Positions 1 to 64,000 of a stretch of 64,000 nt of DNA are shown here, in pieces (position 1 is the first letter of the stretch; each line of letters begins with the position of its first letter). Under the pieces are notes generated by a model. The model saw only the letters and a list, made by a program, of their open reading frames with translations, ran no database searches and was not told the origin of the DNA. The DNA lies in the NCBI RefSeq assembly GCF_021134715.1, contig NC_060026.1, forward strand, positions 8,423,001 to 8,487,000. The letters are read 5' to 3'. The position numbers and the translations under genes were made by a program. The DNA is from Daphnia pulex (Eukaryota; Arthropoda; Branchiopoda; Diplostraca; Daphniidae).

Positions 1-1366
1 CAACACAAGCAGGTGATTCTATACGGGTTTTGAAGGTGATATGGTGAAATAGCATACTATTTTTTCTTCATTGCAGAAGCTCTAAAAAACCTAACAACGG
101 CAACATCAAATAAGACTGTAACCAAAGCCCAGAAGTCAAAAGGTACGATATGTAATAATTTGAATTATGAAACTGTAAGTCCAGATTATAACTTTTTATA
201 TTTGTGGTATAGTAACTCCTGCTGAAAAGCCAGAGTCTGATTCGTCTGTTCTGTAACAAGCTCACCCTTCTGTCCCTTTAGAAAGAGTTCTGAAAATCTA
301 GATCACAATAGCTCTGAAGAATCTACGTCAGAGGACGAGGTGAAAGAAAGGAATTCAAATGACTGAAATACGCCTTCAGAACGGGAACTCATCCAGCAAA
401 AGAAGAAGGGGGAGGGGGTGTTTCACGAACAAGATGAAGAGACCAGAAGATGAAACGGTAACTCAACCGATAGAAGGGGGTGTGCTCACGTCCAAATGAG
501 AGAAACCAGAGAAATTTTGGTGTAAAACGACGAGGTAATACAGGATGTTATTTCTGTAAGCGATGAAGACATATTGGGTAAGGAAAATGTCTTTATTGGT
601 ACACCTAAGTGACAACTACTAAAGATTTCTTTTGTTTACTTGTTTGTTGTTGTAGTAATCCAGCAGGCAGAAAAAGCAATGTTGGTACAGGTTGACGTTG
701 CAAAAATGCTTATTGAGATCAAAATGGGAATACAGCAGCTGACTGACTTGTTCATGACGAGGAGACTTGAAATCGCTACCAACCTGCCTACACCAATTAA
801 TGGCTCGCCATGCTCAACTGACTGTGCCGATGAGTTGCCTGTGACAACTCAGACGTTTTTCGAGGAACTTGAAGTTAAGATGAGGAATGATGCAACGCTA
901 AAGACACAAATCAGAAACGTCCTGACCCTGGTGAGGACCAACAAGAGCCTAAAGGCTATTGTCAGAAATGTATTAAAGAGCCTTATGTCTAAAGAGCTCA
1001 GAATGATGTACTTCCCCCGTAAAAAAACTAAAGTTAAACACGTCTTTACTGATATGTAGATGATTTGTTCCTTTGTAATCGGTAAACTTTTAAAGCAATT
1101 CCCTTTTTTCTACCTGTTTTAATCTTTTTTGTTTACTCTTTAATTTAGACATAATTTGGCGTTGGGCCAGCAACACCAGCCAAGAGTTGACAAACGACAC
1201 CATTCTAAAGGAAATGGGATTAGACACTTTCGCTAATGCAGCGGATGAGGACGGTGGGGTCGCTGATAGGAAGAAACTCACTGCCATTAAGAAAACTGCC
1301 ATAGACAAGTTTTTAAAGCAAAAAGTACGACGTGGAACGGCAGACGAAGCCGTCAACAACGATTAA
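1..1366 (+). pseudogene. DUF4806-domain gene remnant, copy 1 (3' exons)
   Basis: Exon-like blocks run left to right with matching splice signals. One block (282-577) follows CCCTTTAG and ends at TTGG/GTAAGG; its reading is rich in Glu, Asp, Lys and Ser but has stops. The next block (656-1059) follows TTGTAG and continues in the phase left by the previous donor. It encodes about 135 residues whose second half (FFEELEVKM, then SLKAIVRNVLKSLMSKEL, then FPRKKTK) resembles the DUF4806 domain of arthropod and cnidarian uncharacterised proteins. A final block (1149-1366) follows TTTAATTTAG, is open, and ends at TAA. The acidic block contains in-frame stops, so the copy looks dead. Its role is unknown; such genes are common in transposon-rich families. 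The domain call rests on remembered motif similarity. Confidence 0.6.
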
Positions 1367-2642
1367 ACTTAAAAAACACGTAATTTGGAGTTGTTTGCTC
1401 TTTGCTACCACGTTTTATAAACTGTATTGGCAGCTATATCTGTTTTCGTTTCATTAATTAGCCCAATCCCCATTTTTTATCTGTTCCAATGCACCGTCTG
1501 TTTCAGAAACCTTGCATTGGCTTCAGCTCGTAACCGCACATATATGGTGATTTGGTACAACATTGTTGTTTACATATGATTCTTTATCATGGTTAAACAT
1601 TGGCTTCAAATAACGGTCTTTCAAGATGGAGATGAGTCAGGCACAAGATAGAGCCAATATTCCACCGATATTCCACCAAGGTCGTATTGGCCCAATGCTA
1701 AAATTGGAGGAATGGTGGACCTGTCTCATATCGATCTTGGAACAACGTTAAATTTGCTTCCAGCACAATATTGGTCCAATGCAGCAATTGTTTCAGAAAT
1801 CTCATGTTGGTTGCAGTTCGTAACCGCACATATGTGGTGCATTCGCACAAAGGTACACTTTCTCCTTACAGTAGATTCAGTGAGATGATGCTTACGATGC
1901 GCGAAATGATGAGAATTCGTCCAGATGTGTAAATAGACAATACGACCGGTTAGTATCGTTGAACTTCCTGGAATTGGAGACAATTAGTTGGGCTAGATTT
2001 ATCCCGGCTGTGGACGTCGACCACACCGAGGAGCTACAATCAGAGGCGGCCTGAAAGTAGGATGGGACGGTCCAACGGTTGCGTCTTCTGGCATCTGCGG
2101 AATTGAGCCTAAACACGGATGTCGTCTGCAAATTCCCAATGGGTAAACGGTGAATGGTCCTGAATCCAGATACTTACAACATTTCCTATTCAAAAAAAAT
2201 ATTCTAAGTCCACTCAAATACAAGTTACAAAGCCTGGACTCTCTACTGAGTCCAAGCCGACAACAAAGACAATTCAACGGGTATTTGACCTGAGGGGGAG
2301 GACTCAAGACTCGGGACAGGAAGGTTCAATGAAGAGACGCTTACTGTTTGAGTGTTTGTGAATGGATCATTGAGCTAACCTGAAATCGGCCAACTCAAGA
2401 TGGTGTTTTGAGCCAGGACTCTTTTGTGCTTTCGTGGGGCCTCTAAAGTGAGAAATTCTCCCATGAGACTATTTCCTATAAACTCCGCTTACGCTTCGGC
2501 CTGGGGAGTTTTGTCAGATTGGTGTGTGGGAAGGCGTTCCGATCCCCTGTGCAATGACGTAACTGTGGTAGAGGCCTTTTTAGCCGACCAGGCAAATTCT
2601 AAGGCGTATAGCACGATTGGTGTTTATCGCTGGGCGGACCTC
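1367..2642. other. B 3' spacer with internal direct repeat
   Basis: No convincing gene. The spacer contains two related 77-bp blocks in direct orientation (1484-1560 and 1774-1850), both reading CCAATGCA, then GTTTCAGAAA, then CGTAACCGCACATAT. Several CCAAT/ATTGG-type motifs (TATTGGCCCAAT and similar) are scattered around them. Open frames on either strand here look like chance. Confidence 0.6.
1484..1850 (+). repeat. 77-bp direct repeat pair inside B (copy 1)
   Basis: Blocks 1484-1560 and 1774-1850 align without large gaps and share the core CGTAACCGCACATAT. The spacing is 290 bp. The pair recurs at 7321-7687 and 23,946-24,312, so it predates the duplication of B. Confidence 0.75.
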
Positions 2643-2691
2643 GATGGGCTGTCGTCGTTCATTTTGTATCAAGAAGTATACCAGAAGTAGA

Positions 2692-2762
2692 GCATGGATA
2701 GTTCAGTGCTAGAATACGCGCCCGCCACGCGGGCGGCCCGGGTTCGATTCCCAATCGATGCA
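2692..2762 (+). pseudogene. tRNA-Gly(GCC)-like, degenerate
   Basis: This 71-bp tRNA-Gly body lies right after B. The anticodon triplet is still GCC, but U33 is C, the T stem is unpaired at its base (CCCAA instead of CCCGG), and the acceptor stem has a mismatch. It is probably a weak or dead gene. Confidence 0.75.
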
Positions 2763-2812
2763 TTTTAATCACCGTTGCCTACGACAGATTGGTAGAATCT
2801 ACTCTATTGAGT

Positions 2813-3145
2813 TTATTTTGCTGATATTCTTGCGCAGTACGCGTAAGGACGGTTCTTAGTGGTTAGTGGTGGTTGAAGCAATCTCTTTAAGCGGACTCTT
2901 TTTTGTTTGCGAGATTGGTTTAGATTACTTAATCTTCCTTTGATCATACCAATTGGCGAATAAACCATTTGTAGGACAGAGAGGTACAAGTTATATCCAT
3001 CGCCAGACTCTGTGTTTGTATCGTGGAAACCCAAGATAGTTATCGGTTCAAACTCGTCGTGTTCCAACTGCTGTGGTAATCGACATTCAGACGCAAATGT
3101 TCCCCCTTTTGTAAACTCACTTGGTTCTATGCTCTCCCATTCCAA
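2813..3145 (-). other. Exon-like open stretch of the array unit (first copy)
   Basis: Each unit carries this minus-strand stretch. It follows a long polypyrimidine tract ending in GACTTTAG, like a 3' splice site, and reads on as protein-like sequence (WESIEPSEF, then ASECRLPQQLEHDEFEP, then GFHDTNTESGDGYNLYL). There is no ATG start: an in-frame TAG coincides with the putative acceptor, and the open frame can only begin at TTG. I do not recognise the protein. Later copies begin at 3951, 8650, 13265, 14271, 15403, 16275, 17407, 18409, 19409, 20394, 25275, 26277, 27283, 28327, 29286, 30629, 31614, 32498, 33631, 34500, 35544, 36502, 37503, 38503, 39635, 40504, 41396, 42473, 43357, 44357, 45358, 46358, 47506 and 48368. 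A one-base indel splits copies into a short form (66 codons) and a long form (about 110). Many differences between copies change the residue, so translation is not supported. It may be a captured host exon. Confidence 0.45.
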
Positions 3146-3344
3146 AAACTGTAGTCCCGTGTAGATCTAAAGTCACATTTTGATAAAAAGAAAAAAAAAA
3201 CAGCTGACTAAGATTCAAATTGAATTAGGATACATGTGTGTTGAGATAACAAGATATAGAAACAATGGTGATTAATGTTATTTGAACGTTGTATCCGTTT
3301 TAAAAGCCTAAACATACCTTCACAAGAAATAAAATAATTTTGCT

Positions 3345-3416
3345 TGATCTCGACGTGATTTGAACACGCAACCTCCTGATCTGGAGTCAGGCGCGCTACC
3401 GTTGCGCCACGAAATC
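3345..3416 (-). tRNA. tRNA-Trp (CCA)
   Basis: Reference copy of the Trp gene. The 72-nt reverse complement folds as a cloverleaf: acceptor GATTTCG with CGAGATC, D stem GCGC/GCGC, anticodon stem CCTGA/TCAGG around loop CTCCAGA (anticodon CCA), T stem GCGTG/CACGT around TTCAAAT, discriminator A. It closely matches metazoan tRNA-Trp. Short T runs follow about 10-20 nt downstream on the minus strand, suiting Pol III termination. Upstream is a TATAAAA motif about 70 nt away and an AT-rich stretch nearer. Exact consensus of the array. Confidence 0.95.
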
Positions 3417-3698
3417 TTGATTTTCGATGTAATTACTATCTTTATATTTTGGTAACTACGGTGTCTTTTATAAAGGAATAGATTCTGATGGTAAGATTGA
3501 TTATCACACGAACACATTTAGTCTTTTGAAAGAGTCAGTCAGATTAGTCAGGTTATTTTTTTATATTTCCTTGGATCTTTTGATCGCCACAAGCCTTGAT
3601 TTTCGTAATAAAAGCTAACAAGCTTAGGCATGATAGTCGGCTACAATAGATGGGTTGTCGTCGTGCAATTTGTATCAAGAAGTATACGTGAGGGGCAA

Positions 3699-3769
3699 GC
3701 ATCGATGGTTCAGTGGTAGAATGCTCGCCTGCCTCGCGGGCGGCCCGGGTTCGATTCCCGGTCGATGCA
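3699..3769 (+). tRNA. tRNA-Gly (GCC)
   Basis: 71-nt cloverleaf: acceptor GCATCGA with TCGATGC, anticodon stem CTCGC/GCGGG, T arm CCGGG-TTCGATT-CCCGG. The loop is CTGCCTC, so the anticodon is GCC but base 37 is T instead of A. A TTTT terminator follows at once (GCATTTTAATC), and a TATAC motif lies about 20 nt upstream. Confidence 0.92.
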
Positions 3770-4215
3770 TTTTAATCACCATTGCCCAAGACAGATTGGT
3801 AGAATCTACTCTATTGAGTTTAGTTTGCTGATATTCTTGCGCAGTACGTATAAGGACGGTACTTAGTGGTTAGTGGTGGTTGAAGCAATCTCTTTAAGCG
3901 GACTCTTTTTTGTTTGCCAGATTGGTTTAGATTACTTAATCTTCCTTTGATCATACCAATTGGCGAAAAACCATTTGTAGGACAGAGAGGTACAAGTTAT
4001 ATCCATCGCCAGACTCTGTGTTTGTATCGTGGAAACCCAAGATAGTTATCGGTTCAAACTCGTCGTGTTCCAACTGCTGTGGTAATCGACATTCAGACGC
4101 AAATGTTCCCCCTTTTGTAAACTCACTTGGTTCTATGCTCTCCCATTCCAAAAACTGTAGTCCCGTGTAGATCTAAAGTCACATTTTGATAAAAGGAAAA
4201 AAAAAACAGCTGACT

Positions 4216-4252
4216 TCTGGAGTCAGCCGCGCTACCGTTGCTCCACGAAATC
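4216..4252 (-). pseudogene. Truncated tRNA-Trp
   Basis: Only the 5' half of the Trp gene (acceptor, D arm and part of the anticodon arm) remains. A deletion joins the CAGCTGAC after the poly-A tract directly to TCTGGAGTCAG. It lacks the T arm. Confidence 0.85.
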
Positions 4253-4315
4253 TTGATATTCGATGTAATTACTATCGTTATATTTTAGGAACTACGGTGT
4301 CTTTTATAAGGGAAT

Positions 4316-4679
4316 GAATATCCCAAATATCCCAATCAGCTAAAAGCCAACGAACTGCGTAAAATTTTTCTTCATATTGGACCAGTAATCTTCAAGGGAA
4401 TTTTATAAACAGAAAAGTAAACCCATTTTTGTATTAAGAGTTGGAAATTTGTATTCTCTGCTCTAGTATACGTTGTCTAAAACCTACTCTTAATTGGCTC
4501 AAGATTTTTTGCAATATTTTACTTTTCAATTTGGAGAAATTTATAGCAAGAACCACCTCATTCACAATGTTCATTCACTCATTCATTTAGTTGATGACTT
4601 GAGATCGATGGCTCACTTAATTAATTTTTTCTCTGCTTTTCCATATGAAACTTTCTGGGGTCACGTGAAGATGCTTTAA
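4316..4679 (+). pseudogene. Transposase-associated protein fragment, copy 1
   Basis: Two frames carry successive parts of a known-looking C-terminal half. The first reads KANELRKIFLHIGPVIFKGIL. Then, from about 4500, comes DFLQYFTFQFGEIY, then NVHSLIHLVDDLRS and FFSAFPYETFWGHVK. This order matches the C-terminal part of large uncharacterised, transposase-domain-containing proteins of Hydra and arthropods (motifs like NVHSLxHLxDDV and FSAFPYEN), recalled from memory. The reading frame is broken and the N-terminal half with any catalytic residues is absent, so it is dead. Confidence 0.55.
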
Positions 4680-5605
4680 AAATGCTTTTTAAAATTGGGT
4701 TCCGTCTTTTGCAATGATAACAACTAATAAATAATAAATAATAACACTAGTATTTCCCCATATGGATTTCAGAGTTTGGCGTAATGTTGTATTCAGCTCG
4801 TCATTTCATAGATCAATGTCGTACAGAAATGCAGTATTTGCAGAAGGTTGGTTCACCGATGTAACTTAAATTTTGCAGTGTAATTTTCAAGCTGGGTCCT
4901 ATGCTAAACCAATGTAGGAATTCAACTACTGCGAATAATCCTCACTTTAATATGTAATGTTGGCAAAATTGTGGCTATGATTAGAATTTTTGTATTGGAC
5001 TGGCAAGTTTGACCAAATGCGGTACCAAACTCTTCATCATTATGTCTGCTTTGGTCTAAGCTGAGAAAATCGGTGTCAGCGGAATGTTGGTTAACCTATC
5101 AGAAACTTGTCCCTATTCTAAACTAATCTTGAAATCCTTTCATTACAAATTATTTGTTGGATACATTGGTTATCTGCGATGTACAAAACATGAAAATCTC
5201 AATGGTGCATACAGACATTAGGTTGGTAGCGGGGTACTTACATTGGTTGAACCTAACTTTTCAAACGTGGCCCAATTTGCATATTGGCCTGGCTGTTTAA
5301 AACGTAATTCCAATATTTTTCAAGCCGTGACCCCATTTGCATTCATTTAAATAGATTAACCAACGCTAACCTTACCGAAATGAACATAGGCTTGACATAT
5401 TGGGCAATATTGCGAGCAATATTGTTTCTTGCCCGTGAATCAGGCACGTCAGTTGATGTTGATTTCCACCATGGCCCACCAAGTTATCCGATTTTGCAAC
5501 AATATTGTGTTTTTGATCCAAACAAGTGAAATGGCTAATTATGCCCCTTCCCAGAACCTAATTTTGTAAAAAACAGAACCAAAACGAAACTGCCAAATAC
5601 TAATT
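4680..5605. other. B central spacer
   Basis: No gene can be supported. The stretch is AT-rich with several CAATATTG and ATTGG/CCAAT motifs, some palindromic (near 5,400-5,430 and 5,505-5,515). The stretch 5085-5350 is open in copy 3 but not in copy 2, so I treat it as non-coding. Confidence 0.5.
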
Positions 5606-7203
5606 ATGCCGAGCCTTCATCATCATCATCGGAGCGTCCGGCAACAAAGAAGTCTAACAAGTAGTGCAAGTTACACCTGTAGCTCCACGTATTCCCCAAG
5701 GTACATTCATTATGGAATTTTGTTATATTTTTCTCTCAATACAGTGTTCATGTTGCCTTGTGTATTTCAGGAAATAAAGTTAACTCGGAACCGAAAAGTG
5801 AAAGAGAGTAACCATAAGGAAAAGGGTGATGGCTCTACAACACAAGCAGGTGATTCTATACGGGTTTTGAAGGTGATATGGTGAAATAGCATACTATTTT
5901 TTCTTCATTGCAGAAGCTCTAAAAAACCTAACAACGGCAACATCAAATAAGACTGTAACCAAAGCCCAGAAGTCAAAAGGTACGATATGTAATAATTTGA
6001 ATTATGAAACTGTAAGTCCAGATTATAACTTTTTATATTTGTGGTATAGTAACTCCTGCTGAAAAGCCAGAGTCTGATTCGTCTGTTCTGTAACAAGCTC
6101 ACCCTTCTGTCCCTTTAGAAAGAGTTCTGAAAATCTAGATCACAATAGCTCTGAAGAATCTACGTCAGAGGACGAGGTGAAAGAAAGGAATTCAAATGAC
6201 TGAAATACGCCTTCAGAACGGGAACTCATCCAGCAAAAGAAGAAGGGGGAGGGGGTGTTTCACGAACAAGATGAAGAGACCAGAAGATGAAACGGTAACT
6301 CAACCGATAGAAGGGGGTGTGCTCACGTCCAAATGAGAGAAACCAGAGAAATTTTGGTGTAAAACGACGAGGTAATACAGGATGTTATTTCTGTAAGCGA
6401 TGAAGACATATTGGGTAAGGAAAATGTCTTTATTGGTACACCTAAGTGACAACTACTAAAGATTTCTTTTGTTTACTTGTTTGTTGTTGTAGTAATCCAG
6501 CAGGCAGAAAAAGCAATGTTGGTACAGGTTGACGTTGCAAAAATGCTTATTGAGATCAAAATGGGAATACAGCAGCTGACTGACTTGTTCATGACGAGGA
6601 GACTTGAAATCGCTACCAACCTGCCTACACCAATTAATGGCTCGCCATGCTCAACTGACTGTGCCGATGAGTTGCCTGTGACAACTCAGACGTTTTTCGA
6701 GGAACTTGAAGTTAAGATGAGGAATGATGCAACGCTAAAGACACAAATCAGAAACGTCCTGACCCTGGTGAGGACCAACAAGAGCCTAAAGGCTATTGTC
6801 AGAAATGTATTAAAGAGCCTTATGTCTAAAGAGCTCAGAATGATGTACTTCCCCCGTAAAAAAACTAAAGTTAAACACGTCTTTACTGATATGTAGATGA
6901 TTTGTTCCTTTGTAATCGGTAAACTTTTAAAGCAATTCCCTTTTTTCTACCTGTTTTAATCTTTTTTGTTTACTCTTTAATTTAGACATAATTTGGCGTT
7001 GGGCCAGCAACACCAGCCAAGAGTTGACAAACGACACCATTCTAAAGGAAATGGGATTAGACACTTTCGCTAATGCAGCGGATGAGGACGGTGGGGTCGC
7101 TGATAGGAAGAAACTCACTGCCATTAAGAAAACTGCCATAGACAAGTTTTTAAAGCAAAAAGTACGACGTGGAACGGCAGACGAAGCCGTCAACAACGAT
7201 TAA
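5606..7203 (+). pseudogene. DUF4806-domain gene remnant, copy 2
   Basis: Most complete view of the exon series. A Ser-rich block starts near 5611 and ends at CCCCAAG/GTACAT. Further blocks begin after TGTATTTCAG (5771) and after CATTGCAG (5913, reading EALKNLTTATSNKTVTKAQ, ending AAAAG/GTACGA), followed by the acidic block (6119-6414), the DUF4806-like block (6493-6896) and the last block (6986-7203, TAA). Splice-like borders and phase continuity argue for a former gene. Stops inside the second and acidic blocks show it is now a pseudogene. Sequence is essentially identical to copy 1. Confidence 0.6.
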
Positions 7204-7320
7204 ACTTAAAAAACACGTAATTTGGAGTTGTTTGCTCTTTGCTACCACGTTTTATAAACTGTATTGGCAGCTATATCTGTTTTCGTTTCATTAATTAGCC
7301 CAATCCCCATTTTTTATCTG

Positions 7321-7687
7321 TTCCAATGCACCGTCTGTTTCAGAAACCTTGCATTGGCTTCAGCTCGTAACCGCACATATATGGTGATTTGGTACAACAT
7401 TGTTGTTTACATATGATTCTTTATCATGGTTAAACATTGGCTTCAAATAACGGTCTTTCAAGATGGAGATGAGTCAGGCACAAGATAGAGCCAATATTCC
7501 ACCGATATTCCACCAAGGTCGTATTGGCCCAATGCTAAAATTGGAGGAATGGTGGACCTGTCTCATATCGATCTTGGAACAACGTTAAATTTGCTTCCAG
7601 CACAATATTGGTCCAATGCAGCAATTGTTTCAGAAATCTCATGTTGGTTGCAGTTCGTAACCGCACATATGTGGTGCATTCGCACAA
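7321..7687 (+). repeat. 77-bp direct repeat pair inside B (copy 2)
   Basis: Same pair as in copy 1, at 7321-7397 and 7611-7687. Confidence 0.75.
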
Positions 7688-8528
7688 AGGTACACTTTCT
7701 CCTTACAGTAGATTCAGTGAGATGATGCTTACGATGCGCGAAATGATGAGAATTCGTCCAGATGTGTAAATAGACAATACGACCGGTTAGTATCGTTGAA
7801 CTTCCTGGAATTGGAGACAATTAGTTGGGCTAGATTTATCCCGGCTGTGGACGTCGACCACACCGAGGAGCTACAATCAGAGGCGGCCTGAAAGTAGGAT
7901 GGGACGGTCCAACGGTTGCGTCTTCTGGCATCTGCGGAATTGAGCCTAAACACGGATGTCGTCTGCAAATTCCCAATGGGTAAACGGTGAATGGTCCTGA
8001 ATCCAGATACTTACAACATTTCCTATTCAAAAAAAATATTCTAAGTCCACTCAAATACAAGTTACAAAGCCTGGACTCTCTACTGAGTCCAAGCCGACAA
8101 CAAAGACAATTCAACGGGTATTTGACCTGAGGGGGAGGACTCAAGACTCGGGACAGGAAGGTTCAATGAAGAGACGCTTACTGTTTGAGTGTTTGTGAAT
8201 GGATCATTGAGCTAACCTGAAATCGGCCAACTCAAGATGGTGTTTTGAGCCAGGACTCTTTTGTGCTTTCGTGGGGCCTCTAAAGTGAGAAATTCTCCCA
8301 TGAGACTATTTCCTATAAACTCCGCTTACGCTTCGGCCTGGGGAGTTTTGTCAGATTGGTGTGTGGGAAGGCGTTCCGATCCCCTGTGCAATGACGTAAC
8401 TGTGGTAGAGGCCTTTTTAGCCGACCAGGCAAATTCTAAGGCGTATAGCACGATTGGTGTTTATCGCTGGGCGGACCTCGATGGGCTGTCGTCGTTCATT
8501 TTGTATCAAGAAGTATACCAGAAATAGA

Positions 8529-8599
8529 GCATGGATAGTTCAGTGCTAGAATACGCGCCCGCCACGCGGGCGGCCCGGGTTCGATTCCCAATCGATGCA
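8529..8599 (+). pseudogene. tRNA-Gly(GCC)-like, degenerate
   Basis: Identical in type to 2692-2762: C at position 33, weak T stem (CCCAA), acceptor mismatch. It sits right after B copy 2. Confidence 0.75.
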
Positions 8600-9070
8600 T
8601 TTTAATCACCGTTGCCTACGACAGATTGGTAGAATCTACTCTATTGAGTTTATTTTGCTGATATTCTTGCGCAGTACGCGTAAGGACGGTTCTTAGTGGT
8701 TAGTGGTGGTTGAAGCAATCTCTTTAAGCGGACTCTTTTTTGTTTGCGAGATTGGTTTAGATTACTTAATCTTCCTTTGATCATACCAATTGGCGAATAA
8801 ACCATTTGTAGGACAGAGAGGTACAAGTTATATCCATCGCCAGACTCTGTGTTTGTATCGTGGAAACCCAAGATAGTTATCGGTTCAAACTCGTCGTGTT
8901 CCAACTGCTGTGGTAATCGACATTCAGACGCAAATGTTCCCCCTTTTGTAAACTCACTTGGTTCTATGCTCTCCCATTCCAAAAACTGTAGTCCCGTGTA
9001 GATCTAAAGTCACATTTTGATAAAAAGAAAAAAAAAACAGCTGACTAAGATTCAAATTGAATTAGGATAC

Positions 9071-12000
9071 GTATGTATGTATGTATGTATATTAACATTT
9101 ATATACCGCACTTTCTCATATAATAACAATACGTTCAAATGACGGTTTAAAAGTGAGCTGTGCTTTAGTGACGGGCAGTTAAAAAAGGGTATGACAAGGT
9201 AAAAAAGTGTGTCTTAAGGAGTTTCTTGAAATCTTGGCGACTAGAAGTTGACCGGATAGCTGGTGGAAGTTCGTTCCAGTAGTGCGGTGCATAAGAGATA
9301 AACGACCGCTTTTGGTAGGCTGGCTTTGGTGGAGCGTTCTTCTTCCCCCGAGTTCTAGTGGAGGCCACCACACGAAGACTCCTCGCCTCCGCGCGTAAAC
9401 CTGCACGGCCGGGTACGTGGAGAGCAACGCATTCTTGTAGGTAGACTGGTGCAGTTCCTTGCAGACAGTCGAAGACAAGAAGTAGGACCTTAAAGAGAAT
9501 CCTGTAGTGGATAGGGAGCCAGTGCAGTCGAAATCTTGACTCTTCAGTGGAAAAAACGCCTCGGTGAATTAGGCGTGCGGCTGAGTCCTGCACCGATTGA
9601 AGAGGTCTTAATTTCTCCTTTGAAAGTCCAGCCAGTAAGGAGTTGGCGTAGTCAAGATGTGATATGACAAGCGAGTGCACAAGAATCTTCGTGGCTTCCG
9701 TTGTCAGATGACTTCTTATTTTGCCGAGCCGATATAAATTAAAATTTGCGGCTCTTGATATGGCCGAAATTTGACGGTCCATCGTCAGATCAGAGCTAAG
9801 GTGAACACCGAGAACTTTCGCTGATGTAGTAGGTGTGACAAGGTTGTCACCAACACGAAATGGCAGTGGAGCTAATTTTCCAGCCAGCTCGGAGGGGGCA
9901 AAGTAAAGAACCTCACTTTTTGAAGGATTCAACTTGACCCAGTTGAATGAGAACCAGTCGATTAAGTCGCCGGCGCACTCGGACAAGATCCTAAGGGCGT
10001 CGAATTGGTCGAGACAGTCACGTGAGAAACCGAACTCGAGGTAGATGGCTGTATCGTCGGAGTACTGCTCGATGCTGATGCCGTACCGCTCAGCCACCAG
10101 CCGTAAACAGTTCACATAAATGGTATAGAGTTTAGGACCAAGGACAGATCCTTGGGGGACTCCATACTTAACTTGAACCGGAACCGATTCAACACCATCC
10201 ACGATCACCGATTGAGTCCGGTTTCTTAGATATGAAGCGATCCAGGCAAGAGGCTTTCCATCAATGCCACAGTGGGAAGAGATTCGATCAAGAAGAATTT
10301 CATGATCGATCGTGTCAAAAGCGGCGGTCAGATCGAGAAGAAGAACGACACAGCCATGTCCCTGACTAGCAGCTTGAAGTAAGTCATTCTGAAGTGCCAG
10401 TAGCGCGGTCTCGGTCGAGTGATTAGGGCGATAGGCATACTGAGTCGGTGAAAGGATCTCATGGCTGGCCAGATGAGCATCAAGCTGGTGGGCTGCTAGT
10501 CGCTCAAGAACTTTAGACAAGAACGAGAGATTAGTTACTGGTCGATAATTGGAGAAAACTTCTTTATCGAGTGCTGGCTTCTTAAGAAGAGGCGTAATGA
10601 GACCGTGCTTGAAGATCTGAGGGAAAACGCCGGTCTGGAAAGATAGGTTGACTATGGAAGTGATCGCTGGAACGAGCAGTGGGGCCACCTTCTTAAGGAT
10701 ACCAGTGGGAATAGGATCCAATCCGCAGGATTTTGTGGGGGAGGCAACGATCACACGATGGACTTCCTCGATACTGACGATGGAGAACTCAGTGAGCAGA
10801 TCAGAGTCTGTTCGAGTGTCCAAAAAGTGAACCGAGCCAATGACACTGGTTGGATCAATCCTAGCTCTAGAACCAATAAGTTCATCCTTGATTGCGTCTA
10901 CCTTGTCGCTGTAAAAGGAAGAAAAGGCGTTGGCCAAATTAGCTGAAGACTGATGAGTCGGGAGTGATCGCTCTTTAGAACGACCAAGCCATGAGTCAAC
11001 AATCTTGTATAGTTTCTTCTGGTCGCCAGAGCAGTCGGCAATAGTAGAACAGAGATAGTCGGCCTTCACCTTAAATAAAAGTCTTCGATATTCAGAGCGA
11101 AGGCACTTGTATGATTCAAAATGGCCTTGAAGATATCCACCACCACGCCAGATTCTCTCAGCTCTTCGAAGTTTGTGCCGAAAAACAAGAATGTCGGAGT
11201 TTATCCACGGGGCAGGGTCACGAAGCACCGCGACACTAGTCTTCAGCGGGGCGTGCGACTCCACGACGCCACGAATCTCCTGAAACAGGTCGACAAGTGA
11301 ATCCAGAGTCGCTACTTGGTCTTGATGAACGAACGCCGGAGCAGTAATTAATGGTAGTTGGGACAGGTCAGCTCGCAGAGAATCCAAGTCGATGGAATTG
11401 TAGGTACGGAAAGAAAATGACTTTCTCTCCGTCACCGGACGGCGAAGCCCGACGGAACAGATCACGAGGTGGTGGTCGCTGACGAGGCCAGCTACCTGGA
11501 CGTCGGAGACGAATTTGCTTCCACTGCGAGTGAGAATGAGATCGAGTGTATGAGCCGCACTATGAGTACGACCCAAGACAAGCTGATTCCAGCCCAACTC
11601 TTCGACTAGCTGGTTAAAGGAACGAGCCTTGTTGCAGTTAGAGTCGTCAACATGAATGTTGAAATCACCGACGATAACTGGCTCCTCGTTGTTGTCGACC
11701 GCAAACTCAAGTAGAGTACGAAACTCTGATAGAAAAGTCGAAAATGTTGGAAAACCAGGGCGCTCTGGCGGACGGTAGATGACGTAGAGTCGGATAGTTT
11801 TGGTAGATGAACTGATCTGGACGCAGAGGAGCTCAAAACTAGTCAGGGAGATGTCAAGGTGGACTGCCCTCACATTAAAAGACGCCCTGAAGACTAGACC
11901 GACACCACCACCCCTCTTCTTCTTCGCGACCAGACGAGGAACGTGTAATGACATGTAGCCAGGAGGACATGCCGATTTCAAAATGTGATCACCATGGGTG

Positions 12001-12672
12001 ACATTGAGCCACGTCTCGGTAATCGCAAGGAAGTCGAGCCCTGAGGAGATGATTAGATCGGCTATGTCGTGTTTTCTCTTGCAAACCGAGCGGGCATTAA
12101 GTAAGCCGAGCCTGGGAACAGAGACGCGAGGAGGGATCTTCTTCTCTTTAGAGGTAGCGGGCCGAGCAAACTGGTAAGGATTCACGGAGTAGAGAGCACA
12201 TCTAGCCTCGAATCTGACGACAGCAGCTCTTCCCCCCCGGTAGCTTCTTCTTGTTCGTGGAAAAGAAGATCTGAGAAGGTTGTGCTGCCATAACGAATGA
12301 TGATTTTTGCAAGGGGTCCAGCTAAGAAGTTCCAGCTGCTCACCAACTGATTTGAGAGCAAGTAATAAATCGCGGTCGATAGGAGGACACATTTGCTGAT
12401 TGATGTAAACAGTGTGTTCAAGTGGCTCCACTGGCGGTGGAAAAAAGAACCAGAGTGACAGATTCAGGGAAGATTTGAGAACGAAAAATCAGTTGCACTT
12501 AGATGGACAGGAATCCAATTAATTGGGCCAAGAAGTGTACGAGATGAAACTGTACAGTAAACCTTGTAAAACACACACGGTAAATATAGGTTAAAAAAGC
12601 TAAATCACTAAAACAGGGAGCTACTGGATTGTGCAGCCTTCTCATGGCGCGACTAGCAGACGATTTGTCGAT
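9071..12672 (-). mobile_element. L2/CR1-like LINE, apparently full length
   Basis: The element lies on the minus strand. Its 3' end is a short microsatellite tail, (ATAC)n in element sense, at 9071-9090. A 94-bp 3' UTR precedes the single 1,088-codon ORF, and about 240 bp of 5' UTR follow to 12,672. The 6-bp sequence GGATAC flanks both sides (9065-9070 and 12,673-12,678); the same site is empty at 3230 in the other duplicate and in all other units. The insertion is therefore younger than the 5.8-kb duplication, or is one haplotype. Clade assignment is from motif style, not a tree. Confidence 0.92.
9165..12431 (-). CDS. LINE endonuclease/reverse transcriptase polyprotein
   Basis: Intact ORF of 1,088 residues. 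An N-terminal extension of about 105 residues is followed by an APE-type endonuclease (about 108-328) with LNARSV (111-116), ITETWL (137-142), GDFNIH (255-260) and SDHH (318-321). The reverse transcriptase (about 600-860) has SNYRPVTNLSFLSKVLERL, LDLTAAFDTIDH (700-711), GVPQGSVLGP (757-766) and the catalytic YSDD (790-793). A C-terminal region ends with YWNELPPAIR-type sequence found in L2/CR1 proteins. The protein would nick target DNA and copy the element's RNA in place. No separate ORF1 is seen. The first ATG is used because it opens the frame; upstream is UTR-like. No stop or frameshift is seen, so it may be recently active. Confidence 0.93.
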   Translation of the reverse strand: MEPLEHTVYINQQMCPPIDRDLLLALKSVGEQLELLSWTPCKNHHSLWQHNLLRSSFPRTRRSYRGGRAAVVRFEARCALYSVNPYQFARPATSKEKKIPPRVSVPRLGLLNARSVCKRKHDIADLIISSGLDFLAITETWLNVTHGDHILKSACPPGYMSLHVPRLVAKKKRGGGVGLVFRASFNVRAVHLDISLTSFELLCVQISSSTKTIRLYVIYRPPERPGFPTFSTFLSEFRTLLEFAVDNNEEPVIVGDFNIHVDDSNCNKARSFNQLVEELGWNQLVLGRTHSAAHTLDLILTRSGSKFVSDVQVAGLVSDHHLVICSVGLRRPVTERKSFSFRTYNSIDLDSLRADLSQLPLITAPAFVHQDQVATLDSLVDLFQEIRGVVESHAPLKTSVAVLRDPAPWINSDILVFRHKLRRAERIWRGGGYLQGHFESYKCLRSEYRRLLFKVKADYLCSTIADCSGDQKKLYKIVDSWLGRSKERSLPTHQSSANLANAFSSFYSDKVDAIKDELIGSRARIDPTSVIGSVHFLDTRTDSDLLTEFSIVSIEEVHRVIVASPTKSCGLDPIPTGILKKVAPLLVPAITSIVNLSFQTGVFPQIFKHGLITPLLKKPALDKEVFSNYRPVTNLSFLSKVLERLAAHQLDAHLASHEILSPTQYAYRPNHSTETALLALQNDLLQAASQGHGCVVLLLDLTAAFDTIDHEILLDRISSHCGIDGKPLAWIASYLRNRTQSVIVDGVESVPVQVKYGVPQGSVLGPKLYTIYVNCLRLVAERYGISIEQYSDDTAIYLEFGFSRDCLDQFDALRILSECAGDLIDWFSFNWVKLNPSKSEVLYFAPSELAGKLAPLPFRVGDNLVTPTTSAKVLGVHLSSDLTMDRQISAISRAANFNLYRLGKIRSHLTTEATKILVHSLVISHLDYANSLLAGLSKEKLRPLQSVQDSAARLIHRGVFSTEESRFRLHWLPIHYRILFKVLLLVFDCLQGTAPVYLQECVALHVPGRAGLRAEARSLRVVASTRTRGKKNAPPKPAYQKRSFISYAPHYWNELPPAIRSTSSRQDFKKLLKTHFFTLSYPFLTARH

Positions 12673-12789
12673 GGATACATGTGTGTTGAGATAACAAGAT
12701 ATAGAAACAATGGTGATTAATGTTATTTGAACGTTGTATCCGTTTTAAAAGCCTAAACATACCTTCACAAGAAATAAAATAATTTTGCT

Positions 12790-12861
12790 TGATCTCGACG
12801 TGATTTGAACACGCAACCTCCTGATCTGGAGTCAGGCGCGCTACCGTTGCGCCACGAAATC
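12790..12861 (-). tRNA. tRNA-Trp (CCA)
   Basis: Exact array consensus. It lies 118 bp beyond the LINE insertion, in the same unit. The insertion is downstream of this gene's 3' end, so its promoter and terminator are untouched. Confidence 0.95.
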
Positions 12862-13143
12862 TTGATTTTTGATGTAATTACTATCTTTATATTTTGGTAA
12901 CTACGGTGTCTTTTATAAAGGAATAGATTCTGATGGTAAGATTGATTATCACACGAACACATTTAGTCTTTTGAAAGAGTCAGTCAGATTAGTCAGGTTA
13001 TTTTTTTATATTTCCTTGGATCTTTTGATCGCCACAAGCCTTGATTTTCGTAATAAAAGCTAACAAGCTTAGGCATGATAGTCGGCTACAATAGATGGGT
13101 TGTCGTCGTGCAATTTGTATTAAGAAGTATACGAAAGGGGTAA

Positions 13144-13214
13144 GCATCGATGGTTCAGTGGTAGAATGCACGCCTGCCTCGCGGGCGGCCCGGGTTCGAT
13201 TCCCGGTCGATGCA
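13144..13214 (+). tRNA. tRNA-Gly (GCC)
   Basis: Loop CTGCCTC (T37). The second base pair of the anticodon stem is broken by CACGC instead of CTCGC. Other arms match consensus. Confidence 0.85.
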
Positions 13215-13795
13215 TTTTAATCACCATTGCCCAAGACAGATTGGTAGAATCTACTCTATTGAGTTTAGTTTGCTGATATTTTTGCGCAGTACGTAAAAGG
13301 ACGGTACTTAGTGGTTAGTGGTGGTTGAAACAATCTCTTTAAGCGGACTCTTTTTTGTTTGCCAGATTGGTTTAGATTACGTAATCTTCCTTTGATCATA
13401 CCAATTGGCGAATAAACCATTTGTAGGACAGAGAGGTACAAGTTATATCCATCGCCAGACTCTGTGTTTGTATCGTGGAAACCCAAGATAGTTATCGGTT
13501 CAAACTCGTCGTGTTCCAACTGCTGTGGTAATCGACATTCAGACGCAAATGTTCCCCCTTTTGTAAACTCACTTGGTTCTATGCTCTCCCATTCCAAAAA
13601 CTGTAGTCCCGTGTAGATCTAAAGTCACATTTTGATAAAAAGAAAAAAAAACAGCTGACTAAGATTCAAATTGAATTAGGATACATGTGTGTTGAGATAA
13701 CAAGATATAGAAACAATGGTGATTAATGTTATTTGAACGTTGTATCCGTTTTAAAAGCCTAAACATACCTTCACAAGAAATAAAATAATTTTGCT

Positions 13796-13867
13796 TGATC
13801 TCGACGTGATTTGAACACGCAACCTCCTGATCTGGAGTCAGGCGCGCTACCGTTGCGCCACGAAATC
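13796..13867 (-). tRNA. tRNA-Trp (CCA)
   Basis: Exact consensus. The downstream AAATAAAATAATTTT on the plus strand gives a TTTT terminator in the transcript. Confidence 0.95.
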
Positions 13868-14149
13868 TTGATTTTCGATGTAATTACTATCTTTATATTT
13901 TGGTAACTACGGTGTCTTTTATAAAGGAATAGATTCTGATGGTAAGATTGATTATCACACGAACACATTTAGTCTTTTGAAAGAGTCAGTCAGATTAGTC
14001 AGGTTATTTTTTTATATTTCCTTGGATCTTTTGATCGCCACAAGCCTTGATTTTCGTAATAAAAGCTAATAAGCTTAGGCATGATAGTCGGCTACAATAG
14101 ATGGGTTGTCGTCGTGCAATTTGTATTAAGAAGTATACGAAAGGAGAAA

Positions 14150-14220
14150 GCATCGATGGTTCAGTGGTAGAATGCACGCCTGCCTCGCGGGCGGCCCTGG
14201 TTCGATTCCCGGTCGATGCA
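14150..14220 (+). tRNA. tRNA-Gly (GCC), weakened
   Basis: Shares CACGC and T37 with 13,144 and has an extra T-stem mismatch (CCTGG instead of CCGGG). Confidence 0.78.
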
Positions 14221-14796
14221 TTTTAATCACCATTGCCCAAGACAGATTGGTAGAATCTACTCTATTGAGTTTAGTTTGCTGATATTTTTGCGCAGTACGT
14301 AAAAGGACGGTACTTAGTGGTTAGTGGTGGTTGAAACAATCTCTTTAAGCGGACTCTTTTTTGTTTGCCAGATTGGTTTAGATTACGTAATCTTCCTTTG
14401 ATCATACCAATTGGCGAATAAACCATTTGTAGGACAGAGAGGTACAAGTTATATCCATCGCCAGACTCTGTGTTTGTATCGTGGAAACCCAAGATAGTTA
14501 TCGGTTCAAACTCGTCGTGTTCCAACTGCTGTGGTAATCGACATTCAGACGCAAATGTTCCCCCTTTTGTAAACTCACTTGGTTCTATGCTCTCCCATTC
14601 CAAAAACTGTAGTCCCGTGTAGATCTAAAGTCACATTTTGATAAAAAGAAAAAAAAACAGCCGACTAAGATTCAAATTGAATTAGGATACATGTTTGTTG
14701 AGATAACAAGATATAGAAACAATGGTGATTAATGTAATTTGAACGTTATATCCGTTTTAAAAGCCTAAACATATCTTCACAAGAAATATTTTTGCT

Positions 14797-14868
14797 TGAT
14801 CTCGACGTGATTTGAACACGCAACCTCCAGATCTGGAGTCAGGCGCGCTACCGTTGCGCCACGAAATC
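14797..14868 (-). tRNA. tRNA-Trp (CCA), one stem mismatch
   Basis: Loop CTCCAGA is intact. The anticodon stem carries one T-T mismatch (CCTGA against TCTGG). Confidence 0.85.
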
Positions 14869-15150
14869 TTGATTTTCGATGTAATTACTATCGTTATATT
14901 TTGGGAACTACTGTGTCTTTTATAAAGGAATAGATTCTGATGGTAAGATTGATTATCACACGAACACATTTAGTCTTTTGAAAGAGTCAGTCAGATTAGT
15001 CAGGTTATTTTTTTATATTTCCTTGGATCTTTTGATCGCCACAAGCCTTGATTTTCGTAATAAAAGCTAACAAGCTTAGGCATGATAGTCGGCTACAATA
15101 GATGGGTTGTCGTCGTGCAATTTGTATCAAGAAGTATACGTGAGCGGCAA

Positions 15151-15221
15151 GCATCGATGGTTCAGTGGTAGAATGCTCGCCTGCCTCGCGGGCGGCCCGG
15201 GTTCGATTCCCGGTCGATGCA
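15151..15221 (+). tRNA. tRNA-Gly (GCC)
   Basis: Same sequence as 3699-3769 (T37, other arms consensus). Confidence 0.92.
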
Positions 15222-15799
15222 TTTTAATCACCATTGCCCAAGACAGATTGGTAGAATCTACTCTATTGAGTTTAGTTTGCTGATATTCTTGCCTAGTACG
15301 TATAAGGACGGTACTTAGTGGTTAGTGGTGGTTGAAGCAATCTCTTTAAGCGGACTCTTTTTTGTTTGCCAGATTGGTTTAGATTACTTAATCTTCCTTT
15401 GATCATACCAATTGGCGAAAAACCATTTGTAGGACAGAGAGGTACAAGTTATATCCATCGCCAGACTCTGTGTTTGTATCGTGGAAACCCAAGATAGTTA
15501 TCGGTTCAAACTCGTCGTGTTCCAACTGCTGTGGTAATCGACATTCAGACGCAAATGTTCCCCCTTTTGTAAACTCACTTGGTTCTATGCTCTCCCATTC
15601 CAAAAACTGTAGTCCCGTGTAGATCTAAAGTCACATTTTGATAAAAAGAAAAAAAAAAACAGCTGACTAAGATTCAAATTGAATTAGGATACATGTGTGT
15701 TGAGATAACAAGATATAGAAACAATGGTGATTAATGTTATTTGAACGTTTTATCCGTTATATAAGCACAAAGATACCTATAAAAGAGAGATTAGTTTCT

Positions 15800-15871
15800 T
15801 GATCTCGACGTGATTTGAAACCGAAACCTCCTGATCTATAGTCAGGCGCGCTACCGTTGAGCCACGAAATC
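15800..15871 (-). pseudogene. tRNA-Trp-derived pseudogene (anticodon ATA)
   Basis: The anticodon loop reads CTATAGA, so the centred triplet is ATA. The T stem is disrupted and the D stem starts GCTC. Flanks also differ (GCACAAAGATACCT instead of GCCTAAACATACCT), as in the last unit at 48.8 kb. Probably an old, dead copy. Confidence 0.75.
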
Positions 15872-16153
15872 TTGATTTTCAATGTAATTACTATCGTTAT
15901 ATTTTGGGAACTACGGTGTCTTTTATAAAGGAATAGATTCTGATGGTAAGATTGATTATCACACGAACACATTTAGTCTTTTGAAAGAGTCAGTCAGATT
16001 AGTCAGGTTATTTTTTTATATTTCCTTGGATCTTTTGATCGCCACAAGCCTTGATTTCCGTAATGAAAGCTAACAAGCTTAGGCATGATAGTCGGCTACA
16101 ATAGATGGGTTGTCGTCGTGCAATTTGTATCAAGAAGTATACCTGAGGGGCAA

Positions 16154-16224
16154 GCATCGATGGTTCAGTGGTAGAATGCTCGCCTGCAACGCGGGCGGCC
16201 CTGGTTCGATTCCCGGTCGATACA
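16154..16224 (+). tRNA. tRNA-Gly body with Cys anticodon (GCA)
   Basis: The loop reads CTGCAAC, so the anticodon is GCA, which reads Cys codons. The T stem has one mismatch (CCTGG) and the acceptor end reads GATACA. Glycyl-tRNA synthetase is known to use C35 and C36, so charging may be poor. It could be a decaying copy. Confidence 0.75.
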
Positions 16225-16800
16225 TTTTAATCACCATTGCCCAAGACAGATTGGTAGAATCTACTCTATTGAGTTTAGTTTGCTGATATTCTTGCGCAGT
16301 ACGTATAAGGACGGTACTTAGTGGTTAGTGGTGGTTGAAGCAATCTCTTTAAGTGGACTCTTTTTTGTTTGCCAGATTGGTTAAGATTACTTAATCTTCC
16401 TTTGATCATACCAATTGGCGAATAAACCATTTGTAGGACAGAGAGGTACAAGTTATATCCATCGCCAGACTCTGTGTTTTTATCGTGGAAACCCAAGATA
16501 GTTATCGGTTCAAACTCGTCGTGTTCCAACTGCTGTGGTAATCGACATTCAGACGCAAATGTTCCCCCTTTTGTAAACTCACTTGGTTCTATGCTCTCCC
16601 ATTCCAAAAACTGTAGTCCCGTGTAGATCTAAAGTCACATTTTGATAAAAAGAAAAAAAAACAGCTGACTAAGATTCAAATTGAATTAGGATACATGTGT
16701 GTTGAGATAACAAGATATAGAAACAATGGTGATTAATGTTATTTGAACGTTGTATCCGTTTTAAAAGCCTAAACATACCTTCACAAGAAATATTTTTGCT

Positions 16801-16872
16801 TTATCTCGACGTGATTTGAACACGCAACCTCCTGATCTTGTGTCAGGCGCGCTACCGTTGCGCCACGAAATC
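16801..16872 (-). tRNA. tRNA-Trp body with Leu anticodon (CAA)
   Basis: The anticodon loop is CACAAGA: triplet CAA and A instead of U at position 33. Base 72 is A, opening the first acceptor pair. Likely non-functional. It is duplicated at 29,812. Confidence 0.7.
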
Positions 16873-17154
16873 TTGATTTTCAATGTAATTACTATCGATA
16901 TTTTTGGGGAACTACGGTGTCTTTTATAAGGGAATAGATCCTGATGGTAAGATTGATTATCACACGAACACATTTAGTCTTTTGAAAGAGTCAGTCAGAT
17001 TAGTCAGGTTATTTTTTTATATTTCCTTGGATCTTTTGATCGCCACAAGCCATGATTTCCGTAATGAAAGCTAACAAGCTTAGATATGATAGTCGGCTAC
17101 CATAGATGGGTTGTCGTCGTGCATTTTGTATCAAGAAGTATACTTGAGGAGCAA

Positions 17155-17225
17155 GCATCGATGGTTCAGTGGTAGAATGTTCGCCTGCCACGCGGGCGGC
17201 CCGGGTTCGATTCCCGATAGATGCA
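17155..17225 (+). tRNA. tRNA-Gly (GCC), one acceptor mismatch
   Basis: Loop CTGCCAC is consensus. T27 gives a wobble pair, and the 3' acceptor strand TAGATGC has one mismatch. Confidence 0.83.
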
Positions 17226-17802
17226 TTTTAATCACCATTGCCCAAGACAGATTGGTAGAATCTACTCTATTGAGTTTAGTTTGCTGATATTCTTGCGCAG
17301 TATGTATAAGGACGGTACTTAGTGGTTAGTGGTGGTTGAAGCAATCTCTTTAAGCGGACTCTTTTTTGTTTGCCAGATTGGTTTAGATTACTTAATCTTC
17401 CTTTGATCATACCAATTGGCGAAAAACCATTTGTAGGACAGAGAGGTACAAGTTATATCCATCGCCAGACTCTGTGTTTGTATCGTGGAAACCCAAGATA
17501 ATTATCGGTTCAAACTCGTCGTGTTCCAACTGCTGTGGTAATCGACATTCAGACGCAAATGTTCCCCCTTTTGTAAACTCACTTGTTTCTATGCTCTCCC
17601 ATTCCAAAAACTGTAGTCCCGTGTAGATCTAAAGTCACATTTTGATAAAAAGAAAAAAAAAACAGCTGACTAAGATTCAAATTGAATTAGGATACATGTG
17701 TGTTGAGATAACAAGATATAAAAAACAATGGTGATTAATGTTATTTGAACGTTACATCCGTTTTAAAAGCCTAATCATACCTTCACAAGAAACATTTTGG
17801 CT

Positions 17803-17874
17803 TGATCTCCACGTGATTTGAACACGCAACCTCCTGATCTGGAGTCAGGCGCGCTACCGTTGCGCCACGAAATC
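17803..17874 (-). tRNA. tRNA-Trp (CCA), one acceptor mismatch
   Basis: Consensus except for GGAGATC in the 3' acceptor strand, which unpairs the seventh position. It shares this with 31,024. Confidence 0.88.
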
Positions 17875-18156
17875 TTGATTTTCAATGTAATTACTATCGT
17901 TATATTTTGGGAACTACGGTGGGTTTTATAAAGGAATAGATTCTGATGGTAAGATTGATTATCACACGAACACATTTAGTCTTTTGAAAGAGTCAGTCAG
18001 ATTAGTCAGGTAATTTTTTTATATTTCCTTGGATCTTTTGATCGCCACAAGCCTTGATTTCCGTAATGAAAGCTAACAAGCTTTGGCATGATAGTCGGCT
18101 ACAATAGATGGGTTGTCGTCGTGCAATTTATATCAAGAAGTATACGTGAGGGGCAA

Positions 18157-18227
18157 GCATCGATGGTTCAGTGGTAGAATGCTCTCCTTCCACGCGGGCG
18201 GCCCGGGGTCGATTCCCGGTCGATGCA
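18157..18227 (+). tRNA. tRNA-Gly (TCC)
   Basis: The loop is CTTCCAC, so the anticodon is TCC, still glycine (GGA codons). The anticodon stem has one mismatch (CTCTC against GCGGG), and T54 is G, which weakens the B box. Confidence 0.75.
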
Positions 18228-18802
18228 TTTTAATCACCATTGCCCAAGACAGATTGGTATAATCTACTCTATTGAGTTTAGTTTGCTGATATTCTTGCGC
18301 AGTACGTATAAGGACGGTACTTAGTGGTTAGTGGTGGTTGAAGCAATCTCTTTAAGCGGACTCTTTTTTGTTTGCCAGATTGGTTTAGATTACTTAATCT
18401 TCCTTTGATCATACCAATTGGCGAAAAACCATTTGTAGGACAAAGAGGTACAAGTTATATCCATCGCCAGACTCTGTGTTTGTATCGTGGAAACCCAAGA
18501 TAGTTATCGGTTCAAACTCGTCGTGTTCCAACTGCTGTGGTAATCGACATTCAGACGCAAATGTTCCCCCTTTTGTAAACTCACTTGGTTCTATGCTCTC
18601 CCATTCCAAAAACTGTAGTCCCGTGTAGATCTAAAGTCACATTTTGATAAAAAGAAAAAAAAACAGCTGACTAAGATTCAAATTGAATTAGGATACATGT
18701 GTATTGAGATAACAAGATATAGAAACAATGGTGATTAATGTTATTTGAACGTTGTATCCGTTTTAAAAGCCTAAACATACCTTCACAAGAAATATTTTTG
18801 CT

Positions 18803-18874
18803 TTATCTCGACGTGATTTGAACACGCAACCTCCTGATCTGGTGTCAGGCGCGCTACCGTTGCGCCACGAAATC
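18803..18874 (-). tRNA. tRNA-Trp (CCA) with A33
   Basis: Loop CACCAGA keeps CCA but has A at position 33, and base 72 is A. It looks like an intermediate towards the CAA copies at 16,801 and 29,812. Confidence 0.75.
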
Positions 18875-19156
18875 TTGATTTTCGATGTAATTACTATCGA
18901 TATTTTTGGGGAACTACGGTGTCTTTTATAAGGGAATAGATCCTGATGGTAAGATTGATTATCACACGAACACATTTAGTCTTTTGAAAGAGTCAGTCAG
19001 ATTAGTCAGGTTATTTTTTTATATTTCCTTGGATCTTTTGATCGCCACAAGCCTTGATTTCCGTAATGAAAGCTAACAAGCTTTGGCATGATAGTCGGCT
19101 ACAATAGATGGGTTGTCGTCGTGCAAATTTTATCAAGAAGTATACGTGAGGGGCAA

Positions 19157-19227
19157 TCATCGATGGTTCAGTGGTAGAATGCTCTCCTTCCACGCGGGCG
19201 GCCCGGGTTCGATTCCCGGTCGATGTA
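19157..19227 (+). tRNA. tRNA-Gly (TCC)
   Basis: Anticodon TCC as in 18,157, with a normal T arm. The first acceptor pair is lost (T1 against T72). Confidence 0.75.
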
Positions 19228-19803
19228 TTTTAATCACCATTGCCCAAGACAGATTGGTAGAATCTACTCTATTGAGTTTAGTTTGCTGATATTCTTGCGC
19301 AGTACGTATAAGGACGGTACTTAGTGGTTAGTGGTGGTTGAAGCAATCTCTTTAAGCGGACTCTTTTTTGTTTGCCAGATTGGTTTAGATTACTTAATCT
19401 TCCTTTGATCATACCAATTGGCGAAAAACCATTTGTAGGACAGAGAGGTACAAGTTATATCCATCGCCAGACTCTGTGTTTGTATCGTGGAAACCCAAGA
19501 TAGTTATCGGTTCCAACTCGTCGTGTTCCAACTGCTGTGGTAATCGACATTCAGACGCAAATGTTCCCCCTTTTGTAAACTCACTTGGTTCTATGCTCTC
19601 CCATTCCAAAAACTGTAGTCCCGTGTAGATCTAAAGTCACATTTTGATAAAAAGAAAAAAAAAACAGCTGACTAAGATTCAAATTGAATTAGGATACATG
19701 TGTGTTGAGATAACAAGATATAGAAACAATGGTGATTAATGTTATTTGAACGTTGTATCCGTTTTAAAAGCCTAAACATACCTTCACAAGAAATATTTTT
19801 ACT

Positions 19804-19875
19804 TGATCTCGACGTGATTTGAACACGCAACCTCCTGATCTGGAGTCAGGCGCGCTACCGTTGCGCCACGAAATC
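19804..19875 (-). tRNA. tRNA-Trp (CCA)
   Basis: Exact consensus. Confidence 0.95.
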
Positions 19876-20157
19876 TTGATTTTCGATGTAATTACTATCG
19901 TTATATTTCGGGAACTACGGTGTATTTTATAAAGGAATAGATTCTGATTGTAAGATTGATTATCACACGAACACATTTCGTCTTTTGAAAGAGTCAGTCA
20001 GATTAGTCAGGTTATTTTTTTATATTTCCTTGGATCTTTTGATCGTCACAAGCCTTGATTTCCGTAATGAAAGCTAACAAGCTTAGGCATGATAGTCGGC
20101 TACAATAGATGGGTTGTCGTCGTGCAATTTGTATCAAGAAGTATACATGAGGGGCAA

Positions 20158-20227
20158 GCATCGATGGTTCAGTGGTAGAATGCTCGCCTGCCACGCGGGC
20201 GGCCGGGTTCGATTCCCGGTCGATGCA
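20158..20227 (+). tRNA. tRNA-Gly (GCC), short variable loop
   Basis: 70 nt long: one C is missing from the variable region (GGCCGGG instead of GGCCCGGG). All stems pair. The same form occurs at 43,237, 44,237 and 46,238. Confidence 0.88.
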
Positions 20228-20802
20228 TTTTAATCACCATTGCCCAAGACAGATTGGTAGAATCTACTCTATTGAGTTTAGTTTGCTGATATTCTTGCGC
20301 AGTACGTATAAGGACGGTACTTAGTGGTTAGTGGTGGTTGAAGCAATCTCTTTAAGCGGACTCTTTTTTGTTTGCCAGATTGGTTTAGATTACTTAATCT
20401 TCCTTTGACCATACCAATTGGCGAAAAACCATTTGTAGGACAGAGAGGTACAAGTTATATCCATCGCCAGACTCTGTGTTTGTATCGTGGAAACCCAAGA
20501 TAGTTATCGGTTCAAACTCGTCGTGTTCCAACTGCTGTGGTAATCGACATTCAGACGCAAATGTTCCCCCTTTTGTAAACTCACTTGGTTCTATGCTCTC
20601 CCATTCCAAAAACTGTAGTCCCGTGTAGATCTAAAGTCACAATTTGATAAAAAGAAAAAAAAACAGCTGACTAAGATTCAAATTGAATTAGGATACATGT
20701 GTGTTGAGATAACAAGATATAGAAACAATGGTGATTAATGTTATTTGAACGTCATATCCGTTTTAAAAGCCTAAACATACCTTTACAAGAAACATTTTTG
20801 CT

Positions 20803-20874
20803 TGATCTCTACGTGATTTGAACACGCAACCTCCTGATCTGGAGTCAGGCGCGCTACCGTTGCGCCACGAAATC
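20803..20874 (-). tRNA. tRNA-Trp (CCA), one acceptor mismatch
   Basis: Consensus except for AGAGATC in the 3' acceptor strand. It is the last Trp gene before B copy 3; its Gly partner now lies 4.3 kb away at 25,154. Confidence 0.88.
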
Positions 20875-20937
20875 TTGATTTTCAATGTAATTACTATCGT
20901 TATATTTTAGGAACTACGGTGTCTTTTATAAGGGAAT

Positions 20938-21302
20938 GAATATCCCAAATATCCCAATCAGCTAAAAGCCAACGAACTGCGTAAAATTTTTCTTCATATT
21001 GGACCAGTAATCTTCAAGGGAATTTTATAAACAGAAAAGTAAACCCATTTTTTGTATTAAGAGTTGGAAATTCGTATTCTCTGCTCTAGTATACGTTGTC
21101 TAAAACCTACTCTTAATTGGCTCAAGATTTTTTGCAATATTTTGCTTTTCAATTTGGAGAAATTTATAGCAAGAACCACCTCATTCACAATGTTCATTCA
21201 CTCATTCATTTAGTTGATGACTTGAGATCGATGGCTCACTTAATTAATTTTTTCTCTGCTTTTCCATATGAAACTTTCTGGGGTCACGTGAAGATGCTTT
21301 AA
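20938..21302 (+). pseudogene. Transposase-associated protein fragment, copy 2
   Basis: Same fragment as at 4316-4679, with a few substitutions such as FAFQFG for FTFQFG. Frame-broken in the same way, so the decay predates the duplication. Confidence 0.55.
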
Positions 21303-22228
21303 AAATGCTTTTTAAAATTGGGTTCCGTCTTTTGCAATGATAACAACTAATAAATAATAAATAATAACACTTGTATTTCCCCATATGGATTTCAGAGTTT
21401 GGCGTAATGTTGTATTCAGCTCGTCATTTCATAGATCAATGTCGTACAGAAATGCAGTATTTGCAGAAGGTTGGTTTACCGATGTAACTTAAATTTTGCA
21501 GTGTAATTTTCAAGCTGGGTCCTATGCTAAACCAATGTAGGAATTCAACTACTGCGAATAATCCTCACTTTAATATGTAATGTTGGCAAAATTGCGGCTA
21601 TGATTAGAATTTTTGTATTGGACTGGCAAGTTTGACCAAATGCGGTACCAAACTCTTCATCATTATGTCTGCTTTGGTCTAAGCTGAGAAAATCGGTGTC
21701 AGCGGAATGTTGGTTAACCTATCAGAAACTTGTCCCTATTCTAAACTAATCTTGAAATCCTTTCATTACAAATTACTTGTTGGATACATTGGTTATCTGC
21801 GATGTACAAAACATGAAAATCTCAAAGGTGCATACAGACATTGGGTTGGTAGCGGGGTACTTACATTGGTTGAACCTGACTTTTCAAACGTGGCCCAATT
21901 TGCATATTGGCCTGGCTGTTTAAATCGTAATTCCAATATTTTTCAAGCCGTGACCCCATTTGCATTCATTTAAATAGATTAACCAACGCTAACCTTACCG
22001 AAATGAACATAGGCTTGACATATTGGGCAATATTGCGAGCAATATTGTTTCTTGCCCGTGAATCAGGCACGTCAGTTGATGTTGATTTCCACCATGGCCC
22101 ACCAAGTTATCCGATTTTGCAACAATATTGTGTTTTTGATCCAAACAAGTGAAATGGCTAATTATGCCCCTTCCCAGAACCTAATTTTGTAAAAAACAGA
22201 ACCAAAACGAAACTGCCAAATACTAATT

Positions 22229-23828
22229 ATGCCGAGCCTTCATCATCATCATCGGAGCGTCCGGCAACAAAGAAGTCTAACAAGTAGTGCAAGTTACACC
22301 TGTAGCTCCACGTATTCCCCAAGGTACATTCATTATGGAATTTTGTTATATTTTTCTCTCAATACAGTGTTCATGTTGCCTTGTGTATTTCAGGAAATAA
22401 AGTTAACTCGGAACCGAAAAGTGAAAGAGAGTAACCATAAGGAAAAGGGTGATGGCTCTACAACACAAGCAGGTGATTCTATACGGGTTTTGAAGGTGAT
22501 ATGGTGAAATAGCATACTATTTTTTCTTCATTGCAGAAGCTCTAAAAAACCTAACAACGGCAACATCAAATAAGACTGTAACCAAAGCCCAGAAGTCAAA
22601 AGGTACGATATGTAACAATTTGAATTATGAAACTGTAAGTCCAGATTATAACTTTTTTATATTTGTGGTATAGTAACTCCTGCTGAAAAGCCAGAGTCTG
22701 ATTCGTCTGTTCTGTAACAAGCTCACCCTTCTGTCCCTTTAGAAAGAGTTCTGAAAATCTAGATCACAATAGCTCTGAAGAATCTACGTCAGAGGACGAG
22801 GTGAAAGAAAGGAATTCAAATGACTGAAATACGCCTTCAGAACGGGAACTCATCCAGCAAAAGAAGAAGGGGGAGGGGGTGTTTCACGAACAAGATGAAG
22901 AGACCAGAAGATGAAACGGTAACTCAACCGATAGAAGGGGGTGTGGCTCACGTCCAAATGAGAGAAACCAGAGAAATTTTGGTGTAAAACGACGAGGTAA
23001 TACAGGATGTTATTTCTGTAAGCGATGAAGACATATTGGGTAAGGAAAATGTCTTTATTGGTACACCTAAGTGACAACTACTAAAGATTTCTTTTGTTTA
23101 CTTGTTTGTTGTTGTAGTAATCCAGCAGGCAGAAAAAGCAATGTTGGTACAGGTTGACGTTGCAAAAATGCTTATTGAGATCAAAATGGGAATACAGCAG
23201 CTGACTGACTTGTTCATGACGAGGAGACTTGAAATCGCTACCAACCTGCCTACACCAATTAATGGCTCGCCATGCTCAACTGACTGTGCCGATGAGTTGC
23301 CTGTGACAACTCAGACGTTTTTCGAGGAACTTGAAGTTAAGATGAGGAATGATGCAACGCTAAAGACACAAATCAGAAACGTCCTGACCCTGGTGAGGAC
23401 CAACAAGAGCCTAAAGGCTATTGTCAGAAATGTATTAAAGAGCCTTATGTCTAAAGAGCTCAGAATGATGTACTTCCCCCGTAAAAAAACTAAAGTTAAA
23501 CACGTCTTTACTGATATGTAGATGATTTGTTCCTTTGTAATCGGTAAACTTTTAAAGCAATTCCCTTTTTTCTACCTGTTTTAATCTTTTTTGTTTACTC
23601 TTTAATTTAGACATAATTGGGCGTTGGGCCAGCAACACCAGCCAAGAGTTGACAAACGACACCATTCTAAAGGAAATGGGATTAGACACTTTCGCTAATG
23701 CAGCGGATGAGGACGGTGGGGTCGCTGATAGGAAGAAACTCACTGCCATTAAGAAAACTGCCATAGACAAGTTTTTAAAGCAAAAAGTACGACGTGGAAC
23801 GGCAGACGAAGCCGTCAACAACGATTAA
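22229..23828 (+). pseudogene. DUF4806-domain gene remnant, copy 3
   Basis: Exon-like series parallel to copy 2. The DUF4806-like block (23,118-23,521) has the same protein reading as the other copies. The last block (23,611-23,828) differs at one residue near its start. The earlier exons carry the same stops, so the gene was already broken before B was copied. Confidence 0.6.
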
Positions 23829-23945
23829 ACTTAAAAAAAACGTAATTTGGAGTTGTTTGCTCTTTGCTACCACGTTTAATAAACTGTATTGGCAGCTATA
23901 TCTGTTTTCGTTTCATTAATTAGCCCAATCCCCATTTTTGATCTG

Positions 23946-24312
23946 TTCCAATGCACCGTCTGTTTCAGAAACCTTGCATTGGCTTCAGTTCGTAACCGCA
24001 CATATATGATGATTTGGTACAACATTGTTGTTTACATATGATTCTTTATCATGGTTAAACATTGGCTTCAAATAACGGTCTTTCAAGATGGAGATGAGTC
24101 AGGCACAAGATAGAGCCAATATTCCACCGATATTCCACCAAGGTCGTATTGGCCCAATGCTAAAATTGGACGAATGGTGGACCTGTCTCATATCGATCTT
24201 GCAACAACGTTAAATTTGCTTCCAGCACAATATTGGTCCAATGCAGCAATTGTTTCAGAAATCTCATGTTGGTTGCAGTTCGTTACCGCACATATGTGGT
24301 GCATTCGCACAA
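23946..24312 (+). repeat. 77-bp direct repeat pair inside B (copy 3)
   Basis: Blocks 23,946-24,022 and 24,236-24,312, the same relation as in the other B copies. Confidence 0.75.
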
Positions 24313-25153
24313 AGGTACACTTTCTCCTTACAGTAGATTCAGTGAGATGATGCTTACGATGCGCGAAATGATGAGAATTCGTCCAGATGTGTAAATAGAC
24401 AATACGACCGGTTAGTATCGTTGAACTTCCTGGAATTGGAGACAATTAGTTGGGCTAGATTTATCCCGGCTGTGGACGTCGACCACACCGAGGAGCTACA
24501 ATCAGAGGCGGCCTGAAAGTAGGATGGGACGGTCCAACGGTTGCGTCTTCTGGCATCTGCGGAATTGAGCCTAAACACGGATGTCGTCTGCAAATTCCTA
24601 ATGGGTAAACGGTGAATGGTCCTGAATCCAGATACTTACAACATTTCCTATTCAAAAAAATATTCTAAGTCCACTGAAATACAAGTTACAAAGCCTGGAC
24701 TCTCTACTGAGTCCAAGCCGACAACAAAGACAATTCAACGGGTATTTGACCTGAGGGGGAGGACTCAAGACTCGGGACAGGAAGGTTCAATGAAGAGACG
24801 CTTACTGTTTGAGTGTTTGTGAATGGATCATTGAGCTAACCTGAAATCGGCCAACTCAAGATGGTGTTTTGAGCCAGGACTCTTTTGTGCTTTCGTGGGG
24901 CCTCTAAAGTGAGAAATTCTCCCATGAGACTATTTCCTATAAACTCCGCTTACGCTTCGGCCTGGGGAGTTTTGTCAGATTGGTGTGTGGGAAGGCGTTC
25001 CGATCCCCTGTGCAATGACGTAACTGTGGTAGCAGCCTTTTTAGCCGACCAAGCAAATTCTAAGGCGTATAGCAGGATTGGTGTTTATCGCTGGGCGGAC
25101 CTCGATGGGCTGTCGTCGTTCATTTTGTATCAAGAAGTATACCAGAGGTGCAA

Positions 25154-25224
25154 GCATGAATGGTTCAGTGCTAGAATGCGCGCCCGCCACGCGGGCGGCC
25201 CGGGTTCGATCCCCAATCGATGCA
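25154..25224 (+). pseudogene. tRNA-Gly(GCC)-like, degenerate
   Basis: Follows B copy 3. It has C33 and the CCCAA T-stem defect seen after the other B copies, plus GCATGAA at the acceptor. The shared defects show it travelled with B. Confidence 0.75.
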
Positions 25225-25801
25225 TTTTAATCACCGTTGCCTACGACACATTGGTAGAATCTACTCTATTGCGTTTATTTTGCTGATATTCTTGCGCAGT
25301 ACGCGTAAGGACGGTTCTTAGTGGTTAGTGGTGGTTGAAGCAATCTCTTTAAGCGGACTCTTTTTTGTTTGCGAGATTGCTTTAGATTACTTAATCTTCC
25401 TTTGATCATACCAATTGGCGAATAAACCATTTGTAGGACAGAGAGGTACAAGTTATATCCATCGCCAGACTCTGTGTTTGTATCGTGGAAACCCAAGATA
25501 GTTATCGGTTCCAACTCGTCGTGTTCCAACTGCTGTGGTAATCGACATTCAGACGCGAATTTCCCCCCTTTTGTAAACTCACTTGGTTCTATACTCTCCC
25601 ATTCCATAAACTGTAGTACTGTGTAGATCTAAAGTCACATTTTGATAAAAAGAAAAAAAAAGCAGCTGACTACAATTCAAATTGAATTAGGATACATGTG
25701 TGTTGAGATAACAAGATATAGAAACAATGGTGATTAATGTTATTTGAACGTTGTATCCGTTTTAAAAGCCTAAACATACCTTCACAAGAAATATTTTTAC
25801 T

Positions 25802-25873
25802 TGATCTCGACGTGATTTGAACACGCAACCTCCTGATCTGGAGTCAGGCGCGCTACCGTTGCGCCACGAAATC
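25802..25873 (-). tRNA. tRNA-Trp (CCA)
   Basis: Exact consensus. Confidence 0.95.
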
Positions 25874-26155
25874 TTGATTTTCGATGTAATTACTATCGTT
25901 ATATTTCGGGAATTACGGTGTCTTTTATAAAGGAATAGATTCTGATTGTAAGATTGATTATCACACGAACACATTTAGTCTTTTGAAAGAGTCAGTCAGA
26001 TTAGTCAGGTAATTTTTTTATATTTCCTTGGATCTTTTGATCGTCACAAGCCTTGATTTCCGTAATGAAAGCTAACAAGCTTAGGCATGATAGTCGGCTA
26101 CAATAGATGGGTTGTCGTCGTGCAATTTGTATCAAGAAGTATACGTGACGGGCAT

Positions 26156-26226
26156 GCATCGATGTTTCAGTGGTATAATGCTCGCCTGCCACGCGGGCAG
26201 CCCGGGTTCGATTCCCGGTCGATGCA
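26156..26226 (+). tRNA. tRNA-Gly (GCC), D-arm changes
   Basis: ATGTTTCAG replaces ATGGTTCAG, GGTATAATG replaces GGTAGAATG, and GGGCAGCCC replaces GGGCGGCCC. The anticodon arm is intact, but the A box is altered. Confidence 0.78.
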
Positions 26227-26807
26227 TTTTAATCACCATTGCCCAAGACAGATTGGTAGAATCTACTCTATTGAGTTTAGTTTGCTGATATTCTTGCGCA
26301 GTACGTATAAGGACGGTACTTAGTGGTTAGTGGTGGTTGAAGCAATCTCTTTAAGCGGACTCTTTTTTGTTTGCCAGATTGGTTTAGATTACTTAATCTT
26401 CCTTTGATCATACCAATTGGCGAATAAACCATTTGTAGGACATAGAGGTACAAGTTGTATCCATCGCCAGACTCTGTGTTTGTATCGTGGAAACCCAAGA
26501 TAGTTATCGGTTCAAACTCGTCGTGTTCCAACTGCTGTGGTAATCGACATTCAGACGCAAATGTTCCCCCTTTTGTAAACTCACTTGGTTCTATGCTCTC
26601 CCATTCCAAAAACTGTAGTCCCGTGTAGATCTAAAGTCACATTTTGATAAAAAGAAAAAAAAAAAAAACAGCTGACTAAGATTCAAATTGAATTAGGATA
26701 CATGTGTGTTGAGATAACAAGATATAGAAACAATGGTGATTAATGTTATTTGAACGTTGTATCCGTTTTAAAAGCCTAAACATACCTTCACAACAAATAT
26801 TTTTTCT

Positions 26808-26879
26808 TGATCTCGACGTGATTTGAACACGCAACCTCCTGATCTGGAGTCAGGCGCGCTACCGTTGCGCCACGAAATC
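26808..26879 (-). tRNA. tRNA-Trp (CCA)
   Basis: Exact consensus. Confidence 0.95.
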
Positions 26880-27161
26880 TTGATTTTCGATGTAATTACT
26901 ATCGTTATATTTCGGGAATTACGGTGTCTTTTATAAAGGAATAGATTCTGATTGTAAGATTGATTATCACACGAACACATTTAGTCTTTTGAAAGAGTCA
27001 GTCAGATTAGTCAGGTTATTTTTTTATATTTCCTTGGATCTTTTGATCGTCACAAGCCTTGATTTCCGTAATGAAAGCTAACAAGCTTAGGCATGATAGT
27101 CGGCTACAATAGATGGGTTGTCGTCGTGCAATTTGTATCAAGAAGTATACATGAGGGGCAA

Positions 27162-27232
27162 GCATCGATGGTTCAGTGGTAGAATGCTCGCCTGCCACGC
27201 GGGCGGCCCGGGTTCGATTCCCGGTCGATGCA
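27162..27232 (+). tRNA. tRNA-Gly (GCC), consensus copy
   Basis: Exact array consensus. All four stems pair, loop CTGCCAC, T loop TTCGATT, discriminator A, and TTTT directly downstream. Very close to metazoan tRNA-Gly(GCC). Confidence 0.96.
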
Positions 27233-27808
27233 TTTTAATCACCATTGCCCAAGACTGATTGGTAGATTCTACTCTATTGAGTTTAGCTTGCTGATATTCT
27301 TGCGCAGTACGTATAAGGACGGAACTTAGTGGTTAGTGGTGGTTGAAGCAATCTCTTTAAGCGGACTCTTTTTTGTTTGCCAGATTGGTTTAGATTACTT
27401 AATCTTCCTTTGATCATACCAATTGGCGAATAAACCATTTGTAGGACAGAGAGGTACAAGTTATATCCATCGCCAGACTCTGTGTTTGTATCGTGGAAAC
27501 CCAAGATAGTTATCGGTTCAAACTCGTCGTGTTCCAACTGCTGTGGTAATCGACATTCAGACGCAAATGTTCCCCCTTTTGTAAACTCACTTGGTTCTAT
27601 GCTCTCCCATTCCAAAAACTGTAGTCCCGTGTAGATCTAAAGTCACATTTTGATAAAAAGAAAAAAAAACAGCTGACTAAGATTCAAATTGAATTAGGAT
27701 ACATGTGTGTTGAGATAACAAGATATAGAAACAATGGTGATTAATGTTATTTGAATGTTGTATCCGTTTTAAAAGCCTAAACATACCTTCACAAAAAATA
27801 TTTTTGCT

Positions 27809-27880
27809 TGATCTCGACGTGATTTGAACACGCAACCTCCTGATCTGGAGTCAGGCGCGCTACCGTTGCGCCACGAAATC
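27809..27880 (-). tRNA. tRNA-Trp (CCA)
   Basis: Exact consensus. ACAAAAAATATTTTT downstream provides a six-T terminator in the transcript. Confidence 0.96.
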
Positions 27881-28162
27881 TTGATTTTCGATGTAATTAC
27901 TATCGTTATATTTTGGGAACTACGGTGTCTTTTATAAAGGAATAGATTCTGATGGTAAGGTTGATTATCACACGAACACATTTAGTCTTTTGAAAGAGTC
28001 AGTCAGATTAGTCAGGTTATTTTTTTATATTTCCTTGGATCTTTTGATCACCACAAGCCTTGATTTCCGTAATAAAAGCTAACAAGCTTAGGCATGATAG
28101 TCGGCTACAATAGATGGGTTGTCGTCGTGCAATTTGTATCAAGAAGTATACGTGAGGTGCAA

Positions 28163-28233
28163 GCATTGATGGTTCATTGGTAGAATGCTCGCCTGCCACG
28201 CGGGCGGCCCGGGTTCGATTCCCGGTCGATGCA
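28163..28233 (+). tRNA. tRNA-Gly (GCC), D-loop change
   Basis: GCATTGA gives a wobble in the acceptor stem, and TTCATTGG alters a conserved D-loop G. Duplicated at 35,380. Confidence 0.82.
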
Positions 28234-28811
28234 TTTTAATCACCATTGCCCAAGACAGATTGGTAGAATCTACTCTATTGAGTTTAGTTTGCTGATATTC
28301 CTGCGCAGTACGTATAAGGACGGTACTTAGTGGTTAGTGGTGGTTGAAGCAATCTCTTTAAGCGGACTCCTTCTTTGTTTGCCAGATTGGTTTAGATTAC
28401 TTAATCTTCCTTTGATCATACCAATTGGCGAATAAACCATTTGTAGGACAGAGAGGTACAAGTTATATCCATCGCCAGACTCTGTGTTTGTATAGTGGAA
28501 ACCCAAGATAGTTATCGGTTCAAACTCATCGTGTTCCAACTGCTGTGGTAATCGACATTCAGACGCAAATGTTCCCCCTTTTGTAAACTCACTTGGTTCT
28601 ATGCTCTCCCATTCCAAAAACTGTAGTCCCGTGCAGATCTAAGGTCACATTTTGATAAAAAGAAAAAAAAAACAGCTGACTAAGATTCAAATTCAATTAG
28701 GATACATGTGTGTTGAGATAACAAGATATAGAAACAATGGTGATTAATGTTATTTGAAAGTTGTATCCGTTTTAAAAGCCTAAACATACCTTCACAAGAA
28801 ATATTTTTGCT

Positions 28812-28882
28812 TGATCTCGACGTGATTTGAACACGCAACCTCCTGATCTGGAGTCAGGCGCGTACCGTTGCGCCGCGAAATC
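28812..28882 (-). tRNA. tRNA-Trp (CCA), damaged D arm
   Basis: 71 nt long: one base is missing from the D stem (GCGCGTACCG instead of GCGCGCTACCG), and position 8 is C. Possibly non-functional. Duplicated at 36,028. Confidence 0.7.
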
Positions 28883-29164
28883 TTGATTTTCGATGTAATT
28901 ACTATCGTTATATTTTGAGAACTACGGTGTCTTTTATAAAGGAATAGATTCTGATGGTAAGGTTGATTATCACACGAACACATTTAGTCTTTTGAAAGAG
29001 TCAGTCAGATTAGTCAGGTTATTTTTTTATATTTCCTTGGATCTTTTGATCACCACAAGCCTTGATTTCCGTAATAAAAGCTAACAAGCTTAGGCATGAT
29101 AGTCGGCTACAATAGATGGGTTGTCGTCGTGCAATTTGCATCAAGAAGTATACGTGAGAGGCAA

Positions 29165-29235
29165 GCATCGATGGTTCAGTGGTAGAATGCTCGCCTGCCA
29201 CGCGGGCGGCCCGGGTTCCATTCCCGGTCGATGCA
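29165..29235 (+). tRNA. tRNA-Gly (GCC), T-loop change
   Basis: T loop TTCCATT instead of TTCGATT, altering the B box. Otherwise consensus. Duplicated at 36,381. Confidence 0.82.
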
Positions 29236-29811
29236 TTTTAATCACCATTGCCCAAGACAGATTGGTAGAATCTACTCTATTGAGTTTAGTTTGCTGATAT
29301 TCTTGCGCAGTACGCATAAGGACGGTACTTAGTGGTTAGTGGTGGTTGAAGCAATCTCTTTAAGTGGACTCTTTTTTGTTTGCCAGATTGGTTTAGATTA
29401 CTTAATCTTCCTTTGATCATACCAATTGGCGAATAAACCATTTGTAGGACAGAGAGGTACAAGTTATATCCATCGCCAGACTCTGTGTTTTTATCGTGGA
29501 AACCCAAGATAGTTATCGGTTCAAACTCGTCGTGTTCCAACTGCTGTGGTAATCGACATTCAGACGCAAATGTTCCCCCTTTTGTAAACTCACTTGGTTC
29601 TATGCTCTCCCATTCCAAAAACTGTAGTCCCGTGTAGATCTAAAGTCACATTTTGATAAAAAGAAAAAAAAACAGCTGACTAAGATTCAAATTGAATTAG
29701 GATACATGTGTGTTGAGATAACAAGATATAGAAACAATGGTGATTAATGTTATTTGAACGTTGTATCCGTTTTAAAAGCCTAAACATACCTTCACAAGAA
29801 ATATTTTTGCT

Positions 29812-29883
29812 TTATCTCGACGTGATTTGAACACGCAACCTCCTGATCTTGTGTCAGGCGCGCTACCGTTGCGCCACGAAATC
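29812..29883 (-). tRNA. tRNA-Trp body with Leu anticodon (CAA)
   Basis: Same loop CACAAGA and A72 as 16,801, 13,011 bp away. The flanking units match too, so this is a block duplication. Confidence 0.7.
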
Positions 29884-30165
29884 TTGATGTTTGATGTAAT
29901 TACTATCGATATTTTTGGGGAACTACGGTGTCTTTTATAAGGGAATAGATCCTGATGGTAAGATTGATTATCACACGAACACATTTAGTCTTTTGAAAGA
30001 GTCAGTCAGATTAGTCAGGTTATTTTTTTATATTTCCTTGGATCTTTTGATCGCCACGAGCCATGATTTCCGTAATGAAAGCTAACAAGCTTAGATATGA
30101 TAGTCGGCTACCATAGATGGGTTGTCGTCGTGCATTTTGTATCAAGAAGTATACATGAGGGGCAA

Positions 30166-30236
30166 GCATCGATGGTTCAGTGGTAGAATGCTCGCCTGCC
30201 ACGCGGGCGGCCCGGGTTCGATTCCCGGTCGATGCA
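30166..30236 (+). tRNA. tRNA-Gly (GCC), consensus copy
   Basis: Exact consensus. A MITE lies 82 bp downstream, past the TTTT terminator. Confidence 0.95.
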
Positions 30237-30317
30237 TTTTAATCACCATTGCCCAAGACTGATTGGTAGATTCTACTCTATTGAGTTTAGTTTGCTGATA
30301 TTCTTGCGCAGTACGTA

Positions 30318-30526
30318 CAGTATCGTCCAAAAAAATCCGAACACCATGGTCTCTTTCTTTATTTTTTAAAAGTTCTTCGAGATTTTTTTCTTAATCCTAA
30401 CAAATGAACTTTGTAAAACAATTCATTCTACACATAATATGGAGTCTTGAAAGCTAAAAACAAAAAATATACACTAAACTGGGCTTTTGAAAAAGAGGTA
30501 AGTTCGGATTTTTTTGGACGATACTG
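30318..30526. mobile_element. Tc1/mariner-type MITE, 209 bp
   Basis: Perfect 25-bp terminal inverted repeats start CAGTATCGTCCAAAAAAATC on the left and end TTTTTGGACGATACTG on the right. It sits at a duplicated TA (30,316-30,317 and 30,527-30,528). The paralogous units read GTACGTATAAGGAC without it, so the empty site is known. No coding capacity. TA target and CAGT ends fit Tc1/mariner. Perfect ends suggest recent movement. Confidence 0.95.
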
Positions 30527-31023
30527 TATAAGGACGGTACTTAGTGGTTAGTGGTGGTTGAAGCAATCTCTTTAAGCGGACTCTTTTTTGTTTGTCAGAT
30601 TGGTTTAGATTACTTAATCTTCCTTTGATCATACCAATTGGCGAAAAACCATTTGTAGGACAGAGAGGTACAAGTTATATCCATCGCCAGACTCTGTGTT
30701 TGTATCGTGGAAACCCAAGATAATTATCGGTTCAAACTCGTCGTGTTCCAACTGCTGTGGTAATCGACATTCAGACGCAAATGTTCCCCCTTTTGTAAAC
30801 TCACTTGGTTCTATGCTCTCCCATTCCAAAAACTGTAGTCCCGTGTAGATCTAAAGTCACATTTTGATAAAAAGAAAAAAAAACAGCTGACTAAGATTCA
30901 AATTGAATTAGGATACATGTGTGTTGAGATAACAAGATATAAAAAACAATGGTGATTAATGTTATTTGAACGTTACATCCGTTTTAAAAGCCTAAACATA
31001 CCTTCACAAGAAACATTTTGGCT

Positions 31024-31095
31024 TGATCTCCACGTGATTTGAACACGCAACCTCCTGATCTGGAGTCAGGCGCGCTACCGTTGCGCCACGAAATC
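31024..31095 (-). tRNA. tRNA-Trp (CCA), one acceptor mismatch
   Basis: Same GGAGATC variant as 17,803; its flanks match that unit too. Confidence 0.88.
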
Positions 31096-31376
31096 TTGAT
31101 TTTAAATGTAATTACTATCGTTATATTTTGGGAACTACGGTGTCTTTTATAAAGGAATAGATTCTGATGGTAAGATTGATTATCACACGAACACATTTAG
31201 TCTTTTGAAAGAGTCAGTCAGATTAGTCAGGTTATTTTTTATATTTCCTTGGATCTTTTGATCGCCACAAGCCTTGATTTCCGTAATGAAAGCTAACAAG
31301 CTTAGGCATGATAGTCGGCTACAATAGATGGGTTGTCGTCGTGCAATTTGTATCAAGAAGTATACGTGAGGGGCAA

Positions 31377-31447
31377 GCATCGATGGTTCAGTGGTAGAAT
31401 GCTCGCCTGCCACGCGGGCGGCCCGGGTTCGATTCCCGGTCGATGCA
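31377..31447 (+). tRNA. tRNA-Gly (GCC), consensus copy
   Basis: Exact consensus within the gene. Downstream reads GCATTATAATC, so the immediate TTTT terminator is lost. Confidence 0.93.
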
Positions 31448-32022
31448 TTATAATCACCATTGCCCAAGACAGATTGGTAGAATCTACTCTATTGAGTTTA
31501 GTTTGCTAATATGCTTGCGCAGTATGTATAAGGACGGTACTTAGTGGTTAGTGGTGGTTGAAGCAATCTCTTTAAGCGGACTCTTTTTTGTTTGCCAGAT
31601 TGGTTTAGATTACTTAATCTTCCTTTGACCATACCAATTGGCGAAAAACCATTTGTAGGACAGAGAGGTACAAGTTATATCCATCGCCAGACTCTGTGTT
31701 TGTATCGTGGAAACCCAAGATAGTTATCGGTTCAAACTCGTCGTGTTCCAACTGCTGTGGTAATCGACATTCAGACGCAAATGTTCCCCCTTTTGTAAAC
31801 TCACTTGGTTCTATGCTCTCCCATTCCAAAAACTGTAGTCCCGTGTAGATCTAAAGTCACATTTTGATGAAAAGAAAAAAAAAGTGCTGACTAAGATTCA
31901 AATTGAATTAGGATACATGTGTGTTGAGATAACAAGATATAGAAACAATGGTGATTAATGTTATTTGAACGTTGTATCCGTTTTAAAAGCCTAAACATAC
32001 CTTCACAAGAAACATTTTTGCT

Positions 32023-32094
32023 TGATCTCGACGTGATTTGAACACGCAACCTCCTGATCTGGAGTCAGGCGCGCTACCGTTGCGCCACGAAATC
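32023..32094 (-). tRNA. tRNA-Trp (CCA)
   Basis: Exact consensus. Confidence 0.95.
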
Positions 32095-32376
32095 TTGATT
32101 TTCGATGTAATTACTATCGTTATATTTCGGGAACTACGGTGTCTTTTATAAAGGAATAGATTCTGATTGTAAGATTGATTATCACACGAACACATTTAGT
32201 CTTTTGAAAGAGTCAGTCAGATTAGTCAGGTAATTTTTTTATATTTCCTTGGATCTTTTGATCGTCACAAGCCTTGATTTCCGTAATGAAAGCTAACAAG
32301 CTTAGGCATGATAGTCGGCTACAATAGATGGGTTGTCGTCGTGCAATTTGTATCAAGAAGTATACGTGACGGGCAT

Positions 32377-32447
32377 GCATCGATGTTTCAGTGGTAGAAT
32401 GCTCGCCTGCCACGCGGGCAGCCCGGGTTCGATTCCCGGTCGATGCA
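32377..32447 (+). tRNA. tRNA-Gly (GCC), D-arm change
   Basis: Shares ATGTTTCAG and GGGCAGCCC with 26,156 but keeps GGTAGAATG. Confidence 0.8.
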
Positions 32448-33024
32448 TTTTAATCACCATTGCCCAAGACAGATTGGTAGAATCTACTCTATTGAGTTTA
32501 GTTTGCTGATATTCTTGCGCAGTACGTATAAGGACGGTACTTAGTGGTTAGTGGTGGTTGAAGCAATCTCTTTAAGCGGACTCTTTTTTGTTTGCCAGAT
32601 TGGTTTAGATTACTTAATCTTCCTTTGATCATACCAATTGGCGAATAAACCATTTGTAGGACATAGAGGTACAAGTTGTATCCATCGCCAGACTCTGTGT
32701 TTGTATCGTGGAAACCCAAGATAGTTATCGGTTCAAACCCGTCGTGTTCCAACTGCTGTGGTAATCGACATTCAGACGCAAATGTTCCCCCTTTTGTAAA
32801 CTCACTTGGTTCTATGCTCTCCCATTCCAAAAACTGTAGTCCCGTGTAGATCTAAAGTCACATTTTGATAAAAAGAAAAAAAAAACAGCTGACTAAGATT
32901 CAAATTGAATTAGGATACATGTGTGTTGAGATAACAAGATATAGAAACAATGGTGATTAATGTTATTTGAACGTTGTATCCGTTTTAAAAGCCTAAACAT
33001 ACCTTCACAAGAAATATTTTTGCT

Positions 33025-33096
33025 TGATCTCGACGTGATTTGAACACGCAACCTCCTGATCTGGAGTCAGGCGCGCTACCGTTGCGCCACGAAATC
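33025..33096 (-). tRNA. tRNA-Trp (CCA)
   Basis: Exact consensus. Confidence 0.95.
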
Positions 33097-33378
33097 TTGA
33101 TTTTCGATGTAATTACTATCGTTATATTTCGGGAATAACGGTGTCTTTTATAAAGGAATAGATTCTGATTGTAAGATTGATTATCACACGAACACATTTA
33201 GTCTTTTGAAAGAGTCAGTCAGATTAGTCAGGTTATTTTTTTATATTTCCTTGGATCTTTTGATCGTCACAAGCCTTGATTTCCGTAATGAAAGCTAACA
33301 AGCTTAGGCATGATAGTCGGCTACAATAGATGGGTTGTCGTCGTGCAATTTGTATCAAGAAGTATACATGACGGGCAA

Positions 33379-33449
33379 GCATCGATGGTTCAGTGGTAGA
33401 ATGCTCGACTCCCAACCGGGCGGCCCGGGTTCGATTCCCGGTCGATGCA
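33379..33449 (+). tRNA. tRNA-Gly (CCC)
   Basis: The anticodon arm reads CTCGA-CTCCCAA-CCGGG: anticodon CCC (GGG codons), still glycine, with one A-C mismatch closing the loop. Acceptor and T arms are consensus. Five changes cluster in the anticodon arm, which suggests a patch taken from another tRNA-Gly rather than random decay. Duplicated at 38,382. Confidence 0.8.
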
Positions 33450-34024
33450 TTTTAATCACCATTGCCCAAGACAGATTGGTAGAATCTACTCTATTGAGTT
33501 TAGTTTGCTGATATTCTTGCGCAGTACGTATAAGGACGGTACTTAGTGGTTAGTGGTGGTTGAAGCAATCTCTTTAAGCGGACTCTTTTTTGTTTGCCAG
33601 ATTGGTTTAGATTACTTAATCTTCCTTTGATCATACCAATTGGCGAAAAACCATTTGTAGGACAGAGAGGTACAAGTTATATCCATCGCCAGACTCTGTG
33701 TTTGTATCGTGGAAACCCAAGATAGTTATCGGTTCAAACTCGTCGTGTTCCAACTGCTGTGGTAATCGACATGCAGACGCAAATGTTCCCCCTTTTGTAA
33801 ACTCACTTGGTTCTATGCTCTCCCATTCCAAAAACTGTAGTCCCGTGTAGATCTAAAGTCACATTTTGATAAAAAGAAAAAAAAACAGCAGACTAAGATT
33901 CAAATTGAATTAGAATACATGTGTGTTGAGATAACAAGATATAGAAACAATGGTGATTAATGTTATTTGAATGTTGTATCCGTTTTAAAAGCCTAAACAT
34001 ACCTTCACAAGAAATATTTTTGCT

Positions 34025-34096
34025 TGATCTCGACGTGATTTGAACACGCAACCTCCTGATCTGGAGTCAGGCGCGCTACCGTTGCGCCACGAAATC
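34025..34096 (-). tRNA. tRNA-Trp (CCA)
   Basis: Exact consensus in the gene. Its upstream flank has diverged (TCGAAGTAATTATAATCG), a mark shared with 40,029. Confidence 0.95.
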
Positions 34097-34378
34097 TTGA
34101 TTCTCGAAGTAATTATAATCGTTATATTTTGGGAACTACGGTGTCTTTTATAAAGGAATAGATTCTGATGGTAAGGTTGATTATCACACGAACACATTTA
34201 GTCTTTTGAAAGAGTCAGTCAGATTAGTCAGGTTATTTTTTTATATTTCCTTGGATCTTTTGATCTCCACAAGCCTTGATTTCCGTAATGGAGGCTAACA
34301 AGCTTAGGCATGATAGTCGGCTACAATAGATGGGTTGTCGTCGTGCAATTTGTATCAAGAAGTATACGTGAGGGTCAA

Positions 34379-34449
34379 GCAACGATGGTTCAGTGGTAGA
34401 ATGCTCGCCTGCCACGCGGGCGGCCCGGGTTCGATTCCCGGTCGATGCA
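34379..34449 (+). tRNA. tRNA-Gly (GCC), one acceptor mismatch
   Basis: GCAACGA unpairs position 4 of the acceptor stem. Otherwise consensus. Confidence 0.86.
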
Positions 34450-35025
34450 TTTTAATCACCATTGCCCAAGACAGATTGGTAGAATCTACTCTATTGAGTT
34501 TAGTTTGCTGATATTCTTGCGCAGTACGTATAAGGACGGTACTTAGTGGTTAGTGGTGGTTGAAGCAATCTCTTTAAGCGGACTCTTTTTTGTTTGCCAG
34601 ATTGGTTTAGATTACTTAATCTTCCTTTGATCATACCAATTGGCGAATAAACCATTTGTAGGACAGAGAGGTACAAGTTATATCCATCGCCAGACTCTGT
34701 GTTTGTATCGTGGAAACCCAAGATAGTTATCGGTTCAAACTCGTCGTGTTCCAACTGCTGTGGTAATCGACATTCAGACGCAAATGTTCCCCCTTTTGTA
34801 AACTCACTTGGTTCTATGCTCTCCCATTCCAAAAACTGTAGTCCCGTGTAGATCTAAAGTCACATTTTGATAAAAAGAAAAAAAAACAGCTGACTAAGAT
34901 TCAAATTGAATTAGGATACATGTGTGTTGAGATAACAAGATATAGAAACAATGGTGATTAATGTTATTTGAATGTTGTATCCGTTTTAAAAGCCTAAACA
35001 TACCTTCACAAAAAATATTTTTGCT

Positions 35026-35097
35026 TGATCTCGACGTGATTTGAACACGCAACCTCCTGATCTGGAGTCAGGCGCGCTACCGTTGCGCCACGAAATC
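35026..35097 (-). tRNA. tRNA-Trp (CCA)
   Basis: Exact consensus, with the six-T terminator form of the flank (as 27,809). Confidence 0.96.
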
Positions 35098-35379
35098 TTG
35101 ATTTTCGATGTAATTACTATCGTTATATTTTGGGAACTACGGTGTCTTTTATAAAGGAATAGATTCTGATGGTAAGGTTGATTATCACACGAACACATTT
35201 AGTCTTTTGAAAGAGTCAGTCAGATTAGTCAGGTTATTTTTTTATATTTCCTTGGATCTTTTGATCACCACAAGCCTTGATTTCCGTAATAAAAGCTAAC
35301 AAGCTTAGGCATGATAGTCGGCTACAATAGATGGGTTGTCGTCGTGCAATTTGTATCAAGAAGTATACGTGAGGTGCAA

Positions 35380-35450
35380 GCATTGATGGTTCATTGGTAG
35401 AATGCTCGCCTGCCACGCGGGCGGCCCGGGTTCGATTCCCGGTCGATGCA
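35380..35450 (+). tRNA. tRNA-Gly (GCC), D-loop change
   Basis: Same sequence as 28,163. Confidence 0.82.
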
Positions 35451-36027
35451 TTTTAATCACCATTGCCCAAGACAGATTGGTAGAATCTACTCTATTGAGT
35501 TTAGTTTGCTGATATTCCTGCGCAGTACGTATAAGGACGGTACTTAGTGGTTAGTGGTGGTTGAAGCAATCTCTTTAAGCGGACTCCTTTTTTGTTTGCC
35601 AGATTGGTTTAGATTACTTAATCTTCCTTTGATCATACCAATTGGCGAATAAACCATTTGTAGGACAGAGAGGTACAAGTTATATCCATCGCCAGACTCT
35701 GTGTTTGTATAGTGGAAACCCAAGATAGTTATCGGTTCAAACTCATCGTGTTCCAACTGCTGTGGTAATCGACATTCAGACGCAAATGTTCCCCCTTTTG
35801 TAAACTCACTTGGTTCTATGCTCTCCCATTCCAAAAACTGTAGTCCCGTGCAGATCTAAGGTCACATTTTGATAAAAAGAAAAAAAAACAGCTGACTAAG
35901 ATTCAAATTCAATTAGGATACATGTGTGTTGAGATAACAAGATATAGAAACAATGGTGATTAATGTTATTTGAATGTTGTATCCGTTTTAAAAGCCTAAA
36001 CATACCTTCACAAGAAATATTTTTGCT

Positions 36028-36098
36028 TGATCTCGACGTGATTTGAACACGCAACCTCCTGATCTGGAGTCAGGCGCGTACCGTTGCGCCGCGAAATC
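36028..36098 (-). tRNA. tRNA-Trp (CCA), damaged D arm
   Basis: Same 71-nt form as 28,812. Confidence 0.7.
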
Positions 36099-36380
36099 TT
36101 GATTTTCGATGTAATTACTATCGTTATATTTTGGGAACTACGGTGTCTTTTATAAAGGAATATATTCTGATGGTAAGGTTGATTATCACACGAACACATT
36201 TACTCTTTTGAAAGAGTCAGTCAGATTAGTCAGGTTATTTTTTTATATTTCCTTGGATCTTTTGATCACCACAAGCCTTGATTTCCGTAATAAAAGCTAA
36301 CAAGCTTAGGCATGATAGTCGGCTACAATAGATGGGTTGTCGTCGTGCAATTTGCATCAAGAAGTATACGTGAGAGGCAA

Positions 36381-36451
36381 GCATCGATGGTTCAGTGGTA
36401 GAATGCTCGCCTGCCACGCGGGCGGCCCGGGTTCCATTCCCGGTCGATGCA
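36381..36451 (+). tRNA. tRNA-Gly (GCC), T-loop change
   Basis: Same sequence as 29,165. Confidence 0.82.
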
Positions 36452-37027
36452 TTTTAATCACCATTGCCCAAGACAGATTGGTAGAATCTACTCTATTGAG
36501 TTTAGTTTGCTGATATTCTTGCGCAGTACGTATAAGGACGGTACTTAGTGGTTAGTGGTGGTTGAAGCAATCTCTTTAAGCGGACTCTTTTTTGTTTGCC
36601 AGATTGGTTTAGATTACTTAATCTTCCTTTGATCATACCAATTGGCGAATAAACCATTTGTAGGACATAGAGGTACAAGTTGTATCCATCGCCAGACTCT
36701 GTGTTTGTATCGTGGAAACCCAAGATAGTTATCGGTTCAAACTCGTCGTGTTCCAACTGCTGTGGTAATCGACATTCAGACGCAAATGTTCCCCCTTTTG
36801 TAAACTCACTTGGTTCTATGCTCTCCCATTCCAAAAACTGTAGTCCCGTGTAGATCTAAAGTCACATTTTGATAAAAAGAAAAAAAAACAGCTGACTAAG
36901 ATTCAAATTGAATTAGGATACATGTGTGTTGAGATAACAAGATATAGAAACAATGGTGATTAATGTTATTTGAACGTTGTATCCGTTTTAAAAGCCTAAA
37001 CATACCTTCACAAGAAATATTTTTGCT

Positions 37028-37099
37028 TGATCTCGACGTGATTTGAACACGCAACCTCCTGATCTGGAGTCAGGCGCGCTACCGTTGCGCCACGAAATC
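37028..37099 (-). tRNA. tRNA-Trp (CCA)
   Basis: Exact consensus. Confidence 0.95.
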
Positions 37100-37381
37100 T
37101 TGATTTTCGATGTAATTACTATCGTTATATTTCGGGAATTACGGTGTCTTTTATAAAGGAATAGATTCTGATTGTAAGAATGATTATCACACGAACACAT
37201 TTAGTCTTTTGAAAGAGTCAGTCAGATTAGTCAGGTTATTTTTTTATATTTCCTTGGATCTTTTGATCGTCACAAGCCTTGATTTCCGTAATGAAAGCTA
37301 ACAAGCTTAGGCATGATAGTCGGCTACAATAGATGGGTTGTCGTCGTGCAATTTGTATCAAGAAGTATACGAGAGGGGCAA

Positions 37382-37452
37382 GCATCGATGGTTCAGTGGT
37401 AGAATGCTCGCCTGCCACGCGGGCGGCCCGGGTTCGATTCCCGGTCGATGCA
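37382..37452 (+). tRNA. tRNA-Gly (GCC), consensus copy
   Basis: Exact consensus with TTTT terminator. Confidence 0.96.
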
Positions 37453-38027
37453 TTTTAATCACCATTGCCCAAGACTGATTGGTAGATTCTACTCTATTGA
37501 GTTTAGCTTGCTGATATTCTTGCGCAGTACGTATAAGGACGGAACTTAGTGGTTAGTGGTGGTTGAAGCAATCTCTTTAAGCGGACTCTTTTTTGTTTGC
37601 CAGATTGGTTTAGATTACTTAATCTTCCTTTGATCATACCAATTGGCGAATAAACCATTTGTAGGACAGAGGGGTACAAGTTATATCCATCGCCAGACTC
37701 TGTGTTTGTATCGTGGAAACCCAAGATAGTTATCGGTTCAAACTCGTCGTGTTCCAACTGCTGTGGTAATCGACATTCAGACGCAAATGTTCCCCCTTTT
37801 GTAAACTCACTTGGTTCTATGCTCTCCCATTCCAAAAACTGTAGTCCCGTGTAGATCTAAAGTCACATTTTGATAAAAAGAAAAAAAACAGCTGACTAAG
37901 ATTCAAATTGAATTAGGATACATGTGTGTTGAGATAACAAGATATAGAAACAATGGTGATTAATGTTATTTGAACGTTGTATCCGTTTTAAAAGCCTAAA
38001 CATACCTTCACAAGAAATATTTTTGCT

Positions 38028-38099
38028 TGATCTCGACGTGATTTGAACACTCAACCTCCTGATGTGGAGTCAGGCGCGCTACCGTTGCGCCACGAAATC
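38028..38099 (-). tRNA. tRNA-Trp (CCA), two changes
   Basis: Base 37 is C (loop CTCCACA), and one T-stem pair is lost (GAGTG instead of GCGTG). Confidence 0.82.
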
Positions 38100-38381
38100 T
38101 TGATTTTCGATGTAATTACTATCGTTATATTTTGGGAACTACGGTGTCTTTTATAAAGGAATAGATTCTGATTAAAAGATTGATTATCACACGAACACAT
38201 TTAGTCTTTTGAAAGAGTCAGTCAGATTAGTCAGGTTATTTTTTTATATTTCCTTGGATCTTTTGATCGTCACAAGCCTTGATTTCCGTAATGAAAGCTA
38301 ACAAGCTTAGGCATGATAGTCGGCTACAATAGATGGGTTGTCGTCGTGCAATTTGTATCAAGAAGTATACATGACGGGCAA

Positions 38382-38452
38382 GCATCGATGGTTCAGTGGT
38401 AGAATGCTCGACTCCCAACCGGGCGGCCCGGGTTCGATTCCCGGTCGATGCA
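38382..38452 (+). tRNA. tRNA-Gly (CCC)
   Basis: Same anticodon-arm patch as 33,379. Confidence 0.8.
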
Positions 38453-39028
38453 TTTTAATCACCATTGCCCAAGACAGATTGGTAGAATCTACTCTATTGA
38501 GTTTAGTTTGCTGATATTCTTGCGCAGTACGTATAAGGACGGTACTTAGTGGTTAGTGGTGGTTGAAGCAATCTCTTTAAGCGGACTCTTTTTTGTTTGC
38601 CAGATTGGTTTAGATTACTTAATCTTCCTTTGATCATACCAATTGGCGAATAAACCATTTGTAGGACATAGAGGTACAAGTTGTATCCATCGCCAGACTC
38701 TGTGTTTGTATCGTGGAAACCCAAGATAGTTATCGGTTCAAACTCGTCGTGTTCCAACTGCTGTGGTAATCGACATTCAGACGCAAATGTTCCCCCTTTT
38801 GTAAACTCACTTGGTTCTATGCTCTCCCATTCCAAAAACTGTAGTCCCGTGTAGATCTAAAGTCACATTTTGATAAAAAGAAAAAAAAACAGCTGACTAA
38901 GATTCAAATTGAATTAGGATACATGTGTGTTGAGATAACAAGATATAGAAACAATGGTGATTAATGTTATTTGAACGTTGTATCCGTTTTAAAAGCCTAA
39001 ACATACCTTCACAAGAAATATTTTTGCT

Positions 39029-39100
39029 TGATCTCGACGTGATTTGAACACGCAACCTCCTGATCTGGAGTCAGGCGCGCTACCGTTGCGCCACGAAATC
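39029..39100 (-). tRNA. tRNA-Trp (CCA)
   Basis: Exact consensus. Confidence 0.95.
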
Positions 39101-39382
39101 TTGATTTTCGATGTAATTACTATCGTTATATTTCGGGAATAACGGTGTCTTTTATAAAGGAATAGATTCTGATTGTAAGAATGATTATCACACGAACACA
39201 TTTAGTCTTTTGAAAGAGTCAGTCAGATTAGTCAGGTTATTTTTTTATATTTCCTTGGATCTTTTGATCGTCACAAGCCTTGATTTCCGTAATGAAAGCT
39301 AACAAGCTTAGGCATGATAGTCGGCTACAATAGATGGGTTGTCGTCGTGCAATTTGTATCAAGAAGTATACATGAGGGGCAA

Positions 39383-39453
39383 GCATCGATGGTTCAGTGG
39401 TAGAATGCTCGCCTGCCACGCGGGCGGCCCGGGTTCGATTCCCGGTCGATGCA
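39383..39453 (+). tRNA. tRNA-Gly (GCC), consensus copy
   Basis: Exact consensus with TTTT terminator. Confidence 0.96.
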
Positions 39454-40028
39454 TTTTAATCACCATTGCCCAAGACTGATTGGTAGATTCTACTCTATTG
39501 AGTTTAGCTTGCTGATATTCTTGCGCAGTACGTATAAGGACGGTACTTAGTGGTTAGTGGTGGTTGAAGCAATCTCTTTAAGCGGACTCTTTTTTGTTTG
39601 CCAGATTGGTTTAGATTACTTAATCTTCCTTTGATCATACCAATTGGCGAAAAACCATTTGTAGGACAGAGAGGTACAAGTTATATCCATCGCCAGACTC
39701 TGTGTTTGTATCGTGGAAACCCAAGATAGTTATCGGTTCAAACTCGTCGTGTTCCAACTGCTGTGGTAATCGACATGCAGACGCAAATGTTCCCCCTTTT
39801 GTAAACTCACTTGGTTCTATGCTCTCCCATTCCAAAAACTGTAGTCCCGTGTAGATCTAAAGTCACATTTTGATAAAAAGAAAAAAAAACAGCAGACTAA
39901 GATTCAAATTGAATTAGAATACATGTGTGTTGAGATAACAAGATATAGAAACAATGGTGATTAATGTTATTTGAATGTTGTATCCGTTTTAAAAGCCTAA
40001 ACATACCTTCACAAGAAATATTTTTGCT

Positions 40029-40100
40029 TGATCTCGACGTGATTTGAACACGCAACCTCCTGATCTGGAGTCAGGCGCGCTACCGTTGCGCCACGAAATC
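40029..40100 (-). tRNA. tRNA-Trp (CCA)
   Basis: Exact consensus in the gene. Its flank shares the 34,025 marks. Confidence 0.95.
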
Positions 40101-40382
40101 TTGATTATCGAAGTAATTATAATCGTTATATTTTGGGAACTACGGTGTCTTTTATAAAGGAATAGATTCTGATGGTAAGGTTGATTATCACACGAACACA
40201 TTTAGTCTTTTGAAAGAGTCAGTCAGATTAGTCAGGTTATTTTTTTATATTTCCTTGGATCTTTTGATCACCACAAGCCTTGATTTCCGTAATAAAAGCT
40301 AACAAGCTTAGGCATGATAGTCGGCTACAATAGATTGGTTGTCGTCGTGCAATTTGCATCAAGAAGTATACGTGAGAGGCAA

Positions 40383-40453
40383 GCATCGATGGTTCAGTGG
40401 TAGAATGCTCGCCTGCCACGCGGGCGGCCCGGGTTCGATTCCCGATCGATGCA
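40383..40453 (+). tRNA. tRNA-Gly (GCC), T-stem mismatch
   Basis: CCCGA in the T stem instead of CCCGG loses one pair. Otherwise consensus. Confidence 0.87.
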
Positions 40454-41030
40454 TTTTAATCACCATTGTCCAAGACAGATTGGTAGAATCTACTCTATTG
40501 AGTTTAGTTTGCTGATATTCTTGCGCAGTACGTATAAGGACGGTACTTAGTGGTTAGTGGTGGTTGAAGCAATCTCTTTAAGCGGACTCTTTTTTGTTTG
40601 CCAGATTGGTTTAGATTACTTAATCTTCCTTTGATCATACCAATTGGCGAATAAACCATTTGTAGGACAGAGAGGTACAAGTTATATCCATCGCCAGACT
40701 CTGTGTTTGTATCGTGGAAACCCAAGATAGTTATCGGTTCAAACTCGTCGTGTTCCAACTGCTGTGGTAATCGACATTCAGACGCAAATGTTCCCCCTTT
40801 TGTAAACTCACTTGGTTCTATGCTCTCCCATTCCAAAAACTGTAGTCCCGTGTAGATCTAAAGTCACATTTTGATAAAAAGAAAAAAAAAACAGCTGACT
40901 AAGATTCAAATTCAATTAGGATACATGTGTGTTGAGATAACAAGATATAGAAACAATGGTGATTAATGTTATTTGAATGTTGTATCCGTTTTAAAAGCCT
41001 AAACATACCTTCACAAAAAATATTTTTGCT

Positions 41031-41102
41031 TGATCTCGACGTGATTTGAACACGCAACCTCTTGATCTGGAGTCAGGCGCGCTACCGTTGCGCCACGAAA
41101 TC
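41031..41102 (-). tRNA. tRNA-Trp (CCA), one stem mismatch
   Basis: CTCTTGATC on the plus strand loses one anticodon-stem pair. The loop is normal. Confidence 0.86.
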
Positions 41103-41384
41103 TTGATTTTCGATGTAATTACTATCATTATATTTTGGGAACTACGGTGTCTTTTATAAAGGAATAGATTCTGATGGTAAGGTTGATTATCACACGAACA
41201 CATTTAGTCTTTTGAAAGAGTCAGTCAGATTAGTCAGGTTATTTTTTTATATTTCCTTGGATCTTTTGATCACCACAAGCCTTGATTTCCGTAATAAAAG
41301 CTAACAAGCTTAGGCATGATAGTCGGCTACAATAGATGGGTTGTCGTCGTGCAATTTGTATCAAGAAGTATACGTGAGGTGCAA

Positions 41385-41410
41385 GCATCGATGGTTCAGT
41401 GGTAGAATGT
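41385..41410 (+). pseudogene. Truncated tRNA-Gly at a deletion
   Basis: Only the first 25 or so bases (acceptor and D arm) remain. A deletion of about 146 bp, with a short filler (TCGGCCCGACACTGG), joins the D arm to the AATCTCTTTAAGCGG part of the next unit. Confidence 0.9.
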
Positions 41411-41885
41411 CGGCCCGACACTGGAGAATCTCTTTAAGCGGACTCTTTTTTGTTTGCCAGATTGGTTTAGATTACTTAATCTTCCTTTGATCATACCAAT
41501 TGGCGAATAAACCATTTGTAGGACAGAGAGGTACAAGTTATATCCATCGCCAGACTCTGTGTTTGTATAGTGGAAACCCAAGATAGTTATCGGTTCAAAC
41601 TCGTCGTGTTCCAAATGCTGTGGTAATCGACATTCAGACGCAAATGTTCCCCCTTTTGTAAACTCACTTGGTTCTATGCTCTCCCATTCCAAAAACTGTA
41701 GTCCCGTGTAGATCTAAAGTCACATTTTGATAAAAAGAAAAAAAAACAGCTGACTAAGATTCAAATTGAATTAGGATACATGTGTGTTGAGATAACAAGA
41801 TATAGAAACAATGGTGAATAATGTTATATGAATTTTGTATCCGTTTTAAAAGCCTAAACATACCTTCACAAGAAATATTTTTGCT

Positions 41886-41957
41886 TGATCTCGACGTGAT
41901 TTGAACACGCAACCTCCTGATCTGGAGCCAGGCGCGCTACCGTTGCGCCACGAAATC
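41886..41957 (-). tRNA. tRNA-Trp (CCA)
   Basis: One change makes the last anticodon-stem pair G-T. Otherwise consensus. Confidence 0.92.
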
Positions 41958-42239
41958 TTGATTTTCGATGTAATTACTATCGTTATATTTTGGGAACTAC
42001 GGTGTCTTTTATTAAGGAATAGATTCTGATGGTAAGGTTGATTATCACACGAACACATTTAGTCTTTTGAAAGAGTCAGTCAGATTAGTCAGGTTATTTT
42101 TTTATATTTCCTTGGATCTTTTGATCGCCACAAGCCTTGATTTCCGTAATAAAAGCTAACAAGCTTAGGCATGATAGTCGGCTACAATAGATGGGTTGTC
42201 GTCGTGCAATTTGTATCAAGAAGTATACGTGAGGGGCAA

Positions 42240-42310
42240 GCATCGATGGTTCAGTGGTAGAATGCTCGCCTGCTACGCGGGCGGCCCGGGTTCGATTCCT
42301 GGTCGATGCA
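42240..42310 (+). tRNA. tRNA-Gly body with Ser anticodon (GCT)
   Basis: The loop is CTGCTAC, so the anticodon is GCT, which reads AGC and AGT serine codons. All stems pair (one G-T in the T stem), and the TTTT terminator is present. If charged with glycine it would misread serine codons; glycyl-tRNA synthetase normally needs C36, so charging may fail. Confidence 0.82.
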
Positions 42311-42882
42311 TTTTAATCACCATTGCCCAAGACAGATTGGTAGAATCTACTCTATTGAGTTTAGTTTGCTGATATTCTTGCGCAGTACGTATAAGAACGG
42401 TACTTAGTGGTTAGTGGTGGTTGAAGCAATCTCTTTAAGCGGACTGTTTTTTGATTGCCAGATTGGTTTAGATTATTTAATCTTCCTTTGATCATACCAA
42501 TTGGCGAATAAACCATTTGTAGGACAGAGGTACAAGTTATATCCATCGCCAGACTCTGTGTTTGTATCGTGGAAACCCAAGATAGTTATCGGTTCAAACT
42601 CGTCTTGTTCCAACTGCTGTGGTAATCGACATTCAGACGCAAATGTTCCCCCTTTTGTAAACTCACTTGGTTCTATGCTCTCCCATTCCAAAAACTGTAG
42701 TCCCGTGTAGATCTTAAGTCACATTTTGATAAAAAGAAAAAAAAAGCTGACTAAAATTCAAATTGAAATAGGATACATGTGTGTTGAGATAACAAGATAT
42801 AGAAACAATGGTGATTAATGTTATTTGAACGTTGTATCCGTTTTAAAAGCCTAAACATACCTTCACAAGAAATTTTTTTGCT

Positions 42883-42954
42883 TGATCTCGACGTGATTTG
42901 AACACGCATCCTCCTGATATGGAGTCAGACGCGCTACCGTTGCGCCACGAAATC
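42883..42954 (-). tRNA. tRNA-Trp (CCA), divergent copy
   Basis: T27 (wobble), T37 and GGAT in the variable region. Anticodon CCA is kept. Confidence 0.83.
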
Positions 42955-43236
42955 TTAATTTGCGATGTAATTACTATCGTTATATTTTGGGAACAACGGT
43001 GTCTTTTATAAAGGAATAGATTCTTATGGTTAGATTGATTATCACACGAACACATTTAGTCTTTTGAAAGAGTCAGTCAGATTAGTCAGGTTATTTTTTT
43101 ATATTTCCTTGGATCTTTTGATCGCCACAAGCCTTGATTTCCGTAATGGAGGCTAACAAGCTTAGGCATGATAGTCGGCTACAATAGATGAGTTGTCGTC
43201 GTGCAATTTGTATCAAGAAGTATACGTGAGGAGCAA

Positions 43237-43306
43237 GCATCGATGGTTCAGTGGTAGAATGCTCGCCTGCCACGCGGGCGGCCGGGTTCGATTCCCGGTC
43301 GATGCA
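43237..43306 (+). tRNA. tRNA-Gly (GCC), short variable loop
   Basis: 70-nt form with GGCCGGG. Stems intact. Confidence 0.88.
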
Positions 43307-43882
43307 TTTTAATCACCATTGCCCAAGACAGATTGGTAGAATCTACTCTATTGAGTTTAGTTTGCTGATGTTCTTGCGCAGTACGTATAAGGACGGTACT
43401 TAGTGGTTAGTGGTGGTTGAAGCAATCTCTTTAAGCGGACTCTTTTTTGTTTGCCAGATTGGTTTAGATTACTTAATCTTCCTTTGATCATACCAATTGG
43501 CGAATAAACCATTTGTAGGACAGAGAGGTACAAGTTATATCCATCGCCAGACTCTGTGTTTGTATCGTGGAAACCCAAGATGGTTATCGGTTCAAACTCG
43601 TCGTGTTCCAACTGCTGTGGTAATCGACATTCAGACGCAAATGTTCCCCCTTTTGTAAACTCACTTGGTTCTATGCTCTCCCATTCCAAAAACTGTAGTC
43701 CCGTGTAGATCTAAAGTCACATTTTGATAAAAAGAAAAAAAAACAGCTGACTAAAATTCAAATTGAAATAGGATACATGTGTGTTGAGATAACAAGATAT
43801 AGAAACAATGGTGATTAATGTTATTTGAACGTTGTATCCGTTTTAAAAGCCTAAACATACCTTCACAAGAAATATTTTTGCT

Positions 43883-43954
43883 TGATCTCGACGTGATTTG
43901 AACACGCATCCTCCTGATCTGGAGTCAGACGCGCTACCGTTGCGCCGCGAAATC
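43883..43954 (-). tRNA. tRNA-Trp (CCA), divergent copy
   Basis: T27 wobble and C8. The flank reads AATCTGGATT. The same set of marks occurs at 45,884, 2,001 bp away. Confidence 0.82.
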
Positions 43955-44236
43955 TGGATTTTCGATGTAATTACTATCGTTATATTTTGGGAACTACGGT
44001 GTCTTTTATAAAGGAATAGATCCTGATGGTAAGATTGATTATCACACGAACACATTTAGTCTTTTGAAAGAGTCAGTCAGATTAGTCAGGTTATTTTTTT
44101 ATATTTCCTTGGATCTTTTGATCGCCACAAGCCTTGATTTCCGTAATGAAAGCTAACAAGCTTAGGCATGATAGTCGGCTACAATAGATGGGTTGTCGTC
44201 GTGCAATTTGTATCAAGAAGTATACGTGAAGGGCAA

Positions 44237-44306
44237 GCATCGATGGTTCAGTGGTAGAATGCTCGTCTGCCACGCGGGCGGCCGGGTTCGATTCCCGGTC
44301 GATGCA
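44237..44306 (+). tRNA. tRNA-Gly (GCC), short variable loop
   Basis: 70-nt form. T31 makes a wobble at the foot of the anticodon loop. Confidence 0.86.
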
Positions 44307-44882
44307 TTTTAATCACCATTGCCCAAGACAGATTGGTAGAATTTACTCTATTGAGTTTAGTTTGCTGATATTCTTGCGCAGTACGTATAAGGACGGTACT
44401 TAGTGGTTAGTGGTGGTTGAAGCAATCTCTTTAAGCGGACTCTTTTTTGTTTGCCAGATTGGTTTAGATTACTTAATCTTCCTTTGATCATACCAATTGG
44501 CGAATAAACCATTTGTAGGACAGAGAGGTACAAGTTATATCCATCGCCAGACTCTGTGTTTGTATCGTGGAAACCCAAGATAGTTATCTGTTCAAACTCG
44601 TCGTGTTCCAACTGCTGTGGTAATCGACATTCAGACGCAAATGTTCCCCCTTTTGTAAACTCACTTGGTTCTATGCTCTCCCATTCCAAAAACTGTAGTC
44701 CCGTGTAGATCTAAAGTCACATTTTGATAAAAAGAAAAAAAAACAGCTGACTAAGATTCAAATTGAATTAGGATACATGTGTGTTGAGATAACAAGATAT
44801 AGAAACAATTGTGATTAATGTTATTTGAATGTTGTATCCGTTTTAAAAGCCTAAACATACCTTCACAAGAAATATTTTTGCT

Positions 44883-44954
44883 TGATCTCGACGTGATTTG
44901 AACACGCAACCTCCTGATCTGGAGTCAGGCGCGCTAGCGTTGCGCCACAAAATC
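44883..44954 (-). tRNA. tRNA-Trp (CCA), D-loop change
   Basis: The D loop reads AACGCTA instead of AACGGTA, losing a conserved G. T6 makes a wobble in the acceptor stem. Confidence 0.8.
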
Positions 44955-45236
44955 TTGATTTTCGATGTAATTACTATCGTTATATTTTGGGAACTACGGT
45001 GTCTTTTATAAAGGAATAGATCCTGATGGTAAGATTGATTATCACACGAACACATTTAGTCTTTTGAAAGAGTCAGTCAGATTAGTCAGGTTATTTTTTT
45101 ATATTTCCTTGGATCTTTTGATCGCCACAAGCCTTGATTTCCGTAATGAAAGCTAACAAGCTTAGGCATGATAGTCGGCTACAATAGATGGGTTGTCGTC
45201 GTGCAATTTGTATCAAGAAGTATACGTGAGGGAAAA

Positions 45237-45307
45237 GCATCGATGGTTCAGTGATAAAATGCTCACCTACCACGCGGGCGGCCCGGGTTCAATTCCCGGT
45301 TGATGCA
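45237..45307 (+). tRNA. tRNA-Gly (ACC), degenerate
   Basis: The loop is CTACCAC, so the anticodon is ACC (glycine GGT codons). There is an A-C mismatch in the anticodon stem, GTGATAAAA in the D arm and TTCAATT in the T loop. Several changes affect both promoter boxes, so it is likely decaying. Confidence 0.68.
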
Positions 45308-45883
45308 TTTTAATCACCATTGCCCAAGACAGATTGGTAGAATCTACTCTATTGAGTTTAGTTTGCTGATATTCTTGCGCAGTACCTATAAGGACGGTAC
45401 TTAGTGGTTAGTGGTGGTTGAAGCAATCTCTTTAAGCGGACTCTTTTTTGTTTGCCAGATTGGTTTAGATTACTTAATCTTCCTTTGATCATACCAATTG
45501 GCGAATAAACCATTTGTAGGACAGAGAGGTACAAGTTATATCCATCGCCAGACTCTGTGTTTGTATCGTGGAAACCCAAGATGGTTATCGGTTCAAACTC
45601 GTCGTGTTCCAACTGCTGTGGTAATCGAAATTCAGACTCAAATGTTCCCCCTTTTGTAAACTCACTTGGTTCTATGCTCTCCCATTCCAAAAACTGTAGT
45701 CCCGTGTAGATCTAAAGTCACATTTTGATAAAAAGAAAAAAAAACAGCTGACTAAAATTCAAATTGAAATAGGATACATGTGTGTTGAGATAACAAGATA
45801 TAGAAACAATGGTGATTAATGTTATTTGAACGTTGTATCCGTTTTAAAAGCCTAAACATACCTTCACAAGAAATATTTTTGCT

Positions 45884-45955
45884 TGATCTCGACGTGATTT
45901 GTACACGCATCCTCCTGATCTGGAGTCAGACGCGCTACCGTTGCGCCGCGAAATC
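45884..45955 (-). tRNA. tRNA-Trp (CCA), divergent copy
   Basis: Like 43,883, plus TACAAAT in the T loop (T55 lost), which weakens the B box. Confidence 0.76.
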
Positions 45956-46237
45956 TGGATTTTCGATGTAATTACTATCGTTATATTTTGGGAACTACGG
46001 TGTCTTTTATAAAGGAATAGATCCTGATGGTAAGATTGATTATCACACGAACACATTTAGTCTTTTGAAAGAGTCAGTCAGATTAGTCAGGTTATTTTTT
46101 TATATTTCCTTGGATCTTTTGATCGCCACAAGCCTTGATTTCCGTAATGAAAGCTAACAAGCTTAGGCATGATAGTCGGCTACAATAGATGGGTTGTCGT
46201 CGTGCAATTTGTATCAAGAAGTATACGTGAAGGGCAA

Positions 46238-46307
46238 GCATCGATGGTTCAGTGGTAGAATGCTCGCCTGCCACGCGGGCGGCCGGGTTCGATTCCCGGT
46301 CGATGCA
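46238..46307 (+). tRNA. tRNA-Gly (GCC), short variable loop
   Basis: 70-nt form, stems intact. Downstream reads GCATTTAAATC, so the TTTT run is reduced to TTT. Confidence 0.86.
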
Positions 46308-46883
46308 TTTAAATCACCATTGCCCAAGACAGATTGGTAGAATTTACTCTATTGAGTTTAGTTTGCTGATATTCTTGCGCAGTACGTATAAGGACGGTAC
46401 TTAGTGGTTAGTGGTGGTTGAAGCAATCTCTTTAAGCGGACTCTTTTTTGTTTGCCAGATTGGTTTAGATTACGGAATCTTCCTTTGATCATACCAATTG
46501 GCGAATAAACCATTTGTAGGACAGAGAGGTACAAGTTATATCCATCGCCAGACTCTGTGTTTGTATCGTGGAAACCCAAGATAGTTATCGGTTCAAACTC
46601 GTCGTGTTCCAACTGCTGTGGTAATCGACATTCAGACGCAAATGTTCCCCCTTTTGTAAACTCACTTGGTTCTATGCTCTCCCATTCCAAAAACTGTAGT
46701 CCCGTGTAGATCTAAAGTCACATTTTGATAAAAAGAAAAAAAAACAGCTGACTAAGATTCAAATTGAATTAGGATACATGTGTGTTGAGATAACAAGATA
46801 TAGAAACAATGGTGATTAATGTTATTTGAACGTTGTAACCGTTTTAAAAGCCTAAACATACCTTCACAAGTAATATTTTTGCT

Positions 46884-46955
46884 TGATCTCGACGTGATTT
46901 GAACACGCAACCTCCTGATCTGGAGTCAGGCGCGCTACCGTTGCGCTATGAAATC
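46884..46955 (-). tRNA. tRNA-Trp (CCA), 5' changes
   Basis: The 5' end reads GATTTCATAGCGC, changing positions 7 and 9. The anticodon arm is consensus. Confidence 0.82.
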
Positions 46956-47237
46956 TTGATTTTCGATGTAATTACTATCGTTATATTTTGGGAACTACGG
47001 TGTCTTTTATAAAGGAATAGATTCTGATGGTAAGATTGAGTATCACACGAACACATTTAGTCTTTTGAAAGAGTCAGTCAGATTAGTCAGGTTATTTTTT
47101 TATATTTCCTTGGATCTTTTGATCGCCACAAGCCTTGATTTCCGTAATGAAAGCTAACAAGCTTAGGCATGATAGTCGGCTACAATAGATGGGTTGTCGT
47201 CGTGCAATTTGTATCAAGAAGTATACATGAGGTTTAA

Positions 47238-47308
47238 GCATCGATGGTTCAGTGGTAGAATGCTCGCCTGCCACGCGGGCGGCCCGGGTTCGATTCCCGG
47301 TCGATGCA
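47238..47308 (+). tRNA. tRNA-Gly (GCC), consensus copy
   Basis: Exact consensus in the gene. Downstream reads GCATTTGAATC (TTT only). Confidence 0.94.
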
Positions 47309-47883
47309 TTTGAATCACCATTGCCCAAGACAGATTGGTAGAATCTACTCTATTGAGTTTAGTTTGCTGATATTCTCGCGCAGTACGTATAAGGACGAAA
47401 CTTAGTGGTTAGTGGTGGTTGAAGCAATCTCTTTAAGCGGACTCTTTTTTGTTTGCCAGATTGGTTTAGATTACTTAATCTTCCTTTGATCATACTAATT
47501 GGTGACTAAACCATTTGTAGGACAGAGAGGTACAAGTTATATCCATCGCCAGACTCTGTGTTTGTATCGTGGAAACCCAAGATAGTTATCGGTTCAAACT
47601 CGTCGTGTTCCAACTGCTGTGGTAATCGACATTCAGACGCAAATGTTCCCCCTTTTGTAAACTCACTTGGTTCTATGCTCTCCCATTCCAAAAACTGTAG
47701 TCCCGTGTAGATCTAAAGTCATATTTTGATAAAAAGAAAAAAAAAAGCTGACTAAGATTCAAATTGAATTAGGATACATGTGTGTTGAGATAACAAGATA
47801 TAGAAACAATGGTGATTAATGTTATTTGAACGTTGTAACCGTTTTAAAAGCCTAAACATACCTTCACAAGAAATATTTTTGCT

Positions 47884-47955
47884 TGATCTCGACGTGATTT
47901 GAACACGCAACCTCCTGATCTGGAGTCAGGCGCGCTACCGTTGCGCCATGAAATT
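47884..47955 (-). tRNA. tRNA-Trp (CCA), acceptor changes
   Basis: The 5' end is AATTTCATGG: the first and seventh acceptor pairs are lost. The anticodon arm is consensus. Confidence 0.78.
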
Positions 47956-48237
47956 TTGATTTTCGATGTTATTACTATCGTTATATTTTGGGAACTACGG
48001 TGTCTTTTATAAAGGAATAGATTCTGATGGTAAGATTGATTATCACACGAACACATTTAGTCTTTTGAAAGAGTCAGTCAGATTAGTCAGGTAATTTTTT
48101 TATATTTCCTTGGATCTTTTGATCGCAACAAGCCTTGATTTCCGTAATGAAAGCTAACAAGCTTAGGCATGATAGTCGGCTACAATAGATGGGTTGTCGT
48201 CGTGCAATTTGTATCAAGAAGTATACATGAGGGGCAA

Positions 48238-48308
48238 GCATCGATGGTTTAGTGGTAGAATGCTCGCCTGCCACGCGGGCGGCCCGGGTTCGATTTCCGG
48301 TCGATGCA
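48238..48308 (+). tRNA. tRNA-Gly (GCC), two changes
   Basis: GGTTTAG in the D arm and a T-stem mismatch (TTCCGG after the T loop). The anticodon arm is consensus. Confidence 0.84.
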
Positions 48309-48885
48309 TTTTAATCACCATTGCCCAAGACAGATTGGTAGAATCTACTTTATTGAGTTTAGTTTGCTTATATTCTCGCGCAATACGTATAAGGACGAAA
48401 CTTAGTGGTTAGTGGTGGTTGAAGCAATCTCTTTAAGCGGACTCTTTTTTGTTTGCCAGATTGGTTTAGATTACTTAATCTTCCTTTGATCATACCAATT
48501 GGTGAATAAACCATTTGTAGGACAGAGAGGTACAAGTTATATCCATCGCCAGACTCTGTGTTTGTATCGTGGAAACCCAAGATAGTTATCGGTTCAAACT
48601 CATCGTGTTCCAACTGCTGTGGTAATCGACATTCAGACGCAAATGTTCCCCCTTTTGTAAACTCACTTGGTTCTATGCTCTCCCATTCCAAAAACTGTAG
48701 TCCCGTGTAGATCTAAAGTCACATTTTGATAAAAAGAAAAAAAAACAGCTGACTAAGATTCAAATTGAATTAGAAAACATGTGTGTTGAGATAACAAGAT
48801 ATAGAAACAATGGTGATTAATGTTATTTGAACGTTGTATCCGTTATTTAAGCACAAAGATACCTTCATAAGAGATATTTTTTTCT

Positions 48886-48957
48886 TGATCTCGACGTGAT
48901 TTGAACACGCAACCTTCTGATCTGGAGTCAGGAGCGCTACCACTGCGCCACGAAATC
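48886..48957 (-). tRNA. tRNA-Trp (CCA), edge unit
   Basis: The most divergent intact Trp copy: D loop AGTGGTA, TCAGA in the anticodon stem, and T at position 26. Its 3' flank (GCACAAAGATACCT) matches the pseudogene unit at 15.8 kb rather than its neighbours. As the array edge it may preserve an older sequence. Confidence 0.85.
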
Positions 48958-49240
48958 TTAATTTTCGATGTAATTACTATCGTTACATTTTGGGAACTAC
49001 GGTGTCTTTTATAAAGGAATAGATTATGATGGTAAGATTGATTATCACACGAACACATTTAGTCTTTTGAAAGAGTCAGTCAGATTAGTCAGGTTATTTT
49101 TTTTATATTTCTGTGGATCTTTTGATCGCCACAAGCCTTGATTTGCGTAATGAAAGCTAACAAGCTTAGGCATGATAGTTGGCTACAATAGATGGGATGT
49201 CGTCGTTCAATTTGTATCAAGAAGTATACTTGAGGGACAA

Positions 49241-49311
49241 GCATCGATGGTTCAGTGGTAGAATGCTCGCCTGCCACGCGGGCGGCCCGGGTTCGATTCC
49301 CGGTCAATGCA
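49241..49311 (+). tRNA. tRNA-Gly (GCC), last copy
   Basis: Consensus except TCAATGC in the acceptor strand (one mismatch). The unit after it is cut off near 49,571. Confidence 0.88.
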
Positions 49312-50345
49312 TTTTAATCACCATTGCCCACGACTCATTGGTAGAATCTAATCTATTGAGTTTAGTTTGCTGATATTCTTGCGCAGTTCGCGTAAAGACG
49401 GTACTTAGTGGTTAGTGGTGGTTGAAGCAATCTCTTTAAGCGGACTCTTTTTTAATTGCCAGATTGGTTTAGATTACTTCATCTTCCTTTGATCATACCA
49501 ATTGGCGAATAAACCATTTGTAGGACAGAGAGGTACAAGTTATATCCATCGCCAGACTGTGTGTTTGTATCGAGGAAACGAAATGGAAACCCGAACAATG
49601 GGTTCCAGAGGAGCAGAAGTGAAGAAAACTTTCAGAGCAAGAACAACTACTAAAGGAAAACTTAAAAACATCAAAGAAAGTATCATGTAAATACACAATA
49701 TTCATAAATACAAGTTATTCCACGTAGAAATCGGAATAGATAATTAGTAGACACTGGCGCACTGGCGTGCAATGTCCTAATATTTTTCCTCTAGTTTACC
49801 AAAAATATAGTTACAAATGAAGTAGAATGTCAAGACGAAAAACTTCATAGTATTTGTGTACGGGAAATGAAAATTTCAAGATTATATGAGATACCGATCA
49901 GTGTAGATTCGAAAACAAACACAATCAAACAACAATTTACGTGATACCAAATCTAACAAAAACGTGTTTATTAGGAATGGACTTTATCAAAACAAATTCT
50001 GTTATATTAAAAGGTATAGCTAGAAAACTTTCATACATTATAAACAAGAAAATAATTCTAATTGAAAGATGAATTTTAAAAAATATACAGTATAAATTAA
50101 CGCTGAAAGGTGTAAAAAAAATCAGTATATGAAGAAGCCGACCCATTTACAATAGAAGATACAAGTCTCAAGATACACAGAGAAAAAAACTAAACTGATA
50201 ACGCCCACATATCGCTTCTATCCACCTTGCTAAAAAGAAAGGAGGAGGACACCGATTTTGTATGGATTTTTGCCAATTAAATTCGTTAACGACAAAAGAT
50301 AAATTCCACTTCCAAGAATTGACGACACGATAAACTACTAGTATT

Positions 50346-52240
50346 GATCACAATTTTTCTCAACACTCGACCTGATAAGAATCCAGATTTCAATAGTTAT
50401 TTCATCAAAATAGTTATTTTCATGAAGTTTATTCTTTATCAGTTTGGATAAGTTCGTTGACTTTGTTTTCTGGATCAATGAAATTACGACGTCAGTCAGC
50501 AGTAGTCAGTGTGGGAAACAGAGTTGACCTTGAAATGATTCAGCAGATTTTTGGACAAAATTAAATCCATTGTGCAAGTTATTAGCATTTACAAGGACAA
50601 AAAGAAATCTAGTACATTCTTCAGAAGGCCTACCCTTTTGTGACGGCAGTCTCTGCTGGAGGTGTTTTCATAGTTATATCGATTTATTCAAAGTGTTCTG
50701 CTGTTTTGGTGGACTGTTTTAAATTCAAATCGTAAAAATATGAACAATTTTTGACATCTGAATGAAATACAACAATGATGCAATGAAATCATTGCAACTG
50801 GGATGAGGCAAAGCCTTCGATTCAATTGATATTGATTTGGTTTTAGCACATTGATTACATATCTACCATTGATTACGATATTTAGTTTGAATGTCTTGTT
50901 TTTTAATTGAATAATGTCAGAAAGAGAAAGGCTGTGCCAGTATTTAAATTATTTTGTTATTTTTCACAGAAAAGTGTTTTAATGAAGCCAAGATCTTGTG
51001 CCATAGTTTCCACCCCTTTTTTTATTTTGTCGTCATTCAGGGCTTGCAACAAACAAAACACGACAAAAAGAAAGAAAACTCGTGTGCCAATTTCCAGTTT
51101 TCAGCAGATTTTTTTATGCACAGGCGGACATTTGTGATTTTGTGTTTGAAAAGGTAAAAGAGTTCAGTCCAGATTTTTCTTCTATGCAATTTGTTTTATT
51201 TCCATGCCTTTGCATAGCTTTCCATTTCATCTAATGTTAAATTTTTTTTAAGGAATGGCTTTTATCACTGAAGAGTCAGATAAAGAATGTTATCAACAAA
51301 TAGCAAACTTAGCCCTTCTTATGGCCGAAGGAATATTTGGAGTTGTGGTTATTGGTGTCGGAAGATCATACTCTGGCCTCTAATGCAGTTCTACTTACGA
51401 GAGCGTTGGAATAGGACTTCCAACGGTAAGTCTCCCCATTTTTTGTTTTAAATTTTAAAAAAATGCTTAAATTTTTTATTTTTTCCTTAAGTAGGGTCAC
51501 ATGATGACACAAAATCGTCTACCAGTCGTCCACTTGATGAGGATGAGTCCCCTGACGATCCCAGTCCTCCGGACGCGGCTGCTACTGCTAAAGGTTGTGA
51601 CCGCTGTCGCTACCACAGTCACACTACTGAAGCATCCGTGCCAGCCACAAACCAATTAACACCAAGAAACTCTCGGCGAGATCATCATTACGAAGAAAAC
51701 AGCCCTCACTACAAGGCCAATAGTGTGTCGGGAGAAGGTCGATTGACGACCAATTTCCGTCAATGGATCTCGCGCCGCAGGTGCAGGAGGATAATTCACA
51801 ATGGGGCAAGAAAATTATTGCCTTCCTAATCCCCCCCTCTCCGAAAAAATTGATTTTCAATTCAAAATTTGATTGATTGATGGTTTTTCTTGAAGTAGCC
51901 GAAAAAATCCGGAATCAACAAGAACAACTGGCCGGCAGTCATTGCTAAAAATTTGTCGTTAATGGATCAGCAAGAAGGATTCTAGAAGAGAAATCCGATT
52001 CTCTTCTTGGCAAATTCCTCCTAAATTCTCTTCGTCTCTCTTCTTTAATCCAGATACGTTCCACTATCCTAATACTATGTAAATTGAATTCATTTCAAAT
52101 ACAATTCAATATTCGCTGTTTCAAGGTGCCGAACAACTGCAGAAACAACATGAGTCATCAGTCGTTTCGTCTAACCTAACTTACTTTAGCTATGCTAAAA
52201 ATTCGTCCAGTTTGTCGTTAATGGATCCCCAATAAGCAGT
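50346..52240. other. Unrelated 1.9-kb DNA inside the gypsy fossil
   Basis: AT-rich sequence separating the two reverse transcriptase blocks. It holds exon-like stretches on the plus strand (see 51,253-51,829). Near its right end a short direct repeat ends GTCGTTAATGGATC (around 51,945-51,970 and 52,190-52,226). No inverted ends were found, so the type of insertion is unknown. Confidence 0.45.
51253..51829 (+). other. Two exon-like blocks, gene unknown
   Basis: The first block starts near 51,255 with ATG and 43 codons (MAFITEESDKECYQQIANLA and onward) before a stop, and a donor-like ACG/GTAAGT lies at about 51,424. The second follows CCTTAAGTAG and is open for about 110 codons (51,497-51,829), ending at TAA. 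It is much more GC-rich than its surroundings and reads acidic, then Ser/Pro-rich, then Arg-rich (WISRRRCRRIIHNGARKLL). A second frame is also open for about 50 codons, so the coding call is weak. I do not recognise a family. Confidence 0.3.
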
Positions 52241-52582
52241 CCTAATACCAGACTTGAAATATCAATTTGCTTGATAATCTGGACCACATTCTCAGAATCG
52301 ATATCTTCTGATCTGGAAGCGGGTATTGGCAAATTGAGATCGAAAAAGCTAGACGACAAACCTAAAACAGCCTTCTCAACAGAAAAGATGGATATTATTA
52401 ATTTAATAGAATGCCATTCGGTCTAACAAACGCACCTGCTACTTTCCAGCGTTTTATTAAAGAAATCTTAAAATCAGTAATTAGGAAATTTGCGTTAGTA
52501 ATACCTTGACGATGTAATCATATATCCAACCACTATAGAGATCTGAAGCATGTTAAACATATAGACCAAGTATTAGCAGGGT

Positions 52583-53727
52583 GTCCTCTCATAACATGTC
52601 TCGCTTTTTCAAGAGTTTCAGACTAAAAATATGAATTCCCTGACTTTGGCTAACGCAGAATATCACAAAATAATTAAGTGACTAGCAATTTCTGTATTGC
52701 ATTTTTAAAACATGAACTTAACTAGGTTAAAGGGTCTTTATTTCCACTTTAATTTTAAATGAGACAGGTGACTCGATTAGTTTTGGGATGACTCGAGAAG
52801 GCTGAAATAAAATCTACATGTGCGATATCTGCGTTTCAAGTAGTCTTCTTTCCATTGATAATTGTTCCAAGTCTAGCTCCGTGAATTTCTTTTCTTTTTT
52901 ATTTCTTTTAACTTCGCAACCAACGACTTTCTTTTCCGCTATTTTGTAGAATAACTGGCCTCTTGCCTCTTCTTGTTCTCTTCAAAAGCCTACCGATAGT
53001 GGAAAGTAGACATGCCGTCATCATCTTCTTTGAAACCGGAACGTCCAGTACTCTACCATAAAAATTGGTGGTTTCGCTAATTCTTCGTAGATTGACAAGG
53101 GGCTCTTCCTGAAGATTTTAAAAGAGAAAAGTTTCCTTGACAGAAAAAAAAAACAACTTTCGACTTGAGCCCGCCCGTGGCTATATCAAGTGGTCGTAAT
53201 CCATTGTTGGATTAAGATTTTTCGGTAACAAAACACTTTGCAGGTATGTGGATTTACGATCTAGTGGTTAACTTGGTGATTTTTGGACCATCTTGACAAT
53301 AAGTGGTCGTAATCCAATCTTGTCCTTTTTTGGACCGTTGGGAATGCTGTTAGTAGAAAACCGAAAGAGGTGTAAGTTAACTAAATGTCAAGATTTCGTT
53401 TGGCTCATGGCTTATATTGTTTTATTACTCTTGATTGTTGGGCTTTTTTTAGGCATGGACACCAATCACAATTTTAAACTAGGAACAAGGCTGGTCCAGT
53501 GAAGATTTTGTGAGCAAGGTCCACGGTACACATCAAAGTAGGCGAAATAAAATCGTCGGACGAAGGTATAGTCTTAAATAATGCTAAGTTGCAATAATGG
53601 CAACTGTTCAGCAACACAGAAGAAAAGTAAGTTTGATCCACAAGATTATTTGGAAGAACAGGGAATATTAATCAAATACAAATATAAAATGTACAAATAA
53701 CAAAGCAATAATTACAGCAGTATCGCA
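52583..53727. other. AT-rich sequence, no gene seen
   Basis: No supported gene. A short direct repeat, AAGTGGTCGTAATCCA, occurs at about 53,185-53,205 and 53,301-53,318. The 69-codon frame between 53,293 and 53,502 looks like chance. Confidence 0.5.
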
Positions 53728-53976
53728 CTACATTTTGCAACCCATAATACAGGGTCTACACTGCAATTTCATATTTGTAGTTGTTGAAAAAATTGCGAAA
53801 AAATGATTGCAAGCCGGAAGTCCCAAAAAGGCTGGTTGACCCGGTTCATTCACAATGACAAATCTGAGTGCATAAGTAACTCCTTTTCGCACCACCCGGC
53901 CTCTGTAAACTCCAAGTACGTCTAAATATCCACGCACCGCCGGCCGATAACGCAGCAAAAGCAGGAGCGGCCCCAT
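53728..53976 (-). mobile_element. Ty3/gypsy protease-region fossil
   Basis: The minus-strand reading of about 80 residues has YLDVLGVYRGRV, then YALRFVIVNE, then FLGLPACNHF. This is the pattern of the protease end in gypsy-type polyproteins, where LLGLPxC-like motifs are typical. It is only a short piece, with no LTRs or neighbouring domains, hence a fossil. Its start overlaps the 393-bp tandem repeat. Confidence 0.6.
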
Positions 53977-54757
53977 TCTTGGTTTGGTTGCTATTTGTTT
54001 AGTTGCCTCGTCATTCGGCTAAGGCAAAGATTATCTACGCTAGGGTCCCCTCTTGTCATCCGCCGGATTTCGAATTCCTCCGTTCTTACCAAAGGAAATT
54101 GACAACTTTCTCCAAGTTTCAAGCTTCGAGCTTCTTTTCTTCTTTCAAAATATCATGCTTTGCACTGCAAACATTTCCTTCGATTCCTTCATTCACGACC
54201 TTCATATCATTCGCATGAATTGCTGTCACCTTCGATCAAACGTCACGTCCCATGACATGGGGTCCGGTGAGCCAACCGGTCCAACCACCCGGCCTCTGTA
54301 AACTCCAAGTACGTCTAAATATCCACGCACCGCCGGCCGATAACGCAGCAAAAGCAGGAGCGGCCCTATTCTTGGTTTGGTTGCTATTTTTTTAGTTGCC
54401 TCGTCATTCGGCTAAGGCAAAGATTATCTACGTTACGGTCCCCTCTTGTCATCCGCCCGATTTCGAATTCCTCCGTTCTTACCAAAGGAAATTGACAACT
54501 TTCTCCAAGTTTCAAGCTTCAAGCTTCTTTTTTTCTTTCAAAATATCATGCTTTGCACTGCAAACATTTCCTTCGATTCCTTCATTCACGACCTTCATAT
54601 CATTCGCATGAATTGCTGTCACCTTCGATCAAACGTCACGTCCCATGACATGGGGTCCGGTGAGCCAACCGGTTCAACCACCCGGCCTCTGTAAACTCCA
54701 AGTACGTCTAGATATCCACGCACCGCCAGACGATAACGCAGCAAAAGCAGGAGCGGC
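53891..54757. repeat. 393-bp tandem repeat, 2.2 copies
   Basis: Copies at 53,891-54,283 and 54,284-54,676, and a partial third at 54,677-54,757. Each starts ACCACCCGGCCTCTGTAAAC. Copies differ by few bases. Part of each copy derives from the gypsy protease-region fossil. The plus-strand open frames inside (71 and 82 codons) are duplicated with it and are probably not genes. Confidence 0.93.
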
Positions 54758-55183
54758 CTGCTTGTAGCTTCTTATAGCTGCTCTGGCTTCAGGAGCGCAA
54801 CCAGCTCCGGCAGCGATTGACTTGAAAAGTCTGCAGGAATTATTGAAGAAGTTGAATAAAAAAGGAACTCACGTTGAGATGGAGACGGAGTTTTAGAAGT
54901 CACCTCGCCTGTTTTAAGACTTGCAATAGTCTATGCCAAACTAGTAAGTATTAAGTTTATAAATTCTAAAAATATAATTATTAATTTTATTTTCCTCAGA
55001 GGATCCAGCCGTGGAGAACGCCCAATATATCAAAAGAACCATGCCTTTGGTATGTTTACTGTCATTTCGTTTTTTTATGCCATTTTCTCGTCCCACTAAC
55101 CCCTAGCCTTGTTTTTGTTGTTAGTTGTTGTTACAAACTATAAGTTAAAAAAGTCTTTTTAAAGGAGAAAGGGCCAAGTAAAC
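54758..55183. other. Short unassigned stretch
   Basis: A small GC-richer block (54,758-54,890) reads ALASGAQPAPAAIDLKSLQE and onward in one frame for about 35 codons before a stop. It resembles a protein remnant but I cannot name it. The rest is AT-rich with no feature seen. Confidence 0.35.
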
Positions 55184-55703
55184 TAGGGTAAAACAGCGAA
55201 CTGGGACAGCGTTTTTCCTAATAGACTTTCTTATGGCATTTACGTGTATCGACGAAATGCGAATTATGGGACAAAACGTGTATTCATGGGACAAAAAATG
55301 CTAATTGGGACAGACTTATTTTTAAAAACTAATTATTTCATTCGACGCAGAATTTTTTTCTGAATCGAATTGCTTAAGACACTAAGTATGGTGCAATAGA
55401 AAAATATTAAGATATTCTGATTTAAAAAATCAAAATATTGAGCTGTCAAAAAGTTTTTCAGTCTGCTAAACAATTTCGATCGTGTTTCAAAACTGTTCAA
55501 CAGCACAAAAATATGATTTTGAAAATCTCATGAACTTATTAGCTTAATGTAAAAGGTATAACATACGATTAACAAAATAAAAAACTTAACTAAATGCTGT
55601 TGTTCATTTATCTAGAAATTCGATTGGGAAGATGGACGTCCGTGTTGCGAATGTCCCAAACTTACGCAAAAGAAGGTTTAGATTTACCTAAAGTTTCGTT
55701 AAT

Positions 55704-55775
55704 GTATAATGGCGTAGCGGTATAATCACGGCGAACGAAGAATATTGTTGTGAGTTCGATACTCATAAATGAACA
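55704..55775 (+). other. tRNA-like module 1 in the transposon
   Basis: TAGCGGTATAATCACGG resembles a Pol III A box and GAGTTCGATACTC a B box, at tRNA-like spacing. A full cloverleaf is not convincing. It may be a tRNA relic or SINE head. Confidence 0.4.
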
Positions 55776-55924
55776 AATGTTTAATTATGTTATCGGCAAC
55801 AATTCTTATTCTCTTTGATAATTGAGATCATTTGAAATGAAATCGCGATATCAAATGAAAATAGAAATCAAATTGGGCTTAGGTTTCGCTAATCAAGTGT
55901 TGACATGTTATTGTTTTATAAAGT

Positions 55925-55998
55925 TTGTGGTGGTCTAGTGAATAAGGTAGTAGAATGCTACTACAAAGGTCGAAGGTTCAAGCCTTGAATATGTTGAA
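55925..55998 (+). other. tRNA-like module 2 in the transposon
   Basis: TGGTCTAGTGAATAAGG (A-box-like), a hairpin GTAGTAGAATGCTACTAC, then AGGTTCAAGCCTT with an excellent B box and a pairing T arm. Possibly a tRNA pseudogene or SINE head. Confidence 0.45.
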
Positions 55999-56149
55999 GA
56001 TCTTCCTGGTGATCTAGAGCGGGATCAGAGCTGGATTTTTTCTTACCGAATAAATTTTTAAAAAAATCCATTTGACAATGGACGTTAATCAGGAATTTTT
56101 TAAAGATATAAATACAATTGGGATTTCAACCATGAATTAATTATATGTT

Positions 56150-56230
56150 TTACCGGATATGTGATTCGAACCTCATACATCAAGGAAACCGCGCATTCCA
56201 ATCTAGCATTAAACCTCGGAGCTATGATTT
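56150..56230 (-). other. tRNA-like module 3 in the transposon
   Basis: On the minus strand, TAGCTCCGAGGTTTAATGC (A-box-like) is followed about 35 nt later by GAGGTTCGAATCACATATCC, a near-perfect B box. The opposite orientation to modules 1 and 2 argues for separate origins. Confidence 0.45.
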
Positions 56231-57472
56231 GTTTCGAAGATGTCAGCGATAGAGTATTGTATAGTATAGACAAAGTCCCCCATTCGGCTGTCCCAATTAG
56301 CATCATAGCACCTTATGGCAGCAAAACTACAACTATTTTTTCAAAAAAATTCTCGGTTTTTCATTCTTTTTGCATTTTTTAAAGCGAATCCCAAACATTT
56401 TATGAAAGTGTACGGGATTAATGAAAAAAGTTAAGACTTAAATAATATTGCCAATAAAATAATAAGGGGCTATAGTTTGGGACATAAGATAAGGTACTAT
56501 GAGATGGAAGAGCCATTATCTAATTCAAATATTGACATAAAATTCAAAAATTTTCGCGAAAATTCCTGAAACCCTATTCGCTTTTAATGCCATTTTATGA
56601 AAAGAATAAAAAACAAATAAGTTGAAATGACAATTTTCTTGAGCCTGGATAGAATCAATCCTGAGTCCCTGAAATATTATTTTTCAAAAAATGCTTAAAT
56701 GACAAAAAAAAACCCTAAACCTTATACATCAATCGATTCGCCTTCAAATTCTGCGTCGATTGATGTACAGACATGGCGAAATAACGAAAAAAAAAAATTC
56801 AAAATTTTTTGTCCCAATTCGCGTCTGCTGTCCCAAATTCGCATTTTTCTTCCATTTCCTGGTAATGAAATATTTCGATAAATATTCAAAATACTGACAA
56901 AACCTTTTATAATATTGTAGAACTTTTCATTCTCTATCTTTTGATATAATTATTTAAGGGATTACTTCACTTATACTCTAGATATTCCTTATGCCGTGAT
57001 TATTTTTGCTAACAGCCAACACAGAGCCCGAATTTCTTGGCCGTAAGCAAGATTCTGAAATTTCAATTAACGATATCTCGTTTAATTCTGAATATTATAT
57101 GACGCCCTTTTGCTTAATAGCGTATCCCCCCCTATATTTTAAATTTAATTAATTAGATTTTGCAATAAACCTCAAAATTTTTTGTATTTTACTTTAAGAA
57201 AAAAAAGTCGATTTGTGTCCCAATTCGCGTTTTCGCCGCCCGTGTCCCAGTTCGCTGTTTTACCCTACTTCATCATCGGATTCAGAAAAAAGAGCGACTT
57301 AAAAACCATATCATAGTAGTATGATATCTGGTACGGTACCCGTATGATATCCGTACGTCAAAAATTACACATGCACGGACATGAAAGAGAACCTCTCTAG
57401 ATGCCGGAGCTAGCCGGAATGAGGTTTGCTTCCTTCGCCTTTGGCGGCCCTCTACCAGACATTTCTACCCAT

Positions 57473-57880
57473 CACTTAACCGTGAAGTGAAAGACAGGAG
57501 AAACAACGACGTACTAAGAGTTTGATATCATACTGAAGCCTAGCTGGAACTTATCCGCTTGGCGGTGCTGTGCGGTGGTAGGGCAGTTTTATTTTTTGTG
57601 TTTTCAACATTTGCAGAAGTTAGCTACTGTAGCAAAGTTTTATTGTGTTTTCAACATAGCTTAAGTGAATTCCTTTCATGAAGCAGTGAATTTATGTTCT
57701 CGAAATTCCTATTTTAATCTTTGTTTCCCTTCCCAGTTCCCACTGCTTTGCAAAACTGCCAACCACCGCACAGCGCCACCAAGCGGTTGAGTTCTAGCCA
57801 GGCTTTAGCAAGATATCAGATTTTGGTCTGTTAGTCTATTCCGTTGTTTCTCCTAACATTCTTCTTCATGACTTAACACA
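57473..57880. mobile_element. Foldback/MITE-like element, about 410 bp
   Basis: Two long arms (57,473-57,597 and 57,745-57,880) are imperfect reverse complements. The left reads AGGAGAAACAACG, GAAGCCTAGCTGGAAC, CCGCTTGGCGG, GCTGTGCGGTGG; the right arm mirrors each. The loop has a repeated TGTGTTTTCAACAT. No coding capacity. Arms have diverged, so it is an older insertion. Confidence 0.8.
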
Positions 57881-58768
57881 AACAAACTAAGCACACATGT
57901 CAGAGTTGCCAGATTGCAAAATACCCAAAGAGGCTCTTCACATCGTATTTCCTTGACATTTCATTGATAATACTAGAAGAATTAGCTTTAAAGCTTATGG
58001 GTGTGTTTAAAAGCTTTACAGCTAATAGGATCTTCATCATCATAAAAAATGATAGACTTGTGCCTATGGTTTTGAGATACCATCTTTTGCACCTCTGCTT
58101 CAAATATCTGGTCTGAAGACAAAAGTAACTGATTTGCAAGACGAATCAGTTCACGAACTGTATGCATTTGATGTACATGCCGTTAAATTGGAGTATTTTG
58201 TACAATAGGATTTTCTGTTTCAATGACGCCATTGCATTTGTTACTTGAAGTTGTAGTTAAAACTGAAATAATATAAGTCATCAATTTATTAATGAGACTG
58301 AGTTTGTAAATTTTTAACAATACAAGATCGACTTATCTATAAATACTGTTCAAAGAAAAAGATCCATTGACATCCGGGGTTTGGGAAAATGTTGCAACAA
58401 CTGACGGTTGAAGTGGTCTTCCGTTCTTGGCTTTTTTTTACCAGCATTCGTCGTGGACTTTTAAAGGCTATCATACTCATGCTACCAAACTGTAAATGTG
58501 GTTGTGGCTTTTCGCCAACCCTCTTTCTTTAAAATTTATAAGTATTTATAAAGATAAAGGTTAAAAGTAAAGATTAAAAGTAAAATTAAGACAAATAAAA
58601 CTTAGTTGTCGTCTGCTGAAGGGAGTGCTTAAACAGATGAGAAAATACTAAACACAATTCGACCTCTGAGGTTGTCGTTGTTTTAGTTAACACGGTGAAG
58701 AAAATCTCTACAGTAGTCTCAAATTCCGTGACTCTCCGGTTAATTCATCGAATAACCCTTACATTTAA
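57881..58768. other. AT-rich sequence, no gene seen
   Basis: Nothing I can name. The 79-codon minus-strand frame at 57,900-58,139 has no recognisable motifs. Confidence 0.5.
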
Positions 58769-59580
58769 GGGAAGAGGGGGGTTATATAGTCCGCTGTACT
58801 ATGTGAAACAGCAAGTTAAAAAATATTTAATTAAATTCTAAAATTCTAAAATTAATTCATGATGTTGTTCATAGGTATCTACTCTATTCCCTAAAAAATC
58901 ATTACTTTTGTATAGTAAGTTTTTTAGTTTTTAAAAAAACAAAAAAAGCACTCTAAAATTCTTTAAAAAAACAATTTTTTTTAATTTACTCAAAATTTTA
59001 AAAGAAAAGTGAGATAACAAAAGTGTAGTTATACCTTCTATCTTTAATCCCCCCCAAAAATAAAATTTCTTACTTCAAAAAAGTGTTTTATAATTCAAAT
59101 TTTCCGAAAAGCGTTTTTGGGGGGATATTTGGGACGAAGATGTGGGGTTAACTGGGACTAAAAGGGCAATGGGTAATAAGCGGAGCTTAGCTCAGTGGCA
59201 ACGCTGAAAAAAAAATAATTTTTAAACATATAATTTTTAAACATACAATAAACCCAAATACATAATGAAAAACAAATACTAGGTGGCAAATATAATCGCA
59301 TGATATTTTGAAATTAATTTATAACACTATTTTAGTGCTAAATTTAGAGTGTTTCGCCCTGTCTCAAATAAACCCCGAATTTTTCCACGCCCACTTTTTT
59401 TCCGCAACTTTAAAAATTGGTAGCGGGTAAACTAACGAATCTAAAATAAAATGAAAAATACTGGAGATAGAAAAAAGTGAGACAAATACAATAAAACATT
59501 TATTTTACAAATCAGATGATTAGGAAAGGCCCAACACGAGAAAGACAAAAACCGGTCCAAATAACCCCACTCTCCCCTAC
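58769..59580. mobile_element. Possible 0.8-kb inverted-end element
   Basis: GGGAAGAGGGGGGTTATATA at the left and, reversed, GGGGAGAGTGGGGTTATTTG at the right look like diverged inverted ends. Inside are TGGGACGAAG and GGGGTTAACTGGGAC motifs in the same style, and an isolated A-box-like TAGCTCAGTGG near 59,188. The ends match imperfectly, so confidence is low. Confidence 0.3.
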
Positions 59581-60439
59581 CTGATTTCTTGACAATTTTT
59601 TTTTCCCTGAATTTTCCACGTACTGGGTCCATCATCCATCATCTGATTTGTTTGCACCCAGTTCATTGTCAAAGAATATTGAACTAAATGTGATCATTGC
59701 TCTGTGGATTTTAATCTGGTTTGTTTCTGTGATGTGCTTGTCCAATGGTGGATCAAAATGTAAATGTAATAATACCCTTTATTATTCTGGGAGTAATTAA
59801 AGGATTAACAATGTCTAGATAGCGAGTAAAAGTTAATAATATTAAAAATAGATAATTTACATAAAACTAAATAAATATTTCATTAAAAATGTGTTCACAA
59901 ATATTACTCCCATACATCACACTTTTTATCATTATAAATTTGTATTCACTGTCTTTACTTGTCTGTTGAAATGTTTCAAAGCTGATTTTCTACTTCTTTT
60001 TTTAGGTAATCTAAAATGCATTTTTTTGTTTCCAATTAAAATGCAGTATTTTGGCCAAATTACTGCAGTAATAAGCGGTTTTTCTGCAGTAATTTGCAAA
60101 AACTACAGTCTAACTGAAGTTGTTTTTCAGCTGGGTTGCAGTAAATCTTAGATTTTGCAGTTAGATTTTGTCTTCAAGTAACACGGTTTGATTTATTGTG
60201 TTTTATTTGTATCATCTTTTAAAATTGATTTCTTATTCTTTTCTTCAGTTTTTTTAATAATTTCATCGCCATGGACTTAATGGACGAAGTTGAATCTGGT
60301 TCTTCAATTTCCATTGCATTATTTAATATGAAAAATATAAGATTATGACAATCTGTAGGATAGGTATAAGTACTTTAATTGGAATTTTCTCCTTCACTTG
60401 TCCCATGATGAGGCTCCTTTCTATTTTGACACTCTCCGT
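59581..60439. other. AT-rich sequence, no gene seen
   Basis: No supported feature. The stretch 60,045-60,160 has repeated TGCAGTAAT/ACTGCAGT words but no clear structure. Confidence 0.5.
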
Positions 60440-60760
60440 TGTTCGTCTAGAATTGGAAGTGCATCGCCAGTATCGATTCGGTGTTCAATTAGATGGGTTA
60501 ACGGTTTTTTGAAGCACTTTTGGAAGATGTACAATAAAGTTCCCAGCTCCAAAATTTGTTGACAAACCTTCTGTAATTCTAACTCGAATTAGATTTTCAT
60601 TTTTTGTTACGCTGACCGTGTGTTCTTCTTCATTTACTAATCCAACAGAATAGCCGTCTTCTTTTGTAAAGACTTTTTTTCTACCTTTTTTCTACTTCCA
60701 ACAACATATGAAGCGGTTTCATAAGTTTTGCCACATGCTGCTGTGGGAAAGTCCTCGAAT
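60440..60760 (-). mobile_element. Ty3/gypsy fossil (protease to reverse transcriptase start)
   Basis: The minus-strand reading includes THLIEHRIDTGDALP, matching the conserved HxIDTGDA stretch at the start of gypsy reverse transcriptase, preceded by protease-end-like sequence. Short, broken and without LTRs. Its borders are uncertain. Confidence 0.55.
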
Positions 60761-61288
60761 AAGTTGTGTTATGATTTCGACTTCTGTAACCAGTGTTGGC
60801 CTACTTCAGCATAGTACAGACTTTGCTAGAGCGTACTGAGTTCCAGGCCCATCCGATAGTTAGCGGCGATCAGCAACTAGAGCTTGCCAGGATCCTTCCG
60901 TCAACTCTCTTACAAACGTCCTCTTATTTATGCCCTCCTCTTTTATGTAGGCAAATAATGGATTGCCTGTCGACGATTCTGTAGTCTTTGACGCCAACGT
61001 CGAAATTCTTTTCATTGACTTACTTTTTTCTTCAAAAGCATTTTATTGCCAGGTGTGAAACTTTGGTCAGTGTTGGTATACTATAGATTGGGATTCCTAC
61101 TATATACGGGAAAATCATTAAGTCTAGCTTCATTAAGGTGTTGCTTTATTGTTAACAGCGTTCAAACAATCATCAAGCGATGCAAGAGTAAGAGAAGTTC
61201 AAATAAAATTGAACTGATAGCTAGTCATGTGACATTTTCGTTAAAAAAACAACAATACAAATATTCAATTAATTTCCTTCTCCTTTAG
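60761..61288. other. Unassigned stretch
   Basis: Two plus-strand frames of 63 and 80 codons (60,793 and 61,046) have no recognisable motifs and low-complexity ends. I see no gene here. Confidence 0.45.
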
Positions 61289-61378
61289 GTGAAGCAAGCA
61301 ATGTTGTGGTTTTTTCTGATAGTTGCTTCCGGGCATACCAAATTGAGAAATCTGGTTGCTCAGGAACACAATATAATG
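61289..61378 (+). other. Candidate internal exon, 90 bp
   Basis: Polypyrimidine tract and acceptor (CCTTCTCCTTTAG) before, donor-like ATG/GTAAAT after. One frame reads EASNVVVFSDSCFRAYQIEK; another frame is also open. No family recognised. Confidence 0.3.
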
Positions 61379-62461
61379 GTAAATTTTATTCCGTGTATTC
61401 GTATGCGACATTCTTCGAAGAAAAGAAAATTCATTACATCGTTTTCTTTTTAAATTAAAGTAAAGAATGCTCTGGAGACAGGATAAAATCGGATTGATGG
61501 TACGGCACTAAAAAAGTCTTGTAAGTCTTAATACAAGGCTAGGCTTCTTCATCCTTCATGAATTCCCACCGCGACTCGGATCCATGTGATTTAAATCTAA
61601 TTATTTAATGTTAAAGTAAATAAATATCAATAATTTCTTCGAGATCATTACATACCTGAGAATTCGGCATGTTAAGGGAACAATGCGCTTTAGTTTCCGA
61701 TTGTAGAAAAAAATAATAATAGGGACACAATGAACCATCGTCACCAAAGAGATCTGTCGCCGTATCCCAGTTGTAATTGCACAAAAACATCAATCAAAAA
61801 CTTTGAAGATTGTTTCAATTAACATAAGTCGAACCTATAGATGTCGCATTCAGGCAAATTAATTTCATCGTTGATGGCAGTTCACAGCTGATCACTTAAT
61901 TTGGAATTGTAGAGATTTCTAGCTGCAGTACTCAAATTCTTATCATTTGAATGTGGGATGTGACCAACAACAGTGCAGTACGGAAGGAGAATTTGTAAGA
62001 ACAACTGCGCTATAATGAATAGGGCGTCCCTAATAAGACATGAATGTTACGATTACATTCCTCGTACGTACATTTTTGGATCTGGGATATTCTGTCAGTA
62101 CATACATAGGATGTACACAACACATGGACTTAGCATAGACTATATCTTCTGTATGTCCTGTCAAGTTTATGCATATTACATTCAAAACGTGTCCAAATCG
62201 GTACAGATACAAAAAAAAATAATTTTATCCTTTAAAAACCAACCCAGAAGTATTTTTGGTAGGGTATAAAACTAATTGCTAAATATTAAACGGGAAAAGT
62301 AATAACACAGCAGTAGCATTGTTTTCCAATAATGTATTCAGATTATCAAACGGAAAAATAGGAATTAGAATACCTAAGCAGATAAATCAGGGAATCGTTA
62401 TGATCACCACCAAGAAAAGATACTAGTTATCTAAATCTGTTTTGTCGTTCAGGTTTCCAGC
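61379..62461. other. AT-rich sequence, no gene seen
   Basis: Overlapping frames on both strands at 61,973-62,269 are mutual shadows without motifs. Nothing else is supported. Confidence 0.45.
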
Positions 62462-63220
62462 GTGATCGTTTGTCGTCCAGTAAGATCGAGCAAGATCGAT
62501 TGTCGACACCGTCAGGCTTTTCACTGTTTTGGCACCTTCTGTGACCATCTGCTACGTAAAACAATTGCTGATCAGTCAATTAAAAAACCCCAATTCAGTT
62601 TCCAAAAATTTGAAGCTTTATCCTTGTTTCTTGATTCAGTGGTCTGTAGGAGAAAAGAGGCGCCATCCGACCCGCAATTTCCGGAACGCTGCCTAGTTTA
62701 TCAATCCAAAGATCCTGTTGTTCTACCCGCCCTCAATGCCACTTTCCGATATTGGTCTGGATTTCATCCTTCAGTGACGCTAACTGCTGCATGGCTAATG
62801 AGCCATTTAAAATACGTTGAAATAAAAATTTCGTCCTACTATTACCGATCTGACATTAGGATAGAATGCGACGACGATGTGGCTGATTTACTTGGCAGAA
62901 AAAACGGGTAAAGCGTATTGCATACCCTTTTGGGCATATATGCAATACCCACCAGAGATTCTGGAAAGCGGGATCTATTGCCTGTAAAGTATTGTTTTCG
63001 GGTATTTCCACGGCGTCTTCCAATCCTTCTACGTATTGATTTAAACAGAAAAAAGGGCTACAACAACAATTTTAGTCGCACCTTCTTCCTTGTCGAGCGC
63101 ACGGACACTGTATACAAGTTCCAACGCCACAACTACACTGTAAAATTATTCGAAAAAGACCCAATTCAAATCCAACCAAAAAGTCTAATGATTACGATCA
63201 GGAAGGTGAAGACCATCTAG
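62462..63220 (+). other. Two adjoining unrecognised ORFs
   Basis: Open stretches of 149 and 100 codons follow one another (62,462-62,911; 62,918-63,220). Composition is protein-like and less AT-rich than the flanks. The first has KFEALSLFLDSVVCRRKE, FRYWSGFHPSVTLTAAWLM and a Cys/Asp-containing end. The second is basic (FPRRLPILLRIDLNRKKG, TFFLVERTDTVYKFQRHN). They may be remains of one gene or of a mobile element. No family could be assigned. Confidence 0.35.
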
Positions 63221-63661
63221 CTGACTATAGAGTAGGTCAGTGACAGAAGGCAGGAGATTAGGTCGGTAGAGTAGAGCATCCTGAAGGACTTCGTTGGCCA
63301 GTTCTGGCTGAGTGGAATTATACGTACCACTTGAGCGTTCCAAGCGATGTCCTCACACTGCTAAATCCAAATCTCATGGGGTGAAAGCAGATGCTGGGGG
63401 ATGATGCGGCGCTCGGCTTGAACAACCCGAAAAATTACTTTTCCGAGCCGAATATCCTTCGCCAGACGCTCGGGAGCGACAACTTGTGCAGATTGATGTG
63501 TAACTTGTTACCCTTGTTTTTCTAAACGTTGGTTTCTTTATGATTGAACAGTGATTTCCTTATTAACAACAACCCGAATCACCCGACTAATTTTAATATT
63601 TCTTCGACTTGGCATGAGGTAAAGAGGAAGACAAGAAAACGAAAACAAAACAAATAAATTT
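63221..63661. other. Unassigned, GC-richer stretch
   Basis: 63,250-63,490 is GC-richer and the minus strand reads QVVAPERLAKDIRLGKVIFR with continued open sequence for about 40 codons. I cannot name it. The rest is AT-rich. Confidence 0.35.
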
Positions 63662-63990
63662 CTGACCGATGGGCTCAGATGGACCAACGACCAGGGATAA
63701 ACGATGATAAACAATAAATAAACATTACAAGCAACGTTTCAGTAAAAAATTAACAAGGAAATGATAGATCGGCAAACTGATTGAAAATTTGAACATCAGC
63801 CCGTCTTTCATCAATGGTGCAGCAATATGGCGGCTCCCGCCCACTCAGTTCAATGCCTCACCTGACTCAATGATCAACACCGTATAAGGGTCCACCAAAT
63901 ATCTGACTGGTCGGCTCAAATGGACCAACGAACAGGGAAAATAAAAACCATAAGTAACGTTTCAGTAAAAGATGAACAAAGAAATTATGG
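63662..63990 (+). repeat. Direct repeat pair at window end
   Basis: 63,662-63,760 and 63,904-63,990 share CTCAGATGGACCAACGA / CTCAAATGGACCAACGA, CAGGGA and AACGTTTCAGTAAAA in the same order, about 240 bp apart. The second copy has lost some bases. It may continue beyond the window. Confidence 0.75.
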
Positions 63991-64000
63991 TGTAACAAAA

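Follow-up and report, generated by a model that had tools for sequence, protein, structure and literature searches.

A tandem array of divergent tRNA-Trp and tRNA-Gly genes in Daphnia pulex, with a conserved consensus and decaying single copies

The window analysed here, a stretch of 64,000 nucleotides from contig NC_060026.1 (C10) of Daphnia pulex, takes in just the right-hand end of a longer array whose 1-kb unit carries one tRNA-Trp and one tRNA-Gly gene. The unit is repeated head to tail and its tRNA genes are recognisable, which makes the locus a tandem tRNA gene array. From sequence comparison it is concluded that the array is probably functional, in that Pol III transcription in the germ line would raise mutation, and selection at the level of the array together with unequal exchange would keep the consensus. 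The consensus pair is intact while single copies mutate fastest in and beside the tRNA genes, a pattern suggestive of a gene factory at work and not of junk. One divergent pair, tRNA-Trp-CCA and tRNA-Gly-GCC with a common upstream region of 282 bp, would have been amplified by unequal exchange into about 309 units of the same orientation, lying in several blocks on one chromosome. The supply of tRNA, the presumed benefit, would be the job of the array as a whole, for which selection would preserve the consensus of both genes; single copies would be individually expendable and would hence decay. Germ-line transcription by Pol III, as the putative mutagen, would give genes and flanks a higher mutation rate than most of the remaining unit, and unequal exchange, probably with gene conversion, would spread good copies and purge bad ones.

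The first-pass annotation had counted 36 tRNA-Gly and 35 tRNA-Trp loci of strictly opposite orientation in the window. The same counts were returned by blastn with one Gly and one Trp query, all Gly matches being on the forward and all Trp matches on the reverse strand. Two of the matches are fragments, namely a truncated tRNA-Trp of 37 nt (4216..4252, reverse strand) and a truncated tRNA-Gly of 25 nt (41385..41409, forward strand). ARAGORN reported 66 tRNAs in the window and Rfam 68 above the gathering score. In an example unit, a tRNA-Trp(CCA) of consensus sequence (3345..3416, reverse strand) is separated by a 282-bp spacer (3417..3698), in which the 5' flanks lie head to head, from a tRNA-Gly(GCC) one base off the consensus with TTTT directly 3' (3699..3769, forward strand); both genes were recognised by ARAGORN, blastn and Rfam. 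A divergent spacer of about 282 bp had been proposed and was found again, the Trp-Gly distance being 282 bp in 31 of 33 pairs and 281 and 283 bp in the remaining two. Unit length had been described as nearly constant, which holds only between interruptions, because successive Trp genes lie 997-1006 bp apart in 29 of 34 cases, with other distances in the remaining five (836, 855, 1212, 4999 and 8609 bp). Some copies in the window are non-intact genes, as is seen from three degenerate forward-strand tRNA-Gly copies, each 87% identical to the query (2692..2762 and 8529..8599, both adjoining an insert, and 25154..25224, the first of its block), and from altered anticodons reported by ARAGORN (tcc, ccc, acc, gca and gct for Gly, and a Trp-type caa).

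The array in the window (2692..49579) is interrupted by a LINE, a MITE-like element of 204 bp, two full 4.14-kb inserts and the terminal part of a third such insert. The full copies of the transposon-like 4.14-kb insert, both on the forward strand, lie at 4321..8460, where the insert takes the place of part of the divergent spacer, and at 20943..25084 (99.3% identical); the end of the third copy, also within the array and on the forward strand, occupies 1..2623. A 1-kb piece of the insert has relatives on C2, C3, C8 and C11 and elsewhere on C10. Uninterrupted blocks of units were delimited at 12673..20937, 25154..30317 (the block with the degenerate first Gly), 30522..41412 and 41427..49579, the last being the right end of the array. 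The left limit previously placed at 2643 is no true end, since the window begins inside the array with the end of the transposon-like insert. Unit sequence continues to the left, and the array around the window extends from C10:8,295,436 to C10:8,472,579, its start lying about 127 kb further left and its right end corresponding to window position 49,579.

Genome-wide pattern searches gave 309 forward and no reverse matches for the spacer motif of the unit, and 303 of 305 matches for the Trp core fell on one strand; reversed control patterns for both searches gave no matches. The 100 spacer-motif matches listed of the 309 are all on C10, and among the matches listed the unit blocks lie near 5.1, 8.3-8.5, 9.0-9.1 and 10.8 Mb. 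A tRNA-derived SINE was considered and rejected, since it would need dispersed retrocopies in both orientations and the units were found in tandem, in one orientation and, for the 100 places listed, on C10 only. In viral contigs, one 22-base motif from the spacer of the unit had no exact match.

The block at 5.1 Mb was found to be a diverged family (family II) with a unit of 973 bp. On comparing 15 of its units with 96 units of the window's family (family I), it was observed that the consensus genes are equal (Trp 72/72, Gly 71/71) and that the spacers are 57-79% identical. Polymorphisms and fixed differences numbered 64 and 0 at tRNA sites, as against 206 and 156 in the spacers (Fisher p = 1e-14, only indicative since the copies are related). 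At the level of the consensus the tRNA genes are thus maintained by selection; single copies decay. The consensus genes have A- and B-box regions, and a 21-nt block in the long spacer, identical in both family consensuses, contains a B-box-like stretch as judged by eye. An earlier suggestion that the array supplies bulk Gly and Trp tRNA gains indirect support from the equal consensus genes, the lack of fixed tRNA differences and the diversity peaks beside the genes. A matched supply of the two as the purpose of the unit is doubtful, since demand for these amino acids differs greatly; a 1:1 ratio makes no obvious sense and counts against the preferred explanation.

Decay of single copies is extensive. 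Among the 96 units of family I, 17 Gly and 36 Trp genes match the consensus, every stem pair is intact in only 36 of 91 full-length Gly copies, and the GCC anticodon is kept in only 72 of these, being changed in the other 19. The CCA anticodon is lost in 4 of 89 full-length Trp copies, three of which carry TCA or CTA. In family I the Gly anticodon is suggested to be a hypervariable site (p = 0.0014 against random triples; the same value is reached by 2 of 69 consecutive triplets); no such signal was seen for Trp in family I (p = 0.085) or for either gene in family II (Gly 0.10, Trp 0.34). TTTT lies directly 3' of Gly in 92 of 96 units of family I and 15 of 15 of family II. Most Trp genes have no TTTT nearby, the first lying at 34-36 nt in 75 and at 10 nt in 12 of the 96 units of family I, and at 28 nt in 12 of 15 in family II. 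As indirect signs, the terminator after Gly and the diversity peaks would suit Pol III transcription of the units; the Trp terminator is distant. It may tentatively be proposed, as a possibility less likely than not, that the array is a natural mutation-selection experiment, in which germ-line Pol III transcription would hypermutate about 300 copies of two tRNA genes, selection on the array would hold the consensus, and the pool would include anticodon-changed tRNAs that are possibly expressed at a low level or seed anticodon switching.

In both families diversity is highest over the 20 bp just 5' of Gly (0.124 and 0.118), the reading-frame region of family I having 0.014. In each of the subsets A-left, A-window and B, diversity is greater in the 40-bp flanks than in the mid-spacer or the reading-frame region. 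In block B, the Gly gene itself (0.059) is more diverse than its 5' flank (0.051), and at unit 829-961, a part of the spacer not next to the tRNA genes, diversity (0.048) matches that of the flanks. The test for a halo around the genes gave a moderate result only: among 1001 circular shifts, counting the observed arrangement, 20 reached its value. Homogenisation of neighbours was considered and rejected, neighbouring units being only slightly closer to each other than average (A 0.027 vs 0.032; B 0.023 vs 0.027). Decay of CpG as the source of Gly diversity was rejected, transitions occurring at 15 of 18 CpG sites and 23 of 28 other C/G sites.

The tRNA-Trp of the array has all stem pairs and differs from each of three dispersed Trp genes by 6-8 bases; at least three such genes exist in the genome, sought within one mismatch of a 30-base core. 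Of the 21 differences 18 fall in stems, and pairing is kept in 7 of 8 pairs altered on both sides and in 2 of 2 altered on one side, the sole broken pair being in a dispersed gene. The array-specific differences include the acceptor stem GATTTCG. On C8 a dispersed tRNA-Gly has exactly the consensus sequence of the array. The usual animal Gly 5' end with G7 had no exact match in this genome.

The existence of these dispersed genes, three for Trp and at least one for Gly, is in keeping with a mostly inert satellite, in which the unit multiplied selfishly through unequal exchange, a few copies and the dispersed genes do the work, and selection on those few accounts for the conserved consensus. 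Many copies are decayed, 44 matches to the Gly core lie on the other strand (a count without positions), and transposon-like elements are tolerated in the array and amplified along with it. Against this, both consensus genes are equal in two families despite 21-43% spacer divergence, and the diversity peaks sit at the genes in both, which leaves this explanation rather unlikely. Clusters of tRNA genes can also serve as boundaries, and the A- and B-box regions together with the B-box-like stretch in the common 21-nt block would suit a chromatin boundary or TFIIIC platform, the array then being important for structure or insulation and not for its tRNAs. Conservation here is complete over the whole tRNA, with acceptor stem and anticodon intact, which a boundary would not require, and this role is improbable.

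Expansion of a small array during assembly might be suspected from the very large near-identical segments, one of 10.7 kb at 99.7% identity and a duplicated stretch of 25 kb at 99.5%, the latter also counting in favour of the functional array. The duplicated segments still differ, however, and the blocks are megabases apart, one being about 25% diverged. Expansion from one or few units is very improbable, because 73 of 96 units are left after dropping those within 0.5% of another and because a protein predicted from another source matches a reading frame of the unit. This protein (label 'lgn', longest contig 1,008 bp) was the single protein-database match to a stop-free frame of 117 amino acids (example 13265..13618, reverse strand), at 95% identity over 94% of the frame. 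A tandem protein-coding gene or exon, in which the tRNAs are passengers, is the least credible of these readings of the unit, and the frame was judged non-coding. Of 96 units examined 51 have it open, as do 130 of the 150 best-scoring copies listed; it follows a polypyrimidine-AG (read by eye) and lies in the least diverse part of the unit. Its diversity at codon positions 1, 2 and 3 (0.013, 0.021 and 0.008) is, however, the reverse of coding selection; in 41 of 96 units the region's length is not divisible by three, and a stop is present in 20 of the 150 copies. No Pfam family was found, and the one database match is nearly identical to the frame itself. There is no synonymous excess, and the frame is absent from 15 of 15 family II units and hence not conserved between families.

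A limited literature search found, among the titles listed, none on such a tRNA-Gly/tRNA-Trp array, and the word 'tRNA' is absent from the main text of the D. pulex assembly paper (PMC5427498). If a functional array with transcription-raised mutation is the right explanation, hundreds of paralogous units would offer a within-genome test of such mutation at tRNA genes and would show how selection acts on a whole array with expendable single copies. The two families, with genes 100% and spacers 57-79% identical, allow a comparison that would reveal selection on the genes directly, and the array-specific differences make tRNA-Trp expression measurable against the three dispersed genes.

In Xenopus laevis, a tandem multi-tRNA unit of about 3.2 kb with several tRNA genes is present in high copy. 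As in the present array, different tRNA genes are combined in one repeat that is amplified in tandem in an animal; here, in contrast, a 1-kb unit has two genes only, strictly divergent, the units form two diverged families in which diversity is highest at the genes, and all places listed are on one chromosome. The tRNA gene arrays of the protist Entamoeba histolytica are likewise tandem, each unit having from one to several tRNA genes; they are rich in short tandem repeats and cover many isotypes, whereas a single pair is found here in an animal. Transcription-associated mutation at tRNA genes reportedly makes variation highest in the immediate flanks, which are most variable here as well; the present comparison is between paralogous units of one genome, and the variability of the Gly gene is similar to that of some parts of its flanks. 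In D. magna, 2,614 tRNA genes were annotated (PMC10570034), no array or unit being named in the available part of that source, and a high tRNA gene count is common to this Daphnia and the present genome.

The tandem unit, a repeat of about 1 kb in which a tRNA-Trp(CCA) gene and a tRNA-Gly(GCC) gene lie with their 5' flanks head to head, was searched for in the window, which spans C10:8,423,001-8,487,000, by blastn with one Gly gene and one Trp gene as queries. The 36 Gly matches, all on the plus strand, and the 35 Trp matches, all on the minus strand, agree with the counts and the opposite orientation of the first-pass annotation; one match of each kind is a fragment, and ARAGORN and Rfam report 66 and 68 tRNAs in the window, respectively. 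The shared spacer of about 282 bp that had been described was recovered as well (31 of the 33 pairs have exactly 282 bp), and the claim of a near-constant unit length stands for 29 of 34 Trp-Trp distances (997-1006 bp), the other intervals being interrupted. Unit sequence was found to extend over 177 kb (array A), from C10:8,295,436 to 8,472,579 (window 49,579), an extent given by the 15 of 20 stretches of unit sequence that are joined to the window. It holds 95 Gly and 94 Trp matches including fragments, 91 and 92 of them of at least 65 nt. The other five stretches, at 8.97-9.02 Mb (block B), contain 29 Gly and 29 Trp matches. Within array A, C10:8342239-8367270 and 8363283-8388303 form a 25-kb duplication with a 21-kb shift and 99.5% identity, explained either by unequal exchange, large and recent, within the array or by the assembly itself.

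Several of the interruptions are transposon-like. A 4.14-kb insert is present in two full copies in the window (4321-8460 and 20943-25084) and carries a weak DUF4806-like frame (E 0.075, short of Pfam's cut-off); by eye, it replaces about 170 bp of the divergent spacer. Since relatives of a 1-kb piece occur on C2, C3, C8, C11 and at other C10 places, the insert is a dispersed element that was amplified along with the array. All 15 array A copies with a complete right end stop 69-70 bp before Gly, and the Gly directly following is only 82-90% identical to the query in each; as insert and array were amplified together, these degenerate copies probably reflect one event, not 15. To the left of the window, insert copies have nested insertions in common whose sizes agree (1,571, 2,093 and ~3,145 bp) and which could mark the order of duplication. 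A LINE at window 9070-12672 on the minus strand, present in one array A unit only, has endonuclease and reverse transcriptase domains encoded in an open frame of 1,107 aa; by eye, it ends in a (GTAT)n tail and is flanked by GGATAC on both sides. A 204-bp element (window 30318-30521) has inverted ends (ACAGTATCGTCCAAAAAAATCCGAAC...) with TA on either side, as judged by eye, and resembles a Tc1/mariner MITE. In the right flank, window 52410-52500 resembles by eye a degraded Ty3/Gypsy-like reverse transcriptase stretch with a MPFGLTNAPATFQ motif, and window 53891-54758 is a 393-bp tandem repeat (2.2 copies, 97% matches).

In the genome of 133,188,837 bases (13 contigs), a spacer motif was found 309 times forward and never in reverse, with no control matches (at most two mismatches), and the Trp core 303 times on one strand and twice on the other (at most three mismatches). 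Among the matches listed (40 to 150 places per search), all were on C10, near 5.08-5.17, 8.30-8.47, 8.98-9.10 and 10.79-10.84 Mb; a few stray units may lie elsewhere. Three Trp genes lie outside the arrays, two on C6 and one on C5 (at most one mismatch to a 30-base Trp core), and all are called tRNA-Trp by ARAGORN; the two forward Trp-core matches would fit the plus-strand genes among them, on C6 and C5. Array Trp differs from the three by 8, 6 and 7 bases, mostly at stem positions with pairing retained, and one dispersed gene has a broken pair. On C8, one Gly gene is identical to the consensus of the array. The Gly core gave 343 forward and 44 reverse matches (at most three mismatches), and therefore further dispersed Gly-like genes exist beyond those inspected.

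Identity to the window-family consensus is 98-99.5% for the units sampled at 9.06 and 10.79 Mb and 75-79% for those at 5.1 Mb. Two consensuses were compared: family I (96 units of 960-1030 bp from 8.3-8.5 and 9.0 Mb, excluding those with inserts or large deletions; 1,001 bp) and family II (15 units of the 5.1 Mb block; 973 bp). The genes are identical (Trp 72/72, Gly 71/71), and TTTT closes the identical block around Gly. Gaps aside, identity is 72% in the divergent spacer, 69% in the Gly 3' spacer, 79% in the reading-frame region and 57% in the remaining spacer; the consensuses differ at 0 of 143 positions in tRNA genes versus 235 of 825 in spacers. Counting variants in more than one family I copy as polymorphic, there are 64 polymorphic and no fixed sites in tRNA genes, versus 206 and 156 in spacers (p = 1e-14, indicative only, as the copies are related). 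In the long spacer, blocks of 21 nt (alignment columns 698-718, 0-based) and 22 nt (740-761) are identical in both consensuses, the former containing, by eye, a B-box-like GGTTCAAAC. On the Trp strand, the long spacer also holds a stop-free frame of 117 aa, a feature absent from the first-pass annotation. Of the 96 family I units, 51 have it open (in the window, 16 of 29) and 41 have a length indivisible by three; no frame of this length was found in the 15 family II units. Its diversity at codon positions 1, 2 and 3 is 0.013, 0.021 and 0.008, and it is interpreted as a relic, or as a frame open by chance, in the unit's least variable part.

Single copies are decaying. In family I, 17 of 96 Gly and 36 of 96 Trp copies equal the consensus; in the full-length set (91 Gly and 89 Trp, with 5 and 7 left out), every stem pair is kept in 36 Gly and 61 Trp, the anticodon GCC in 72 Gly and CCA in 85 Trp. 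Downstream of Trp, the first TTTT is 34-36 nt away in 75 of the 96 family I units and 10 nt away in 12 of them, and 28 nt away in 12 of the 15 units of family II; by eye, this distance is longer in the units than in the three dispersed genes. Mean pairwise diversity in family I is 0.031 for Trp, 0.063 for Gly and 0.014 for the reading frame, and it peaks in the 20 bp upstream of Gly (0.124; family II, 0.118); the 20 bp upstream of Trp are at 0.049 (family II, 0.084) and the 20 bp downstream of Trp at 0.077 (family II, 0.088). Diversity is 0.057 in the genes plus 40 bp of flank at either end, versus 0.023 elsewhere; of 1001 circular shifts, 20 do equally well, a count that includes the observed arrangement. 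Dropping near-identical units (96 to 73) altered diversity little, and the peaks recur in the left part of array A (39 units), its window part (29) and block B (28). In family II, diversity is lower within the Gly (0.038) and Trp (0.025) genes than in the 5' flank close to each. CpG sites were ruled out as a cause of the peaks.

Pol III transcription of tRNA genes raises mutation, and the peaks may be taken as a sign of such transcription in the germ line; a similar pattern could arise from relaxed constraint at the genes or from DNA prone to breakage there. On balance, a functional tandem tRNA gene array transcribed in the germ line is the explanation we favor, with some reserve. That the array is mostly an inert satellite is considered rather unlikely. 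In block B, Gly is more diverse than its own 5' flank and the unit stretch 829-961 equals the flanks in diversity; these results, together with the 44 reverse Gly-core matches, slightly strengthen the satellite reading and slightly weaken that of a functional array. The array belongs to a known kind, the tandem tRNA gene array; its own features are the two-gene divergent unit, the two old families and the clear contrast between a conserved consensus and decaying copies.
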